From contig NZ_BCSQ01000016.1 in assembly GCF_001570945.1 (NCBI RefSeq), forward strand, positions 1 to 59,395: a DNA stretch of 59,395 nucleotides, written 5' to 3'. Positions 1-59,395 of the stretch are shown in pieces (position 1 is the first letter of the stretch; the number at the start of each line of letters is the position of its first letter). Under the pieces are notes generated by a model, which saw only the letters and a list, made by a program, of their open reading frames with translations, ran no database searches and had not been told where the DNA came from. This stretch comes from Janibacter anophelis NBRC 107843 (GTDB lineage: Bacteria > Actinomycetota > Actinomycetes > Actinomycetales > Dermatophilaceae). The position numbers and the translations under genes were made by a program.

Positions 1-496
1 TCACGACGTACTTGCGCAGGCGGGCGCGGCCGGTCTCCCGCCGCTCCGTCCCGACGTGCAGCTGCTCCTCGGACCGGGTCATCGCGTCACCGGTCGTGGG
101 CCCGGAGGTGTCGTGACCGACGACGTCCTCGTCGAGGGTGCCCTCGCCGGCTCGTCCCGCTGCGGGTGTGCCCGCGGCGCCACCGGCGAGGCCGTAGTGG
201 GCGAAGAGACGCTCCTCCTCGGCGGGCTCGAGGTGTCCCTCGTCCTCGATGTTGGGGGCGTCCTTGACCTGGTCCTTGGTGTACGGGACGCGCAACCCGT
301 CCTCGGTCCGCTGCGCCTGCTCCAGGGGGACGAAGGTGGATCGGGTCCCGAAGAGCCCGGTCTTCACGGTGACCCAGTCGGGGCGGCCGGTCTGGTCGTC
401 GAGGTAGACCTGACCCACGCTCCCGATCTTCTCGCCGTCGGCGCCGTGGACGTCCTGCCCGATGACCTGCTCGATGTCGTTGCGGTCGATGCTCAT
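1..496 (-). CDS. PRC-barrel / DUF2382 stress-type protein (3' end outside window)
   Basis: The frame opens at an ATG read leftward from 496 and stays open to the window edge, so the C-terminus is missing. The first ~80 residues look like a PRC-barrel: an IGQDVHGADGEKIG-type start, then a stretch describing contact with tyrosine- and aspartate-rich strands. After an acidic Gly/Ala-rich linker comes MTRSEEQLHVGTERRETG, the usual opening of a DUF2382 (YsnF/AvaK) domain. Proteins of this architecture are common in actinobacteria and are thought to act in general stress tolerance; the biochemical role is unknown. It is followed on the same strand side by another stress-type small gene and by a strong hairpin. 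Confidence 0.85.
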   Translation of the reverse strand, partial: MSIDRNDIEQVIGQDVHGADGEKIGSVGQVYLDDQTGRPDWVTVKTGLFGTRSTFVPLEQAQRTEDGLRVPYTKDQVKDAPNIEDEGHLEPAEEERLFAHYGLAGGAAGTPAAGRAGEGTLDEDVVGHDTSGPTTGDAMTRSEEQLHVGTERRETGRARLRKYVV

Positions 497-575
497 GTCC
501 CGTTCCTCTCGTCGTGTCGACGGCCGGTTCCGGCCGGGGACACCTCGGGTCTACCCGGGAGCCCAGAGCAAAAAC

Positions 576-624
576 ATGACGAAGGGGGTCGGGCACCGTG
601 GTGGTGCCCGACCCCCTTCGTCAT
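576..624. terminator. Perfect 22-bp hairpin, terminator
   Basis: Positions 576-597 and 603-624 are exact reverse complements around a 5-base loop. The stem lies just beyond the stop codon of the small leftward gene 638-817 and upstream of the leftward gene starting at 496, so it probably ends transcription of the former. Each arm carries CGAAGGGGG (580-588, and 612-620 on the other strand), the 9-mer that is over-represented across the window. No clear T-tract follows, which is normal for actinobacterial terminators. Confidence 0.8.
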
Positions 625-637
625 CAGTGGCGGAGCG

Positions 638-817
638 TCACTCGCCGATCTTGCCGTCGAGGAACTCGCGGCCCTGGTCGGTCTTCTCCGCATCGAGGCC
701 CTTGCCCTCGGCGAACTCGCCGGCCTTGTCCAGGCCCTGGTCGCTGTGCTCCTCGACCTTGTCGCTGTGCTCGCCGAGCGCGTCGGTGGCCTTGCCCTTC
801 AGATCGTCGAACCCCAT
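638..817 (-). CDS. Small Rv0909/MT0933 antitoxin-like or CsbD-like protein (59 aa)
   Basis: A 59-residue, highly charged helical protein opening MGFDDLKGKATDALGEHSDK and carrying a GLDKAGEFAEGKG segment. This resembles the MT0933_antitox (Rv0909) family, whose founding member is described as an antitoxin in mycobacteria; CsbD-type stress proteins look similar. The start is secured by AAGGAG six bases upstream. No toxin gene is adjacent (the neighbours are the PRC-barrel gene and YceI), so a role as a general stress protein is as likely as an antitoxin. It was found by reading the sequence, being below the usual size cut-offs. Confidence 0.75.
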   Translation of the reverse strand: MGFDDLKGKATDALGEHSDKVEEHSDQGLDKAGEFAEGKGLDAEKTDQGREFLDGKIGE

Positions 818-935
818 GGTGTTCTCCTTCTGTTGTCGGGTACCCGGTAGGTGGGCGTGCTCCTACCCAAACATGCCTCGGGTCGCGCATCAACCGGAAC
901 GGTGCCACGATGGGTTCAGGTGGTTGAAAAACCAA

Positions 936-967
936 TAGTTGACAAAACAACTAAAACCCTCTAGTGT
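936..967 (+). promoter_or_regulatory. yceI promoter with overlapping palindromic operator
   Basis: TTGACA at 939-944 and TAGTGT at 962-967 are separated by 17 bases, a good housekeeping sigma promoter. The -35 is embedded in the inverted repeat TAGTTG-N6-CAACTA (936-953), which looks like a dimeric repressor site of MarR or TetR size. A second small inverted repeat, TGGTT-N5-ACCA, lies just upstream (about 920-934). No regulator gene is adjacent, so the binding protein is unknown. The A/T-rich composition stands out in this GC-rich DNA. Confidence 0.7.
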
Positions 968-1028
968 TCTTCCTGTTCCACCAACCACCTGATCTTCCCC
1001 CCGATCACCCCGCCCCAAGGAGAACCCC

Positions 1029-1595
1029 ATGACCGACGTCACCACCACCACCGCCCTGACCGAGCTCGCCGCCGGCACCTACGTCATCGACCCGAGCCAC
1101 TCCGAGGTCGGCTTCGTCGCCCGCCACGCGATGGTCACCAAGGTCCGCGGCTACTTCCGCGAGATCGACGGCGCCATCACGATCGCCGACGACATCGCCG
1201 CCTCCTCCGCCAAGGCCGCGATGAAGGTCGACTCCGTCGACACCGGTGCCGCCGACCGCGACGGCCACCTCAAGTCCGCCGACTTCTTCGACGCCGAGAA
1301 CCACCCCGAGATCACCTTCGTCTCGACCGGCGTCTCCAACGTCTCGGGCAACGAGTTCGACCTGACCGGTGACCTCACCATCCTCGGTGTCACCAAGCCG
1401 GTCACCCTCAAGGCCGAGTTCGACGGCACCGCCCAGGACCCCTTCGGCAACGTGCGCGCCGGCTTCACCGCCAGCACGGTCGTCGAGCGTGAGGACTGGG
1501 GCCTGACCTGGAACGCCGCCCTCGAGACCGGTGGCGTCCTCGTCTCGAAGAAGATCACCCTGAACCTCGAGATCTCCGCCATCAAGCAGGCCTGA
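1029..1595 (+). CDS. YceI-family lipid-binding-like protein
   Basis: 188 residues with the YceI opening motif (AGTYVIDPSHSEVGFVARHAM), the FDAENHPEITFVST segment and the C-terminal DWGLTWNAALETGGVLVS block. YceI proteins form a lipocalin-like barrel that binds isoprenoid-like lipids; here there is no signal peptide, as in most actinobacterial homologues, so it is probably cytosolic. AAGGAG precedes the ATG by a normal distance. It is driven by the promoter/operator at 936-967 and followed by a hairpin at 1614-1645, so it is a single-gene unit. Function in this organism is unknown; stress or acid tolerance is often suggested. Confidence 0.9.
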   Translation: MTDVTTTTALTELAAGTYVIDPSHSEVGFVARHAMVTKVRGYFREIDGAITIADDIAASSAKAAMKVDSVDTGAADRDGHLKSADFFDAENHPEITFVSTGVSNVSGNEFDLTGDLTILGVTKPVTLKAEFDGTAQDPFGNVRAGFTASTVVEREDWGLTWNAALETGGVLVSKKITLNLEISAIKQA

Positions 1596-1613
1596 CCTCG
1601 ACACCCCCGCGGA

Positions 1614-1645
1614 GCCGGGGCCGGTACCCCCTGACCGGTCCCGGC
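1614..1645 (+). terminator. Hairpin terminator after yceI
   Basis: Arms 1614-1625 and 1634-1645 pair over 12 positions with a single mismatch, around an 8-base loop. The hairpin lies 18 bases after the yceI stop codon and before the def promoter. Confidence 0.65.
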
Positions 1646-1679
1646 TTCGTCATGCCCGGAGGCAAATAGGATGCCGCCC

Positions 1680-2273
1680 ATGACGATCCACCCCATCACC
1701 ATCACCGGCGAGCCGGTGCTGCACACCCGCGCCGAGCCGGTCACCGAGTTCGACGGGCAGCTGCGCACCCTCGTCGAGGACATGTACGCCACGCAGGAGG
1801 CCGCCCACGGCGTCGGCCTGGCCGCCCCGCAGATCGGGATCGGCCTGCGGATCTACACGTGGAGCATGGCCAACGACGACGGGGTCCCCACGCTGGGGCA
1901 CGTCATCAACCCCTTCGTCCGGGCGGCCAAGCCCGCCGTCGGCGAGCCGGACCGTGACAACGAGTCCGAGGGCTGCCTGTCCGTGCCGGGCTACTCCTTC
2001 CCCCTGCGTCGCGGAGAGAGCGCCGAGGTGAGCGGCTACGACTGGGACGGCAACGAGATCTCGTTCTCGGCCACCGGCTGGTTCGCCCGCTGCATGCAGC
2101 ACGAGTACGACCACCTCAACGGGTTCCTCTACGTCGACCGGCTCAACGAGAAGTGGAAGAAGAAGGCCCGCAAGGCGGTCAAGGCCGAGGGTTGGGGCGT
2201 CCCCGGCCACACGTGGATGCCGGGGGAGGGGCCGGACCCCTTCGGTCACGACGACGACGTCGACGAGGAGTGA
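1680..2273 (+). CDS. def: Peptide deformylase
   Basis: Removes the formyl group from the N-terminal methionine of nascent proteins. All three deformylase motifs are present: GVGLAAPQIG, EGCLSVPG (the Cys metal ligand) and QHEYDHLNG (HExxH-type ligands). The 197-residue length is normal for actinobacteria. The start is placed at ATG 1680 because TAGGAT (1667-1672) ends 7 bases before it, the leaderless pattern shared by many genes here. An in-frame ATG at 1671 with GGAGG at 1658-1662 is an alternative that would add three residues. Its TGA overlaps the GTG of miaA. Confidence 0.95.
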   Translation: MTIHPITITGEPVLHTRAEPVTEFDGQLRTLVEDMYATQEAAHGVGLAAPQIGIGLRIYTWSMANDDGVPTLGHVINPFVRAAKPAVGEPDRDNESEGCLSVPGYSFPLRRGESAEVSGYDWDGNEISFSATGWFARCMQHEYDHLNGFLYVDRLNEKWKKKARKAVKAEGWGVPGHTWMPGEGPDPFGHDDDVDEE

Positions 2274-3193
2274 TCCCGCAGGTCATCGCTGTCGTCGGCG
2301 CCACGGCGACCGGCAAGTCGGACCTGGCGCTCGACCTCGCCGAGTCACTCGGCGGGGAGGTGGTCAATGCCGATGCCATGCAGCTCTACCGCGGCATGGA
2401 CATCGGGACCAACAAGCTGCCGGTCGAGCAGTGGCGCGGTGTCCCGCACCACCTCCTCGACGTGCTCGAGGTGACCGACGAGGCGACCCTCGCCGACTAC
2501 CAGGCGCGTGCCGAGGTCGCGGTCGTCGACATCCTGGGTCGCGGCCGCGTGCCGGTCCTCGCCGGCGGGTCCGGGCTCTACGTCCGGGCCGCGCTGGACC
2601 ACCTCGACATCCCACCGACCGACCCTGCGGTCCGTGCCCGGCTCGAGGCCCACGCCCAGGACGAAGGGGGGCGCGCCGCCCTTCGTCGTCGGTTGCGTGA
2701 GGTCGACCCCGCCGCCGCGGAGGCCATCGAGCCCAACAACACCCGGCGCATCATCCGGGCGCTCGAGGTCGTCGAGATCACCGGACGCCCGTTCTCGGCG
2801 ACGGCGCCCACGAAGCGCTACCGGCGCCCTTCGCTCGTCATCGGGCTGCGCGACGACTGGGACGCGCTCACGGACCGGATCGAACGCCGCGCGCGCACCA
2901 TGTGGGAGGCCGGGCTGCTCGACGAGGTGACCCGGCTCGACGCCGCCGGCCTGCGTCGGGGGCGGACCGCCTCGCGGGCCATCGGATACGCCCAGGCGCT
3001 CGGCGAGCTCGACGGGCGCTGGGGGCGCGAGGAGGCCATCGCCGACACCGCGCGCGCGACCCGCCGCTATGCCCGGCGGCAGGAGTCGTGGTGGCGCCCC
3101 GACCCGCGCGTGGAGTGGCTGGACGCCGCCGACCCGGCGCTGCCGGAGGCCGCGTCGCGGCTCGCGCGGCGTCCGACACAATGGACGCCATGA
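2270..3193 (+). CDS. miaA: tRNA dimethylallyltransferase
   Basis: Adds a dimethylallyl group to A37 of tRNAs that read UNN codons. The P-loop GATATGKS lies at about residues 10-17, followed by the NADAMQLYRGMDIGTNK substrate-binding segment and a late RRYARRQESWWRPD segment typical of MiaA. The start is GTG 2270, overlapping the def stop (GTGA), which gives 307 residues; the longer open frame upstream is def read out of frame. The gene contains GAC-GAA-GGG-GGG, an instance of the window-wide CGAAGGGGG motif using the rare GAA codon. It overlaps dapF by ATGA. Confidence 0.95.
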   Translation: MIPQVIAVVGATATGKSDLALDLAESLGGEVVNADAMQLYRGMDIGTNKLPVEQWRGVPHHLLDVLEVTDEATLADYQARAEVAVVDILGRGRVPVLAGGSGLYVRAALDHLDIPPTDPAVRARLEAHAQDEGGRAALRRRLREVDPAAAEAIEPNNTRRIIRALEVVEITGRPFSATAPTKRYRRPSLVIGLRDDWDALTDRIERRARTMWEAGLLDEVTRLDAAGLRRGRTASRAIGYAQALGELDGRWGREEAIADTARATRRYARRQESWWRPDPRVEWLDAADPALPEAASRLARRPTQWTP

Positions 3194-4059
3194 ACCTGCG
3201 TTTCACCAAGGGCCACGGCACCGAGAACGACTTCGTCCTCGTGCCCGACCTCGAGGGTGAGCTCGACCTCACCCCGGACCAGGTCGCGCGGCTCGCCGAC
3301 CGCCACGCCGGCATCGGCGGCGACGGCGTGATCCGCATCGTGCGCACGGCGCACGCGCGCGAGGAGGAGGTGCGGGCGCTCGCCGACGAGGCGGAGTGGT
3401 TCATGGACTACCGCAACGCCGACGGCTCGCTGGCGCAGATGTGCGGCAACGGCACCCGCGTCTTCGCCACGTGGCTGCGCCGCGAGGGCCTCGTCGGCGA
3501 GGAGTTCGCCATCGCGACCCGCGCCGGGCTGCGGCGGATCCGCTTCGAGGGCGAGGAGGTCGTCACGCACATGGGCACGTGGCGCTTCGTCGACGAGGCG
3601 AAGGCGCAGGCACAGGGCTTCGACGCGCTCGTCCACGTCGAGGAGGCCGAGGACGTCACCGAGCCGTACTCGGCACTCTCGCTCGACCTCGGCAACCCGC
3701 ACACCGTCGTCGCGCTGCCGGAGAACGTCAACCTCAACGGGTTGCGGTTGCGCCGCCCCCCGATGGTCAAGCCGGTGCCCCCGGAGGGGAGCAATGTCGA
3801 GTTCGTCCGCGTCCTCGGGCCGGGGCACATCTCGATGCGCGTGCACGAGCGGGGCGTCGGCGAGACCCGGTCCTGCGGCACGGGCGTGTGCGCGGCCGCC
3901 ATCGGGACCGCCTTCTGGTCCGGCGGCGCGGACTCGACCGGTGAGATGACCGTCGAGGTGCCCGGCGGCACGCTGCGCGTGCGGCTGCTGCCCGGCCGCG
4001 AGGTCGAGCTGGCCGGGCCCGCCGTGCTCGTGGTCGACGGGACGACGACGCTCGCCTGA
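3190..4059 (+). CDS. dapF: Diaminopimelate epimerase
   Basis: Converts LL- to meso-diaminopimelate for lysine and peptidoglycan. Both catalytic cysteine motifs are present: MCGNGTR (about residue 82) and SCGTGVCAAA (about residue 228). Length 289. The ATG at 3190 overlaps the miaA stop (ATGA); an in-frame ATG at 3181 inside miaA is possible but less likely. The miaA-dapF order is common in actinobacteria, where hflX often follows; here about 10.6 kb of other genes separates it from hflX. Confidence 0.96.
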   Translation: MNLRFTKGHGTENDFVLVPDLEGELDLTPDQVARLADRHAGIGGDGVIRIVRTAHAREEEVRALADEAEWFMDYRNADGSLAQMCGNGTRVFATWLRREGLVGEEFAIATRAGLRRIRFEGEEVVTHMGTWRFVDEAKAQAQGFDALVHVEEAEDVTEPYSALSLDLGNPHTVVALPENVNLNGLRLRRPPMVKPVPPEGSNVEFVRVLGPGHISMRVHERGVGETRSCGTGVCAAAIGTAFWSGGADSTGEMTVEVPGGTLRVRLLPGREVELAGPAVLVVDGTTTLA

Positions 4060-4110
4060 GGTCACTCCCTTCGTCCGATGGTGGTGAGTCCGCGGCGATA
4101 GCCTCCCCGG

Positions 4111-5013
4111 ATGGAGCTGCTGACGGACGCGGCGGTCGGGGACTGGCTGCTCGAGCGAGCGGGCGACTGGGGGCGGGTCGGGGGCGTTGCCGGGACGGGG
4201 TTCGAGGCGTACGCGCGGATCCTGCACCCGGTGCCGACGACCCGCATGGATCTCTCGACCGCTGACGAGTGGGGGATGCACCCGGTGCTCGAGGAGACAC
4301 GCTGGTCGTGGGCGCAGGTCGCGGCGCGACAGGGGCTGACGATGCACCCACTCGTCCAGTGGAACCGTCTCGCCGACCTGCACCAGGGGATCTCCTTCGA
4401 CGACGGCTGGCAGGTGGGGCAGACGGACGAGGGGCGACTCGGCAACGACCTCCTCGCCGGGCTCATGGAGCACCTGGCGCGAGAGACGGTCACACCCGAG
4501 GAGCTCGTGGTCGGGATCTGGAACGGCTGGGGCGAACTCACGGGCGGCGTCGCGGTGTGGTACGTGGCCGAGGGGAGGGGACCCGCGGCTTGGCTGGCGC
4601 GGCGTCGTGGACACCAGGAGGCCGAGCGGCGGCTGGAGGAGGCGCTGCGCCACGACATCCGGGACGCGGCGGCTCACGGACCGCACCTGGAGTGGCCGGG
4701 GAGGGAGATGGTCCTCTTCGCCACCTCGGTGGAGGAGCTGAGTGACCCCACGTGGGCCGAACGCGCCGGGATCGGCTCACAGCCCGGCTGGCCGGGCATC
4801 GGTCCGCAGCTCATCTGGTCGGCCGACCGGTCCTGGGTCGTGGCGAGCGAGATCGACTGGGACAGCACGATCGTCGCGGGCTCGCGCGCGCTCGTCGACG
4901 CGGTGCTCGCGGACGAGCGTCTCGAGGCCTACGAGGTCGACGAGGACGCGGACCTCACGTGGGAAGGCGACGTGGTCAATCCGCCGCGGGCCGGGTGGCG
5001 CGCAGCACCCTGA
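4111..5013 (+). CDS. Hypothetical protein (300 aa)
   Basis: I do not recognise a family. The protein is soluble, acidic and Trp-rich, with no signal peptide or membrane segment. It opens MELLTDAAVGDWLLERAG; the middle (VTPEELVVGIWNGWGEL) and the C-terminal part (WVVASEIDWDSTIVAGS) look like a conserved actinobacterial hypothetical. The start is supported by TAGCCT (4099-4104) six bases before the ATG, a leaderless arrangement. The last 38 bases overlap, tail to tail, the end of the leftward methyltransferase gene. Confidence 0.8.
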   Translation: MELLTDAAVGDWLLERAGDWGRVGGVAGTGFEAYARILHPVPTTRMDLSTADEWGMHPVLEETRWSWAQVAARQGLTMHPLVQWNRLADLHQGISFDDGWQVGQTDEGRLGNDLLAGLMEHLARETVTPEELVVGIWNGWGELTGGVAVWYVAEGRGPAAWLARRRGHQEAERRLEEALRHDIRDAAAHGPHLEWPGREMVLFATSVEELSDPTWAERAGIGSQPGWPGIGPQLIWSADRSWVVASEIDWDSTIVAGSRALVDAVLADERLEAYEVDEDADLTWEGDVVNPPRAGWRAAP

Positions 5014-5587
5014 AGCCCCGGCTCGACGCCGTCCGCTCGGTCGGCAGGCCGAGCTCGTCGGCGATCCAGCGTGCGTACGAGTCGGCGCCGAGGTTCTTGC
5101 CGATGACGAGGTGGGCGTCGGCACCCGGCGCCAGCCGTGGGAGCCAGGTGCGCAGCAGCTCGTGCACGGCTGGTTTGCCGATGCGGATCGGCGGGTTGGA
5201 CCAGATCGTGGCGAAGGGGGTGTCCGCCGGCACCTCGTCCGGCCGGACCGCGCGCACGTTGCCCAGCCCGAGGGCTGCGGCATTGCGACGGGTGAGGTCG
5301 AGGGCGCGTTCGGTGACGTCGACGGCCCAGACGGTGGCGCCGGGGGAGCGCAGGGCCAGGGTGAGGGCGATCGGTCCCCAGCCGCACCCGATGTCGAGCA
5401 GGTCTCCGGCAGAAGGGGGTTGGGGCACCTCGTCGAGGAGGATCGCCGTGGCCTTGTCCAGCCCTGCGGGGGAGAAGGTGCCGCCCGCGGTCTCGACGGT
5501 CACCTCGCGCCCGGCGAGCGTGACGGTGACGGTGCGGCGCTCGCCCGCGGTCGCAGCAGGCGAGTCGGTGAAGTAGTGGTCGGTCAC
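4976..5587 (-). CDS. Class I SAM-dependent methyltransferase, RsmC-like
   Basis: 203 residues with a Rossmann methyltransferase core: motif I LLDIGCGWGPIAL, motif II acidic end VWAVDVTERAL, and the N6/N2-methylating signature NPPIRIGK. Small 'MTS' domain proteins of this size resemble the C-terminal half of RsmC, which methylates G1207 of 16S rRNA; the exact target here is inferred. The start is GTG 5587, six bases after TAAGGT (5594-5599 read leftward). The 3' end overlaps the rightward gene 4111-5013. Confidence 0.88.
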   Translation of the reverse strand: MTDHYFTDSPAATAGERRTVTVTLAGREVTVETAGGTFSPAGLDKATAILLDEVPQPPSAGDLLDIGCGWGPIALTLALRSPGATVWAVDVTERALDLTRRNAAALGLGNVRAVRPDEVPADTPFATIWSNPPIRIGKPAVHELLRTWLPRLAPGADAHLVIGKNLGADSYARWIADELGLPTERTASSRGFRVLRATRPAAD

Positions 5588-5685
5588 CGCCCCACCTTAG
5601 GTCGGCCCTGTGCCGATCGCGGAGGGCTGTCGGTGGCCAGTGGGAGCGTCGTGGTGATGGCGGGTCGGGGAAGTGGATCCACCTC

Positions 5686-5714
5686 TTGACAGATTCGAAC
5701 AGGTGTTCGAAGAT
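5686..5714 (+). promoter_or_regulatory. SOS (LexA) box in the promoter of the HNH/DUF222 gene
   Basis: TCGAAC-AGGT-GTTCGA (5695-5710) is a perfect palindrome matching the actinobacterial/Gram-positive LexA box core CGAAC-N4-GTTCG. It sits immediately behind TTGACA (5686-5691) and covers the spacer up to a weak -10 (GAAGAT, 5709-5714), so LexA binding would block transcription. The start of the downstream gene is about 24 bases further on. Confidence 0.85.
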
Positions 5715-5737
5715 GGACGTAGCGCAAAGGGGGCGTG

Positions 5738-7321
5738 ATGTCGGAGCAGTCGCAGACCGAGGAGGGCCACGAGCCGGGAGGGGACCCGGCCGGGCTGGCG
5801 GTCGTGCCCGGGCTGCCCGATCGTCTGCGCGCCGCCGCCGAGGCCCTGTCCGCCGCCCGCCCCGAGGGGCTCGACGAGAGCGAGTTGCTCGAGGTCCTCA
5901 CGGCGCTCGAGGCGACGAAGGGCGCGGCTGCTGCCCTCCAGGCGCGAGTGACCGCGCAGTTCGTGGAGCAGCGAGATGCCCGGGTGGCCGAGCAGCGCGC
6001 CGACGAGCAGATCTCGGCCCGGGACGCGCGGTGTCGCCGCCGCAGCTCCAGGGCCGAGGTGGCCCTGGCGCGCAGGTGCTCGCCGGGGCAGGCGGATCGT
6101 CACGTCGGGATCGCTCGGGCGCTCGTCCACGAGATGCCGCAGACGATGGCCGCGCTGACGGTCGGTGCGATCGGGGAGTGGCGCGCGACGATCATGGTCC
6201 GGGAGACCGCGTGCCTGTCGGTCGAGGACCGGATGGAGGTCGACCGGCGGCTCGCCGGCGACCTGACCCGGCTCGGTGACAAGGAGCTGGCCGCAGCGGC
6301 CCACCGTGCGGCCGCAGACCTGGACGCGGAGGCCATGGTGCGACGCCGGCGCAAGGCGGTGGCCTCACGCAGCGTGTCGGTGAGGCCGGCACCGGACGGC
6401 ATGGCCTGGCTGAGCATCCTCGGGCCGATGGTCGACGCGGTGGGGGCGTTCGCGGCCCTGCGGGCGGCGGAGTCGGCCCGGCACGTGGCGACCGGCGACC
6501 CGCAGGTCGACGCCGAGCGAGCGGCCGATGAGCGCGGCCGTGGGGCCTGGATGGCCGACACCGCGCTGGAGCTGCTGTCCGGGCGGGCCGCCGGTCAGGT
6601 GCAGCCGGTGGAGGTCGGGCTCGTCATGGGGCCGGGGTCGCTCCTGCCGGAGGGGCATCCCTTCGCTCGGGTGGCCGGCGGAGGGCCCACCTGCGCGGAC
6701 CCTGCGTGCTCCGATCCGGCGTGCCCCGAGACCACCCGATCTGTGCCCACCGGCGCGGCCGGCGTAGGCGACGAGGTCGAGGTCGTCGGCCACGGTGCGT
6801 GGCCCGGTGACCTGGCCCGCGAGCACCTCCTCCGCCTGTGCGACGCCGGGACGTCCACCTGGCTGCGCCGCCTGTGGACCACACCCGAGGGCCGTGACCT
6901 CGTCGCCATGGACTCGGCCCGCCGGGTCTTCGGCGGAGCATTGCGCCGGTTGATCGAGCTGCGCGACGGAGGCCGGTGCCGGGTGCCGTGGTGCGGTGCA
7001 CCTATCCGCGACATCGACCACGTCGACCCGGTCGCCGGTGGTGGCGTGACCTCCGCGGCCAACGGGATGGGCGTGTGCCAGCTGCACAACCTCGTCAAGG
7101 AAGCCGGCTGGACCGGCGCGGTGATCGAGACCGGGCTCGACCCCGGCGGTGGGTCCCACGAGGCCACCCTCACCACCCCGACAGGCAGCGAGTACCGATG
7201 TCCCGCGCCGCCATTGCTCGGCCGCGGTCGCGGAGCACCCTCCCGCCGACGGGCCATACGCCCCGACCTGAGGGACTCACCCTTCGAGATCCAGCTCGTC
7301 GCGGCCTTCGACGCGGCGTGA
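5738..7321 (+). CDS. DUF222 / HNH endonuclease-domain protein (13E12-like), SOS-controlled
   Basis: 527 residues. The first ~330 form a helical DUF222-type region with many Arg and Ala; the C-terminal ~110 residues carry an HNH nuclease fold: CRVPWCGAPIRDIDHVDP (paired Cys, Asp-His), then GVTSAANGMGVCQLHNLVK (Asn, Cys-xx-His). Such proteins are multicopy in actinobacteria (the 13E12 repeat family of Mycobacterium) and some behave like mobile or group-I-intron-like elements. AAAGGGGG lies just upstream; GTG 5735 is a possible alternative start. The LexA box at 5695-5710 predicts induction by DNA damage. It converges on glpK. Confidence 0.88.
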   Translation: MSEQSQTEEGHEPGGDPAGLAVVPGLPDRLRAAAEALSAARPEGLDESELLEVLTALEATKGAAAALQARVTAQFVEQRDARVAEQRADEQISARDARCRRRSSRAEVALARRCSPGQADRHVGIARALVHEMPQTMAALTVGAIGEWRATIMVRETACLSVEDRMEVDRRLAGDLTRLGDKELAAAAHRAAADLDAEAMVRRRRKAVASRSVSVRPAPDGMAWLSILGPMVDAVGAFAALRAAESARHVATGDPQVDAERAADERGRGAWMADTALELLSGRAAGQVQPVEVGLVMGPGSLLPEGHPFARVAGGGPTCADPACSDPACPETTRSVPTGAAGVGDEVEVVGHGAWPGDLAREHLLRLCDAGTSTWLRRLWTTPEGRDLVAMDSARRVFGGALRRLIELRDGGRCRVPWCGAPIRDIDHVDPVAGGGVTSAANGMGVCQLHNLVKEAGWTGAVIETGLDPGGGSHEATLTTPTGSEYRCPAPPLLGRGRGAPSRRRAIRPDLRDSPFEIQLVAAFDAA

Positions 7322-7322
7322 C

Positions 7323-7335
7323 CGAGCGGGGCTCG
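7323..7335. terminator. Short hairpin between converging genes
   Basis: CGAGC-GGG-GCTCG (7323-7335) lies between the stop codons of the HNH gene (7321) and glpK (7351). The stem is only 5 bp, so it is a weak candidate for a bidirectional terminator. Confidence 0.35.
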
Positions 7336-7350
7336 AGCAGGATGCGTCGC

Positions 7351-8883
7351 TCAGACCACGTCGTCGTCGACCCAGTCGAGGGTCTTGCTGATCGCCTTGG
7401 TCCAGTTGCGGTGCAGCCGCTCGACCTCGGCCTCGTCCATGGTCCGCGTCCACCGCGTGTCCTCGGCCCAGTTGTCGACGATCTCGTCGGTCGAACCCCA
7501 GTAGCCGACGGCGAGGCCGGCGGCGTAGGCGGCGCCGAGAGCGGTGGTCTCGGCGATCCGGGGCCGCACGACGTCGACCCCGAGCACGTCCGCCTGGAAC
7601 TGCATGAGGGTCTCGTTGGCCACCATGCCGCCGTCGACCTTGAGCTCGGTCAGGCGTCCACCGGCCCGCTCGGCGTCGTCCTGCATCGCGTCGAGCACGT
7701 CGCGGGTCTGGTACGCGGTGGACTCCAGGGCGGCTCGGGCGATGTGGCCCTTGTTGGCGAAGCGGGTCAACCCGAGGATCGCCCCGCGGGCATCCGGCCT
7801 CCAGTGCGGGGCGAAGAGCCCGGAGAAGGCCGGCACGAAGTACACGCCACCGTTGTCCTCGACGCTCAGCGCGAGCTGCTCAACCTCCGGCGACTCCCGG
7901 ATGAGACCCAGGTTGTCGCGCAGCCACTGGATGAGCGACCCGGTGACCGCGATCGAGCCCTCGAGCGCGTACACCGCCGGCTCCTCACCCAGCTGGTAGC
8001 ACACGGTCGTCAGCAACCCGTTGTCACTCGAGACGATCTCGGTGCCCGTGTTGAGCAGCATGAAGTTGCCGGTGCCGTACGTGTTCTTCGCCGACCCCGG
8101 GGTGAGGCAGGCCTGGCCGAACGTCGCCGACTGCTGGTCCCCGAGGATCCCCGAGATCGGGGTGCCGTTGAGCACGCCCGGCTTGCACTCGCCGTAGATC
8201 TCCGACGAGGAGCGGATCTGCGGCAGCACCTGCACTGGGACCCCGATCGCCTCGCAGGTCGCCTCGTCCCACTGAAGGGTCTCCAGGTCCATGAGCATCG
8301 TGCGCGAGGCATTGGTGACGTCGGTGACGTGGACACCTTCGTTCTCCCCGCCGCCGGTGAGGTTCCACAGCACCCAGGTGTCCATCGTCCCCGCGAGCAG
8401 CTCGCCGGCCTCAGCGCGCTCGCGCGCCCCGTCGACGTGGTCGAGGATCCAGGCGATCTTGGGCCCGGCGAAGTAGGTCGCCAGCGGGAGCCCGCACACG
8501 TCCTTGAAGCGGTCCAGGCCCCCGTCGTGCGCCAGCTCGTCGACGAGTGCCTGGGTCCGGGTGTCCTGCCAGACGACGGCGTTGTGGATCGGCTGGCCGT
8601 TCGCCTTGTCCCACACGACCGCCGTCTCACGCTGGTTGGTGATGCCGACCGCCGCGATGTGGCCGCTGTTGAGGTTGGCCTTGCCCAGGGCGCCTCCGAT
8701 GACGCGGCGGGTGTTGTCCCAGATCTCCAGGGCGTCGTGCTCGACCCATCCGGCCCGCGGGAAGATCTGCTGGTGCTCGATCTGGTCGGTCGCGACGACC
8801 GAGCCGTCGCGGTCGAAGACCATCGCCCGGGTGCTCGTCGTCCCCTGGTCGATCGCCAGCACGTACGTCGTCGCTGCACTCAT
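7351..8883 (-). CDS. glpK: Glycerol kinase
   Basis: Phosphorylates glycerol with ATP to glycerol-3-phosphate. FGGY-family signatures are clear: [17 protein letters not shown] near the N-terminus, [15 protein letters not shown], and the C-terminal [13 protein letters not shown]. About 510 residues, the usual size. Start chosen at ATG 8883 ([14 protein letters not shown]), seven bases after CAGGAT; an in-frame ATG at 8892 would add MPD. It is divergent from glpD across only ~60 bases, so the two glycerol genes share a control region. Confidence 0.97.
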
Positions 8884-8942
8884 GTCCGGCATCCTGTCAG
8901 GTCGCCTGCGTGCGTGGCGTGGATTGCGACTACCGTTGGGCC
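8884..8942. promoter_or_regulatory. Divergent glpK/glpD control region
   Basis: Fifty-nine bases separate the two starts. TACCGT (8931-8936) ends six bases before the glpD ATG, a leaderless rightward promoter; leftward, CAGGAT ends seven bases before the glpK ATG at 8883. The two promoters are back to back, so one regulator bound here could control both. I see no convincing palindrome. Confidence 0.6.
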
Positions 8943-10649
8943 ATGCCCCATCCCACGCCGCTCGACCCCCAGCAGCGCGCCGCGGCCTGGCGCCGCATCG
9001 CCGAGGAGGACCTCGACATCCTCGTCATCGGCGGAGGCGTCACCGGCGCCGGGGTGGCACTCGACGCCGCGACCCGTGGCCTCAAGGTGGCCCTCGTCGA
9101 GCAGCGCGACTTCGCGTCGGGCACCTCCTCCCGCTCGAGCAAGCTCTTCCACGGCGGAGTCCGCTACCTCGAGCAGCTGAACTTCGGTCTCGTGCGCGAG
9201 GCCCTCCAGGAGCGCGAGCTGATGCTCACCCGCATCGCTCCACACCTCGTCAAGCCGGTCTCCTTCCTCTACCCGCTGGAGCACCCGTTCTGGGAGCGGC
9301 CGTACGTGACCGCCGGCCTGACCCTCTACGACACGATGGGCGGCGCCCGTTCGGTCCCGCGCACCAAGCAGCTGACGAAGGGGGGAGTCCGTCGCCTCGT
9401 CCCGGCGCTCAAGCCCTCCGCCCACCACGGCGGTCTGCTCTACCACGACGCCCAGTGCGACGACGCCCGCCACACGTTGACCGTCGTCCGCACGGCCGCC
9501 GCCTACGGCGCGACCGTGCTCAACTCCGCGAAGGTCACGGGTCTGCTCCACGCGGGGGAGCGGGTCATCGGTGCCACCGTCCTCGACGTCGAGACCGGTG
9601 ACGAGGTCGAGGTCAACGCCTCGGTCGTCATCAACTGCACGGGTGTGTGGACCGACGACATCCAGCGGATGGCCGGTGGGCGTGGCCGCTTCCACGTGCG
9701 GGCGAGCAAGGGCGTGCACATCGTCGTCGCCCGCGACCGGGTCAACTCCGAGACCGGCCTGATCCTGCGGACGGAGAAGTCGGTCCTCTTCTGCATCCCG
9801 TGGGGGACCCACTGGATCATCGGGACGACCGACACCGACTGGAACCTCTCCCGGGCCCACCCCGCCGCGACCTCGGCGGACATCGACTACATCCTCGAGC
9901 AGATCAACGGCGTGCTCGTCACGCCGCTGACGCGCGAGGACATCCAGGGCGTCTACGCGGGCCTGCGCCCGCTGCTGGCCGGCGAGTCCGAGGAGTCCTC
10001 GCAGCTGAGCCGTGAGCACGCGGTCGCCCGCCCCCAACCCGGGCTGATCTCCATCGCCGGTGGCAAGTACACGACCTACCGTGTCATGGCCAAGGACGCC
10101 GTCGACGCCGCCCGCGAGGACCTGTCCGCCGGCGTGCCCGACAGCGTCACCGAGCACATCCCGCTCATCGGTGCCGAGGGCTACCAGGCGCTCGTCAACC
10201 AGGTCGACACCCTCAGCCGACGGCACGACCTGCCGGTCTGGCGCCTGACCCACCTGCTCGACCGCTACGGGTCGCTCGTGCTCGGCCTCTTCGACCTCAT
10301 CGCCGAGGATCGCACGCTCGCCGAGCCATTGCCCGGTGCGGAGGAGTACCTGCGCGTCGAGGTCGTCCATGCCGCTCGCCACGAGGCGACCCTCCACCTC
10401 AACGACCTGCTGACCCGTCGCACCCGCATCTCCATCGAGACACCCGACCGGGGTGTCGAGGCAGCCGAGCCGGCCGCCCGGATCCTCGCGGCGGAGCTCG
10501 GCTGGGACGAGGAGCGCACGACCTCGGAGATCCAGCACTACCTCAACCGGGTGCAGGCCGAGATCGAGAGCCAGCAGATGACCGAGGACGAGCGCGCCGA
10601 CGCCGAGCGCACCGAGGCGACCGACATCCGCGTCCTTGCAAAGGGCTGA
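8943..10649 (+). CDS. glpD: Aerobic glycerol-3-phosphate dehydrogenase
   Basis: Oxidises glycerol-3-phosphate to dihydroxyacetone phosphate with FAD, feeding electrons to quinone at the membrane. The FAD-binding [17 protein letters not shown] motif is at about residues 27-43, followed by [18 protein letters not shown], a GlpD hallmark, then [16 protein letters not shown] and a C-terminal helical domain. 568 residues, normal length. The ATG is set by the leaderless TACCGT-N6 pattern; upstream in-frame codons lie within the shared promoter. Together with glpK it completes entry of glycerol into glycolysis; no glpF transporter is visible here. Confidence 0.96.
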
Positions 10650-10738
10650 CCTCCCGGCCACCTCTCCGTCACCCGGCCCACCCCGGACGTCATCGCCGCC
10701 CGCCTGTGCAGTTCACGTGCCCTGAGCAGGCTGGGGAC

Positions 10739-12277
10739 ATGGCTGAGATCACTCGTCGTACCGCCCTGACCTCCGCGATCGCCGGCGCCGGCGTCGCCCT
10801 CCCCACTGCCGGGTCCACCGTGGCCGCGGCCTCGCCGGCGCAGGTCCATCGCGGCCGGCCGCTGCTGACCTCCGGCGTTTCCGTCGGTGACGTCACGTCC
10901 CACGGCGGCGTGCTGTGGGCCCGGGCGGACCGCCCTTCGCGCATGGTCGCCACCCTCCGCGGTCCGGGACGCGGTCGCGGACGCACCCTCCGCGGCCCGT
11001 GGGTCACGCCCGACACCGACCACACCGGCAAGATCGACGTCGGCCACCTCCCCCCGGGGCGTCGCCACGAGATCGAGATCGCCTTCGAGGACGAGCACGG
11101 CCGCCGCGGCGAGAGCGCCGACGTCAGCTTCACCACGTCCCACCCGGGACGGGGTGGGCAGTCCTTCGTCTGGACCGGCGACACCGCCGGGCAGGGCTGG
11201 GGCATCAACCCCGACATCGGTGGTTACGTCGCCTACCAGGCGATGCACGAGACCCGGCCCGACTTCTTCGTCCACTGCGGCGACACGATCTACGCGGACG
11301 GTCCGATCGAGGCCACGGTGACCGAGCCCGACGGCCAGGTCTGGCGCAACCTCGTCATCCCCGAGGTCACCGAGGTGGCCCAGACCCTCGCCCAGTACCG
11401 GGGGCGGCACCGCTACAACCACATGGACGACAACCTGCGCGCGATGTACGCGGAGGTCCCCGTCCTCGCCCAGTGGGACGACCACGAGACGACGAACAAC
11501 TGGTACCCGGGCGAGGTGCTCACCGACGAGCGCTACGACGTCGAGCGCCGGGTCGACGTGCTGGCCCGTCACGCCAAGCAGGCGTGGTGGGAGTGGCAGC
11601 CGATCAGCAACGGGCAGGACCGCAGCGACGGTCAGCGCATCCACCGCAAGGTCGAGCGCGGCAAGCACCTCGACGTCTTCTGCCTCGACATGCGCACCTA
11701 CAAGGATCCCAACACCCCGGGGCTGGAGCAGCAGCGCACGAGCCTGATCGGCGACGAGCAGGTCCGCTGGCTCGCCCGTGAGCTCAAGCGCTCGACGGCG
11801 ACGTGGAAGGTCATCTCGGCCGACCTGCCCCTGGGCATCGTCGTGCCCGACGGTGACGCGCAGGAGTCACTGTCCAACCGCGACCCGGGCGCTCCGCTGG
11901 GCAAGGAGATCGAGCTGGCCTGGCTGCTGCGCGAGATCAAGGACGTGCCCGGCGTCGTGTGGATCACCGCCGACGTCCACTACTGCGCGGCGCACCACTA
12001 CAGCCCCGAGCGGGCCGCGTTCACCGACTTCGCCCCCTTCTGGGAGTTCGTCGCGGGCCCGATCAACGCCGGCACCTTCGGACCCAACGAGATGGATGCG
12101 ACCTTCGGCCCGCGGGTCGACTTCGTCAAGACGGCCGACTACCCCAACCAGTCGCCGCGGGGTGGCAACCAGTTCTTCGGCCACGCCGACATCGCCGACG
12201 ACGGCACCCTCACGGTGACCCTGCGTGACCTGCGGGGCTCGGTCCTCTACACCCGGGAGCTGTCGCCCGAGCTCTGA
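10739..12277 (+). CDS. PhoD-family alkaline phosphatase/phosphodiesterase, Tat-exported (copy 1)
   Basis: 512 residues. The N-terminus MAEITRRTALTSAIAGAG carries twin arginines and a hydrophobic stretch ending in AAA, a Tat signal peptide, so the enzyme is secreted folded with its metals. PhoD features follow: SVGDVTSHGGVLWARAD, HCGDTIYADGPI, AQWDDHETTNNWYPGE, SADLPLGIVVPDG and ITADVHYCAAHHY (metal-binding His/Asp). It releases phosphate from phosphate esters outside the cell. The start avoids 11 earlier in-frame codons that lack a signal-peptide context. A second PhoD lies at 39783. Its end overlaps the leftward permease gene by 31 bases. Confidence 0.92.
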   Translation: MAEITRRTALTSAIAGAGVALPTAGSTVAAASPAQVHRGRPLLTSGVSVGDVTSHGGVLWARADRPSRMVATLRGPGRGRGRTLRGPWVTPDTDHTGKIDVGHLPPGRRHEIEIAFEDEHGRRGESADVSFTTSHPGRGGQSFVWTGDTAGQGWGINPDIGGYVAYQAMHETRPDFFVHCGDTIYADGPIEATVTEPDGQVWRNLVIPEVTEVAQTLAQYRGRHRYNHMDDNLRAMYAEVPVLAQWDDHETTNNWYPGEVLTDERYDVERRVDVLARHAKQAWWEWQPISNGQDRSDGQRIHRKVERGKHLDVFCLDMRTYKDPNTPGLEQQRTSLIGDEQVRWLARELKRSTATWKVISADLPLGIVVPDGDAQESLSNRDPGAPLGKEIELAWLLREIKDVPGVVWITADVHYCAAHHYSPERAAFTDFAPFWEFVAGPINAGTFGPNEMDATFGPRVDFVKTADYPNQSPRGGNQFFGHADIADDGTLTVTLRDLRGSVLYTRELSPEL

Positions 12278-13680
12278 TCGAGGACGATCGCCTCGCGGCC
12301 CCGTCCCCGGACGAGGGCCGCGTAGGCGATCGCCAGCGCCACGAGCGCACCGGCGCCGACGAGGAAGGCGCTGCGCCCGTCCTCGGTGGAGGCGAGCAGC
12401 AGGATGACGCCGGCCATGAAGACCAGGGCCAGCACATTGGGCACCGGGAAGAACGGCACCGGGTAGTCGCTCGCCGGCACCTGCGCGGCCGCCATCGCCC
12501 GGCGCATCCGCCAGTGCGCGAGCAGGATCATCGTCCAGGTGAAGACCGTGGCGAAGGTCGCGATGGCCGCGACGAAGAAGAAGAGCCGGTCCTCGATCGT
12601 CAGGTACAGCGCGATGCCCACGGCGCCGGTGACGAACATGCACAGCACCGGGACGACCGGGATGTGCGCACGGTGGGACACGTGGTGGAAGACGCGGGGG
12701 GCGTGCCCCTGCTCCGCGAGGCCGTACATCGTGCGGGAGCATGCGTAGAAGATCGCGTTCATCGCCGACAGCGCCGCGGTGATGACGACGAAGTTCATGA
12801 TGTGCTCGGCGGCCGGGATGTCGAGCGCGTCGAAGACCTCGACGAAGGGGGAGGTTTCGCCGGTCACCTCGGTCCACGGGATGATCGACATGATCACGGC
12901 CAGCGCCGCTACGTAGAAGAGCAGGATGCGGAAGGGCACCGTGTTGACCGCCCGGGCGATCGAGCGGCTCGGGTCGTCGGCCTCACCGGCGGTCATGCCG
13001 AGCGTCTCGATCCCGCCGAAGCTGAAGACGACGATGCTCAGGCTCATGATGATCCCCCACAGGCCGAAGGGGGCGAACCCGTCGTGGCTCCACAGGTGGG
13101 CGAAGTCGGGCGTGGTCCCGCCGACCTCCTCACCGCGCAGGATGAGGAAGAGGCCACCGGCGACGAGGGCGAGGATCGCGACGACCTTGATGAGGGAGAA
13201 CCAGAACTCCATCTCGCCGAAGACGCGCACGGCCATGAGGTTGAGCGCGCCGATGAGCGCGATGGCAGCGACCATCCAGATCCAGCCGGCGACGTCGGGG
13301 AACCACAGCCCCATGTACGTCGAGACCGCGACCATGTCTGCGACGGCGACCACCGCCAGCTCCAGCCAGAACACCCAGCCGGTGATGAACCCGGCGAAGG
13401 GCCCCAGGAAGGCGCCGGAGTACTGGGCGAAGGACCCGGCGACGGGGTGGCGCACCGCCATCTCACCCAGGGCCCGCATGACGATGAAGACCACGCAGCC
13501 GGCGACGAGGTAGGCCAGGAGCACGGCCGGGCCGGCGGCCTGGATCGTCTCGGCCGAGCCGAAGAACAGCCCGGTGCCGATGGCCGTGCCGAGCGCGATG
13601 AACTGCACGTGGCGTGGGTTGAGGCCGCGCTGCAGGTGGTCCTCGGAGGATTCGACGTCGGCGAAGGGGGTGGTGGGCAC
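12247..13680 (-). CDS. Amino acid permease (APC superfamily, AAT type)
   Basis: About 477 residues with 12 predicted membrane segments. The first contains IALGTAIGTGLFFGSAETI, the sodium/proton-independent substrate-binding glycine motif of APC transporters, and a later segment has SFGGIETLGMTAGEADDP, typical of the LysP/GabP/AroP (AAT) group. The substrate is not readable from sequence. Start chosen at GTG 13680 (VPTTPFADVESSEDHL) because TATCGT lies eight bases before it; an upstream ATG at 13743 would overlap the divergent gene. No partner enzyme is adjacent. Confidence 0.88.
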   Translation of the reverse strand: MPTTPFADVESSEDHLQRGLNPRHVQFIALGTAIGTGLFFGSAETIQAAGPAVLLAYLVAGCVVFIVMRALGEMAVRHPVAGSFAQYSGAFLGPFAGFITGWVFWLELAVVAVADMVAVSTYMGLWFPDVAGWIWMVAAIALIGALNLMAVRVFGEMEFWFSLIKVVAILALVAGGLFLILRGEEVGGTTPDFAHLWSHDGFAPFGLWGIIMSLSIVVFSFGGIETLGMTAGEADDPSRSIARAVNTVPFRILLFYVAALAVIMSIIPWTEVTGETSPFVEVFDALDIPAAEHIMNFVVITAALSAMNAIFYACSRTMYGLAEQGHAPRVFHHVSHRAHIPVVPVLCMFVTGAVGIALYLTIEDRLFFFVAAIATFATVFTWTMILLAHWRMRRAMAAAQVPASDYPVPFFPVPNVLALVFMAGVILLLASTEDGRSAFLVGAGALVALAIAYAALVRGRGREAIVLDQSSGDSSRV

Positions 13681-13741
13681 GGTGGTCGACGATAGTCCCG
13701 GACGACGTCGATCCCCTCGCAGCGGTGACACACTGGCCGCC

Positions 13742-14680
13742 ATGGGGATCTTCGACCGCTGGCGCAGGGGACCGCAACCACCACCACGAGGCGGCCACCA
13801 GGGGTCCGTGCTGCCGGCGCTCGATCAGCAGGCCGCGGACCGGCTCATGGCGATGGCCCGGGCGGATCTCGCCGGGCGGGGCCACGAGGCCACGATCAAC
13901 GCGGGCTTCCTCGAGCTGGCCGGGGGGCAGGTCTACGGCCTGCACAACCTGTCGGTGCTCGTCTCGCAGGAGCGGGAACGACACTGGCCCGCCCTCGTCG
14001 CCCGTCACTTCGACCGGATGCTCGTCGAGCGTGAGCGGGACGCGCCGCCCGACCCCGGCAAGGTCCTCGTCAAGCTGCGGCTGCGGGAGGACATGCCCAA
14101 CCAGCCCGAGTACGAGGCGCTGGAGCCCGTGCCCGGCGTGATCGCGCTGGTGGCCATCGACGAGCCGACCATCGTCGTCGAGTCGCTCTCCCTGCCAGAG
14201 GGCATCCCGGACGTCCCGACCGCCCTCCGGCTGGCGCGCGCGAACCTCGTCGAGCTTCCGGCGCCGGAGCACGTGACCCGGCTGCTCGACGAGGACGATC
14301 CCAGCTCCCGGGTGCACCTGTTCATCACCGAGGACTTCTTCGGTGCCTCCCGCCTCTTGGTCCTCGACCGGCTGCTCACCAGCGTGGGCGTCACGCCGGG
14401 ACCCGGGGGTCTGCTGGTGGCCCTGCCGAGCCGGCACGTGCTCGCGGTGCACCCGATGTCGGGCCCCGGGGTGGTCAGCGCGATGCACTGGCTCGTGCGG
14501 TTCGCCGAGGAGGACTCGGCCACCGCGCCCGGCCCCATCAGTCCACACGTGTACCACCTCGCCCACGACGGCCGGACGAGTCGCGTCACCCGGCCGGGCG
14601 AGTCCGGCGGACACGCGGTCATGGTCGAGGGAGCCTTCCAGGAGGCCTTCCTGCGCGTCATCGGTGACGACGAGGACTAA
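13742..14680 (+). CDS. Hypothetical protein (312 aa)
   Basis: I do not recognise it. The protein begins MGIFDRWRRGPQPPPRGG and then has a soluble, mixed alpha/beta region (ADLAGRGHEATINAGFLELA, VYGLHNLSVLVSQE, HLFITEDFFGASRLLVLDRL). No signal peptide, membrane segment or metal motif stands out. The ATG is preceded at seven bases by CACACT, a weaker form of the leaderless -10. It lies 43 bases upstream of hflX in the same direction, so both may be cotranscribed; hflX has its own Shine-Dalgarno sequence. Confidence 0.75.
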   Translation: MGIFDRWRRGPQPPPRGGHQGSVLPALDQQAADRLMAMARADLAGRGHEATINAGFLELAGGQVYGLHNLSVLVSQERERHWPALVARHFDRMLVERERDAPPDPGKVLVKLRLREDMPNQPEYEALEPVPGVIALVAIDEPTIVVESLSLPEGIPDVPTALRLARANLVELPAPEHVTRLLDEDDPSSRVHLFITEDFFGASRLLVLDRLLTSVGVTPGPGGLLVALPSRHVLAVHPMSGPGVVSAMHWLVRFAEEDSATAPGPISPHVYHLAHDGRTSRVTRPGESGGHAVMVEGAFQEAFLRVIGDDED

Positions 14681-14723
14681 TCGTTGGCTACGAGGCGTTG
14701 CAGGGTGAGATCCTGAGGAGAAC

Positions 14724-16226
14724 ATGACCGAACCACTGCACGACGCCCCGGACGCGTCCGACGACGACATCACCATCAACCCGACCATCGACCGGGTGCT
14801 CTCCCGACGTGCGCAGGCCCTCGCCGACGACGACGGGTTCCTCGAGCGCAGCGACCACGACGGCGACCAGCTCGACCGTGAGGAGCGCTCCGCCCTTCGC
14901 CGTGTCCAGGGCCTGTCGACCGAGCTCGAGGACATCACCGAGGTCGAGTACCGCCAGCTGCGCCTCGAGCGTGTCGTGCTGGCCGCGGTCTGGACCCAGG
15001 GCACCGTCGAGGACGCCGAGAACTCGCTGCGCGAGCTCGCGGCCCTCGCGGAGACCGCCGGATCCGACGTCCTCGCCGGGGTGCTGCAGCGACGCGACAA
15101 CCCCGACCCCGGCACCTACCTCGGCTCCGGCAAGGCGCTGGAGCTGCGCGACATCGTCGTGGCCGAGGGGGCGGACACCGTCGTGTGCGACGCCGAGCTC
15201 AGCCCGAGCCAGCGGCGCGCACTCGAGGACGTCGTCAAGGTCAAGGTCATCGACCGCACGGCCCTGATCCTCGACATCTTCGCCCAGCACGCGAAGTCGC
15301 GTGAGGGCCGCGCCCAGGTCGAGCTGGCCCAGCTGACCTACCTGCTCCCGCGCCTGCGCGGCTGGGGTGAGTCGATGTCCCGGCAGGCCGGTGGCCAGGC
15401 CGCGGGCGGCCAGGGCATGGGCTCGCGTGGTCCCGGTGAGACCAAGATCGAGCTCGACCGCCGCCGCATCAACTCCCGCATCGCCAAGCTCAAGCGCGAC
15501 ATCACGGCGATGAAGACCCACCGCGACACCAGCCGCTCCTCCCGACGCAGCAATGGCACGCCGTCCGTGACGATCGCCGGGTACACCAATGCCGGCAAGT
15601 CGACCCTGCTCAACCGGCTCACCCACGCCGGGGTGCTCGTCGACAACCAGCTCTTCGCCACGCTCGACACGACGGTGCGCCGCTCCGAGACCGCCGACGG
15701 GCGCGAGTACACGATCACCGACACCGTCGGGTTCGTCCGGCACCTGCCGGAGCAGCTCGTCGAGGCCTTCCGGTCCACGCTCGAGGAGGTCGCCGACGCC
15801 GACCTGCTCCTGCACGTCGTCGACGGGTCGCACCCCGACCCCGAGGGCCAGATCTCGGCCGTGCGCGGCATCCTCGCCGACGTCGACGCCGCCGACGTCA
15901 AGGAGGTCGTCGTCATCAACAAGGCGGACGCGGCCGACCCCGAGGTCGTCGACCGCATCCTGCGCAACGAGCGGCACTCGATCGCCGTCTCGGCCCGCAC
16001 CGGCGACGGCGTGCCGGAGCTGCTGCAGCTCATCGCCGACGAGCTGCCCAAGCCCGACATCGACGTCGAGGTCCTCGTGCCCTATGCCCGCGGTGACCTC
16101 GTGAGCCGCCTGCACGACGAGGCGGAGATCCTCACCGAGGAGCACGTCGCCGAGGGGACCCGGGTCAGCGCCCGGGTGCACGGTGATCTCGCGGCCGAGC
16201 TGACCCCCTTCGCCGCGGCCGGCTGA
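14724..16226 (+). CDS. hflX: GTPase HflX
   Basis: Ribosome-associated GTPase that splits stalled or hibernating 70S ribosomes. The N-terminal half holds the HflX-specific nucleotide-binding domain (NPDPGTYLGSGKALEL, VCDAELSPSQRRALED) and a Gly-rich loop (ARLRGW-like to GPGETKIELDRRRI). The G domain follows with G1 GYTNAGKST (about residue 287), G3 DTVGFVRHLP and G4 NKAD. 500 residues is normal. GAGGAG precedes the ATG by six bases. The last codons use ACC-CCC-TTC-GCC, one reverse-strand copy of the CGAAGGGGG motif. Confidence 0.97.
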   Translation: MTEPLHDAPDASDDDITINPTIDRVLSRRAQALADDDGFLERSDHDGDQLDREERSALRRVQGLSTELEDITEVEYRQLRLERVVLAAVWTQGTVEDAENSLRELAALAETAGSDVLAGVLQRRDNPDPGTYLGSGKALELRDIVVAEGADTVVCDAELSPSQRRALEDVVKVKVIDRTALILDIFAQHAKSREGRAQVELAQLTYLLPRLRGWGESMSRQAGGQAAGGQGMGSRGPGETKIELDRRRINSRIAKLKRDITAMKTHRDTSRSSRRSNGTPSVTIAGYTNAGKSTLLNRLTHAGVLVDNQLFATLDTTVRRSETADGREYTITDTVGFVRHLPEQLVEAFRSTLEEVADADLLLHVVDGSHPDPEGQISAVRGILADVDAADVKEVVVINKADAADPEVVDRILRNERHSIAVSARTGDGVPELLQLIADELPKPDIDVEVLVPYARGDLVSRLHDEAEILTEEHVAEGTRVSARVHGDLAAELTPFAAAG

Positions 16227-16232
16227 TCCCGC

Positions 16233-16826
16233 TCAGCGGGTGACGAGCAGCACCGCCAAGCCGATCATCGTCACGCCGATGACGCCGTCGAGCGCCCGCC
16301 AGGTGCGCGGGCGACCGAGGGGCCCCGCGAGGGCGCGGGCCCCGAGGCCGAGCGCGGTGAACCACACCGCGCTGCCGACCGCGGCGCCACCGGCGAACGC
16401 CCAGCGCTGGTCGCCGTGCCCGTTGGCGATCGACCCGAGCATGAGCACGGTGTCGAGGTAGACGTGCGGGTTGAGGAAGGTGATGGCCAACGTCGTCGCG
16501 ACGACCGACCCGCGCGACGCCGGCGCCGTCGCGACCATGCCCTCGGGCCGGGCCGCACGACGCAGCGCGACCAGCCCGTAGCCGACGAGGTAGGCCGCAC
16601 CGAGCCAGGTGACCACGCGCACCAGGCCGGGGTGGCCGCTCACGAGGGCACCGACGCCGGCGGTGCCCAGGCCGATGAGCATCGCGTCCGCCGCGATGCA
16701 GATGAGCACGACCGGACCGAGGTGCTCCCGGCGGATGCCCTGCCGCAGGACGAAGGCATTCTGCGCGCCGATGGCGACGATGAGGGTCAGGCCGGTCAGC
16801 AGGCCGGCGATCGCGGAGAGGGTCAC
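16233..16826 (-). CDS. argO: LysE/ArgO-type basic amino acid exporter
   Basis: 197 residues with six hydrophobic segments and the LysE signature near the N-terminus (VAIGAQNAFVLRQGIRREH). Family members export L-arginine or L-lysine when intracellular levels rise. The GTG start at 16826 is preceded at six bases by TAACGT (16833-16838 read leftward). It is divergent from a LysG/ArgP-type regulator, the classical arrangement in which the regulator senses the amino acid and activates the exporter. It ends 6 bases from the hflX stop codon. Confidence 0.92.
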   Translation of the reverse strand: MTLSAIAGLLTGLTLIVAIGAQNAFVLRQGIRREHLGPVVLICIAADAMLIGLGTAGVGALVSGHPGLVRVVTWLGAAYLVGYGLVALRRAARPEGMVATAPASRGSVVATTLAITFLNPHVYLDTVLMLGSIANGHGDQRWAFAGGAAVGSAVWFTALGLGARALAGPLGRPRTWRALDGVIGVTMIGLAVLLVTR

Positions 16827-16895
16827 GAGACGACGTTAGGTCGTGGTGGATATGCAGGCCAGCGAATGTTCCTGAACGATCATTAGCATTGCTTC
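16827..16895. promoter_or_regulatory. Divergent exporter/LysG control region
   Basis: Sixty-nine bases hold two divergent leaderless promoters: TAACGT (leftward, 16833-16838) and TAGCAT (rightward, 16884-16889). The middle (16840-16883) is unusually A/T-rich for this DNA and contains GATATGC and TTCCTGAACGATCATTAG, where a LysR-type regulator would be expected to bind. A T-N11-A motif is plausible but I cannot single one out. Confidence 0.6.
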
Positions 16896-17804
16896 ATGCA
16901 CCTCGAGCAGCTGCGGGCCCTGCTGGCGGTCGTCGACCACGGCACCTTCGAGGCCGCTGCGCGGTCCCTGCACGTCACGCCCTCCGCCGTCAGCCAGCGG
17001 ATCAAGGCGCTGGAGCGCGATGCCGGCCGCGTCCTCGTCGAGCGCAGCTCGCCGGTGCGCGTCACCGCCGCCGGCGAGCCGGTCGTGCGCACCGCCCGCC
17101 AGATGGTCCTGCTGCAGGACCAGCTGCGTGCGGACCTGGGCGAAGGGGGATCAGCCCCCGTCGACCTGCCGGTCGCCGTCAACGCCGACTCCCTCGCGAC
17201 GTGGTTCGCCCCCGTGCTCGAGGTCGCGGCGGGCTGGGAGGACACCCGACTGCACCTCGAGGTCGAGGATGAGGAGTACAGCGCCGACCACCTGCGGCGC
17301 GGGGGAGTCGTGGGCGCGGTGACGGCCGACCCCGAGCCGGTCGCGGGCTGCCGCACCGAGCCGTTGGGCGCGATGCGCTACCTGCCCGTGGCGGCCCCCG
17401 CACTGGCCTCGCGCCACGCCCGCGGGCGCGGGTACGACTGGGCGACGATGCCGGTGCTGCGCTTCAACGCCAAGGACGACCTGCAGCAGGGGGTGCTGCG
17501 CGACCTCGGGGTCGTCGGCACCCCGCCGACCTCGCAGGTGCCCTCGTCGGAGGGCTTCGTCGCGGCGGTGCGGGCGGGACTGGGCTGGGCGATGGTGCCC
17601 GAGGCCCAGCTCGGTGACGACCTCGAGTCCGGGCGACTGGTGCTGCTGCGTCGTCGCGAGCACCGGGACGTCCCGCTGTACTGGCAGGCGTGGACGCTGC
17701 GCACCGCGCGGATCGACCGGCTCGGCGAGGCGGTGCACGAGGCGGCTCGGGCGCTGCGGCCCGTTCGCCGCACGGCACTACCCGCTGCCGGTGGCCGCGG
17801 CTAG
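16896..17804 (+). CDS. lysG: LysR-family regulator, LysG/ArgP type
   Basis: 302 residues. The N-terminal winged helix (MHLEQLRALLAVVDHGTFEA then HVTPSAVSQRIKALER) is that of ArgP/IciA/LysG regulators; the rest is the effector-binding domain. In Corynebacterium LysG activates lysE with lysine or arginine as coinducer, and the divergent exporter here fits that. The ATG follows TAGCAT by six bases, so the transcript is probably leaderless. The coding sequence contains GGC-GAA-GGG-GGA, another CGAAGGGGG copy. Confidence 0.92.
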   Translation: MHLEQLRALLAVVDHGTFEAAARSLHVTPSAVSQRIKALERDAGRVLVERSSPVRVTAAGEPVVRTARQMVLLQDQLRADLGEGGSAPVDLPVAVNADSLATWFAPVLEVAAGWEDTRLHLEVEDEEYSADHLRRGGVVGAVTADPEPVAGCRTEPLGAMRYLPVAAPALASRHARGRGYDWATMPVLRFNAKDDLQQGVLRDLGVVGTPPTSQVPSSEGFVAAVRAGLGWAMVPEAQLGDDLESGRLVLLRRREHRDVPLYWQAWTLRTARIDRLGEAVHEAARALRPVRRTALPAAGGRG

Positions 17805-17814
17805 CGTCGGAGTC

Positions 17815-18222
17815 ATGGCCTCCAAACTCAATCCCTACCTCAACTTCGACGGCAACGCCCGCGAGGCGATGGAGTTCTACCAGTCGGTGCTCGGGGGTGA
17901 GCTGGTTGTCCACACCTTCGGCGAGTCCATGCCCGACGCCGGCGACCTCGCCGACCAGGTGATGCACGCCAGCCTCATCACCGAGGCCGGCTACACGATC
18001 TTCGCCAGTGACCCGCCGCCCGGCATGCCCGTGACGTCGGGGACCAACATCACCGTGAGCATCAGCGGTGACGACACGGAGCAGCTGCGCAGCTACTGGG
18101 CCGGGCTGACCGCGGGGGCGGAGATCACCATGCCGCTCGAGATGCAGATGTGGGGCGACGAGTACGGCGCCTTCACCGACCGCTATGGCATCCCGTGGAT
18201 GGTCAACATCAGCGGTTCCTGA
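17815..18222 (+). CDS. VOC-family (PhnB/YjdN-like) protein
   Basis: 135 residues with the PhnB-like opening (LNPYLNFDGNAREAMEFYQ) and the closing DRYGIPWMVNISG, a single-domain vicinal oxygen chelate fold. Members are often called 3-demethylubiquinone methyltransferase-like, but function is unproven. TAGCGT (17802-17807) ends seven bases before the ATG. The gene ends overlapping by 14 bases the leftward hydrolase gene. Confidence 0.88.
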   Translation: MASKLNPYLNFDGNAREAMEFYQSVLGGELVVHTFGESMPDAGDLADQVMHASLITEAGYTIFASDPPPGMPVTSGTNITVSISGDDTEQLRSYWAGLTAGAEITMPLEMQMWGDEYGAFTDRYGIPWMVNISGS

Positions 18223-18814
18223 GGACCTGCGCGCTGTCGACGACCTCGATCTGCGGGGCGTAGAGCCCCATGACGTGCAGCGCGGCGGCGTGCGACTCCT
18301 CGCTCGACCCGGCGCAGGCGTCGGCGGCCACGACCACGGTGGCGCCGGCGTCCGCGGCCGGTAGGGCGGTGGAGATGACGCAGCAGTCGGTGGAGACGCC
18401 CGCGAGCACGAGCGTGGGCGTCTCGCCGGTGATCCGAGTCAGCTCTTCACCCCACTTGCCGAAGGTCGAGACGTCGAGTGTGCCTCGGCTGCTCCACCCC
18501 TGCGCGGGGGAGACGGGGTCGAAGAGCGGGTCGGTGTCCGGCCGGTCGGCGAAGGGCCACCGCTCGAAGTAGGGCCCCCACGAACCGCGGCGGTTGGTGC
18601 CCGGCAGCCACCGGGTGACGATGGTGCGGTCGGCGCCGAAGCCCGAGCGCAGGCTCTTGATCGGCTCGAGCGCGGCGTCCCACATCGGCGAGCCCCACTC
18701 GCTCGACGGGTCGGCGAAGACCCGCTGGGGGTCGATGACGACCAGCCAGGCGTCGCTGAGGTCGGGCAGCGTCACCTCCACGGCTCCAGCCTCTGCCTGC
18801 GTCGCCTCGGTCAC
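18209..18814 (-). CDS. Isochorismatase-like cysteine hydrolase
   Basis: 201 residues with the isochorismatase-superfamily triad context: Asp in WLVVIDPQRVF, Lys in DVSTFGKWGEEL, and the nucleophilic Cys in LAGVSTDCCVISTAL (cis-peptide-type GVSTDCC). Relatives hydrolyse isochorismate, nicotinamide, ureidoacrylate, biuret or N-carbamoyl compounds; the substrate cannot be read. The start is GTG 18814, sharing its bases with the TGA of the upstream permease (GTGA) and preceded by GGAGG, so the two genes are translationally coupled and the permease's substrate may feed this enzyme. Confidence 0.85.
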   Translation of the reverse strand: MTEATQAEAGAVEVTLPDLSDAWLVVIDPQRVFADPSSEWGSPMWDAALEPIKSLRSGFGADRTIVTRWLPGTNRRGSWGPYFERWPFADRPDTDPLFDPVSPAQGWSSRGTLDVSTFGKWGEELTRITGETPTLVLAGVSTDCCVISTALPAADAGATVVVAADACAGSSEESHAAALHVMGLYAPQIEVVDSAQVLRNR

Positions 18815-20313
18815 GTGCCCGCCTCCTGACGGCGCACGACCGACCGTCGCGTGACCCACGTGATGACGAAGGCGAGCACGAGCGCGACGATGACGCCGAG
18901 GTTGGCGTAGGACCAGTCACCGGCCCAGTAGTTGCCGGCGGGGTCCTCGACGAGCTCGGTGCCCATGAAGGCCTTGAGCAGGTAGCCCTGCCAGTTGTTC
19001 CACGTCGAGTCGGGCATGGCATTGGTGACCAGGCCCCAGCCGATGACCGAGGTGAGCACCATCGTGCCGACCGAGATCCAGTCGACCGCGCCATAGCGAC
19101 CCCGGGCGTCGAAGAGCGCCTCCTCGTCGTAGTCCCGCCGCCGCAGCGCGAGGTCCGACAGGAAGATGCCGGCCCACGCGGCCAGGGGCACGCCGAGGGT
19201 GATGAGGAAGGACTGGAACGGGCCGAGGAAGTTCTCCGCGAAGAAGACGACGTAGATCGTGCCGAGGGTGAGCAGCAACCCGTCGAGTCCGGCGGCCGCA
19301 GGGCGGGGGATGCGCACGCCGAGACTGAGCAGCGTCAGGCCGGAGGAGTAGATGCCGAGCACCGCCCCCGAGACGAGTGCCAGCACGGCGGCGACGCCGA
19401 AGACCACCAGGTACCAGGTCGGCAGGATCGTCGCCAGGGTGCCGACCGGGTCGGCGGCGATGCCGGCGCTCAGGGCCGGGTCGGAGCCGGCCAGCCCGAT
19501 GCCGTAGGCGACGAGCAGCGCCGGGGCCAAGGCCCCACCGAGGGTGTTCCACGCGACGATGGCCCCCGAGGAGGCCTCCCGGCTCTGGTAGCGGGACCAG
19601 TCGGCGGCGATGTTGATCCAGCCCAGACCAAATCCGGTCATCACCATGATGAGCGCGCCGAGCACCTGCTGGGCGGAGCCGCTCTCGAGCGCGGTGACGG
19701 CCGACCAGTCGATGTCACCGACGGTCAGGACGATGTAGATCAGGGTCGCGATGCCGGTGAGCCAGGTGAGCACCGACTGCAGCTGCATGATCAGGTGGTA
19801 TCCGGCGACCGACGCGGTGACGATGAGCCCCGCGACGACGAGCATCGCGATGATCTTGGTCGGGGTGCCCCCGCCCCAGCCGAGCTCGTTCATGACGGTC
19901 GCGGTGGCCAGCGTCGCCATGATCGCGAGGAAGGTCTCCCAGCCGATCGAGACGATCCACGAGACGACGCCGGGCAGCTTCTGCCCCTGCACGCCGAAGG
20001 CCGCCCTCGAGATGATCATCGTCGGCGCCGACCCGCGCTTGCCGGCGACGGCGACGAGGCCGCACAGGAGGAACGAGACGACGATGCCCACGACCGAGAC
20101 GACCAGCGCCTGGACGAAGGAGATGCCGAAGCCGAGGACGAAGCTGCCGTAGGAGATGCCGAAGACCGAGACATTGGCGGCGAACCAAGGCCAGAAGAGG
20201 TCCGAGGGCCGCGCCGTGCGCTCGGCCTCGTCGATGATCTCGATGCCGGTCGTCTCGACGCCGGCCCGGCGGACGGAATCGAGGGTGTCCCCTCGGGGGG
20301 AGTCAGCGCTCAT
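18811..20313 (-). CDS. NCS1-family permease (cytosine/purine/allantoin type)
   Basis: 500 residues with about 12 membrane segments. The sequence FAANVSVFGISYGSFVLGFG after an N-terminal ERTARPSDLFWPW, and WINIAADWSRYQSRE in the middle, are typical of nucleobase:cation symporter-1 transporters such as CodB. Substrates in this family are cytosine, purines, hydantoins, allantoin or thiamine. Coupling (GTGA) to an amidohydrolase-like isochorismatase gene suggests uptake of an N-heterocycle or ureido compound as nitrogen source; that is inference. Confidence 0.88.
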   Translation of the reverse strand: MSADSPRGDTLDSVRRAGVETTGIEIIDEAERTARPSDLFWPWFAANVSVFGISYGSFVLGFGISFVQALVVSVVGIVVSFLLCGLVAVAGKRGSAPTMIISRAAFGVQGQKLPGVVSWIVSIGWETFLAIMATLATATVMNELGWGGGTPTKIIAMLVVAGLIVTASVAGYHLIMQLQSVLTWLTGIATLIYIVLTVGDIDWSAVTALESGSAQQVLGALIMVMTGFGLGWINIAADWSRYQSREASSGAIVAWNTLGGALAPALLVAYGIGLAGSDPALSAGIAADPVGTLATILPTWYLVVFGVAAVLALVSGAVLGIYSSGLTLLSLGVRIPRPAAAGLDGLLLTLGTIYVVFFAENFLGPFQSFLITLGVPLAAWAGIFLSDLALRRRDYDEEALFDARGRYGAVDWISVGTMVLTSVIGWGLVTNAMPDSTWNNWQGYLLKAFMGTELVEDPAGNYWAGDWSYANLGVIVALVLAFVITWVTRRSVVRRQEAGT

Positions 20314-20354
20314 GACGGCAGACTCCCACAGGCTGACCGCTCAGGGACGTCAGG

Positions 20355-20879
20355 TCACGGCGTGTACGCCGAGTTCTCCAGCGACAGGTAGTACTCGATC
20401 CGGTCACCGACATTGGCTGCCCAGTCGACGGTGATCGTCAGGCGGGTGACATTGCCGTCGGAATCCATCCACGAGCATTTCTGCGTCTCGTTGGCGACGA
20501 GCACGATGCCGCCCATGCAGGAGAGTGACACATCGGCGGGGATCTTGCCCTTCGCGTGATCCTCGACCTTCTGCGTCAGGGTGTTGACGTCGACCATCTT
20601 GGTGCGGTCGGTGTTGGGCGTTGACCCTGCGGGCGGTGTCTGCGTGGGCGGGTCGGACGGTGTGGGTGACGTGACGTCGGTCGTCGAGGTCGCCGACGGT
20701 GACGAACTCGTCGACTCAGGCGTCGACGACGACTCGCTGGGCTGGCTGGTCTCGCTCCCCGACGAGGTCACGGTGACGGTCTCACCCCCTTCGCCCCCCA
20801 GTGCGCCGCAGGCCGTGAGGCTCAGGCTGGCGGTCGCGATGACGGCGGCAGCGCGCGCTGCAGTGCTGTGCTTCAACAT
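20355..20879 (-). CDS. Putative lipoprotein with DUF4333-like C-terminal domain
   Basis: 174 residues. A signal peptide ends in the lipobox LTAC-G (Cys about residue 24), predicting lipid anchoring outside the membrane. Residues ~35-90 are a Ser/Thr/Pro-rich tether. The C-terminal part (DVSLSCMGGIVLVANETQKC then VTRLTITVDW) has two cysteines and the strand pattern of actinobacterial DUF4333 domains, which is a tentative match. AGGGGGAACC precedes ATG 20879. TATACC about 45 bases upstream is a possible -10. Function unknown. Confidence 0.8.
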   Translation of the reverse strand: MLKHSTAARAAAVIATASLSLTACGALGGEGGETVTVTSSGSETSQPSESSSTPESTSSSPSATSTTDVTSPTPSDPPTQTPPAGSTPNTDRTKMVDVNTLTQKVEDHAKGKIPADVSLSCMGGIVLVANETQKCSWMDSDGNVTRLTITVDWAANVGDRIEYYLSLENSAYTP

Positions 20880-20976
20880 GGTTCCCCCTGGATGTGCGAT
20901 GTCGTTGCCCCCCAAAGGTATAGCGACTCAGCTCGACGTGCTGGGTGAACGTGCGACGTGGAGGCACAATCGGGTG

Positions 20977-21636
20977 GTGGACACCCTGAGGAGCCGATGG
21001 CACGCCGATGTCATCGCCCTGTGTCCGGACGCCGACCGTGGTCGGGTGGCCGACGAGGTCACGGATCTGCTCGACCGCTGGCTCGAGGACCACCGCTCGT
21101 ACCACGACGCGGTGCACCTGGCGGAGGTCCTCGCGGCTCTCGACGAGCTGCACGAAGGGGGTGACCTCCCCGCCCGTGATCGGCACCTGGCCGGACTGGT
21201 CGCCTGGTACCACGACGCGGTGTACGAGCCTGAGGCCTCACCCGGCGGCAACGAGGAGACGTCGGCCCGGCTCGCGCAGGAGCGCCTCACCGCCCTGGGA
21301 CTCGCGCCGGCAGACAGCGACCTCGTCGCCCGACTGGTGCGCGAGTCCGCGAGCCACGAGATGAGTGCCGACGACGCGGCGACGCGTGCCTTCCACGACG
21401 CCGACCTGTGGATCCTGTCGGCACCCACCGAGCGGTTCGACGCCTACTGCCACCAGGTGCGCCTCGAGTACGGGCTCTACGGCGACGAGGACTACGCCCG
21501 CGGACGGACCGCGGCGCTGACCCCCTTCGCCGAGCGCGATCGGCTCTACCTCACCGACCACGCGCACGCCCACTGGACCGAGCGCGCCCGGGTCAACCTC
21601 GACCGGGAGCTCGGCCGGATCGCTCCGCCTGCGTGA
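20977..21636 (+). CDS. HD-type metal-dependent phosphohydrolase-like protein
   Basis: 219 residues resembling predicted HD-superfamily hydrolases: RSYHDAVHLAEVLAALDEL, then VAWYHDAVYEPEASPGGNEE, and FHDADLWILSAP, giving the His and His-Asp pairs that would bind a metal. It is not the classical (p)ppGpp synthetase fold and its substrate is unknown. Start taken at GTG 20977 (CACAAT six bases before a GTG-GTG pair); the long open frame further upstream is antisense to the lipoprotein gene. It overlaps DUF4031 tail to tail by 44 bases. Confidence 0.8.
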   Translation: MDTLRSRWHADVIALCPDADRGRVADEVTDLLDRWLEDHRSYHDAVHLAEVLAALDELHEGGDLPARDRHLAGLVAWYHDAVYEPEASPGGNEETSARLAQERLTALGLAPADSDLVARLVRESASHEMSADDAATRAFHDADLWILSAPTERFDAYCHQVRLEYGLYGDEDYARGRTAALTPFAERDRLYLTDHAHAHWTERARVNLDRELGRIAPPA

Positions 21637-21877
21637 CCCGCAGTCCGCTGCGGATGAGCCGCCGGATCAGCTCGTGGCCGCTCACCTCGTGCGCGCCGGC
21701 GGCGACGACGTCGTCGTAGCGCTCGATCGGCACGTCGTAGTGGTCCTCGTCGAAGAGCCGCCGCTGCAACTCGACCCGCGCCGCGAACTCGTGCAGCTCC
21801 TCGAGCGAGGAGTCCGAGACGAGGTGGCTCCACGTGCGGCCCCACCCGGGCCACGTGGGCGGGTCGACGAGGATCAC
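21593..21877 (-). CDS. DUF4031 protein
   Basis: 94 residues matching the compact DUF4031 pattern: an opening [21 protein letters not shown], the [20 protein letters not shown] core and [10 protein letters not shown]. Function unknown; homologues are widespread in actinobacteria. The start is GTG 21877, overlapping the TGA of the chimeric transporter remnant (GTGA), so translation is coupled to that gene. This suggests DUF4031 was the last gene of the former transporter operon. Confidence 0.85.
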
Positions 21878-22434
21878 AACGGGTCGAGGATGCGCTTGAG
21901 GAAGGCCTGCGTGCGCGCCTCGCGCGGCTCGAGGATGACCTGCTCGGGAGCACCCCGCTCGACGACGACCCCACCGTCGATGAAGAGCACCTCGTCGGCG
22001 ACCTCGCGGGCGAAGCGGATCTCGTGGGTGACGACCACCATCGTCCAGCCCTCCTGCGCCAGGTCGCGCATGACGGTGAGTACCTCGCCGACGGTCTCGG
22101 GGTCGAGGGCCGAGGTCGGCTCGTCGAACAGCACGACCTCTGGCCGCAGCGCGAGCGCCCGGGCGATGCCGACCCCGCCGAGACGTTGCGCGACGGCGTC
22201 CATCACCTCGATGTCGAAGCCGGTGAAGTCGTCACCGTTCTTCATCGAGAAGGGGGAGTACACCCCTTCGGTCCCGACGCGCAGGGGGTTGGGGATCTCT
22301 GCGGCGGGCTCGGCGGAGGTGGCCGGGCCGGCCGCGGGCGCCGCCGTGGCGGCGGGCGCCGACAGCAGCGCGGGGCCCATCGCGATCGCGAGGGCGAGCA
22401 GGAGGTGGCCGAGTCGCCGGGGGAGGGTGATCAT
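21874..22434 (-). pseudogene. Chimeric remnant: ABC substrate-binding protein N-terminus fused to ABC ATPase C-terminus
   Basis: The 186-residue open frame is two half proteins joined in frame. Residues 1-~86 are a signal peptide ([19 protein letters not shown]) and the start of an amino-acid-type periplasmic binding protein ([30 protein letters not shown]). From about residue 87 it continues as the second half of an amino-acid ABC ATPase: [11 protein letters not shown] (end of the signature motif), Walker [15 protein letters not shown], and the switch His [12 protein letters not shown]. Walker A, the Q-loop, the LSGGQ residues and any permease are gone. An in-frame deletion across an operon is the simplest explanation (joint near 22170-22185). 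The product cannot be an importer; an exported ATPase fragment is unlikely to work. Confidence 0.85.
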
Positions 22435-22458
22435 CAGGTGCTCAGGATATGTCCGCGG

Positions 22459-25044
22459 TCACAGCCGACGCAGCGCGGTCGCCAGGACGACGGCCTCACC
22501 GATCCGGTCGGAGGCGTCGAGGTCGACCTCGGCCTCGATGACCCAGTCGTGGTCGCCCGCAGGATCGGCGAGGGTCTGGCGCACCCGCCACAGGCGTGCG
22601 TCGTCCGCAGCGGTGGCCTCGTCGGCCCCGGGTGCGGGCCCCGTGGCCTCCTCGACGTGCAGGTGGTGCGGGCCGCGTGCGTCCTGGTCGGTGCCGATGC
22701 GGTCGTGCTCCTCCCAGTAATCGCCGAGCGCGACGTCCCAGTCGTCGTACCGCATGACCGGCGAGCGGTCGTCGTCGGCGAGCTCGGCGGCGGCGGTCTC
22801 GATCGCGGCGAGGGCGGACAGGTCGTCGCGGGAGGCCCGGTCGACCCGTTGCCACAGGGCGCCGCGCACCATGGCGCGGAAGGGCCCGGTGCGCGCGGAC
22901 AGCGGGCGCGGCGGTGGAGCGGCGTCGCGGTCCTGCGCCAGACGCGCGGCGGACTCGGGGTCGGCCAGCGCCTCCCACTCGTCGAGCAGCGAGGAGTCGG
23001 TCTGGCGCACCGTCTCGCCGAGCCACTCGACGATCTCCTCGAGCTCGGGGGAGGAGTGCGCCTCGGGCACGGTGCGGGTCAGGGTGCGGTAGGCGTCGGT
23101 GAGGTAGCGCAGGACGAGTCCCTCGCGCGGGCCGAGGGTGAAGCGCCGCACGAAGTCGGCGAAGGACATCCCCTCCTCCCACATGAGGCGCACGACCGAC
23201 TTGGGCACGAGCGCCTCCTCCGGCAGCCAGGGGTGGGTCTGCCGGTAGGTCTCGAAGGCCGCACCGAGCTCCTCGGCGAGCGGCCGCGGCCAGGTGATCT
23301 CCTCGAGCAGCCGCATCCGCTCCTCGTACTCGATGCCGTCGGCCTTCATCTCCCCGATCGCCTCGCCGCGGGCGGCGTGCTGCTGGGCCATGAGGATGGC
23401 GAAGGGGGCTTCGAGCACCGCCTCGATGGTCGAGACGACGTCAAGGGCGTGGGTGGGGGAGTCCGGGTCGAGCAGGTCCAGCGCCGCCAGCGCGAAGGGG
23501 GCCAGCGGCTGGTTGAGCGCGAAGTCCGGGGGCAGGTCGAGGGTCAGCGCGACCGTGCGCCCGGTCTCGTCCGGCTCCGGGAGGCGTTCGAGCACACCGG
23601 AGTCGAGCAGGCTGCGCCCCAGGCGGACGGCGCGTCGCGCGAGGCGGGCGCCGCCCTTCGTGTCCTCGTGGTTGTCCCTCGTGAGGCGCGACAGCGCGGT
23701 GACCGGGTCACCGGGGCGCGCGACGACGTTGAGGATCATCGAGTTGTCGACCTTCATCCGCGAGCGCAGCGTCTCCGGCGCGGCGGTCGTCAGCTTGGTG
23801 AAGGTGTCCTCGGTCCACACGACGAAGCCCTCCGGGGGCTTCTTGCGCTGGACCTTCTTGCGCTTCTTGTCGTCGTCGCCCGCCTTGAGCAGCGCGCGGT
23901 GGTTGTCGATGACGTGCTCGGGGGCCTGGACGACGACGTACCCCTCCGTGTCGTACCCGGCCCGGCCCGCCCGGCCGGCGATCTGGAGGAACTCGCGCAC
24001 CCGCAGCACCCGGTGCCGCGAGCCGTCGAACTTCGTCAGCGAGGTGAACAGCACCGTGCGGATCGGGACGTTGATGCCGACGCCGAGGGTGTCGGTGCCG
24101 CAGATGACCTTCAGCATGCCCGCCTGGGCGAGCTGCTCGACGAGCCGGCGGTAACGGGGGAGCATGCCGGCGTGGTGGACGCCGACGCCCCGGCGCAGCA
24201 TCGCGCCCAGCGTGCGGCCGAAGCCGGCGGAGAAGCGGAAGCCGGCGAGCCGGTCGGCGATCGCCAGCTTCTCGTCGGGCGTGAGCAGCTTGAGCGTCTG
24301 CAGCAGGCGGGCGTGCTCGGCGGCATTGGCCTGGGTCTGGTGCACGACGTAGACCGGCGCGCGCCGCCACTCGAGGATCTCCTCGATCGTCTCCTGGATC
24401 GGGGTCAGCGCCCACGAAAAGGTCAGCGGCACAGGGCGTTCGGCGTCCTTGACGACGACGACCTCGCGGCCGGAGCGTTCGGCGAGATCGGCCTCGATGG
24501 CCCGGGTGTCGCCGAGCGTCGCCGACATGAGCAGCATCTGCGCCTGCGGAAGCTCCAGGAGCGGGACCTGCCAGGCCCACCCGCGCTCCGGCTCGGAGTA
24601 GTAGTGGAACTCGTCCATGACGACGAGCCCGACGTCGGCCTCGCTCCCTTCGCGCAGAGCGAGATTGGCCAGGACCTCGGCCGTGCAGACGATGACCGGG
24701 GCGTCGGCGTTGACGGACGCGTCGCCGGTGAGCATGCCGACGTTGTCGGCGCCGAAGGTCGCGCACAGGTCGAAGAACTTCTCCGACACGAGCGCCTTGA
24801 TCGGGGCGGTGTAGAACGCGACCTCGTCCTTGGCCATCGCGTGCGCGATCGCACCGGTCGCGACGAGCGACTTGCCGGACCCGGTGGGGGTGGCGAGCAC
24901 GACGTGGTCGTCGCCGAGGATCGCGAGCAGCGCCTCCTCCTGGTGGGGGTAGAGCGCGAGCCCGCGGTCGGCGGTCCACCGGGAGAACCGCTCGAAGAGC
25001 TCGTCGGGTCCGGTGCCGACGGGGACGGTGAGCGGATCTGCCAT
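22459..25044 (-). CDS. DEAD/DEAH-box RNA helicase with DUF3516 C-terminal region
   Basis: 861 residues. Helicase core: Q-motif-like LYPHQEEALLAIL, Walker A ATPTGSGKS (residues 51-59), motif II DEFH, SAT in LLMSATLGDT, and motif VI QIAGRAGRAGYDTEG. The long C-terminal half (EDTFTKLTTAAPETLRSRMK onward) corresponds to DUF3516, found in an actinobacterial Ski2/HelY-like helicase group thought to act on RNA. The ATG is preceded at six bases by GACGAT, a weak leaderless -10. The gene carries two CGAAGGGGG copies on the top strand (23400, 23493). Confidence 0.9.
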   Translation of the reverse strand: MADPLTVPVGTGPDELFERFSRWTADRGLALYPHQEEALLAILGDDHVVLATPTGSGKSLVATGAIAHAMAKDEVAFYTAPIKALVSEKFFDLCATFGADNVGMLTGDASVNADAPVIVCTAEVLANLALREGSEADVGLVVMDEFHYYSEPERGWAWQVPLLELPQAQMLLMSATLGDTRAIEADLAERSGREVVVVKDAERPVPLTFSWALTPIQETIEEILEWRRAPVYVVHQTQANAAEHARLLQTLKLLTPDEKLAIADRLAGFRFSAGFGRTLGAMLRRGVGVHHAGMLPRYRRLVEQLAQAGMLKVICGTDTLGVGINVPIRTVLFTSLTKFDGSRHRVLRVREFLQIAGRAGRAGYDTEGYVVVQAPEHVIDNHRALLKAGDDDKKRKKVQRKKPPEGFVVWTEDTFTKLTTAAPETLRSRMKVDNSMILNVVARPGDPVTALSRLTRDNHEDTKGGARLARRAVRLGRSLLDSGVLERLPEPDETGRTVALTLDLPPDFALNQPLAPFALAALDLLDPDSPTHALDVVSTIEAVLEAPFAILMAQQHAARGEAIGEMKADGIEYEERMRLLEEITWPRPLAEELGAAFETYRQTHPWLPEEALVPKSVVRLMWEEGMSFADFVRRFTLGPREGLVLRYLTDAYRTLTRTVPEAHSSPELEEIVEWLGETVRQTDSSLLDEWEALADPESAARLAQDRDAAPPPRPLSARTGPFRAMVRGALWQRVDRASRDDLSALAAIETAAAELADDDRSPVMRYDDWDVALGDYWEEHDRIGTDQDARGPHHLHVEEATGPAPGADEATAADDARLWRVRQTLADPAGDHDWVIEAEVDLDASDRIGEAVVLATALRRL

Positions 25045-25081
25045 CCGCCCATCGTCCCAGCGCGGTTACCCGGGTGTCACC

Positions 25082-26068
25082 ATGGGGTCCGTGAGTGCAC
25101 CACGATCGATCACCGCCGACGACCTCTCCCTGCACCCTCCCGTCGAAGAGGACGCGCAACTCGTGGCCGAGCTGATGGACGTGCCGGTCTCCGCCGACCG
25201 CCCGGCCGAGATCGTGCGCGGGTGGCGCGAGCACTGGGACGAGCACGGTTACGGGGCGTGGATCGTGCAGGAGGCCTCCGGGCGTCGGGTCGGTTTCGTC
25301 GGGCTGCGCGCGCACGACGAGTTCATCCGCGTCACGATCCGCGTCGTCGAGGACGAAGGGGGCGACCAGCTCGCCTCCCGTGCGCTGCGCCTCGTCGTCG
25401 CGCACGCGCTCGAGTGGCTGCCCGACCTGCCCCTGCGCATCCGGGTGGCGCCCGACGACCTCGTGACGCGCTTCGTCGCGGAGTCCGCGGGGATGGTGCA
25501 CGTGCCCGAGCTCGACCACACCGTCGACGCGGACGCGTGGCAGGTGCGCGAGCTGCCCTACGTGCGGGTCGCCGACCGCATCCCGGCCCGCGCACGCGAG
25601 GCGATGCTGCGGATGTGGGTCGAGGTCAACGACGCCGGCGGTGCGGTGGGCTTTGTCCCCGGTGCGAGCGAGGAGGAGGTCGCCCGGGTCCTCGACGGCT
25701 ACGCCGCCAAGCTGGCCGAAGGGGGAGCAGCCTGCGTCGCGCTCAACTCGCCCCTGGGCGACCTGCTCGGCTTCGGCTTCGTCGTCCAGCCCGCCGGGGC
25801 GACGGTGGCGCACACCGGCACCCTGGAGCGGATCATGACCGACCCGGCGCGCCGCGGCACCAACCACGGCGCGCTGCTCCTCGCCGGCCTCCACCGCGCA
25901 GCGCGCGAGCGGGGCGTCGAGATCGTCACCCTCGACTACCGCGGCGGCACCGGCCTGGGCGAGTTCTACACCCGCTACGGGTACCGCGAGGTCGGCCGGG
26001 TGCCGGGTGGCGTGCGCGTGGCCCCCGGGGACGACCGGGACGGCGTGATCATGGCCAAGGCGCTGTGA
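25082..26068 (+). CDS. Tandem GNAT-type acetyltransferase
   Basis: 328 residues with two acetyltransferase-like halves. The N-terminal half has the GYGAWIVQEASGRRVGFVGL core of RimJ/RimL-like enzymes; the C-terminal half (~190-328) has GFVVQPAGATVAHTGTLERI, then MTDPARRGTNHGALLLAGLH, a GNAT acetyl-CoA loop, and FYTRYGYREVGRVPGG. Substrate unknown. The start may instead be GTG 25091, since CACCAT lies seven bases before it. Two CGAAGGGGG copies fall in the coding sequence. It overlaps the next gene by GTGA. Confidence 0.8.
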   Translation: MGSVSAPRSITADDLSLHPPVEEDAQLVAELMDVPVSADRPAEIVRGWREHWDEHGYGAWIVQEASGRRVGFVGLRAHDEFIRVTIRVVEDEGGDQLASRALRLVVAHALEWLPDLPLRIRVAPDDLVTRFVAESAGMVHVPELDHTVDADAWQVRELPYVRVADRIPARAREAMLRMWVEVNDAGGAVGFVPGASEEEVARVLDGYAAKLAEGGAACVALNSPLGDLLGFGFVVQPAGATVAHTGTLERIMTDPARRGTNHGALLLAGLHRAARERGVEIVTLDYRGGTGLGEFYTRYGYREVGRVPGGVRVAPGDDRDGVIMAKAL

Positions 26069-26532
26069 CCCACCTCGAGCCCTTCGGCGCCGGGACCGCG
26101 TGGCTCGCGGTCCGCGACCGCACGCAGGCGGACGTCGCGGAGGCGCTCGGCCTGACCGGCGGGCGCACCGTGCCCGGCCACGAGGCCGTGGGCGCGGTCA
26201 CCGGCACGGGCATCCTCCCGCCCCTGCCCGGAGTGGGCGGACGTTGGACCCTCGCGGTCAGCGCACGCCTGGCCGATCTCTCCGCGACGCGCCTCGGTGC
26301 GCTCGCGGCCCTGCTCGCCACCGACGTCCACGTCTACGACACGACGACCGGTGCCGCCGACGAGGTGCTGGCCCGGGCCGCAGCGGAGAGCCTCGATCCC
26401 CGGACCCTTGCGGGTGAGGCGCCGGGCCACGCGCACTTCTACGACGACGTCGACGAGGGGCCGCCACCGGCCGACCCGATGGAGACCCCGTCGCGCACGC
26501 CGTGGCTGTGGTCCAGGTTCTTCCGCCGCTGA
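26065..26532 (+). CDS. Hypothetical protein (155 aa), coupled to GNAT gene
   Basis: I do not recognise this family. The GTG start is inside the GNAT stop codon (GTGA), so the two are translated together. The protein has a central segment GRWTLAVSARLADLSATRLG and an acidic, proline-rich tail ending WLWSRFFRR. There is no signal peptide or membrane helix. It may be a partner or modulator of the acetyltransferase; this is inference from the coupling only. Confidence 0.7.
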   Translation: MTHLEPFGAGTAWLAVRDRTQADVAEALGLTGGRTVPGHEAVGAVTGTGILPPLPGVGGRWTLAVSARLADLSATRLGALAALLATDVHVYDTTTGAADEVLARAAAESLDPRTLAGEAPGHAHFYDDVDEGPPPADPMETPSRTPWLWSRFFRR

Positions 26533-26547
26533 CCTAGCATTCCGCCC

Positions 26548-27876
26548 ATGACCGAGACCGATCAGGACCAGGCGAGCAGATCCCCCTTCGGCCTCGGATG
26601 GACCGTGCACGGTGACGGCCGCGAGGTCCGGCCCGGCGAGGTCGTCCGCCCGGGCGAGCGCCTCTCCTGGCCGCGGACGATCGGACTCGGGGCGCAGCAC
26701 GTCGTCGCGATGTTCGGCGCCACCTTCCTCGTGCCGCTCATCACCGGGCTGCCGCCCGCGACGACGCTCTTCTTCAGCGGCGTCGGCACGATGCTCTTCC
26801 TCGTCATCACGGCGGGACGGGTGCCGAGCTACCTCGGCAGCTCGTTCGCCTTCATCGCCCCGCTCGCCGCTGCCTCGCAGAGCCACGACATGCCGACCGC
26901 GCTCGGTGGTGTCGTCATGGCCGGTGTGGCACTGGCCCTGCTCGGCGTCGTCGTGCAGCTGGCCGGGGACCGGTGGCTGCGGGCGATCATGCCGCCGACC
27001 GTCACCGGCGCCATCGTCGCGCTCATCGGCCTCAACCTCGCGCCGAGCGCCAAGACCAACTTCGTCGTCTCGCCCGTGACCGGTCTCGTCACGGTCGCCG
27101 TCATCCTGCTGGTCACCGTCGCGACGCGGACCCTCTTCTCCCGCATCGCGATCCTCGTCGGCGTGGCTGCCGGCTATGTCACGGCCGTGCTGCGCGACGA
27201 GGTGGACTTCACCAAGGTGCAGGCGGCCGACTGGGTCGGGCTGCCCACCTTCAGCGCGCCCCACTTCGACATCGCCGTGGCCGGCCTCTTCGTCCCGGTC
27301 GTCCTCGTCCTCGTGGCGGAGAACGTCGGGCACGTGCGCTCGGTCGCGTCCATGACGGGCGAGGACCTCGACCCGGTCACCGGCCGGGCGCTCATCGCCG
27401 ACGGCCTCGCGACGACCCTCGCCGGAGCCGGTGGCGGGTCGGGCACGACGACCTATGCGGAGAACATCGGGGTCATGGCCGCCACCCGCGTGTACTCGAC
27501 GGCGGCCTACTGGGTCGCCGCGGTCGTCGCCCTCCTGCTGTCCTTCTCACCGAAGTTCGGCGAGGCGATCGCGACCGTGCCGCAGGGGGTCCTGGGCGGC
27601 GCCGGCGTCGTGCTCTACGGCATGATCGGCCTGCTCGGCGCCAAGATCTGGGTGGAGGCGCGGGTCGACTTCGGCAACCCGATCAACCTCATGACCGCCG
27701 CGGTGGCCCTGATCATCGGCATCGCCGACTTCACCTGGACGCTCGGCGACCTGCAGTTCGCCGGCATCGCCCTGGGGACCGTGGCCGCCCTCGTCGGCTT
27801 CCACGTCATGCGCGGGGTCAACCTCGTGACCCGGGCCGTGCCCGACCCGCTGGTGCCGGCCGACCCGGCCCGTTGA
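26548..27876 (+). CDS. uraA: Uracil permease (NCS2 family)
   Basis: 442 residues, 12-14 membrane segments, with NCS2 hallmarks: LGAQHVVAMFGATFLVPLI in the first segment, VAENVGHVRSVASMTGEDL, and GGSGTTTYAENIGVMAATRV (the nucleobase-binding region of UraA). A proton-coupled uracil uptake role follows from family. TAGCAT (26535-26540) ends seven bases before the ATG, so the mRNA is probably leaderless. No pyrimidine genes are adjacent. Confidence 0.93.
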   Translation: MTETDQDQASRSPFGLGWTVHGDGREVRPGEVVRPGERLSWPRTIGLGAQHVVAMFGATFLVPLITGLPPATTLFFSGVGTMLFLVITAGRVPSYLGSSFAFIAPLAAASQSHDMPTALGGVVMAGVALALLGVVVQLAGDRWLRAIMPPTVTGAIVALIGLNLAPSAKTNFVVSPVTGLVTVAVILLVTVATRTLFSRIAILVGVAAGYVTAVLRDEVDFTKVQAADWVGLPTFSAPHFDIAVAGLFVPVVLVLVAENVGHVRSVASMTGEDLDPVTGRALIADGLATTLAGAGGGSGTTTYAENIGVMAATRVYSTAAYWVAAVVALLLSFSPKFGEAIATVPQGVLGGAGVVLYGMIGLLGAKIWVEARVDFGNPINLMTAAVALIIGIADFTWTLGDLQFAGIALGTVAALVGFHVMRGVNLVTRAVPDPLVPADPAR

Positions 27877-27936
27877 TGAAGATCTCTTCATCCATCCCTC
27901 ACGCCGGACTCATGGCGCCTGCCTAGGCTCATCGCC

Positions 27937-28398
27937 ATGAAGCCGACCCCACGCCGCCGCATCGGACGGGACGGGATCCTCCTCGCCGCACTGCTCTGCG
28001 TCCCGCTGCTGGTGCTCCTGGGGTTCCGCGTCGCCGCCGGTCCCTCCGACCCGCCGCCCGTGGAGGAGCGTCGCCTCGAGCTGTCGAGCGACAGCTCGTC
28101 GCCGGCGTCGACGAGCCCGAGCTCGTCGAAGACCTCGTCGTCCTCGTCGAAGACCTCGACGTCGTCGAAGACCTCGAAGTCCTCGAACACGTCGAAGCCT
28201 CGCACCACCGCTCCGCCGAAGCAGACGGCTCCGAAGACCACCGCTCCGCCCCGCACGACGTCCAGTCCTCGACCCACGTGGACGCCCACCCCGACGTGGA
28301 CCTCGCGCAGCCAGGCGCCGATGTACGACGATGATGACGATGACGACTGGGACGACGATGACGACGACGGGGACGATGACGACGATAACGATGACTGA
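27937..28398 (+). CDS. Membrane-anchored Ser/Thr-rich protein with Asp-rich tail
   Basis: 153 residues of mostly low-complexity sequence. A basic N-terminus is followed by one hydrophobic helix (about 14-33), so the rest probably lies outside the membrane. Residues ~50-125 are Ser/Thr/Lys/Pro-rich, and the last ~24 residues are almost all Asp (runs of 4-7 D broken by W, G and N), encoded by a GAC/GAT tract at 28327-28395. Such a tail should bind divalent cations. The stop overlaps the sensor kinase ATG (TGATG), so this is probably the first gene of a three-gene sensory operon. TAGGCT (27924-27929) ends seven bases before the start. Confidence 0.75.
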   Translation: MKPTPRRRIGRDGILLAALLCVPLLVLLGFRVAAGPSDPPPVEERRLELSSDSSSPASTSPSSSKTSSSSSKTSTSSKTSKSSNTSKPRTTAPPKQTAPKTTAPPRTTSSPRPTWTPTPTWTSRSQAPMYDDDDDDDWDDDDDDGDDDDDNDD

Positions 28399-29879
28399 TG
28401 GCGAGTGACCGTCGGCGGCGGCCCAGGCTCGCCCGCGACACGATCGTGGGCTGGATGGTCCTCGTCCTCTTCGTCAGTCTGCTGAGCGTCGTCGTCGTCG
28501 TCCGGGAGACCCTCCACCTGTCGGTGACCAACCGTGCGAACGACGACGTCGTCCAGGAGATCGAGGAGTTCCGGACCTTCACAGACGAGGGCATCGACCC
28601 CGAGACGTCGAAGCCGTTCACCTCGGCCGAGCGACTGCTGACGGTGCACCTGTCCCGGCAGCGACCGGGCACCGGTGAGGCCATCGTCGGGTACGTCGGT
28701 GACTCCGGTGTCGTGACGACCTCCCTCGGACCCGGCGCTCCCTCGGTCGAGACCTACGACCTCACCCGCGACCCCGACGTCATCAGGGCGGCCGAGCAGA
28801 AGACCTCCGGCACGGAGGACACCCCTGCGGGTGAGCTGCGGTGGGCCCGCACGGTCGTCGACGTCCGGGGGGGCGACGACGCGATGCTCCTCGTGGGCGC
28901 CTTCACCGACAGTGCTCGGGCCGAGGCGGACCGGACGGTGCGTACGTTGGCCCTGGTCTCTCTCGTCGCGCTGCTCTTCGCCGGTGTCGTCTCGTGGCTC
29001 GTCGCCGGCCGACTGCTGCGCCCGGTGCGTCTCGTCCACGAGGCGGCCGAGGAGATCACCGAGCAGGACCTCACCCGGCGCATCGACGTCGGCGACGACG
29101 ACGTCTCGGGCCTGGCCGAGACCTTCAACCGGATGCTCGACCGGCTCGAGGAGGCCTTCCGCGCGGAGCAACGCTTCGTCGACGATGCCGGGCACGAGCT
29201 GCGCACCCCGATCACGGTCATCCGCGGTCACCTCGAGCTCATGGACGACGACCCCGAGTCGCGGGAGGCGACCCTGCGGATCGTCACCCAGGAGCTGGAC
29301 CGGATGGGGCGGATCGTCACCGACCTGCTCGCCCTGGCCAAGGCCGACCGGCCCGACTTCATCCGCGCCACCGACGACGTCGACGTGTCGATGCTGACGA
29401 TCTCGCTCGACGCGAAGATCTCGGCACTCGCCGACCGCCGCTGGCAGGTCAGTCGGGTCGCCGAGGGCACTGCACGCCTGGACAGCCAGCGCATCACCCA
29501 AGCGGTGCTGCAGCTCGCGCAGAATGCCGTGCAGCACACCGCCGAGGGCGACGCGATCACCCTCGCGTCCGAGGTCGTCGACGACCCGCGGGTGGGTCGG
29601 GCCCTGGCGATCTCGATCACCGACACCGGCCCCGGGGTGCCCGAGGCCGACCGGGAGCGGATCTTCCAGCGCTTCGCGCACGGGGAGCCGCCGGACGGAC
29701 GTCGGCACAGCGGCGCCGGCCTCGGTCTGGCCATCGTCCGGGCGATAGCCGAGGGACACGGGGGGCGCGTCGACGTCGGCGGGACGCCGGGCGAGGGTGC
29801 CGTCTTCACGCTCGTCGTCCCGGTCGCGGACCAGACTGGCCCCCAGGGCAGCGACGTGGACGATCAGGGAGAGTCATGA
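28398..29879 (+). CDS. Sensor histidine kinase (OmpR/PhoB-type system)
   Basis: 493 residues: first membrane helix about 17-36, an outer sensor region of ~155 residues with no recognised fold, second helix about 188-210, a HAMP segment, the phosphoacceptor box DAGHELRTPITVIRG (His about residue 264), and an ATPase domain with N-box QLAQNAVQHTA, DTGPGVPEADRERIFQRF and GAGLGLAIVRAIAEGHGG. The signal is unknown; its gene overlaps both the Asp-rich protein gene upstream (TGATG) and the regulator downstream (ATGA), so all three are likely made together. Confidence 0.93.
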   Translation: MASDRRRRPRLARDTIVGWMVLVLFVSLLSVVVVVRETLHLSVTNRANDDVVQEIEEFRTFTDEGIDPETSKPFTSAERLLTVHLSRQRPGTGEAIVGYVGDSGVVTTSLGPGAPSVETYDLTRDPDVIRAAEQKTSGTEDTPAGELRWARTVVDVRGGDDAMLLVGAFTDSARAEADRTVRTLALVSLVALLFAGVVSWLVAGRLLRPVRLVHEAAEEITEQDLTRRIDVGDDDVSGLAETFNRMLDRLEEAFRAEQRFVDDAGHELRTPITVIRGHLELMDDDPESREATLRIVTQELDRMGRIVTDLLALAKADRPDFIRATDDVDVSMLTISLDAKISALADRRWQVSRVAEGTARLDSQRITQAVLQLAQNAVQHTAEGDAITLASEVVDDPRVGRALAISITDTGPGVPEADRERIFQRFAHGEPPDGRRHSGAGLGLAIVRAIAEGHGGRVDVGGTPGEGAVFTLVVPVADQTGPQGSDVDDQGES

Positions 29880-30541
29880 GCAGCATCCTCATCGCCGAGG
29901 ACCACGGGGAGATCTCGAGCTTCATCGACAAGGGTCTGCGGGCCAACGGGCACCGGACGACGATCACCGAGGACGGGCGGCAGGCGTGGGCGCTCGCCGG
30001 CACGGGCGCCTTCGACCTGCTGATCCTCGACGTCGGCCTGCCCGGTCTCGACGGCTTCGAGGTGCTGCGTCGGCTGCGTGGCGACGGTGTCGACATCCCG
30101 GTCATCATCCTCACCGCGCGCGACGGGGTCGACGACACCGTCGCGGGTCTCGAGGGCGGGGCCAATGACTACATGACCAAGCCCTTCCAGTTCGCCGAGC
30201 TGCACGCCCGGGTGCGGCTGCGCCTGCGCGAGACGGGCGCGGCCCCGGCCGACGACGGCGCCCTGACCGTCGGCGACCTCAGCCTCGACGTCCGTCGGCG
30301 CTCGGTGCGGGTCGCCGACCGCGAGGTGGAGCTGACCGCGCGCGAGTTCGCGCTGCTCGAGGCCTTCGTCGAGCACGCCGACCTTGTCCTCTCCCGCGAG
30401 CAGCTGCTCGGCATGGTGTGGGACATGGACTTCGACCCGGGGTCCAATGTCGTCGACGTCTTCGTCCGGTCCCTGCGCTCGAAGATCGGCTCGGACCGCA
30501 TCGTCACCGTGCGAGGGGTCGGCTACCGCCTCAAGCGATGA
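29876..30541 (+). CDS. OmpR/PhoB-family response regulator
   Basis: 221 residues. Receiver domain with the phosphorylatable Asp in LLILDVGLPG (about D52), Thr in IILTARDG and Lys in YMTKPFQF; the C-terminal winged helix has LTAREFALLEAF and VDVFVRSLRSKIG. The start ATG overlaps the kinase stop codon. Its targets are not visible. The end overlaps the converging NarL-type regulator by 11 bases. Confidence 0.94.
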   Translation: MSSILIAEDHGEISSFIDKGLRANGHRTTITEDGRQAWALAGTGAFDLLILDVGLPGLDGFEVLRRLRGDGVDIPVIILTARDGVDDTVAGLEGGANDYMTKPFQFAELHARVRLRLRETGAAPADDGALTVGDLSLDVRRRSVRVADREVELTAREFALLEAFVEHADLVLSREQLLGMVWDMDFDPGSNVVDVFVRSLRSKIGSDRIVTVRGVGYRLKR

Positions 30542-31154
30542 GTCCCTCGTCGCGTGCCCTCGCCACGGCTGCCGTCCGGGACTCGACGTCGAGCTTGGTG
30601 TAGACGTGCACGAGGTGGGTCTTGACCGTCGCCTCGGAGATGAAGAGCTCGCGGGCGATCTCCCGGTTGCCCAGGCCCCGGGCGACCGCCTCGAGGATCT
30701 CGACCTCACGCGCCGACAGCTGCGCGCGGGGACGGGACATCCGGGCGACGACCCGCTGGGCCAGTGCGGGGGAGAGCACCGTCTCGCCGGCGGCGGCCCG
30801 GACGACGGCGTCGACGATGTCGGACGGTGCGGCGTCCTTGAGCAGGTACCCGGCGGCTCCCGCCTCGACGGCGCGGACGATGTCGCGGTCGGTGTCGTAG
30901 GTCGTCAGCACGAGGACGGCCGGGGCGCCACGACCGGAGCGAAGGGCGGCGGTCACCCCGACGCCGTCCGTCCCGTCGCCGAGGCGCAGGTCGGTGACCA
31001 CGACATCGGGCTGCTCGCGGTGGACCACGTCGAGGGCCTCCTCGCCCGTGCCGGCCTCGCCGACGACGGTCAGCCGCTCGTCCTGGCCGAGGAGGGCGAC
31101 GATGCCGACCCTCGTCACGGGGTGATCCTCGACGACGACGACGCGCACGGTCAT
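30531..31154 (-). CDS. NarL/FixJ-family response regulator
   Basis: 207 residues with receiver (VVVVEDHPVTRVGIVALL, phospho-Asp about D55 in VVVTDLRLGDG, LTTYDTDRDI) and LuxR-type helix-turn-helix (LSAREVEILEAVARGLGNRE then ATVKTHLVHVYTKL). The ATG at 31154 overlaps the end of the kinase gene (ATGA in the frame that continues past the kinase frameshift). The operon order MMPL exporter - kinase - regulator suggests it controls the exporter. Confidence 0.93.
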   Translation of the reverse strand: MTVRVVVVEDHPVTRVGIVALLGQDERLTVVGEAGTGEEALDVVHREQPDVVVTDLRLGDGTDGVGVTAALRSGRGAPAVLVLTTYDTDRDIVRAVEAGAAGYLLKDAAPSDIVDAVVRAAAGETVLSPALAQRVVARMSRPRAQLSAREVEILEAVARGLGNREIARELFISEATVKTHLVHVYTKLDVESRTAAVARARDEGLIA

Positions 31155-32361
31155 GGCTGCTCCTGCTGCGGCACGGGGATCCACGCGGACACGGCGGTGC
31201 CCTCGCCCGGCGAGGACTCGACCGCGAGCCCGCCGCCGACCTCGCGCAGCCGGGCCCGGGTTGCCCTCAGCCCGTAGCCGCCATCGCCCGTCGGCGAGCC
31301 GTCCGCAGCCACCAGGCGTCGGCGTCGAATCCCCGCCCGTCGTCGACGACGTCGACCCGCACGGTCTCGTGGGTGCGGCCGAGCGTGACGACCACCCGGT
31401 CGGCGTCCGCATGCGTCCGGACATTGGCCAGCGCGCCCTGCACGCAGCGCAGCAGGGTGACCTCCGCGCTCGTCGGCAACGGCGGGAGCGCGTCGGCGAC
31501 CCGCACCTCGGCGGTCGTGTCCGACTCCTGCGCGAAGCGCTCGGTGACCCGACGTACGGCGCCGGTGAGGCTCCCTTCGTCGAGGTCGGCGGGGGCGAGG
31601 GCGGCGACGACCCGCCGTGACTCCTCGAGACCCCGGGTGGCGCCGTCCTCGAGGTGCGCGAGCAGCTCACGCACGCGGTCGGGGTCCTGCTCGGTGCGTG
31701 CCGCGCGGGCGAGCAGCACGATCGAGCTGAATCCCTGGGCGATGCCGTCGTGGATGTCGCGGGAGAGTCGGGTGCGTTCGCTCGAGGCGCCCTCCGCCCG
31801 CTGGACGCGGGCCAGCTCGTCGGTCAGGGCGGCGGACTCCTCCTGCGCCGCGTAGAGCGAGGTGATGAGCCGCTGGCGCTCGATGCCGTCCCGGACGAGG
31901 GCCTGCTGCGCCTTGGAGATCCCCAGCGCGACGACCATGCCGATGAGCGGACCGATGATCGCGGCGAAGGACGCCTCACCGGTGTGGCGCACCGGCTCGA
32001 GGGCGACGACGACGAAGACGACGAGCGAGACGATGACCGCGGGCAGGAGGGGCAGGACGTGACCGGCGAGCAGCCAGAGGGGGAAGGCGAGCCACACGTT
32101 CTCCGGCGAGACGAGCACGAGGAGCGCCCACAGCGCGACCAGCCCGACGAACCAGCCGGTGCCGCCGCGACCGGAGCGGGCCACCCTCGGCCCCACGGAG
32201 TACCAGCCGACGAAGAGCGCGAGCGCTCCGACCTCGGCGACGGGGTGCGCGCCGTCCGCGACCGCGCGGACGCCGCACACGAGGGCCAGGACGCCGAGCA
32301 GCGCGTGCTGGCCCAGCCGAAGCCATCGGCTGGTCCCGGTCGGGTCGGTGCTCGCGCTCAC
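31151..32361 (-). pseudogene. NarL-type sensor histidine kinase with a one-base frameshift
   Basis: The coding region is 1211 bases, one short of a multiple of three. It starts at GTG 32361 (TAGCGT seven bases before; also overlapping the MMPL stop as GTGA). About six membrane segments are followed by the HisKA_3 box RLSRDIHDGIAQGFSSIVLL and the ATPase N-box. After DVVDDGRGFDADAW (near 31315) the frame changes. In the original frame it stops at 31267; in the next frame the expected ending GDGGYGLRATRARLREVGG and SSPGEGTAVSAWIPVP runs to 31151 and overlaps the regulator. A missing G in CCTGGTGG (31309-31316) would explain this. It is either a real inactivating mutation or a sequence error. Confidence 0.8.
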
Positions 32362-34430
32362 CGACGTGACGCTACCCGGCCCGGCCACCAGAACCGGTCG
32401 CCGAGCAGGGCGGTCGCGGCCGGCACGACGACCGTGCGGACGAGCAGGGTGTCGAGCAGGACCCCGAGGCCGACGATGAGCCCGAGCTGCCCGAGGACGA
32501 CGAGGGGCAGCACGCCCAGGGCGGCGAAGACCGCCGCGAGGACGACACCGGCACTCGTGATGACCGCGCCGGTGCGTGCGACGGCCCGGGCCACGCCCTC
32601 GTGTGTCCCGTGCGCGGCCGCCTCGCTGCGGGCCCGGTGCATGAGGAAGATCGTGTAGTCGATCCCCAGGGCGACGAGGAAGAGGAAGGCCACGAGCGGC
32701 ACCTGCACGTCCAGTGCCGGGTGGCCCAGGAGGTGCTCATCGAGCCAGGCGCCCAGGCCGATGGCCGCGAGCGCGCTCACCGCGTTGAGCGCGAGGAGGA
32801 CCAGGGGTCCGACGACGGCGCGCAGGAGGACCACGAGGACCGCCAGGCTGACGAGCAGGATGAGCGGCACGACGGTCCGCAGGTCGGACTCGGCGGCCGT
32901 GCGGGCGTCGAGCAGCTCGGCGGAGCCGCCGCCCACGAGGGCGTCGGCGCCGGGGACGTCATGGGCCGCCGCGCGCAGGTCGCGGGCCAGGTCGAGGCTC
33001 GCCGGCGTGCCCGGCGCGGGCTCGCCGATGACGGTGATCCGGGCGAGGTCGGAGCCGTCGGTCCCGGAGGGGACGACCGCGGTGACGCCGTCGACGGACT
33101 CGAGGGCGGAGACCGTGGCGGCGGTGCTCCCTTCGCGCGTCGTCACGGCGAAGGGGGCGGCCGCCCCGGCCGGGAAGTGCTCACCGACCGTCACGAGCCC
33201 GTCGGCGGACTCGGACGCGGTGCGGAAGGAGTCGGCCTGGCTCAGGCCGACGCTCGCACCGAGCAGGCCGGAGGCGAGGACGGCGAGGACCTCCAGGCCG
33301 CCGACGAGGTGGGCTCCGGGGCGGGCGACGACCCGTCGGGCGACCCTGGCCCACATGCCCTCGTGGCCCAGCCGGTCACCGGGACGGGGGACGAAGGGCC
33401 AGAACACCTTGCGCCCGACGAGGGCCAGCGCCGCCGGCAGCACGAGGAGCACGGCGAACAGGGCGATGACCAGGCCGACGGCGGAGGCCAGCCCCAGGCC
33501 GCGGGTGCCGGGGACGCTCGCGAGGAGCAGGGTGCCGAGCGCGAGGACGACGGTCGCGTTGCTCGCGAGGATCGCGGGGACGGTGGCGCGCCACGCGGTG
33601 GCGAGCGCGATCCGGTGGTCCTCGTGCTCGTGCAGCTCCTCGCGGTAGCGGGAGATGAGCAGCAGCGCGTAGTTGGCCCCGGCGCCGAAGACGAGCACCG
33701 AGACGATCCCGGCGTCGAAGGGGAGTCCGCTCCAGTCGCCGACGGCCGCGGTGACCGTGCCGGCCAGCTGGTCGGCGGTGCCGACGACCGCGAGCGGCAC
33801 GAGCCACAGGACGGGGGAGCGGTAGGTGAGGAGCAGCAGGAGCGCCACGACGCCGATCGTCACGGCGAGGAGGGTGAAGTTCGCGCCGTCGAAGGAGGAG
33901 GCGATGTCCGCGCCGAAGGCGGGACCTCCGGTGACGTCGATCGTCAGGTCGGCCGGCGCGCCTTCGGCGATCTCTGCCCGCAGGTGCTCGATGGTCTCGA
34001 CCTGCGTGGCGCTGTCCTCGCTCGTGGCGACGGGCACGGTGACGGTCGCCGCCAGGCCGTCGTCGCTGACCTGTGGGCGCGCACCCTGCGCGCCGAGCCG
34101 GGTGGCCAGGTCGGCGAGCGCGGTGGTGTCGGACTCGGTCAGGGGCGCGTCCGCCCCCTTCGTCGCGACGAGGACGACCGGTGCCGTGTCGCTGCCGGGG
34201 AAGCCCTCGAGCTGCTCGGCCACGACGGCCGACTCGGCGGTTGCCGCGTAGGCATCACCGCGCGGCGGCGCTTGCGCCGAGCCGAGCAGGGAGCTGGCCA
34301 GCCCGACGAGCAGGAGGGCCAGGACAAGCACGAGGGCGGCCCCGCGGCGGCCGGTCAGGCGCTCGGCGAAGGGGGTGCTCGGGGCGTGCGGAGGGGCATC
34401 GGGGCGCTGCGGTCGCAGGGTCGTCGTCAT
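32358..34430 (-). CDS. MMPL/RND-type membrane exporter
   Basis: 690 residues with the duplicated MMPL layout. Each half has a first helix and a large outer loop (VVAEQLEGFPGSDTAPVVLV; ITVIGEPAPGTPASLDL), then a 5-helix cluster containing FGAGANYALLLISRYREEL in the first half and ALGIDYTIFLMHRARSEA in the second, the conserved GxxxDYxxF/Y proton-relay regions. Relatives export lipids or drugs across the envelope. The start is ATG 34430; in-frame codons up to 34490 intrude into the divergent promoter. It is followed, with GTGA overlap, by a two-component system that probably regulates it. Confidence 0.9.
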   Translation of the reverse strand: MTTTLRPQRPDAPPHAPSTPFAERLTGRRGAALVLVLALLLVGLASSLLGSAQAPPRGDAYAATAESAVVAEQLEGFPGSDTAPVVLVATKGADAPLTESDTTALADLATRLGAQGARPQVSDDGLAATVTVPVATSEDSATQVETIEHLRAEIAEGAPADLTIDVTGGPAFGADIASSFDGANFTLLAVTIGVVALLLLLTYRSPVLWLVPLAVVGTADQLAGTVTAAVGDWSGLPFDAGIVSVLVFGAGANYALLLISRYREELHEHEDHRIALATAWRATVPAILASNATVVLALGTLLLASVPGTRGLGLASAVGLVIALFAVLLVLPAALALVGRKVFWPFVPRPGDRLGHEGMWARVARRVVARPGAHLVGGLEVLAVLASGLLGASVGLSQADSFRTASESADGLVTVGEHFPAGAAAPFAVTTREGSTAATVSALESVDGVTAVVPSGTDGSDLARITVIGEPAPGTPASLDLARDLRAAAHDVPGADALVGGGSAELLDARTAAESDLRTVVPLILLVSLAVLVVLLRAVVGPLVLLALNAVSALAAIGLGAWLDEHLLGHPALDVQVPLVAFLFLVALGIDYTIFLMHRARSEAAAHGTHEGVARAVARTGAVITSAGVVLAAVFAALGVLPLVVLGQLGLIVGLGVLLDTLLVRTVVVPAATALLGDRFWWPGRVASRR

Positions 34431-34561
34431 GACATCCAGTCCACCGGCGAAGGGGGTCGCGCCACATCGCGCTCGTGGTTGGTCCTGCACTCAACCTTTT
34501 GATGGACCCCGCCTGTGGATCGCGCGTTCGCCCTGCCGGTCAGGGCATCTAGGGTGGAGCG

Positions 34562-36784
34562 GTGTCCTCGCCCGTGGAGTCCCTGCTCGCCGCCGCCGTC
34601 GGGGGAGTGGGTGGATCCACCCGCCCCGGGCAGGTCGAGATGGCGCTCGCGGTCGCTCGGGCCATCGACACCGAGGAGCACCTGCTCGTGCAGGCCGGCA
34701 CCGGCACCGGCAAGTCGCTGGCCTACCTCGTGCCGGCGGTCGAGCACGCCCAGCGGGTCGGCAAGCCCGCCGTCGTCGCGACCGCGACCCTCGCGCTGCA
34801 GGGTCAGATCGTCGACCGCGACATGCCGCGCCTGGCCGACGCCCTGACGGCGCACCTGAAGCGGCGCCCGACCTACGCGATCGTCAAGGGCCGGCGCAAC
34901 TACGTCTGCAAGCACAAGGTCGAGGGCGGCTTCCCCGACGACGAGGACGGGCTCTTCGACGTCGGTGAGGCCGATGCGCAGGCCGGGTGGCTGGGCAAGG
35001 AGGTCGTCCGCGTCCGCGAGTGGGCCGAGGAGACCGAGTCCGGTGACCGCGACGAGCTCGTGCCGGGCGTCTCGGAGAAGGCCTGGCGCCAGGTGTCGGT
35101 CTCGGCGCAGGAGTGCCTGGGCTCGAAGTGCCCGATGGTCGCCGAGTGCTTCGTCGAGCGCTCACGCGAGGCGGCCAAGGATGTCGACGTCATCGTCACC
35201 AACCACTCCTTCATGGCGATCGACGCCTTCGAGGGACGCCCGATGCTGCCCGACCACGACGTCCTCGTCATCGACGAGGCGCACGAGCTCGTCGACCGGG
35301 TGACCTCGACGGTCACCGACGAGCTGGCCCCCGGTGGGGTGCGGGCCGCGGCCAAGCGGGCGCGCAAGTTCGCCGAGGGCTCCGACCAGCTCGACGACCT
35401 GGCCACCGACCTGGAGGCCGTCCTCGAGGAGGCGCCCGAGGGGCGCCTGGCGACCGGCATCCCCGACGCACTCGCCGCCGTGCTCGGGCGCTGCCGCGAC
35501 GTCGCCCGCAACCTTCTGACGGAGATGAAGCCCCCCAAGGGCGAGCAGGTCGACGGCACCCGCCAGGTCGCGCTCGTCGCCGTCGAGGAGGTCCACGACA
35601 CCGCTGGGCGGATGCTCGAGGAGCACGAGCTCGACGTCATCTGGGTCAGCCGCGACCTGCGTCGCGGCCCGCTTCTGCGGGTGGCGCCCATGAGCGTCGC
35701 AATGCGGATGCGTGAGCGGATCTTCGGCGCGGGCGCCACCGACGACGACGAAGGGGTGCGCGACCGCACCGTCGTCCTCACCTCCGCGACGCTCGAGCTG
35801 GGCGGCACCTTCGACGCCGTCGCCGGCACGCTCGGGCTGCGTGGACCGGGGTCACCGGAGTGGACGGGCCTGGACGTCGGGTCCCCCTTCGACTACGCCC
35901 AGCAGGGCATCGCCTACGTCGCCGAGCACCTGCCGGCCCCCGGGCGTGACGGCCTGGCCCCGCAGACGCTCGACGAGATCGAGGCGCTGGTGCGCGCGGC
36001 CGGTGGTCGCACGCTGGGGCTCTTCTCGTCGATGCGCGCGGCCAAGGAGGCGAGCGAGGCCATGCGCGAGCGCCTCGACGACTCCTTCACCGTGCTGTGC
36101 CAGGGCGAGGACATGATCGGCACGCTCGTGCGCGACTTCGCGCGCGACCCGCGCACGATCCTCTTCGGCACGCTGACCCTCTGGCAGGGCGTCGACGTGC
36201 CCGGCAGCAGCTGCCAGCTCGTGCTCATCGACCGCATCCCCTTCCCCCGGCCCGACGACCCGCTCGCGTCGGCACGCACGCAGGAGATCGCCCGACGCGG
36301 TGGCAACGGCTTCATGGCGGTCTCGGCGACCCACGCGGCGCTGCGGCTGGCCCAGGGCGCCGGACGACTCATCCGCCGCTCCGACGACCGTGGGGTCGTC
36401 GCCTTCCTCGACCACCGGATGATCAAGGCGCGCTATGCCGGGTTCCTGCAGCGCTCCCTTCCTCCGTTCTGGCCCACGACCGACCGGGAGCTCGTCCTCG
36501 GGGCGCTGCGCCGGCTCGACGAGATCGCCCCGGCGGTGCAGGCGGTCGCCGAGCCGGTCAAGCGGGGCCTCACCGGCACGGTCGTCGACCCGGGGACCGC
36601 CGGCACCGTGCGCACCGCCGTCGTGCAGGGCGAGGGCTGGTCCGTCCAGGACGACGACGAGCTGCGCGACGGGGTCGACCTGGGGCTGCCGCTCGAGGAG
36701 CTGGCCGCCTCGCTCGACCGCGACGAGTCCGCCGTCACCGCCCGCGCGCAGGCGCTCGGCTTGACCGTCCCCACCCGCGGCTAG
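34562..36784 (+). CDS. DinG/XPD-family ATP-dependent helicase with Fe-S cluster
   Basis: 740 residues. Walker A is QAGTGTGKSLAYLVP (about 44-58), DEAH at about 238-241, and the C-terminal motifs are LFSSMRAAKEASEAM and RLAQGAGRLIRRSDDRGVV. Four cysteines placed as in XPD/DinG (C116, C185, C190, C196) should hold a 4Fe-4S cluster. It unwinds DNA 5'-3' in repair. It starts at GTG 34562, six bases after TAGGGT (34550-34555). The gene is often near hflX and lexA in actinobacteria; here it is 18 kb from hflX and no SOS box precedes it. Confidence 0.93.
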   Translation: MSSPVESLLAAAVGGVGGSTRPGQVEMALAVARAIDTEEHLLVQAGTGTGKSLAYLVPAVEHAQRVGKPAVVATATLALQGQIVDRDMPRLADALTAHLKRRPTYAIVKGRRNYVCKHKVEGGFPDDEDGLFDVGEADAQAGWLGKEVVRVREWAEETESGDRDELVPGVSEKAWRQVSVSAQECLGSKCPMVAECFVERSREAAKDVDVIVTNHSFMAIDAFEGRPMLPDHDVLVIDEAHELVDRVTSTVTDELAPGGVRAAAKRARKFAEGSDQLDDLATDLEAVLEEAPEGRLATGIPDALAAVLGRCRDVARNLLTEMKPPKGEQVDGTRQVALVAVEEVHDTAGRMLEEHELDVIWVSRDLRRGPLLRVAPMSVAMRMRERIFGAGATDDDEGVRDRTVVLTSATLELGGTFDAVAGTLGLRGPGSPEWTGLDVGSPFDYAQQGIAYVAEHLPAPGRDGLAPQTLDEIEALVRAAGGRTLGLFSSMRAAKEASEAMRERLDDSFTVLCQGEDMIGTLVRDFARDPRTILFGTLTLWQGVDVPGSSCQLVLIDRIPFPRPDDPLASARTQEIARRGGNGFMAVSATHAALRLAQGAGRLIRRSDDRGVVAFLDHRMIKARYAGFLQRSLPPFWPTTDRELVLGALRRLDEIAPAVQAVAEPVKRGLTGTVVDPGTAGTVRTAVVQGEGWSVQDDDELRDGVDLGLPLEELAASLDRDESAVTARAQALGLTVPTRG

Positions 36785-36794
36785 CCTGTCGACC

Positions 36795-37769
36795 ATGCAG
36801 CTGCGTCGCCTCGGTCGTTCCGGACTCTCCGTCTCCGTCGTCGGGCTGGGGTGCAACAACCTCGGTCGCCGGGGCGCCCCCAGCGAGGACCAGGCGGGGA
36901 CTGATGCCGTCGTGCACGCCGCGCTCGACGCGGGCATCACCCTCTTCGACGTCGCGGACGTCTACGGCGCCGAGGCCGGGCAGTCGGAGACCATGCTCGG
37001 CAAGGCGCTGGGCTCGCGGCGCGACGAGGTCGTCCTCGCGACGAAGTTCGGGATGGACATGGGCGGTGCCGACGGCCCCGACTTCGGTGCCCGCGGCTCG
37101 CGGCGCTACATCATGACGGCGGTGGAGGCCTCACTGCGTCGGCTCGGCACCGACCACATCGACCTCTACCAGTTCCACACCCCCGACCCCTCCACGCCGA
37201 TCGAGGAGACGCTCGACGCCCTCGACGACCTCGTCCGCGCGGGCAAGGTGCGCTACATCGGCCATTCCAACCGGTCCGGGTGGCAGATCGCCGACGCCGA
37301 GCACGTGGCCCGGGCGCGCGGTGGGGCGCGCTTCGTCTCGAGCCAGAACCACTACAACCTGCTCGACCGACGGGCCGAGCTCGAGGTGACCCCGGCCGCC
37401 GAGGGCTACGGGCTCGGGGTGCTGCCGTACTTCCCACTGGCGCGGGGGCTGCTCACCGGCAAGTACTCCGACGGCGTCGCCCCCGAGGGCAGCCGGCTGA
37501 GTCACTCCAACCAGCAGGTGCTCGAGGGAGCCGACCTCGAGCAGCTGCGGGCCTTCGGTGACTTCGCGCGTGAGCGGGGGCTCACCGAGCTGCAGGTCGC
37601 CTTCAGCTGGCTGGCCTCGCGCCCGAGCGTCGGCAGCGTCATCGCCGGCGCGACCCGTCCGGACCAGGTCGAGGCCAATGCCGCGGCCGCCGACTGGGTC
37701 CCCACGCCGGAGGACGAGGCCGCCCTCGACGAGATCTTCCCGCCGGTGCCCAAGGTGGCCCTCTTTTGA
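36795..37769 (+). CDS. Aldo/keto reductase
   Basis: 324 residues with the AKR catalytic tetrad: Asp and Tyr in FDVADVYGAEAG, Lys in VVLATKFGMD, His in IDLYQFHTPDP; the NADPH-binding end is SVIAGATRPDQVEANAAA. Substrate unknown. TAGCCT (36782-36787) overlaps the helicase stop region and ends seven bases before the ATG, so the gene has its own leaderless promoter. The stop overlaps the TTG start of holA. Confidence 0.93.
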   Translation: MQLRRLGRSGLSVSVVGLGCNNLGRRGAPSEDQAGTDAVVHAALDAGITLFDVADVYGAEAGQSETMLGKALGSRRDEVVLATKFGMDMGGADGPDFGARGSRRYIMTAVEASLRRLGTDHIDLYQFHTPDPSTPIEETLDALDDLVRAGKVRYIGHSNRSGWQIADAEHVARARGGARFVSSQNHYNLLDRRAELEVTPAAEGYGLGVLPYFPLARGLLTGKYSDGVAPEGSRLSHSNQQVLEGADLEQLRAFGDFARERGLTELQVAFSWLASRPSVGSVIAGATRPDQVEANAAAADWVPTPEDEAALDEIFPPVPKVALF

Positions 37770-38719
37770 GCACGTCGCTCTTCCTCGTCCAGGGCCCGGA
37801 GGCGATCCTCGCCGACCGGGCGGTCGAGCAGGTCGTCGCCGACGTGCGGGTCACCTCACCCGAGCTCGAGGTCGTCACCCTGCGCGCGGAGGGCTACGAG
37901 GAGGGTGAGCTGACCGTGCACGCGAGCCCCTCGCTCTTCGGTGAGGACAAGCTCATCGTCGTGCGCGACCTGCACCAGGCGCCGGATGCCCTGCAGCTGG
38001 ACCTGCTGTCCTACCTCGGCGACCCCGAGGAGTCGGTGACCCTCGTCGTCACCCACGCCTCGGGCAACAAGGGCAAAAAGGTGCTCGACACCCTCAAGCA
38101 GGCCAAGGCCCGGGTCATCGAGGTTCCGGCCATCAAGTCCGACCGGGACAAGGCCGAGTTCGTCGGCCACGAGTTCCGCCGGGCGCGACGCAAGGCCGAG
38201 CCCGAGGCGGTGCAGGCGCTCGTCGAGGCGGTGGGCAAGGACGTGCGCGAGTTGGCGTCCGCGTGCCAGCAGCTCGTCGACGACACGACCGGCGTCATCG
38301 ACGCCGACGTCGTCGAGCGATACCACGGCGGGCGGGTCGAGGCGACGGGGTTCAAGGTCGCCGACGCGGCGGTCGCCGGCCGCACCGGTGAGGCGCTGCG
38401 CCTGCTGCGCCATGCCGTCAACGTCGGCGTCGACCCGGTGCCGATCGTCGCCGTCCTCGCGCAGCAGCTGCGACAGCTCGCCCGGGTCGGGGGAGCGGGT
38501 CGCGGGCGCAGCGCCGACCTCGCGCGCGAGCTCGGGATGGCGCCGTGGCAGGTCGACAAGGCGCGACGCTCGCTGCAGGGGTGGAGCGGTGACGCGCTCG
38601 GACGCAGCATCCAGGCCGTGGCCGCGGCGGACTTCGAGGTCAAGGGTGGCGGGCGCGACCCGGTCTACGCGGTGGAGAAGGCGCTGCTGACGATCACCCG
38701 GGAGCGCAACGGCGGCTGA
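37766..38719 (+). CDS. holA: DNA polymerase III delta subunit
   Basis: 317 residues; the clamp-loader delta subunit that opens the sliding clamp. The N-terminal AAA+-like domain starts SLFLVQGPEAILADRAVEQV and has VVRDLHQAPDALQLDLLSYL; the C-terminal helical collar includes TGEALRLLRHAVNVGVDPVP and AQQLRQLARV. The Walker A motif is degenerate, as usual in delta. It starts at TTG 37766, overlapping the aldo/keto reductase stop (TTGA). rpsT follows, the normal order in actinobacteria. Confidence 0.93.
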   Translation: MSTSLFLVQGPEAILADRAVEQVVADVRVTSPELEVVTLRAEGYEEGELTVHASPSLFGEDKLIVVRDLHQAPDALQLDLLSYLGDPEESVTLVVTHASGNKGKKVLDTLKQAKARVIEVPAIKSDRDKAEFVGHEFRRARRKAEPEAVQALVEAVGKDVRELASACQQLVDDTTGVIDADVVERYHGGRVEATGFKVADAAVAGRTGEALRLLRHAVNVGVDPVPIVAVLAQQLRQLARVGGAGRGRSADLARELGMAPWQVDKARRSLQGWSGDALGRSIQAVAAADFEVKGGGRDPVYAVEKALLTITRERNGG

Positions 38720-38728
38720 GCCCGCGTT

Positions 38729-38758
38729 TTGTCAGCGCCCCGCGCCCGCTGCTAGATT
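38729..38758 (+). promoter_or_regulatory. rpsT promoter
   Basis: TTGTCA (38729-38734) and TAGATT (38753-38758) are separated by 18 bases, a strong housekeeping promoter immediately after holA. The start site would be near 38765, giving rpsT an untranslated leader of about 135 bases, long compared with the leaderless genes around it. Confidence 0.75.
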
Positions 38759-38764
38759 TGCTCC

Positions 38765-38899
38765 TTGCGTGCGCGCATGGTCGTGCGCGCAACGCGAGCA
38801 GTACCCAGGGCGACTCTCCCACGGCATCCCCACGCCGGTCCCGAGCCGCCTTGCCGCCCTCTAACGGCAGAATTTCGACCGAACCAGAAAGAACTACCT
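38765..38899 (+). promoter_or_regulatory. rpsT 5' leader
   Basis: About 135 bases of untranslated leader with no convincing alternative gene. S20 is translationally autoregulated in E. coli, and its GTG start here with a poor Shine-Dalgarno sequence (AGAAAGAA) would fit translation-level control. I see GTGCGCGCA-type inverted segments near 38770-38790, but no single clear fold. Confidence 0.4.
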
Positions 38900-39163
38900 G
38901 TGGCAAACATCAAGTCCCAGATCAAGCGCGTCAAGACCAACGCCGCCCGGACCGAGCGCAACCGCGCCTACAAGTCCGAGCTGCGCACGTGGATCCGCAA
39001 GGTCCGCACGGCCGTCGACGCCGGCGACGCCGAGGCTGCCAAGGGCGCCCTCGTCACCGCCAGCAAGAAGCTGGACAAGGCCGTCAGCAAGGGCGTCATC
39101 CACGCCAACCAGGCCGCCAACAAGAAGTCGGCCCTGGCCAAGCGGGTCAACACGCTCGGCTGA
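38900..39163 (+). CDS. rpsT: 30S ribosomal protein S20
   Basis: 87 residues, Lys/Arg/Ala-rich helical protein: [20 protein letters not shown] at the start, then [20 protein letters not shown] and [16 protein letters not shown] at the end, the standard S20 pattern. It starts at GTG 38900. It binds 16S rRNA early in small-subunit assembly. It is followed directly by the hairpin at 39177-39217. Confidence 0.97.
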
Positions 39164-39176
39164 CGCAGCCCAACAC

Positions 39177-39217
39177 TGACGAAGGGCGCCGGTCCACTGG
39201 ACCGGCGCCCTTCGTCA
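39177..39217. terminator. Perfect palindromic hairpin after rpsT
   Basis: Positions 39177-39196 and 39198-39217 are exact reverse complements around one base, so a ~18-bp stem with a small loop forms. It lies between the converging stop codons of rpsT and the MazF-like gene and should stop both. Its ends, TGACGAAGGG and the complement, repeat those of the 576-624 hairpin. Confidence 0.85.
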
Positions 39218-39234
39218 TGTCCGGACTCGTCCCC

Positions 39235-39675
39235 TCACAGGGGATCGTCGTCGTAGGCGCGTCCCTCGGCCGCGGCGCGCACCGCCTCCATCACCGCGGC
39301 GAAGACCTGCTCGTCGAGGACGGCCCCGTCACGTCGCACGGCTTCCGGGTCCACGCGCAGGATGCGGTTGACCCGAGCCTCGCTCCGGCGATCGCGACCG
39401 TCCCAGGCGCCCGAGCCGATGTCGATCCACCGGCGGCCGGCGGCGGCCTCCTGCTCGGAATCGAGGTCGTGGTCGTGGCTGGTCAGCTGCAGGCCGAGCA
39501 GCCAGTCACCGTCGCGCCCGACGAGCAGGACCGGGCGGTCCTTGCCCTGCGTGTGGTCCTCCTCGTAGGGGACCCAGGCCCACACGACCTCACCCGGTGA
39601 GGGCGTCGGGTCGTCGGGGGTCGGGGCGTACTGCAGGTCGGGCGTTCCGGTGAAGTCGCCGGGGTACTCGCTCAT
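39235..39675 (-). CDS. PemK/MazF-like protein without a visible antitoxin
   Basis: 146 residues. After a 27-residue acidic, Pro-rich N-terminal extension comes a MazF-like core: PGEVVWAWVPYEEDHTQGKD, RPVLLVGRDGDWLLGLQLTS and ARVNRILRVDPEAVRRDGAVL. MazF proteins are RNA endonucleases of toxin-antitoxin modules, but many actinobacterial proteins of this divergent type stand alone and are not known toxins. No antitoxin gene is next to it. TAGCGT (39684-39689 read leftward) is eight bases before the ATG. Confidence 0.7.
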   Translation of the reverse strand: MSEYPGDFTGTPDLQYAPTPDDPTPSPGEVVWAWVPYEEDHTQGKDRPVLLVGRDGDWLLGLQLTSHDHDLDSEQEAAAGRRWIDIGSGAWDGRDRRSEARVNRILRVDPEAVRRDGAVLDEQVFAAVMEAVRAAAEGRAYDDDPL

Positions 39676-39782
39676 GGCCGATCACGCTACCCGGGGGCCG
39701 GTGAAAAGGGTCACGCGATCACGGCGCCTGATGTTGCCCATCGGTCATCTGAGCGACACGCAGCCGGGCGAGGGTGGCCGCC

Positions 39783-41453
39783 ATGACCGCCACGCCCCTC
39801 CACCCTGCCCGCCGTGACGTCGTCCGCGGCGCCGCAGCGACCGCCGCCGTCGCGACGGTGACGCTCACCCCCTTCGCCACGACCGAGGCACGGGCCGCAT
39901 CGACGACCGGGTTCCTCCACGGGGTCGCCTCGGGCGACCCGCTGCCGACCGCCGTCGTGCTCTGGACCCGCATCACGCCGAGCGCCGACGCGACGCCCGG
40001 CTCCGGGCGGGGGGAGCGGGTCCGGGTCACCTGGGAGGTCGCGACCGACGAGACCTTCACGCGCGTCGTGCGGCGCGGGCACGTGCGCACCGGCACCGAG
40101 CGCGACCACACGGTCAAGATCGACGCGACCGGTCTGGAGCCGGGCACGCGGTACGCCTACCGCTTCAGCAGCGGAGCGGACGTCTCGCCGACCGGGTGGA
40201 CCACGACGGCACCCGCCGCGACGGCGACGCCGGAGCGGCTGCGGTTCGGCATCGTCTCGTGCTCCAACTGGGAGGCCGGGTACTTCGCGGCCTACCGCCA
40301 CCTCGCCGAGCACGACGGGCTCGACGCGGTGCTCCACATGGGTGACTACCTCTACGAGTACCCGACGGGTGAGTACGGGGCGCAGGACGGCGCGGTGCGG
40401 GTCAGCGAGCCGGCCCACGAGATCGTCACGCTCGCCGACTACCGGATCCGGCACGGCCACTACAAGACCGACCCGGACCTGCAGGGCCTGCACGCGGCCG
40501 CGCCGTGGATCACGACGTGGGACGACCACGAGAGCGCCAACGACGCCTGGGTCGGCGGCGCCGAGAACCACGACCCGCTCACCGAGGGGCGCTGGCGCGA
40601 CCGGGCCGCCGTGGCCCGCCGCGCCTACGACGAGTGGATGCCGATCCGGCTGTCCGGCACGTCCGCGCTGGGCGACGGGACCCAGATCTACCGGGAGCTG
40701 ACCTTCGGCACGCTTGCCGACCTGCGGATGCTCGACCTGCGCAGCTACCGCGACGAGCAGGCCTCCGCAGCGCGCCTCGGTGCGGTCGGCGACGCCGACC
40801 GGTCGATCACCGGCGACGCCCAGATGGAGTGGCTGAAGTCCTCGCTCAGCGAGTCGACCGCGACGTGGAAGCTCGTCGGCAACCCCGTGATGATCTCGCC
40901 GGTGACTTTCGGCGCCGTCGACGTGGAGGTGGGCGAGGCCCTGCGCGAGATGGGTGGGCTGCTGCCGCCCGAGGGCATCCCGTACAACGTCGACCAGTGG
41001 GACGGGTACACCGCCGACCGGCGCGAGCTCATCGACCACCTCGCCGACCAGGCGATCGACAACGCCGTCTTCGTCACCGGTGACATCCACTCCGCGTGGG
41101 CGTGCGACATCCCCAAGAACGTCGGCACCTACCCGCTCAGCCGGTCGGTCGCGGTCGAGTTCGTCGGGACCTCGGTGACCTCCAACAACCTCGACGACAT
41201 CCTCAAGGTCGAGCCGCGCACGCTCTCGCTCGCCGTCGAGGGCGCGATCCGCACGGCCAACCTGCACGTCAAGCACCTCGACTTCGACCGCCATGGCTAC
41301 TCGGTGCTCACCCTGACCCCCGGTCGCGCCCAGATGGACTGGTACGTCCTCGCCGACCGCACCCAACGCGACTCCAGCGCCCGCTGGCAGATCGGGTTCC
41401 ACACCCTGCCCGGGCACAACCGCGTCCGCCGCGCCTGGTACCCCGCGAACTGA
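39783..41453 (+). CDS. PhoD-family alkaline phosphatase, Tat-exported (copy 2)
   Basis: 556 residues. The N-terminus MTATPLHPARRDVVRGAAAT has the Tat RR followed by a hydrophobic stretch ending EARA. PhoD_N-type domain: FLHGVASGDPLPTAVVLWTR; catalytic part: LHMGDYLYEYPTGEYG, TTWDDHESANDAW, VGNPVMISPV and FVTGDIHSAWACDIP, with the usual metal-binding Asp/His. It scavenges phosphate outside the cell. GTG 39774 is an alternative start; ATG 39783 is preferred because GAGGGT sits seven bases before it. The phosphodiesterase gene follows after 20 bases. Confidence 0.94.
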   Translation: MTATPLHPARRDVVRGAAATAAVATVTLTPFATTEARAASTTGFLHGVASGDPLPTAVVLWTRITPSADATPGSGRGERVRVTWEVATDETFTRVVRRGHVRTGTERDHTVKIDATGLEPGTRYAYRFSSGADVSPTGWTTTAPAATATPERLRFGIVSCSNWEAGYFAAYRHLAEHDGLDAVLHMGDYLYEYPTGEYGAQDGAVRVSEPAHEIVTLADYRIRHGHYKTDPDLQGLHAAAPWITTWDDHESANDAWVGGAENHDPLTEGRWRDRAAVARRAYDEWMPIRLSGTSALGDGTQIYRELTFGTLADLRMLDLRSYRDEQASAARLGAVGDADRSITGDAQMEWLKSSLSESTATWKLVGNPVMISPVTFGAVDVEVGEALREMGGLLPPEGIPYNVDQWDGYTADRRELIDHLADQAIDNAVFVTGDIHSAWACDIPKNVGTYPLSRSVAVEFVGTSVTSNNLDDILKVEPRTLSLAVEGAIRTANLHVKHLDFDRHGYSVLTLTPGRAQMDWYVLADRTQRDSSARWQIGFHTLPGHNRVRRAWYPAN

Positions 41454-41473
41454 CCCCGAGAGAGACCACTTCG

Positions 41474-42757
41474 ATGACCGACCACACCCACGCCACCACC
41501 ACCATCAAGACCCCCTCGCGTCGTGATGTCATGCGCTTCGCCGGCGCCGGCGGGGCCGCTGTCGCGATCTCCGCGCTGGCCGGAGCCCCGTGGGCGCAGG
41601 CAGCGACGGCGCGCGACCGCCGCCGGGTCTACGTCCTCGTCACCGACGGTTTGCGGCCCGACGAGATCACCCCGTCGCGCACCCCGAACCTGCACTCCCT
41701 GCGCTCGTCGGGCACCTGGTACCCCAACGCCCGGTCGCTGCCGATCATGGAGACCATCCCCAACCACGTGATGATGATGACCGGCGTGCGGCCGGACCGC
41801 AGCGGCGTGCCAGCCAACAAGATCTACGACCGGGAGCTCGGCGAGGTCCGGGACATGGACCGGGAGAGCGACATCAAGGCGCCGACGGTCTTCGAGCAGC
41901 TCGAGGCACGGGGCCTGACGAGCGGCACGGTGCTGTCCAAGGAGTACCTCTACGGCATCTTCGGGGAGAAGGCGACCTACCGGTGGGAGCCGAAGCCGCT
42001 CCTGCCGATCACCGACCACGCCCCGGACGGGTACACCTACGACGCCCTCGTGCGCATGGTCGAGGCGGCCGACCCCCACCTCGTGTTCGCGAACTTCGGT
42101 GACATCGACCGTGTCGGGCACGCCGACCCCGGTGGCAGGATCACCCTGCCCGCGCTGCGGTACGCGGCGCTGAGCAACACCGACCGACTCATCGGGAACT
42201 TCGTCTCCTTCCTGCGCGCGACCGACCGGTGGGAGGACTCCGTCGTCATCGTGCTGGCCGACCACTCGATGGACTGGTCCTTCTCCCACCGGGTGATCTC
42301 GCTCGGCGCGCCCATCTGGTTCGACGCGCGCCTGCGCGACAACGTCGAGATCGCGCAGAACGGCGGGGCCGACTGCCTGTACTGGACCGGACCGGAGTCG
42401 GAGCGGGCCGAGGGCCTGAAGCGTCTGCGCGAGATCGTCCTGCGCCAGCACGGGGTGCTGTCGGTGCACACGCCGCAGGACCTGCGCCTGAGCCCCAACG
42501 CCGGCGACCTCATCGCCTACTGCAAGCAGGGGTGGCGATTCTCCGACCCGACGGTCTTCGACAACCCCATCCCGGGCAACCATGGGCACCCCACCACCGA
42601 GCCCATCCCGTTCTTCATCGCCGGGGGCTCCCCGGTGGTGCGGCAGGGGACGCGCACGGCGGTCGCGCACACGATGGACGTCGCTCCGACGATCGCGCAG
42701 ATCTTCGGTCTGCCGACCTCGGGCACGCGGTACGACGGGGCATCGCGTCTGGTCTGA
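41474..42757 (+). CDS. Tat-exported type I phosphodiesterase / nucleotide pyrophosphatase-like protein
   Basis: 427 residues of the alkaline phosphatase superfamily. Tat signal [18 protein letters not shown], cleavage after AQA. Metal and catalytic motifs: [41 protein letters not shown] (the nucleophile region; a Thr/Ser follows an Asn-rich PNH), [17 protein letters not shown] and [10 protein letters not shown]. It should hydrolyse phosphodiester or pyrophosphate bonds in exported substrates. Together with the PhoD gene directly upstream it forms a secreted phosphate-release pair. No Pho box is evident. Confidence 0.88.
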
Positions 42758-42801
42758 GAGGATGGGGTCTCCTGTCCCGACGAACCCGAGGTCCGCCCAC
42801 C

Positions 42802-44658
42802 GTGTCACCCCAGGCCCGTGAGGCCCTCCCGCCGAACGCGACCCCGCCGGCGCAGATCCGCAACTTCTGCATCATCGCGCACATCGACCACGGCAAGTCC
42901 ACGCTCGCCGACCGGATGCTCCAGATCACCGGCGTCGTCGAGGCGCGCCAGATGCGCGCGCAGTACCTCGACCGCATGGACATCGAGCGCGAGCGCGGCA
43001 TCACGATCAAGTCGCAGGCCGTGCGGATGCCGTGGGAGCAGGAGGGGGAGACCTTCTGCCTCAACATGATCGACACCCCGGGGCACGTCGACTTCACCTA
43101 CGAGGTCTCGCGCTCGCTCGCCGCGTGCGAGGGGGCCGTCCTGCTCGTCGACGCCGCGCAGGGCATCGAGGCGCAGACCCTCGCCAACCTCTACCTGGCG
43201 ATGGAGAACGACCTGACGATCATCCCGGTGCTCAACAAGATCGACCTGCCGGCGGCCCAGCCGGAGAAGTACGCCCAGGAGATCGCCGGGCTCATCGGGT
43301 GCGAGCCCGAGGACGTGCTCAAGGTCAGCGGCAAGACGGGCGAAGGGGTCGAGGCCCTCCTCGACGAGATCGTCGCCAAGCTGCCGGCCCCCGAGGGCGA
43401 CGCGCAGGCGCCCGCCCGCGCGATGATCTTCGACTCCGTCTACGACAACTACCGCGGCGTCGTCACCTACGTGCGCGTCGTCGACGGCAACCTCAACCCC
43501 CGCGAAAAGATCGCGATGATGTCGACCAAGGCGACGCACGAGCTGCTCGAGATCGGCGTCATCTCGCCGGAGATGCTCCCGAGCAAGGGCCTGGGCGTCG
43601 GCGAGGTCGGCTACCTCATCACCGGTGTCAAGGACGTGCGCCAGTCCAAGGTCGGTGACACCGTCACCAATGCCGCGATGCCGGCGGCGCAGCCGATCGG
43701 CGGGTACAAGGACCCCAACCCGATGGTCTTCTCCGGCCTGTACCCGATCGACGGCAGCGACTACCCGACGCTGCGCGACGCCCTCGACAAGCTCAAGCTC
43801 AACGACGCGGCCCTGGTGTACGAGCCGGAGACCTCGGCGGCCCTGGGCTTCGGGTTCCGCTGCGGCTTCCTCGGGCTGCTCCACCTCGAGATCGTGCGCG
43901 AGCGACTGGAGCGCGAGTTCGACCTCGACCTGATCTCGACCCAGCCCAATGTCGTCTACGAGGTGACGATGGACGACGGGTCGCTCGTCACGGTGACCAA
44001 CCCGAGCGAGTTCCCCTACGGCAAGGTCGCGGAGGTGCGCGAGCCGGTCGTCGAGGCGACGATCCTCGCGCCCAGCGAGTTCATCGGCGCGATCATGGAG
44101 CTGTGCCAGTCCAAGCGCGGCCAGCTCGGCGGCATGGACTACCTGTCCGAGGAGCGCGTCGAGATGCGCTACACCCTGCCGCTCGCCGAGATCGTCTTCG
44201 ACTTCTTCGACCAGCTGAAGTCGCGCACCCGCGGGTACGCCTCGCTCGACTACAAGGAGTCGGGCGACCAGACCGCCGACCTGGTCAAGGTCGACATCCT
44301 GCTGCAGGGTGAGACGGTCGACGCCTTCAGCGCCGTCGTCCACAAGGACAAGGCCTACGCCTACGGCACGATGATGGCCGGCAAGCTCAAGGAGCTCATC
44401 CCGAGGCAGCAGTTCGAGGTGCCGATCCAGGCCGCCATCGGCGCGCGGATCATCGCCCGGGAAAACATCCGGGCGATCCGCAAGGACGTGCTCGCGAAGT
44501 GCTACGGCGGTGACATCTCCCGCAAGCGCAAGCTGCTCGAGAAGCAGAAGGAGGGCAAGAAGCGGATGAAGAACATCGGCACCGTCGAGGTGCCGCAGGA
44601 GGCCTTCATCGCCGCCCTCTCCTCCGACGACAACGCCGTGGACAAGGCCAAGAAGTAG
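42802..44658 (+). CDS. lepA: Elongation factor 4 (LepA)
   Basis: 618 residues: GTPase G1 [15 protein letters not shown] (about 25-39), effector [11 protein letters not shown]3 [10 protein letters not shown]4 NKID, and the LepA-specific C-terminal domain ([20 protein letters not shown]). It back-translocates or remodels ribosomes under stress. Start taken at GTG 42802 ([12 protein letters not shown]); no clear Shine-Dalgarno sequence is present and an untranslated leader of ~50 bases from AGGAT-like DNA near 42762 is possible. Confidence 0.97.
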
Positions 44659-44688
44659 CCGCTGGCTGAGGTGCGAGGCCGCCAGCGG
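44659..44688 (+). terminator. Candidate hairpin after lepA
   Basis: CCGCTGGC (44659-44666) pairs with GCCAGCGG (44681-44688) around a 14-base loop, starting at the base after the lepA stop codon. The stem is GC-rich but short, so the call is tentative. Confidence 0.45.
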
Positions 44689-44720
44689 CCGAGCCTCGAA
44701 GCCGGGCGTAGCCTCGACGT

Positions 44721-45542
44721 GTGGAGTCCACCCACGTCGAGGCGCGCATCCCGGCTGCTCTGCGGCCGTGGGTGCACTCGATGTCGGGCTACCGCATCTC
44801 CGGCGCACCGCCCGGGGTGCACGTCGGGATGCCCTCGGGCACCGTGACGCTCGTGCTGGCCCTCGACGACCCGCTCGATCTTGTCGGCGCCGATGGGCGG
44901 CACGGCCACTTCGACGCGGTCGTGGCCGGGCTGCACGCCGCGCCGGCCCACATCCGCCACGACGGGCACCAGCACGGGGTCCAGCTCGACCTGACGCCTG
45001 CGGGTGCGTCCCTGCTCTTCGGCGGACCCGCTGGCGAGCTGAGTGGCTCCTCCGTGGACCTCGGCGCCCTCATCGGGCCGGACGCGCGGCGCCTGCACGA
45101 GCAGCTGTCGCAGACGCTCGACTGGGGCCAGCGCTTCGACCTGGTGACCCGGACCCTCTTCGGCCGGGTCGAGCCGAGATGGAGCCCTCGACCCGAGGTC
45201 GCCCATGCCTGGCAGGTCCTCGTGGGCAGCAAGGGGCGTGCGCCCGTCCGGGACCTCGCTCGTGAGGTCGGCTGGTCGCCGCGCCACCTCACCGCGCAGT
45301 TCCGTCGCGAGTACGGCCACGCGCCCAAGACGACCGCGCGCGTCCTGCGCTTCCAGGAGAGCCAGCGGCTCATCGCGGGTGGTTGCCGGCTCGTCGACGC
45401 CGCGGGGTGGGCCGGCTACGCGGACCAGAGCCATCTCAACCGGGACTGGATCGAGTTCGCCGGGACCTCTCCGACCCGGTGGCTGCGCGAGGACGGGATC
45501 GCATTCGTCCAAGACGGGCCACCCCCTTCGTCGGCAGGGTGA
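44721..45542 (+). CDS. AraC-family transcriptional regulator
   Basis: 273 residues. The N-terminal part (VHVGMPSGTVTLVLALDDPL) is a cupin-like ligand-sensing region; the C-terminal ~100 residues hold the double helix-turn-helix of AraC (VRDLAREVGWSPRHLTAQFR, then LVDAAGWAGYADQSHLNRDW). It starts at GTG 44721, six bases after TAGCCT (44709-44714). Five bases after its stop, a VOC-domain gene begins, so the two are likely one operon and functionally linked. Confidence 0.92.
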   Translation: MESTHVEARIPAALRPWVHSMSGYRISGAPPGVHVGMPSGTVTLVLALDDPLDLVGADGRHGHFDAVVAGLHAAPAHIRHDGHQHGVQLDLTPAGASLLFGGPAGELSGSSVDLGALIGPDARRLHEQLSQTLDWGQRFDLVTRTLFGRVEPRWSPRPEVAHAWQVLVGSKGRAPVRDLAREVGWSPRHLTAQFRREYGHAPKTTARVLRFQESQRLIAGGCRLVDAAGWAGYADQSHLNRDWIEFAGTSPTRWLREDGIAFVQDGPPPSSAG

Positions 45543-45547
45543 GGGTC

Positions 45548-45946
45548 ATGGACACGACGCAGACCACCACGACCGACCACAACATCTGGACCGGCATGAC
45601 GGCCACCGACCCGCGCGCGTTGCGCGCATGGCTCGTCGAGCTCGGCTTCACCGAGGGGGTCCTCGTCGAGGACGGGGACCTCGTGCACCACAGTGAGATG
45701 CTCTGGCCGGAGGGTGGCCGGGTGATGATCAGCAGCGGCCGTACCGACGACCCGCACTTCACGACCGCCGTCGGGGGAGCGATGGTCTACGTCGTCACCG
45801 ACCGGCCCGACGAGGTGCACGCGCGGGCCCAGGCCCTGGGGGCCACCGTCACCCGACCGCTCGAGGACACCGACTACGGCTCGCGCGGCTTCAGCATTCT
45901 CGACGGTGAGGGCAACTCCTGGAGCTTCGGGACCTACGCGGGGTGA
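45548..45946 (+). CDS. VOC (glyoxalase/bleomycin resistance-like) protein
   Basis: 132 residues with paired beta-alpha-beta-beta-beta modules: DPRALRAWLVELGFTEGVLV and, in the second half, YVVTDRPDEVHARAQALGA and DYGSRGFSILDGEGNSWSFG, a common ending of VOC proteins. Ligand unknown. GAGGG lies just upstream of the ATG, which follows the AraC stop by 5 bases. The end overlaps the leftward membrane-protein gene by 13 bases. Confidence 0.88.
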   Translation: MDTTQTTTTDHNIWTGMTATDPRALRAWLVELGFTEGVLVEDGDLVHHSEMLWPEGGRVMISSGRTDDPHFTTAVGGAMVYVVTDRPDEVHARAQALGATVTRPLEDTDYGSRGFSILDGEGNSWSFGTYAG

Positions 45947-46656
45947 TCGACGCCGAGGGGCGGGTCGAGCGCCCCGCGCTCGGTGACGAGCGGGCCGTCC
46001 ACGCGGTAGGTCGTCCGGATCCGACGTAGTTGCTCGGTGCTCGGCGCCAGGCCGTGTGCCTCGGTGAACCCGGCCGCGACCATGGCGGCCTCGATGGCGG
46101 CGAGCAGGCGGCTGGGGTGGTGGCCCCCGAGGAGGTACCAGCCGAAGGGGGAGGGGCCGCCGTCGTGGGCGCCCGCAGCGTTGAGCATGAAGAGGCCGCG
46201 CTGGGTGCCGTTGAGGACGACCATGCGACCGCTCGAGCCTCGGGTGGCGCCGACTGCCGCAGCGACGTGGCGCGCGACGAAGGCGCCGCGGGTGAGGTAG
46301 ACCCGGCCCGGGTCCACGCTCTCCCAGGGCACGACGACCGTTGCCCGGAGCCCGAGGACGAGTCCCTGGTCGCAGACCCGGATCCGGTCGAACCATCCAC
46401 CCACGACGAAGGCCAGGGCCACGAGGGTCCCGACGGCCAGGATCACGACGGCGCCGATGGGCGAGGGCGCGATGGCCAGCGCGGCCACGGCGATGAGCAG
46501 TGTGGGCACGAGGATCCACAGCAGCAGCCCCCAACCGGGCAGCGCACGGAAGACGGCGCGTTCCGCGCCCATGTCGGCGCGGGTGAGCCGCGTCAACGCC
46601 TCGAGATGGGCCTGCGCGGCGGGTGACCCGTCGTGACGGAAGAGTGCGCGGCTCAC
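45934..46656 (-). CDS. Two-helix membrane protein, third gene of the WXG100 operon
   Basis: 240 residues; family not recognised. Two adjacent membrane helices (LPGWGLLLWILVPTLLIAVA and PIGAVVILAVGTLVALAFVV, about 40-85) precede a C-terminal soluble region with GRMVVLNGTQRGLFML and LLAAIEAAMVAAGFTEAHG. It starts at GTG 46656, sharing bases with the TGA of the upstream gene; an in-frame ATG at 46680 is less likely. The protein at the right end of the window (58645 onward) has the same layout and similar late motifs, so they are paralogues. In the operon it could be an immunity or anchoring protein, which is untested inference. Confidence 0.7.
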   Translation of the reverse strand: MSRALFRHDGSPAAQAHLEALTRLTRADMGAERAVFRALPGWGLLLWILVPTLLIAVAALAIAPSPIGAVVILAVGTLVALAFVVGGWFDRIRVCDQGLVLGLRATVVVPWESVDPGRVYLTRGAFVARHVAAAVGATRGSSGRMVVLNGTQRGLFMLNAAGAHDGGPSPFGWYLLGGHHPSRLLAAIEAAMVAAGFTEAHGLAPSTEQLRRIRTTYRVDGPLVTERGALDPPLGVDHPA

Positions 46657-47435
46657 CAACGGCCCGCCCAGGCGTCCCATGCGGCCAGGAGCTCGGCCCG
46701 GCCCGTCCCCGCGTAGGTGATGGAGTCCTGAGCGGGGACACCCGTGAACGTGGCCCCGTCGAGGACATGCACGACCCGCACCCGGCCGTCCGATGCGTCG
46801 CCGGGGGCGGCCTCGGCCACCGTCGTCACACTCGTGTTGCCCTCGAGGAAGTCCAGTCCCTGACCGCTGGACAGGGCCGCAGCGTCCACCGTGGTGTCGA
46901 CGTCGGCGGCCACGGCATCCTGCGGGACGTGCATCCAGGTGTGGAACTCGTCACGGAGGGAATCGTCGAGACGGCACAGGGCGAAGGTCCGGTAGCCCTG
47001 GGGCGTCGTCAGCTCACGCAGCCAGCTGCCGTCGCGCACGTGGCGCAGCAGCCACCACGCCGGTCCGTCGCTCGTCTGCCGGTGGGCGGTGAGGGCGGGT
47101 TCGGTCCGGCGCAGGTGCAGGACCGCCGACGTCGTGTCCGGCAGGACGTACCCGGCCTCGGCCTCGGTGCCCACGAGGGCGAACTGGTCGCGGGTGGTGA
47201 GCACGCGCAGGGCCACGGTTTGGGCGAATTGCTTCTGCTCGTCGGTGAGGGTGGGGTACCACTCACCGAAGGGCTGGCACTGCTGCGGGTCGCCGACGTA
47301 GGCGACCAACTCCTCGTCGGTCATGCCGACCAGCTGCGCGTGGCCCTCCTGCTGCTCGAAGGCAGTCAGGACACGCTCTGCGGCAGCGGCCGCTTCGTCG
47401 GATCCGACAATCCCGGGCGTGGTGAACGTGCTCAA
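46653..47435 (-). CDS. Hypothetical protein, second gene of the WXG100 operon
   Basis: 260 residues; no family recognised. It is soluble, rich in Thr and Asp, with a middle segment WWLLRHVRDGSWLRELTTPQ and DSLRDEFHTWMHVPQDAVAA. It starts at TTG 47435, whose bases overlap the WXG100 gene's TGA (TTGA), and ends overlapping the next gene (GTGA), so all three are translationally coupled. Its size and place next to a WXG100-type gene recall EspG-like secretion chaperones of type VII systems, but I see no sequence motif that proves it. Confidence 0.7.
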   Translation of the reverse strand: MSTFTTPGIVGSDEAAAAAERVLTAFEQQEGHAQLVGMTDEELVAYVGDPQQCQPFGEWYPTLTDEQKQFAQTVALRVLTTRDQFALVGTEAEAGYVLPDTTSAVLHLRRTEPALTAHRQTSDGPAWWLLRHVRDGSWLRELTTPQGYRTFALCRLDDSLRDEFHTWMHVPQDAVAADVDTTVDAAALSSGQGLDFLEGNTSVTTVAEAAPGDASDGRVRVVHVLDGATFTGVPAQDSITYAGTGRAELLAAWDAWAGRW

Positions 47436-48469
47436 AACAGGCCTCCGATGGCACCGATGGGGTCGGACAGGACACTACCCACCGAGTCGACGACGTCCCC
47501 GCCGAAGTCCTTGACGGCGTTGAATCCGGTGCTGATCCCCGCGCTGATCGAGTCCCAGTTCTGGTAGATGGCGATGCCGCCGGCGATGAGGCCGGCGCCG
47601 GCAGCGATGCCGAGCGTGATGGGGCCTCCGGCGATGGCACCGAAGGCGACCGCGGTCGTCAGTGCCCCGCTCGTCAGACCGAAGGCGCCGCCGGCGGCTC
47701 GCAGGTAGTCGCCGTCCTTGAGGCCCGAGTAAATGTCCCACCCACCGCTCAGGACGCCGAGCGGCCCGAAGAACTTGCCGAGCGCTCCGGCTGCCGACGC
47801 CCCCTTGGCGAACGGGAGCTTGGACATGAGGTTGCCCATGAAGCTCGACCGCCCGACCTCGTCCAGGTAGCTGGCGGGGACGCCGAGCCGGCGCATGATC
47901 TCGGCGCCCGGCAGGGCGCCCTTGAAGAGGGTGTGCGCGGCGCGGTTGAAGGCCCAGCTGTTCTTCATCCAGCTGGCGAGGTCGTCGGCCGAGCTCATGG
48001 CCCTCAGCAGACCGGGGTACCGCAGGGCGGCCGCGAGCACGCCTCCTTTGGAGAAGAGGTCGAAGCCGAACTTGCCGACGCTGAAGAGCGACTTCAGGAC
48101 ATCGAGGGGACTGCTCGGCAGGTTGGCCTGTCCGGGCGGTCCGCCCGGGTTGCCGGGTGAGCCGGGCGCACCGGGCTGGCCCGGACCGCCGGCGCCGGTT
48201 CCTTCGGAGGCGCCGTCCTGCTCGTCGGCCTGCTGGACCAGCAGGCGAGAGAACTCGTCGAGCCGGTCGCCCGCGTGCCGTAGCTGGACCTCGGCCGTCT
48301 GCCAGTCGTGGCCGAACTGCTCGGCATCCGATCCGGTCCACGCGTCGACGAGCACCGACAGCTGTGCCGTGCCGGTGCGGGCGATGTCATGGGTGTCGCG
48401 TCCCGCCCCCATGAGGCGTGCGGCGATGTCTCGGACCCGCGCCGAGTCCATCCCTTGGTCAACGGTCAT
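47432..48469 (-). CDS. WXG100-type N-terminal protein with Gly/Pro linker and glycine-rich membrane-active C-terminus
   Basis: 345 residues. Residues 1-85 form a helical hairpin with the WXG signature W44-T-G46 (LSVLVDAWTGSDAEQFGHDW), typical of type VII (ESX) secretion substrates. Residues ~86-116 are a collagen-like Gly/Pro/Gln linker. The C-terminal half has glycine- and alanine-rich hydrophobic stretches (ALTTAVAFGAIAGGPITLGI, AAGAGLIAGGIAIYQNWDSI) and ends with amphipathic GDVVDSVGSVLSDPIGAIGG. This layout is that of polymorphic toxins that insert into membranes, but toxicity is inference. AAGGGG precedes the ATG by seven bases. No T7SS ATPase is in the window. Confidence 0.75.
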   Translation of the reverse strand: MTVDQGMDSARVRDIAARLMGAGRDTHDIARTGTAQLSVLVDAWTGSDAEQFGHDWQTAEVQLRHAGDRLDEFSRLLVQQADEQDGASEGTGAGGPGQPGAPGSPGNPGGPPGQANLPSSPLDVLKSLFSVGKFGFDLFSKGGVLAAALRYPGLLRAMSSADDLASWMKNSWAFNRAAHTLFKGALPGAEIMRRLGVPASYLDEVGRSSFMGNLMSKLPFAKGASAAGALGKFFGPLGVLSGGWDIYSGLKDGDYLRAAGGAFGLTSGALTTAVAFGAIAGGPITLGIAAGAGLIAGGIAIYQNWDSISAGISTGFNAVKDFGGDVVDSVGSVLSDPIGAIGGLF

Positions 48470-48607
48470 CTGCTGTCCCCTTCGTTGCGTGCTGGAGACA
48501 GGCTGGCACCCACGTCGGGTCGGCGCGAGGGGGAGGACTCCCCGACGTGACGCACGCGACGGCTGCGTCGTCTACCGCCCGTCGGGCGCGGTACCTAGGG
48601 TGGCTCC

Positions 48608-49096
48608 GTGGCCCAGCAGACCTTCACCCTGTACCAGCGCATCTCCCGCCTGCCGCGGGGCAAGGAGATCTTCTCCCTGCTCTACGCGAAGAAGGCGCCG
48701 TACTTCGCGACCGTGCGGCCCAAGGTCCGTGAGGTGCGCGCCAACCACGCGGAGCTGTCGATCGCCAACCGCAAGGCGGTGCACAACCACATTGGCACGC
48801 TGCACGCCATCGCGGTGTGCAACGGGCTCGAGGCCGCGATGGGTCTGCTCGCCGAGGCGACCTGCCCCGCCGACCAGCGCTGGCTGCCGCGCGGCTTGCA
48901 GGTGAGCTACCTGGCGAAGTCGACGACCGACCTGCTCTGCGTCGCCGAGACCGACCCCGAGCAGTGGGCGGGCGCGGCGCCGTACGACGTCGACATCCGG
49001 GTCAAGGCCGTGCGCACCGACGGCGTGGTCGTCGTCGAGGGCGTCATCCCGGTCTACGTCACCGAGAAGCCGCAGAAGTCCGCGAAGAAGGCCTGA
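48608..49096 (+). CDS. DUF4442 hotdog-fold protein
   Basis: 162 residues with the DUF4442 layout: FTLYQRISRLPRGKEIFSLL, ANRKAVHNHIGTLHAIAVCN (the NHIGTLHA segment where hotdog thioesterases place their active residues) and LPRGLQVSYLAKSTTDLLCV. Homologues are thioesterase-like; the substrate is unknown. TAGGGT (48596-48601) ends six bases before the GTG start. Confidence 0.88.
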   Translation: MAQQTFTLYQRISRLPRGKEIFSLLYAKKAPYFATVRPKVREVRANHAELSIANRKAVHNHIGTLHAIAVCNGLEAAMGLLAEATCPADQRWLPRGLQVSYLAKSTTDLLCVAETDPEQWAGAAPYDVDIRVKAVRTDGVVVVEGVIPVYVTEKPQKSAKKA

Positions 49097-49099
49097 GCC

Positions 49100-49873
49100 T
49101 CACGAGGTCAGCCTCACCCGCAGCGCCTCGACGTCCGCCTCGGTCCATCCAGCAGCGGTCAGCCACCCCGTGGTGCCGCCGTACCCCTCATCGAGGTGGG
49201 CGAGCACGGCCTCCATCGCCTCGGCGCGCGGCGTCTGCTCGTCGAGCGAGTGCGTGGGCAGGCTCCGGCTGTAGGGCTCGACCTCGACGAGCCGCTCGAT
49301 GATCTGCTGGATCCGCTCGGCGGTGCGCACGTAGTCGGCGACGATCTCCTCCTCGGGGACCCCGGCGACCGCCAGGGCCATCCCGACGACCGTGCCCGTG
49401 CGGTCCTTGCCGGCCGCGCAGTGCACGACCGCGCCGCCCGTGCTGTCGCGCACGGCGGCCAGGGCCGCGGCCACGGAGTCGGGCCGCTTCGTCAGGTACC
49501 CCGTGTAGTGGCGCCCCCAGAAGGCGGCGTCGCGCGTCACGGGGTCGTCGCGTCCGAAGCTCACGGCGAGTGCGTCGGCGACCGTCGCGGACGGGTCGGC
49601 GTCCTCGCTCAGCAGGCTGAAGTGGTGGTGCGTCAGGGGAGTGGAGCGCAGCGGCCCCTGGCCGGTGATCTCGTACTCGACATTGCTGCGCAGGTCGACG
49701 ACGTCGGTGACCCCGAGCTCCTCGATGAGGTGACGGACATCCCCTTCGCTCAGGTCCTGCAGGTTGTCGCTGCGGATCAGCCGGCCCTCGCGGGTGCCGC
49801 GACCGTCACGGGTCGGCAGGCCGCCGAGGTCACGCATGTTGACGACGCCATCGAGCTCGATCCACCGGGTCAT
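49100..49873 (-). CDS. Tyrosine/phosphoinositide protein phosphatase
   Basis: 257 residues with the phosphatase P-loop VVHCAAGKDRTGTVVGMALA (Cys-x5-Arg: C, then R seven positions on) and the N-terminal VVNMRDLGGLPTRDGR typical of the PtpB-like/'tyrosine phosphatase family' group. Start ATG 49873, seven bases after TAGCGT (49881-49886 read leftward). Secreted PtpB homologues exist in mycobacteria; this one has no signal peptide. Divergent from hemW. Confidence 0.9.
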   Translation of the reverse strand: MTRWIELDGVVNMRDLGGLPTRDGRGTREGRLIRSDNLQDLSEGDVRHLIEELGVTDVVDLRSNVEYEITGQGPLRSTPLTHHHFSLLSEDADPSATVADALAVSFGRDDPVTRDAAFWGRHYTGYLTKRPDSVAAALAAVRDSTGGAVVHCAAGKDRTGTVVGMALAVAGVPEEEIVADYVRTAERIQQIIERLVEVEPYSRSLPTHSLDEQTPRAEAMEAVLAHLDEGYGGTTGWLTAAGWTEADVEALRVRLTS

Positions 49874-49910
49874 GGGACCCACGCTAGCCACCGGGTGGGA
49901 GGATGGCGCG

Positions 49911-51074
49911 GTGCGTCCCCCCTTCGGCATCTACCTGCACGTGCCCTTCTGCACGGTGCGGTGCGGGTACTGCGACTTCAACACCTACACCGCGACCGAG
50001 CTGGGCCCGGTCGGCGGGGCGAAGGGGGCGAGCGTCGCGACCTTCGTCGACGCGGCGATCGGTGAGCTCGACCTCGCACACGCCACGCTCCCGGACGCTC
50101 CGCCGGTCTCGACGGTCTTCGTCGGCGGCGGCACGCCGACCCTGCTGCCGCCGGAGGACCTCGTGCGCTTCCTCGCGGCCGTGCGCGATCGGTGGGGGCT
50201 GGCCGACGACGTCGAGGTGACGACGGAGGCCAACCCCGACAGCGTCACCGAGGAGTCGCTGCGCGTCCTGGCCGACGGGGGCTTCACCCGGGTGAGCATC
50301 GGCATGCAGTCGGCGGTGCCACAGGTGCTCGCGACGCTCGACCGCACCCATGACCCGGCCAACGTCGCCCGCGCGCTGGCCGCCGCCCGTGCCGCCGGGC
50401 TCGCCGTGAGCCTCGACCTCATCTACGGCACGCCGGGGGAGAGCCTCGAGCAGTGGCGCACCTCCCTCGAGACCGCGCTCGCGCTCGAGCCCGACCACCT
50501 GTCGGCCTACGCCCTGACCGTCGAGGACGGGACCAAGATGGCCGCCCGCGTGCGCCGCGGCGAGCTGCCGATGCCCACGGGCGACGACGAGGCCGACAAG
50601 TACGAGCTGGCCGACGAGCTGCTCGCGGGCGCCGGCTACGGGTGGTACGAGATCAGCAACTGGGCGCGCACGCCCACCGACCGCTGCCGGCACAACGAGG
50701 CCTACTGGCGCAGCCACGACTGGTGGGGGATCGGCCCCGGCGCCCACAGCCACGTCGACGGCGCGCGGTGGTGGAACCGCAAGCACCCCGCGACCTGGGC
50801 CAAGGGCCTGGCCGACGGCCACCCGGAGGCCGAGCGCGAGGAGCTGACCCCAGAGCAGCGCTCCGACGAGGCGATCCTGCTCGGGGTCCGGCTGCGCGAG
50901 GGCCTGCCGACGGACCTGCTCACGGCGGATGGTCGCCAGGCGGTCGCCGGTCTCGTCGCCGACGGGCTCGTCGACGGACGGGCGGCCATCGGTGGCCGCG
51001 TCGTGCTGACCCGTCGTGGGCGACTGCTCGCCGACACCGTCGTGCACCGACTCATCGCGAGCGGTCGTGCCTGA
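49911..51074 (+). CDS. hemW: Radical SAM heme chaperone HemW
   Basis: 387 residues. The radical SAM cluster motif CTVRCGYC (C14, C18, C21) sits near the N-terminus, followed by VGGGTPTLLPPEDLV and VTTEANPDSVTEESLRVLAD and the HemW C-terminal domain (ISNWARTPTDRCRHNEAYWR, DWWGIGPGAHSHVDG). It delivers heme and is often misannotated as coproporphyrinogen III oxidase. GTG 49911 follows GAGGAT by six bases. It overlaps the TRIC gene start. lepA-hemW-hrcA is a conserved order, here spread out. Confidence 0.95.
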   Translation: MRPPFGIYLHVPFCTVRCGYCDFNTYTATELGPVGGAKGASVATFVDAAIGELDLAHATLPDAPPVSTVFVGGGTPTLLPPEDLVRFLAAVRDRWGLADDVEVTTEANPDSVTEESLRVLADGGFTRVSIGMQSAVPQVLATLDRTHDPANVARALAAARAAGLAVSLDLIYGTPGESLEQWRTSLETALALEPDHLSAYALTVEDGTKMAARVRRGELPMPTGDDEADKYELADELLAGAGYGWYEISNWARTPTDRCRHNEAYWRSHDWWGIGPGAHSHVDGARWWNRKHPATWAKGLADGHPEAEREELTPEQRSDEAILLGVRLREGLPTDLLTADGRQAVAGLVADGLVDGRAAIGGRVVLTRRGRLLADTVVHRLIASGRA

Positions 51075-51717
51075 CGTCCCGCAGATCCCGGACCTCATCG
51101 CCTTCTTCGACCTGCTCGGTGTGCTGGCCAACGGTCTGCTCGGGGGTGCGGTCGCCCGGCGCTACCAGCTCGACCCGGTCGGGTTCACCGTGCTCGCGAT
51201 CATCTCCGCCCTGGGTGGCGGCGCCATCCGCGACGTGCTGCTCAACGTGCAGCCGGTCGCCCTGACCGACCTGCGCTACCTCACCGTCGCGCTCGCGGCA
51301 GCCGTCATCGCCTACCTCGTCCCGCTCGAGGGGCGGCGGTGGCGGCAGGTCTTCCCGTGGGTCGACGCGATCGCCTTGGGCACCTGGGCGGTCGTCGGCA
51401 CGCAGAAGGCGCTGCTCCACGACATCCACTGGCTCCCGGCGATCCTGCTCGGCGTGCTCACCGCCTGCGGTGGCGGAGTCGTGCGCGACATGATGCTCGG
51501 CAACGTCCCGGTCATCCTGCAGCGCTCGGAGCTCTACGCGACGGCGGCCTTCGCCGGGGGAGGCGCGCTCGTCCTGCTCCACCTGGCGACCACCGGCCCG
51601 CTGGCCTCGCTCGGCGCCGTGCTCGTCGGCGGAGCGGTCTGCCTGCTCGCCCGCAAGCGCGGGTGGATGCTGCCGACCGAGCCGCGGTGGAAGCCCAGTC
51701 GCGTCCACCGGCGCTGA
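51067..51717 (+). CDS. TRIC-family (UPF0126/YadS-like) membrane protein
   Basis: 216 residues, about seven membrane helices in two repeats. Each repeat carries a Gly-rich turn followed by Arg-Asp: SALGGGAIRDVLLNVQPVAL and TACGGGVVRDMMLGNVPVIL, the hallmark of TRIC-like cation channels and UPF0126. Start GTG 51067 overlaps the end of hemW. The protein probably conducts monovalent cations; its ion is unknown. Confidence 0.9.
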   Translation: MPDVPQIPDLIAFFDLLGVLANGLLGGAVARRYQLDPVGFTVLAIISALGGGAIRDVLLNVQPVALTDLRYLTVALAAAVIAYLVPLEGRRWRQVFPWVDAIALGTWAVVGTQKALLHDIHWLPAILLGVLTACGGGVVRDMMLGNVPVILQRSELYATAAFAGGGALVLLHLATTGPLASLGAVLVGGAVCLLARKRGWMLPTEPRWKPSRVHRR

Positions 51718-51845
51718 ATGGTCAGTTGACGGTCAGGGATTCTCCCGGGATTGGTCATGATTGTCTGACGGGGATTGTCCGTGCACGGGGGGGAATACCG
51801 TTTGCCGCAGCACGCCATGGTGGTCGTGCGGAAATGGGGAGGATC
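51718..51845 (+). promoter_or_regulatory. Control region of the peptide-ABC cassette
   Basis: This 128-base region is A/T-richer than its surroundings. TACCGT (51796-51801) preceded at ~16 bases by ATTGTC is the best promoter. GGGATT occurs directly repeated at 51736, 51747 and 51771 (11 and 24 bases apart, close to one and two helix turns), suggesting an operator. Two more GGGATTCT copies lie in the first 80 bases of the cassette. A 10-codon ATG frame (51817-51849, MVVVRKWGGS) overlaps the peptide gene start by ATGA and may be a leader. Confidence 0.5.
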
Positions 51846-51890
51846 ATGAAGTTGGGGATTCTGCGCGCCCTCGGTGGCGGGCGGCCGTGA
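51846..51890 (+). CDS. 14-residue peptide gene ahead of an ABC transporter
   Basis: ATG 51846 encodes MKLGILRALGGGRP and stop. GGGGAGG five bases upstream is the strongest Shine-Dalgarno sequence in this area, and the TGA overlaps the GTG of the ABC ATPase (GTGA), the same coupling used by every other gene of the cassette. The peptide has a hydrophobic front and a GGGRP end. It is either a leader that controls the transporter by coupling or attenuation, or the transported/secreted peptide itself. It is too short for any domain search; expression is not shown. Confidence 0.55.
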   Translation: MKLGILRALGGGRP

Positions 51891-52600
51891 CAGGCGTTGA
51901 TCGAGTTCAGTTGAGGGGATTCTCGGTGCGGCGCGGGTCATTTCGCCTGTCGCCCATGGACATCGAACTGTCGACCGAGCGAGTGGCGCTCATCGGGGTC
52001 AATGGCTCGGGCAAGACGACTCTCATGCGCTCGATGCTCGGGCTGTTGCGCCACTCAGGGACCCTCATGGTCGGCGACGCCGCCTGTGCCCACCTTCCCC
52101 CAGAGCGGACGGGCTTCGTCCCCCAGGACGTGGACTTTCCTCTGCTGCTCACGGTGCAGGAGTGTGTCGGGATGGCGGCTGACCTCAAAGGGTTGCCGGA
52201 TGTCGATCGCTCCGAGGCGGTCACACGTGTCCTGACCGCCGTGGACCTCATCGACGAACGGCATGTGCGGGCCTCCCGGCTCAGCGGCGGGCAGCAGCGA
52301 CGGCTCGCCTGCGCTCAGGCCTTCGTCCATGACCCCCAGATCCTCCTCATGGACGAACCAACCGCCGGCCTGGACCCGATCCAGCGCGAGAGGTTGCGGG
52401 GGATCCTCCAGGACCTCCCGAAGGACCGGCTGGTGCTCGTCACCACGCACATCCTCGAGGACGTGGCGGAGTGGGCCGAGCGGTTCCTCGTCCTCAGCGA
52501 GGGCGAGATCACCCATGACGTGCAGCGCGACGAGTTGGGCGACCCGGGTCAGAGACTCGGGGCGCTCAACGACCTCCTTGCCCTGGTGCCCTCGCGATGA
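51887..52600 (+). CDS. ABC transporter ATPase subunit
   Basis: 237 residues with a full nucleotide-binding domain: Walker A LIGVNGSGKTTLMRSMLG (about 36-53), Q-loop GFVPQDVDFPLLLTVQE, signature SRLSGGQQRRLACAQAF, Walker B ILLMDEPTAGLDP and switch His VLVTTHILEDVAEWA. It resembles BcrA/CcmA-like exporters (drugs, bacteriocin immunity, peptides). GTG start overlaps the peptide gene stop; TGA overlaps the permease ATG (ATGA). Codon use is less GC-rich than neighbouring backbone genes. Confidence 0.9.
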   Translation: MTGVDRVQLRGFSVRRGSFRLSPMDIELSTERVALIGVNGSGKTTLMRSMLGLLRHSGTLMVGDAACAHLPPERTGFVPQDVDFPLLLTVQECVGMAADLKGLPDVDRSEAVTRVLTAVDLIDERHVRASRLSGGQQRRLACAQAFVHDPQILLMDEPTAGLDPIQRERLRGILQDLPKDRLVLVTTHILEDVAEWAERFLVLSEGEITHDVQRDELGDPGQRLGALNDLLALVPSR

Positions 52601-53781
52601 GGTGGCTGCGCGCGAATCCCGTGGGCCCCGTCGTCTTCAGTTGCGCGGTGCTGGTCCTCGTCGTCGGACAGGTCAGGCTACCGCCCGCGCTGGGGCGAGA
52701 CGCCGCGTCGACTGTCGACATCTCTGGCTCCCTGCTGTACCTCGCCCTGCCCCTCCTGGCGATGCTGGTTGCCTGTGGGGTGGCGTGGGTCCAGAAGGAG
52801 CGCACCCTGGAGACCCTGCTGGCCGTACGCCCACGCGTGGCTCGTCTGCGCCGCCTGATGACGTTGGTCATCTGGGCGGGTGCGGCGCCTCTCCTTGTCT
52901 CGGCCGTCACGCTGATCCACACACAGGACTGGGCCGTCGACCGACCGCTCTACGCCGCAGTGACCCTTCCGCAGGTGCTGTGGATGTGCCTCATGGCCAT
53001 CATTGGCTTCCTCGTCGGTGCCTTTGCGCACAGGTACGCCGCCCCGCTGCTCGCCGGTGTGCTTGTGCTCCTGCTGATCGTCACCGGTCGGTGGGCTCTC
53101 TACCCTCTGGGGCACTCCGCCTCGCTCGCGGGCACGACGCCCACAACTGCCTCGTGGGTCACTCCGCTCCTCATCATGACCGTGACCGTGGTGGCGGCGA
53201 TCATCGGGGTGGGGCGACTGCCCATGTGGGCGTCGCGAGGGGGTGTACTCGTCGCCCCCGCCATGGTGCTGGCCGTCGTGATGGCCAATCCCCTCGTACC
53301 GTCACAAGAGTTCCGCCAGGCGCGGAGCGGACGTGAGGCCTGCACGGACGGGCCAGTGGCCGTCTGCGCACAGGCTGTCCACAGGCGTTGGGCGGAGGCC
53401 ACGGCGCGATCTGCTGCCGAACTCCAGGAGGCAGCCAAGCAGCACGGGCTGACTCTGCCCGTCACCCGCATCGTCATCAACGCGGGTGACACGCGACCGG
53501 CGGAGCCGACGGGCGTGGGAGAGGCGAGGGTGTACCTCGACTCCCGCAACGCGCCGGTGAGCATGCCCATGGACCAGCTGGCGCAGGTCCTGGTCGGCGC
53601 GTCCTGTGCGGGTGGTGAAGGCCAGGCACTCGCCGCGGTCGCGGCGTGGTTGTCAGCCACGGTCACGGCCACGGAGGAGTCGTTCACGGAGGGCTGGCCG
53701 GAGTTCGCGGGCCTGTCCGAGACGGACAAGCGGGCGTTCGCCCGCAACGCCCTCGCGGGTGTCGAGTGCGGAGGTCAGTGA
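52597..53781 (+). CDS. ABC transporter permease with Cys-containing outer domain
   Basis: 394 residues; not recognised beyond its context. About six hydrophobic segments fill residues 10-230 (e.g. LLYLALPLLAMLVACGVAW, LLAGVLVLLLIVTG). Residues ~235-394 form a soluble domain, presumably outside, with four cysteines (C249, C257, C337, C391) that could make two disulfides. Coupled by ATGA to the ATPase and by GTGA to the next gene. The outer domain may bind the exported or sensed ligand. This is unusual for a small ABC-2-type permease. Confidence 0.75.
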   Translation: MRWLRANPVGPVVFSCAVLVLVVGQVRLPPALGRDAASTVDISGSLLYLALPLLAMLVACGVAWVQKERTLETLLAVRPRVARLRRLMTLVIWAGAAPLLVSAVTLIHTQDWAVDRPLYAAVTLPQVLWMCLMAIIGFLVGAFAHRYAAPLLAGVLVLLLIVTGRWALYPLGHSASLAGTTPTTASWVTPLLIMTVTVVAAIIGVGRLPMWASRGGVLVAPAMVLAVVMANPLVPSQEFRQARSGREACTDGPVAVCAQAVHRRWAEATARSAAELQEAAKQHGLTLPVTRIVINAGDTRPAEPTGVGEARVYLDSRNAPVSMPMDQLAQVLVGASCAGGEGQALAAVAAWLSATVTATEESFTEGWPEFAGLSETDKRAFARNALAGVECGGQ

Positions 53782-54362
53782 GGCTGACGTGGCTGAGTGT
53801 CCGAGCCACGGCAGCTGAGCATGCGGTGTTCTTCGCGTCCCTCGTCGGCGGGCTCCTCTGGGGTGCAATACGGCTTCCCCTGCCTGTCGAAGCGACGCTG
53901 CAGCCGGACGCGGCACTCATCTGGGCGTGCGTCGTCGCGTGTGCATCGGGTGTGTGCTTGCGGGCCGTCCTCCCGGGGCACGACGACATCCCGCGACGGC
54001 CACAGCCGATGTGGGTCGCGGGACGGGTCGTTGTCCTCGTCGGGGCCGCCGGGTGTGTGCTGATCGCAACCCGACTGCTCCATCCAGCTGGGGACGCGAG
54101 CGAGGTGCACGTCGCGCTGGCGCGCAACATCACCGCACTCGTCGGCCTTGTCCTGGTCACGAGGCGCCTGCCCAGGGGGGTCTGGTCCACCCTGCCGTGG
54201 CTGTGGGTCTTCGGAGCGCTTCTGTCCGGACGTGACCGCCAAGGACAGGTCGAGTGGTGGGCGCTGCCACTGGCTGAGCCGGAGCGAGGGTGGACGGTGG
54301 CCTTGGCCCTGTTGCTCGTGGGAGCCCTCGTGCACGTCGCCGGCGAGCTGCGTCACCGGTGA
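53778..54362 (+). CDS. Second membrane protein of the peptide-ABC cassette
   Basis: 194 residues, about six hydrophobic segments (HAVFFASLVGGLLWGAI, LIWACVVACASGVCLRAVL, VALALLLVGALVHVAGEL). No family recognised; it lacks an obvious enzymatic motif. Start is GTG 53778, overlapping the permease TGA, so it is the last member of the coupled cassette. It may be a second permease half or an immunity/anchoring protein. Confidence 0.7.
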   Translation: MRLTWLSVRATAAEHAVFFASLVGGLLWGAIRLPLPVEATLQPDAALIWACVVACASGVCLRAVLPGHDDIPRRPQPMWVAGRVVVLVGAAGCVLIATRLLHPAGDASEVHVALARNITALVGLVLVTRRLPRGVWSTLPWLWVFGALLSGRDRQGQVEWWALPLAEPERGWTVALALLLVGALVHVAGELRHR

Positions 54363-54417
54363 CCACTCCACGGACCCAGGTGTGCGAGCGCTTACCTCGT
54401 GGCGCACGATGGTGCGC

Positions 54418-55173
54418 ATGACCACGACTCGTACCGCCATCGTCACCGGAGCCGCCCGCGGGATCGGCCGGGCCATCGCCCTGCGCCTCGCCACCGACGG
54501 CCACCACGTCGCCGTCCTCGACCTCGACGAGTCCGCCTGCCAGGATGTCGTCGACGAGATCACCGAAGGGGGCGGCACCGCCCTGGCCGTCGGAGTGGAC
54601 GTCTCCGACCCCGAGCAGGTCGGGACGGGCGTCGCCCGCGTCGCCGAGGAGCTCGGCGCCCCGACGCTGCTCGTCAACAACGCCGGCATCATCCGCGACA
54701 ACATGCTCTTCAAGATGTCCGTCGACGACTGGGACTCCGTCATGGCCGTCCACCTGCGCGGCGCCTTCCTCATGACCAAGGCCGCCCAGGCCCACATGAC
54801 CGCGCAGAAGTACGGCCGCATCGTCAACCTCTCCTCGACCTCCGCCCTGGGCAACCGCGGCCAGACGAACTACTCCGCGGCCAAGGCCGGCATGCAGGGC
54901 TTCACCAAGACCCTGGCCATCGAGCTCGGCAGGTTCGGCGTCACCGCCAACGCCATCGCCCCGGGCTTCATCCAGACCGACATGACCGCCGCGACGGCCG
55001 AGCGCATCGGGGTGCCCTTCGAGGACTTCCTCGCCCACGCCGCCAAGGAGACCCCGGTCGGCCGCGTCGGCCAGCCCGAGGACATCGCCGCCACCGCCTC
55101 CTTCCTGCTGTCCGAGGAGGCCGGCTTCGTCTCCGGCCAGGTCATCTACGTCGCCGGCGGCCCCAAGGACTGA
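54418..55173 (+). CDS. Short-chain dehydrogenase/reductase, FabG-like
   Basis: 251 residues: NAD(P)-binding GAARGIGRAIALRLA, the NNAG motif (LLVNNAGIIRDNMLFK), catalytic Ser/Tyr/Lys in SSTSALGNRGQTNYSAAKAG, and APGFIQTDMT. It is closest in look to 3-oxoacyl-ACP reductase, yet substrate is unproven. Start chosen at 54418 (CACGAT seven bases before); ATG 54409 is an alternative. It contains a CGAAGGGGG copy. Confidence 0.88.
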   Translation: MTTTRTAIVTGAARGIGRAIALRLATDGHHVAVLDLDESACQDVVDEITEGGGTALAVGVDVSDPEQVGTGVARVAEELGAPTLLVNNAGIIRDNMLFKMSVDDWDSVMAVHLRGAFLMTKAAQAHMTAQKYGRIVNLSSTSALGNRGQTNYSAAKAGMQGFTKTLAIELGRFGVTANAIAPGFIQTDMTAATAERIGVPFEDFLAHAAKETPVGRVGQPEDIAATASFLLSEEAGFVSGQVIYVAGGPKD

Positions 55174-55413
55174 CGCTCCCGAGAGGGAGGTCGGACTGGA
55201 CGCACCCGAGCGGCCCGACGGACTGGACGCACCGAGAGGGAGGTCGAAGGGGGATGTCGGCGCACACAAAGCCGAAGTCAGGCACGACAACCTGCGTCAC
55301 AGGGAGACGAAGGACTTCGGCGGGCGCCGACGTCTCCTTCGGCCGACCGGCGGGGACGACCTCCCTTCGGCTGACCGGCGGGGACGGCATCCCCTCGGCC
55401 AGCACGGACGCGC
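55174..55413. repeat. Repeat-bearing intergenic region between SDR and DUF3097
   Basis: Three short sequences each occur twice: CGAGAGGGAGGTCG (55180-55193, 55233-55246), CGGACTGGACGCACC (55192-55206, 55219-55233) and a ~25-base unit with CTTCGG and GACCGGCGGGGACG (55334-55358, 55361-55386, differing at a few bases). The repeats overlap and alternate, suggesting slippage or an old duplication. The region separates converging genes; a weak GAGACG/CGTCTC hairpin is near 55303-55336. No gene is apparent. Confidence 0.65.
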
Positions 55414-56292
55414 CTACTCCGGTGCCGTGACGAAGTCGATGAGCTCCTCGACGCGGCCGAGGAGGGCGGGCTCGAGGTCGGCGTAGGTGCGGACGGTGCC
55501 GAGGATCTGCTTCCAGGCGCGGGCGATGTCGGCCTGGGTGTCGTGGGGCCAGCCGAGGTGCTGGCAGATCCCCTTCTTCCACTCGATGGAGCGGGGGATC
55601 GTCGGCCACGCGTCCATGCCGAGGCGCTGGGGCCGCACGGACTGCCAGACGTCGACGTAGGGGTGACCGAGCACGAGCACGTGGTCCGGGGCCACCTGGT
55701 TGGCCTTGGCGACGATGCGTGACTCCTTGCTGTCCGGCACGAGGTGGTCGACGAGCACGCCCATCCGGCGCCCCCGGCCGGGCCCGAAGTCGCGGATCGC
55801 GGTTGACAGGTCGTCGACGCCGTCGAGCGGTTCGACGACGACGCCCTCGACGCGCAGGTCGTGGCCCCAGACCTTTTCGACGAGCTCGGCGTCGTGCCGG
55901 CCCTCGACGAAGATCCGCGAGGCCCGCGCGACCTTGGCGCTCTTGTCGTGGACGGCCACCGACCCGCTGGCCGTGCGGGAGGCCGCCTGCTGGGCCGCGG
56001 CGAGGGCCGCGCGCTGCGCCCCCTTCGGCGCGGTGAGGGTGACGGGACGCCCGTCGACGTGGAAGCCGGGGCCGAGGGGGAAGGCCTTGACCTTGCCGCG
56101 GCGGTCCTCGAGGTGGACGACGTGGACGCCGCCGGCCTTTTCCACCGCGACGACGGCGCCGACCCAGCCGGTCTCGACGTCCTCGACGACCGTGCCGCGG
56201 ATCGCCTCGAGGGCCTGGGAGGTGGGACGGGCCAGCCGGCCCGTGGACTTCCAGTCGCCGGAGAGGACGTCGTTGCCGTATCGATCGCTCAC
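55414..56292 (-). CDS. DUF3097 protein
   Basis: 292 residues. Matches the actinobacterial DUF3097 family commonly found next to hrcA-dnaJ: a start like SDRYGNDVLSGDWKSTG, the VGAVVAVEKAGGVHVVHLED strands, ASRIFVEGRHDAELVEKVWG (TOPRIM-like Glu/Asp region) and VLGHPYVDVWQSVRPQ. Function unknown; the TOPRIM-like core suggests nucleic acid or nucleotide handling. Start GTG 56292 is set by TACGGT six bases before it, shortening an upstream in-frame ATG at 56337. Confidence 0.85.
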   Translation of the reverse strand: MSDRYGNDVLSGDWKSTGRLARPTSQALEAIRGTVVEDVETGWVGAVVAVEKAGGVHVVHLEDRRGKVKAFPLGPGFHVDGRPVTLTAPKGAQRAALAAAQQAASRTASGSVAVHDKSAKVARASRIFVEGRHDAELVEKVWGHDLRVEGVVVEPLDGVDDLSTAIRDFGPGRGRRMGVLVDHLVPDSKESRIVAKANQVAPDHVLVLGHPYVDVWQSVRPQRLGMDAWPTIPRSIEWKKGICQHLGWPHDTQADIARAWKQILGTVRTYADLEPALLGRVEELIDFVTAPE

Positions 56293-56373
56293 GCAGGGAC
56301 CGTAGGCCGAAGGGGGGCGCCGCGGCGGCAGCGGCACGCCGGACTTCGAGGAATGCCCCGGCCGGTCGTAGAC

Positions 56374-56400
56374 TTGGCACTCAGGTGGAGCGAGTGCCAG
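56374..56400 (+). promoter_or_regulatory. CIRCE element (HrcA operator)
   Basis: TTGGCACTC (56374-56382) and GAGTGCCAG (56392-56400) flank nine bases, matching the CIRCE consensus TTAGCACTC-N9-GAGTGCTAA at 16 of 18 positions. It lies just behind a TAGACT -10 (about 56369) and 14 bases before the hrcA start, so HrcA should repress its own operon, including dnaJ. Confidence 0.9.
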
Positions 56401-56414
56401 CGAAGGAGGTCAGC

Positions 56415-57449
56415 ATGAGCCAGGAGCGTCGCATGGCCGTCCTGAGCGCCATCGTCGAGGACTACGTGCAGACCTCGGAGCCCGTCGGCTCCAAGGCGCT
56501 GCTCGACCGCCACCAGCTCAACGTCTCGGCCGCGACCGTGCGCAACGACATGGCCGCCCTCGAGGACGAGGGCCTGATCGTCGCGCCGCACACCTCCGCC
56601 GGCCGCATCCCGACCGACGCGGGCTACCGCCTCTTCGTCGACCGGCTCGCCGCGATCCGGCCGATGTCGAAGGGGGAGCGCGCCGCGATCACCGACTACC
56701 TCGAGGGCGCGGACGATCTCGACGTCGTGCTCGACCGCACGGTGCGGCTGCTGTCGACTCTGACCCGCCAGGTCGCGGTCGTGCAGTACCCCTCGCTGAC
56801 CCGCAGCACCGTCAAGCACATCGAGCTGGTGCCGATGAGCGAGACGCGGCTCATGGTCGTCGTCATCATGGGCAGCGGCCGCGTGGAGCAGCGCATCGTG
56901 CCGATCGGCGTCGACTACCTGAGCGCCGACGGGGCCGCAGCCCTCACGAGTGCCCGCGCCCGGATCAACGCGGCGACCCACGACCGGCGTCTGGCCGAGG
57001 CCCTCACCTCGCTCGGCACCCTGCACGACGAGGACTCCGAGACCGAGGACGCCCTCACGGCGGGCGTGCTCGCCGCGCTCGAGGACGCCTTGGCCGAGGA
57101 GCGCGCCACCAAGGTGACGCTCGCCGGCACGGCCAACCTCGCGCGCAGCTCCAGCGACTTCCCGATGACGCTCGAGCCCGTGCTCGACGCGCTCGAGCAG
57201 CACGTCGTGCTCCTGCGGCTGCTGAGCGCCGAGGCGGACGGCGACGCGATGGGCGTCTCCGTGCGCATCGGCTCGGAGAACCCCGTCACCGGGCTGCAGA
57301 GCACCTCGCTCATCACGTCGGGCTACGGCTCGGGCGACGAGCACGTCGGGGCCGTCGGCGTGCTCGGCCCCACCCGTATGGACTATCCCGCGACGATGGC
57401 GCAGGTCCGCGCCGTCGCCGCCTACCTCTCGCGGATCGTGGACGCCTGA
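56415..57449 (+). CDS. hrcA: Heat-inducible transcription repressor HrcA
   Basis: 344 residues. N-terminal winged helix ([56 protein letters not shown]) and the HrcA-specific C-terminal GAF-like region ([37 protein letters not shown]). It represses class I heat-shock genes at CIRCE, with GroEL as cofactor. GAAGGAGG precedes the ATG by five bases. dnaJ follows at 55 bases. Confidence 0.97.
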
Positions 57450-57504
57450 CCGGCATCCGCCCCGCACCCCAGCAACCGAACCACGACCCACGAGGACGCC
57501 ACGC

Positions 57505-58626
57505 GTGAACGACTACTACGAGGACCTCGGCGTCAGCCGCGACGCCACGCCCGAGGAGATCAAGCGGGCCTACCGCAAGCTCGCCCGCACCCTGCACCCG
57601 GACGTCAACCCCGGCGCGGAGGCCGAGGAGCGGTTCAAGAAGGTCTCTCAGGCCTATGACGTGCTCTCCGACGAGGGCAAGCGCCGCCAGTACGACATGG
57701 GCGGGGACCCCTACGGCGGCAGCCACGAGGGCTTCGGGGCCGGGTTCACCTTCAGCGACATCATGGAGCAGTTCTTCGGCCAGGCCGCCGGTGGCGGCGG
57801 TCGCGGTCCCCGCTCGCGCTCCGCGCGCGGGCAGGACGGCCTCGTCGGCCTCGAGATCGACCTGGCGACCGCCGTCTTCGGCGGCCAGGAGGACCTGACG
57901 ATCGACACTGCCGTCGTGTGCACCGCGTGCTCCGGCGACGGAGCCCAGCCGGGCACCGGGCGACGCACGTGTGACACCTGCGCCGGTCGCGGCGAGGTGC
58001 AGCAGGTCCAGCGCTCCTTCCTCGGCCAGGTCATGACGAGCCGGCCCTGCCCGACCTGCCAGGGCTTCGGCGAGGTCATCCCCAACCCGTGCCACGAGTG
58101 CTCCGGCCAGGGCCGCGTCCGCAGCCGCCGGACGATGAAGGTGCGCATCCCCGCGGGCGTCGACAGCGGCACCCGGATCCACCTCGCCGGCGAAGGGGAG
58201 GTAGGTCCCGGTGGCGGGGCGGCCGGAGACCTCTACGTCGAGCTGCGCGTCGCCGAGCACGAGACCTTCACCCGTCGCGGCGACGACCTGCACGCCTCCG
58301 TCGCGGTGCCGATGACGGCGGCCGCGCTCGGCGTGACGATGAGCTTCGCCACCCTCGACGGCGAGCAGGAGATCACGATCAAGCGCGGCACCCAGCCGGG
58401 CGACACGATCGTCCTCGAGGGCCTGGGCGTCACTCACCTGCGGCGCGAGGGCCGCGGTGACCTCGTCATCCACGTCGACGTGCGGACGCCGACCCGCCTG
58501 GACGCGGAGCAGGAGCAGCTGCTGCGTGACCTCGCGCGGCTGCGCGAGGAGGAGCAGCCCGACGGCGAGCTCGACGACGTCGACTCCGGCTTCGTCGGGC
58601 GCCTGCGACACGCCTTCAAGCGCTGA
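57505..58626 (+). CDS. dnaJ: Chaperone DnaJ (DnaJ2-type)
   Basis: 373 residues: J domain with HPD (residues 31-33), a short Gly/Arg-rich linker with Phe ([16 protein letters not shown]), four zinc-finger CxxCxGxG motifs ([32 protein letters not shown]) and two beta-barrel substrate domains. It stimulates DnaK. It starts at GTG 57505. The linkage to hrcA rather than dnaK identifies it as the second actinobacterial DnaJ. Confidence 0.97.
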
Positions 58627-58644
58627 CGGCCCGGACGCCGCGCG

Positions 58645-59395
58645 ATGTTGCGCCGCTTCGTCGGCCTCGACGGCACACCGCAGGCGTCGGCGGCGCTCGA
58701 CGCGTCGCTGCGCACCACCCCTGAGCAGCTCGGGCCGGTGCGCTCCCGGCACACCGTGCCCGCCGCCTCGCGTCCCGTGGCGGCCCTGCTCGCGGTCGTC
58801 GGGGTCGTGGTGGTCCTGGCCGTCGCGGCCGCGACCGTGCTCGTGGTGCTCGGCGCGCTGCCGGTGGCCGCCGTCCTGTGCCCTCTGGCCATCGGGGTGG
58901 CCGTGGCAGTGCTCGTCGGGGTGGGTCTCGCGGCCACCCACGACAGCCGGGGCATCGAGGTGCGCGCCCACGGCCTGGTCGTCGGCTCGCGCCCGGTCCC
59001 CTTCGCGACGATGGACCCCGGCCGCATGGTGTGGGCGACGTCCGCCCGGGCTGCCCGCTCCGTCGTCACGCTCGCCCGGCGCCGCCGGGTGGCCGGCGGG
59101 GAGTGCCTGCTGCTCAACGGCACCGACGGGCCCGACGCCGTCGACGACTGGCGAGGCCTCGGGGGCAGGTACGACCCGTTGCCGCGGGCCCCGCGGCTGG
59201 ACACCCCCTTCGTCTGGTGGGCGCTCGGCCCCCGCGACGTCGGCGCCTTCGTCCGTGACCTCGAGGCGGCGATGGTCGCCGACGGCTACCCCGTGCACGG
59301 GCTCGCCGACCACCTGGCGCGGCACCGGACCGACGTGCCGGCCGGTCGCGAGGCCCTCTCGCGCCGGGCGCCGCACGACCCGCCGCTGTGGCGGG
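58645..59395 (+). CDS. Two-helix membrane protein, paralogue of 45934-46656 (3' end outside window)
   Basis: The frame opens at ATG 58645 (MLRRFVGLDGTPQASAALDA), 18 bases after dnaJ, and runs off the window. Two adjacent membrane helices (AALLAVVGVVVVLAVAAATV and LPVAAVLCPLAIGVAVAVLV, about 45-90) precede a soluble region with GRMVWATSARAARSVV, CLLLNGTDGP, TPFVWWALGPRD and VRDLEAAMVADGYPVHG. The VLNGT, PF-W, and EAAMVA-GY segments line up in order with the WXG100-operon protein, so the two belong to one unnamed family. In many actinobacteria rsmE follows dnaJ; here this gene intervenes. Confidence 0.7.
   Translation, partial: MLRRFVGLDGTPQASAALDASLRTTPEQLGPVRSRHTVPAASRPVAALLAVVGVVVVLAVAAATVLVVLGALPVAAVLCPLAIGVAVAVLVGVGLAATHDSRGIEVRAHGLVVGSRPVPFATMDPGRMVWATSARAARSVVTLARRRRVAGGECLLLNGTDGPDAVDDWRGLGGRYDPLPRAPRLDTPFVWWALGPRDVGAFVRDLEAAMVADGYPVHGLADHLARHRTDVPAGREALSRRAPHDPPLWR

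Follow-up and report, generated by a model that had tools for sequence, protein, structure and literature searches.

A nine-base word abundant throughout Janibacter genomes as a putative DNA uptake sequence

The window analysed here is a 59,395-nt stretch of Janibacter anophelis NBRC 107843 (GCF_001570945.1, contig NZ_BCSQ01000016.1, positions 1..59,395, forward strand). The word CGAAGGGGG/CCCCCTTCG is present at 34 positions in it (22 forward and 12 reverse), with 1.6 expected for CGAAGGGGG under an order-3 Markov model; no other 9-mer in the window is over-represented as strongly. The initial annotation had counted 34 exact copies, most of them intragenic, and every position that it gave carries the word; its figure of seven further copies of the 8-mer was too low, as CGAAGGGG occurs 45 times (26 on the plus and 19 on the minus strand), leaving 11 extra. 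According to our own gene calls, on which the coding status of the window copies rests, 28/34 copies lie inside genes and 6/34 outside.

Among the noncoding copies, CGAAGGGGG at 580..588 (+) and 612..620 (−) form the left and right arms of an inverted pair. The resulting terminator-like hairpin (576..624, unstranded; RNA fold −49.3 kcal/mol, z −9.6) lies 18 bp beyond the stop codon of the gene called on the minus strand to its right. The other noncoding copies are at 20785..20793 (−), 34448..34456 (+), 55245..55253 (+) and 56308..56316 (+). Within called coding sequences, the word is read in sense at 2662..2670 (+, DEGG), 9376..9384 (+, TKGG), 17141..17149 (+, GEGG), 21153..21161 (+, HEGG), 25354..25362 (+, DEGG), 25717..25725 (+, AEGG), 34154..34162 (−, TKGA), 50020..50028 (+, AKGA), 54564..54572 (+, TEGG), 56019..56027 (−, PKGA) and 56668..56676 (+, SKGE). 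It is antisense to the called gene at 5212..5220 (+, TPFA), 12843..12851 (+, SPFV), 13065..13073 (+, APFG), 13662..13670 (+, TPFA), 16204..16212 (−, TPFA), 21521..21529 (−, TPFA), 23400..23408 (+, APFA), 23493..23501 (+, APFA), 26582..26590 (−, SPFG), 33149..33157 (+, APFA), 34367..34375 (+, TPFA), 35883..35891 (−, SPFD), 39868..39876 (−, TPFA), 45522..45530 (−, PPS), 46143..46151 (+, SPFG), 49918..49926 (−, PPFG) and 59204..59212 (−, TPFV). A variant, CGAAGGGAG, which carries the commonest one-base change between species, is found at 4065..4073, 24644..24652, 31571..31579, 33127..33135 and 55361..55369, always on the minus strand.

The enrichment is not confined to the window, a possibility that the initial annotation had left standing. 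In the 3.31-Mb genome of the strain (G000), we counted 1,850 copies (935 plus, 915 minus), compared to 26 of the reversed word. All 16 genomes of the genus carry 797–1,860 copies, the most in G009 (1,860), and 32 other genera of the family carry 12–74. Copy numbers of hundreds to thousands, far above expectation and in both orientations, are those of a DNA uptake sequence (DUS).

Codon usage does not account for this abundance. Over 459 kb of G000, coding sequences hold 223 copies, compared to 33.1 ± 5.0 after codon shuffling within genes and 29.4 ± 4.6 (maximum 42) after pooled synonymous resampling, so that no codon-preserving null reproduced the count and codon choice is bent to keep the word, as had been proposed. 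The excess over the synonymous null was 7.6-fold in G000 and 5.9-fold in G009; since this null is well above the expectation from base composition, the intragenic excess is about 7-fold rather than 17-fold. It is hardly credible that the word follows from codon use or amino-acid motifs, belongs to a dispersed repeat family or is an assembly artefact: the synonymous null is indeed non-zero (29 expected), but 223 copies were observed, the reversed word is at chance level, permuted words were kept no better than random ones, the flanks are nearly free of signal and the word recurs in 16/16 genomes.

The preferred form is CGAAGGGRG, mainly CGAAGGGGG, with GR favoured directly in front. Past two bases the flanking sequence holds little signal; a search for downstream T-tracts of the kind seen at uptake signal sequences (USS) found none at the copies, and the composition 3ʹ of coding copies mainly tracks codon phase. 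Between species, the word was kept in 41–75% of orthologous copies, compared to 18–53% for random 9-mers, that is, about twice as often. One-base changes between species were G8 to A in 64/118 cases, and the resulting CGAAGGGAG has 97–886 copies in the 16 genus genomes versus 7–26 in 13 others. An all-plus run of CGAAGGGAG among the matches listed for G014 probably reflects the listing, since the matches listed for other genomes likewise begin with forward ones and the full count is 158:155; in G009 the ratio was 38:62.

We then considered strand polarity along the replichores, as the word had been suggested to be a chromosome-organising sequence like KOPS. In G009, a single contig with dnaA at base 481, the leading:lagging count over 20 even stretches was 120:104 (128:109 after adding two stretches), whereas CGGGGGAG and GGGGGAGA, a working positive control, gave 105:4 and 41:0. 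A KOPS-like role, orienting FtsK from origin to terminus, draws on the 22:12 ratio in the window and on CGAAGGGGGAG, the form in which the word overlaps GGGGGAG, at 41:4 in G000 and 27:1 in G009. Copies without the following AG, however, were balanced at 119:115 and 79:96, respectively (20/22 stretches per genome, stretches without clear GGGGGAG polarity being left out). The strand bias of the word thus arises in part from copies that overlap GGGGGAG; the polarity belongs to that motif, which behaves like KOPS in these genomes, and the KOPS reading of the 9-mer itself, unpolarised once the overlap is removed, was rejected as extremely improbable.

The window reflects the same division. GGGGGAG occurs there (range 2222..56678) 27 times on the plus strand, starting at 2222, 5342, 5468, 9381, 9554, 12847, 17301, 18506, 20296, 22252, 22419, 23047, 23455, 24156, 25721, 30768, 33813, 34601, 38489, 40010, 43044, 45773, 46147, 48529, 50435, 51556 and 56672, and once on the minus strand (11048). 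By likeness to G009, the plus strand of the window should be the leading strand. The motif overlaps 5/22 forward copies of the word, namely those at 9376 (followed by GAG, overlap from 9381), 12843 (12847), 25717 (25721), 46143 (46147) and 56668 (56672), which leaves 17:12 for the rest.

The copies are spaced evenly, with a variance/mean of 0.63 over 171 5-kb bins (P 4e-5 versus Poisson) and at least one copy in 85/85 10-kb bins. Low-GC bins hold only slightly fewer copies (3.3 per 5 kb below 68% GC, 5.0 above 74%; Spearman 0.22), which was counted against an uptake role. Its density is 1.69/kb in noncoding and 0.54/kb in coding DNA. Convergent pairs within 35 bp numbered 27 among 522 copies, compared to about 2.8 expected; 18/27 extend outside genes, and 16 of these 18 lie 1–38 bp from a stop codon. 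Four pairs folded as RNA gave z scores of −9.6, −5.9, −2.9 and −1.7. Such terminator-like inverted pairs are also a feature of DUS, and the hairpins would terminate transcription.

These distributions bear on two further explanations. Chi sites are G-rich, non-palindromic and genome-wide, vary between clades and are usually orientation-biased along replichores in several species. A Chi-like word, at which a helicase-nuclease of the RecBCD, AddAB or AdnAB type would cease degrading DNA, so that self DNA is rich in it, would suit a G-rich, non-palindromic, conserved, genome-wide word that is scarce in three inserts. Yet the word lacks orientation bias along the replichores (119:115, 79:96) and shows a threefold noncoding excess and 27 convergent pairs, from which a polar single-strand signal gains nothing, and its sister words differ greatly in composition; this proposal of the initial annotation is therefore rather doubtful. 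It is also unlikely that the word spread for reasons other than uptake, as the target of an orphan DNA methylase, of a nucleoid protein or of a factor like HIP1. Even spacing and presence on both strands would fit a nucleoid or modification site, and HIP1 is comparably abundant in cyanobacteria, but HIP1 is a palindromic octamer and our word, by inspection, is not palindromic, while the convergent pairs at the ends of genes and the dialects of sister genera, one base apart, follow the pattern of DUS and USS. What stands best among the earlier proposals is a recognition site of some protein.

Related genera carry other unpolarised, clade-specific words, CGGCATAC, CGGCATCC and CGGCGTAC (CGGCATAC polarity 78:86), with a composition quite unlike that of the Janibacter word and with one-base dialects among the genera, as with the clade-specific dialects of DUS. 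In a gene tree, the Janibacter rows are nested among CGGCATAC rows. Three features of the sister words count against an uptake role. Convergent CGGCATAC pairs are rare. The excess in noncoding DNA varies, from clear in G041 to weak in G018 and in G019, and for GAGGCATCC in G067 it is reversed. Genomes rich in CGGCATAC also have raised counts of its reversed control (453 vs 1,142 in G030, 99 vs 2,535 in G032). G031, G034 and G035 have 196–293 copies of CGGCATAC; G031 was scored as word-bearing for CGGCATCC, and G034 and G035 as without a word. Across other families, 16 genomes sampled at 20 kb each (G059 and G068, with short stretches, left out) yielded no equally strong word, in a sample that a weaker one would escape.

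At the gene level, a transformation machinery is present: comEA and comEC, with the corresponding domains detected, and two tad loci whose clusters encode TadE/F-type minor pilins. ComEC was found in 46/47 genomes and, being nearly universal, does not discriminate. Among the 33 genera of the family, only G021, G028 and G029 lack the TadA of Tad-B, a conserved Tad/Flp locus that lies upstream of prfB-ftsEX, and none of the three has a word. Word status (0/3 genera without Tad-B, 22/30 with it; one-sided 0.03 by hand arithmetic) makes the association only suggestive, and Tad-B is also present in the word-less genera G017, G023, G024 and G025, which counts against an uptake reading. PilM was missing in 16/16 genus genomes and was found in 2/32 other genera of the family, and type IVa pili were rejected as the machine. 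The minor pilins of Tad-B diverge more than TadA between the strain and its relatives, a comparison that singled out no receptor.

Four genomes have an interrupted tadA-B gene; in two, the interrupting elements carry serine integrases. Competence genes are known as integration targets of this kind (PMC4774983). Based on three inserts only, such DNA holds 1 copy of the host's word versus 26.1 expected. In G009, the genome richest in the word, tadA-B is broken, and the 60 kb read at that locus showed neither tadB nor tadC; G022 and G032 likewise keep their words despite a broken tadA-B. Retention in these three genomes counts against an uptake role, which would require either recent loss of the gene or another machine.

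According to PMC12616744, DNA uptake sequences are known from Neisseriaceae and Pasteurellaceae only. The Janibacter word resembles the tag that lets Haemophilus and Neisseria single out 'self' among free DNA for uptake. Like the USS of Pasteurellaceae, it is a 9-mer at about one copy per kb with close opposite pairs at gene ends, which in Pasteurellaceae act as terminators (PMC7811141), and its family would parallel theirs, which holds two types (PMC12616744); unlike in that system, the organism belongs to another phylum with another cell envelope and shows neither downstream T-tracts nor the PilM of type IVa pili. As in Neisseriaceae, where dialects match the core-genome tree and inverted pairs are tied to terminators (PMC3630211), the words follow clades, but they are unrelated to DUS, and that of Janibacter is a replacement for the sister word, not a variant of it. 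The DUS receptor ComP is a type IV minor pilin, whereas the Janibacter candidates are Tad pilins. The closest parallel in machinery is the Flp/Tad transformation of Micrococcus luteus, which requires Tad pili; there, too, comEA and comEC occur together with two tad clusters that encode minor pilins of the TadE/F type (PMC4322843). The term 'uptake sequence' is absent from the main text of that paper. Among the titles listed by our search of open-licence papers, which for the nine letters themselves were 15 of 71 matching papers, none concerned an uptake-sequence word in Actinobacteria or Micrococcales, for which such a tag would probably be new. None was found on natural transformation in Janibacter either, which was counted against an uptake role.

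Taken together, we consider it probable that CGAAGGGRG serves the Janibacter group as its DNA uptake sequence, read by a receptor, most likely a minor pilin of Tad-B, before import by ComEA and ComEC; both the action of the word in uptake and the protein that reads it are what we infer from the computed patterns. The word would label self DNA, the receptor of the natural-transformation machine would bind it in free DNA, and ComEA/ComEC would import the bound DNA. Preferential uptake and recombination of labelled fragments could then spread the word by molecular drive. Such drive would account for the many copies on both strands, for their even spacing and lack of replication polarity, and for their presence wherever codons permit. 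It would also account for the reuse of convergent pairs as terminators, for the rarity of the word in new DNA and for words that are specific to clades.

On balance, we also lean towards a broader reading, in which self-DNA recognition by Tad/Flp-type pilins, rather than by type IVa pilins, operates in this Gram-positive actinobacterial family: an older CGGCATAC-like word would have given rise to single-base dialects in several genera, Janibacter would have swapped entirely to CGAAGGGRG, partly fused with the chromosome-segregation word GGGGGAG, and mobile elements would retaliate by inserting themselves into the gene of the pilus ATPase at a single site. One genome bearing GAGGCATCC suggests that perhaps a second family has such a system. 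If true, this would be a third independent case of uptake words, in another phylum and with another pilus type, with several dialects and, in one lineage, a wholly exchanged word. It would let the origin of uptake words by drive or by selection be tested, would lead towards the receptor through which Tad pili bind DNA, and would allow predictions of where among Actinobacteria genes are exchanged via transformation.

All 34 copies of the 9-mer CGAAGGGGG listed for the window in the initial annotation were found at their positions (22 forward and 12 reverse), and the word ranked first among the window's 9-mers in over-representation (order-3 Markov expectation, 1.6). The enrichment extended genome-wide: the 3.31 Mb genome (124 contigs, the window being contig 16) contained 935 forward and 915 reverse copies, and 26 copies of the reversed word. 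Each of the 15 remaining genus genomes had 797–1,860 copies; counts were 12–74 across the family's 32 other genera, each represented by one genome, and 5–67 in 30 genomes of the same order. A window protein showed 92–93% identity to Janibacter limosus, J. terrae, J. indicus and J. hoylei, which places the organism within Janibacter or next to it. Marihabitans asiaticum, a different genus by name, had 9 copies within 21.7 kb.

Codon use as the source of the word was rejected. In a 459-kb sample of the genome (the window and 20 stretches; 455–456 genes called in this analysis), 223 copies were genic, 112 sense and 111 antisense, and occupied all six frames, chiefly as AKG/TKG, xPF and xEGG. The codon-preserving nulls proposed at the outset fell far below this number: within-gene synonymous shuffling gave 33.1 ± 5.0 (maximum 46 in 100), and pooled resampling that excluded codons taken from the word itself gave 29.4 ± 4.6. 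The reversed control occurred twice in genes against 5–6 expected. The density was 1.69 per kb in noncoding DNA versus 0.54 in genes, and 1.90 versus 0.43 in G009, a single-contig Janibacter-group genome.

Orthologous copies were intact between species at 86 of 209, 252 of 436, 60 of 89 and 12 of 16 sites in the 75, 80, 85 and 90% identity bins (species pairs being counted in both directions and loci overlapping, these cells are non-independent), with corresponding rates for random 9-mers of 18, 25, 35 and 53%; with all bins pooled, permuted words were intact at 408 of 1,900 sites. The flanking context was G at −2 in 77% and A/G at −1 in 74%. G8 to A accounted for 64 of 118 single-base changes, and the variant CGAAGGGAG had 97–886 copies in the 16 genus genomes versus 7–26 in 13 others searched; from these two observations, the motif, as read from sequence, is CGAAGGGRG.

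KOPS, the FtsK-orienting word, had been suggested as an identity for the 9-mer. In the window, the KOPS-like GGGGGAG (2222–56678) was split 27 on the plus strand to 1 on the minus strand, at 11048, and when stretches were oriented by it, polarity was clear in 20 of 22 for both the own genome and G009. The leading-to-lagging ratio of CGAAGGGGG in G009 was 120:104 over 20 even stretches (128:109 with two more); in the same test, CGGGGGAG gave 105:4 and GGGGGAGA 41:0. In GGGGGAG-oriented stretches, 9-mer copies without a following AG were split 119:115 in the own genome and 79:96 in G009, and CGAAGGGGGAG 41:4 and 27:1. A KOPS identity was thus rejected, as the 9-mer, unlike GGGGGAG, has no polarity. 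The strand bias described for the window arises in part because CGAAGGGGGAG copies overlap polarised GGGGGAG. CGAAGGGAG tilts the opposite way, with lagging-strand excesses of 23:46 in the own genome and 34:56 in G009, and may perhaps replace the 9-mer where GGGGGAG would face the wrong direction. GGGGGAG was strongly polarised and KOPS-like also in sister genera, from the few copies seen, and is usable for orienting contigs.

With copies at most 60 bp apart merged, the variance/mean per 5-kb bin was 0.63 (171 bins in the own genome and G009; P = 4e-5 for Poisson), and all 85 10-kb bins held at least one copy; two control words, much rarer and hence weak controls, gave 1.00 and 1.23. Neighbouring copies no more than 35 bp apart formed 27 convergent pairs among the 522 copies, and 6, 3 and 2 pairs in the other orientations, with about 2.8 expected for each. 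Eighteen of the 27 extended outside genes, 16 of them 1–38 bp from the neighbouring stop codon. The pair at window 576–624 has a predicted hairpin fold of −49.3 kcal/mol (z −9.6). Among three further pairs, one fold was strong (z −5.9) and two were weaker (z −2.9 and −1.7). Uptake-word pairs behave in the same way in H. influenzae (USS) and Neisseria (DUS), according to excerpts of PMC7811141 and PMC3630211, respectively.

Other repeats were also observed. A palindrome built as CGCGCATYTCCCCGGGGAAATGCGCG and lying mostly between genes (L086 429–474, L087 19973, L088 57 and L091 79–171) had 20 core matches in the 459-kb sample, some in short tandem runs among the 14 matches listed. Similarly built palindromes with different letters, AACTCTGCAAAACCCTAGGGTTTTGCAGAGTT and CGCAACTGCCCGGGCAGTTGCG, occur in other species of the genus (G009: L106 4937 and 10367, L117 10027; G001: L231 19632–19875, L232 16847–16960), perhaps as a species-specific repeat family. 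The palindrome GCGATCGC, which forms the core of HIP1 in cyanobacteria, was the top 8-mer in G060 (L204; 30, 7.1 expected) and G063 (L207; 16, 4.6 expected), 20 kb each. In G023 (L144, L145 and L191), G/C runs of at least 9 were strongly enriched (43 nine-mers versus 1.6 expected).

Other genera of the family bear other repeated words. With one genome taken per sister genus, CGGCATAC had 939–4,724 copies in 17 of the 32, 196–293 in 3 and 11–95 in 12, and was low in the 16 genus genomes (9–38) and in 30 same-order genomes (2–167); its reversed control was also elevated where it was high, 2.5- to 26-fold below it. CGGCATCC had 3,949 copies in G041 and 3,816 in G031, fewer in G067 (1,548) and G016 (1,336), and 253–976 in the other 74 genomes. 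CGGCGTAC was the top word in 40 kb sampled from G038, with 30 copies. G067, of a different family, carried GAGGCATCC (30 in 60 kb; L209, L229 and L230); GGCATCC occurs both in this word and in one dialect from the window's family. In sampled stretches, sister words exceeded synonymous nulls 5- to 30-fold, with an uneven noncoding excess. CGGCATAC was unpolarised (78:86; 12 of 17 stretches orientable), and its close pairs were scarce (5 within 45 bp), in contrast to the Janibacter word. No such word was found in 60–94 kb of G017, G023, G025 and G029.

ComEC was detected in 46 of 47 genomes, with ComEA adjoining it in G009, and PilM in none of the 16 genus genomes. Two tad (Flp pilus) loci were present, Tad-A and Tad-B, the latter comprising tadA, tadB, tadC, Flp and TadE/TadG-like minor pilins upstream of prfB-ftsE-ftsX; M. 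luteus transformation uses two tad clusters and comEA/EC, according to an excerpt of PMC4322843. The Tad-A Flp pilin frame of the own genome diverges from relatives past the pilin motif (L152, about 232–660, contig 64 end), reflecting either an assembly fault or a frameshift. Among the family's 33 genera, G021, G028 and G029 had neither Tad-B TadA nor a word; G017, G023, G024 and G025 had this TadA, yet no word was seen. In a TadA+TadB+TadC tree of 30 genomes (a midpoint-rooted gene tree with open forks, not a species tree), the seven Janibacter rows grouped as a single clade (100/100) nested among CGGCATAC rows; G031 and G041 (CGGCATCC) adjoined G030 (CGGCATAC). Word labels needed 9 changes versus a shuffled mean of 16.1; CGGCATAC alone was not a single clade (7 changes).

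The tadA gene of Tad-B was interrupted in four genomes, three times near codons 203–209. The inserts of G022 (11 kb; L214 1850–12880) and G043 (35 kb; L215–L216), both near these codons, encoded phage-type primases and were each flanked at one junction by a serine integrase, and one of the two also had type I restriction-modification genes. The breaks in G032 (L220 10530–18900; codon 209, beside an AbiTii-like gene) and G009 (L219 2000–11760; about codon 267, the insert carrying a C5 methylase) are presumably due to mobile elements as well; the few proteins scanned there included no integrase, and the sequence read showed neither tadB nor tadC. G004, G036 and G044, with partial genes, some at contig ends, were left out of this count. 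Three inserts held 1 copy of the host word versus 26.1 expected, that of G043, a genome with no word, being left out. Mobile elements disrupting competence genes are a known arms race, as an excerpt of PMC4774983 describes.

The word and its pattern are firmly established. A DUS/USS reading explains them better than a Chi, modification or KOPS role. Uptake and a receptor are inferred, and CGAAGGGGG probably acts in DNA uptake in the Janibacter group.
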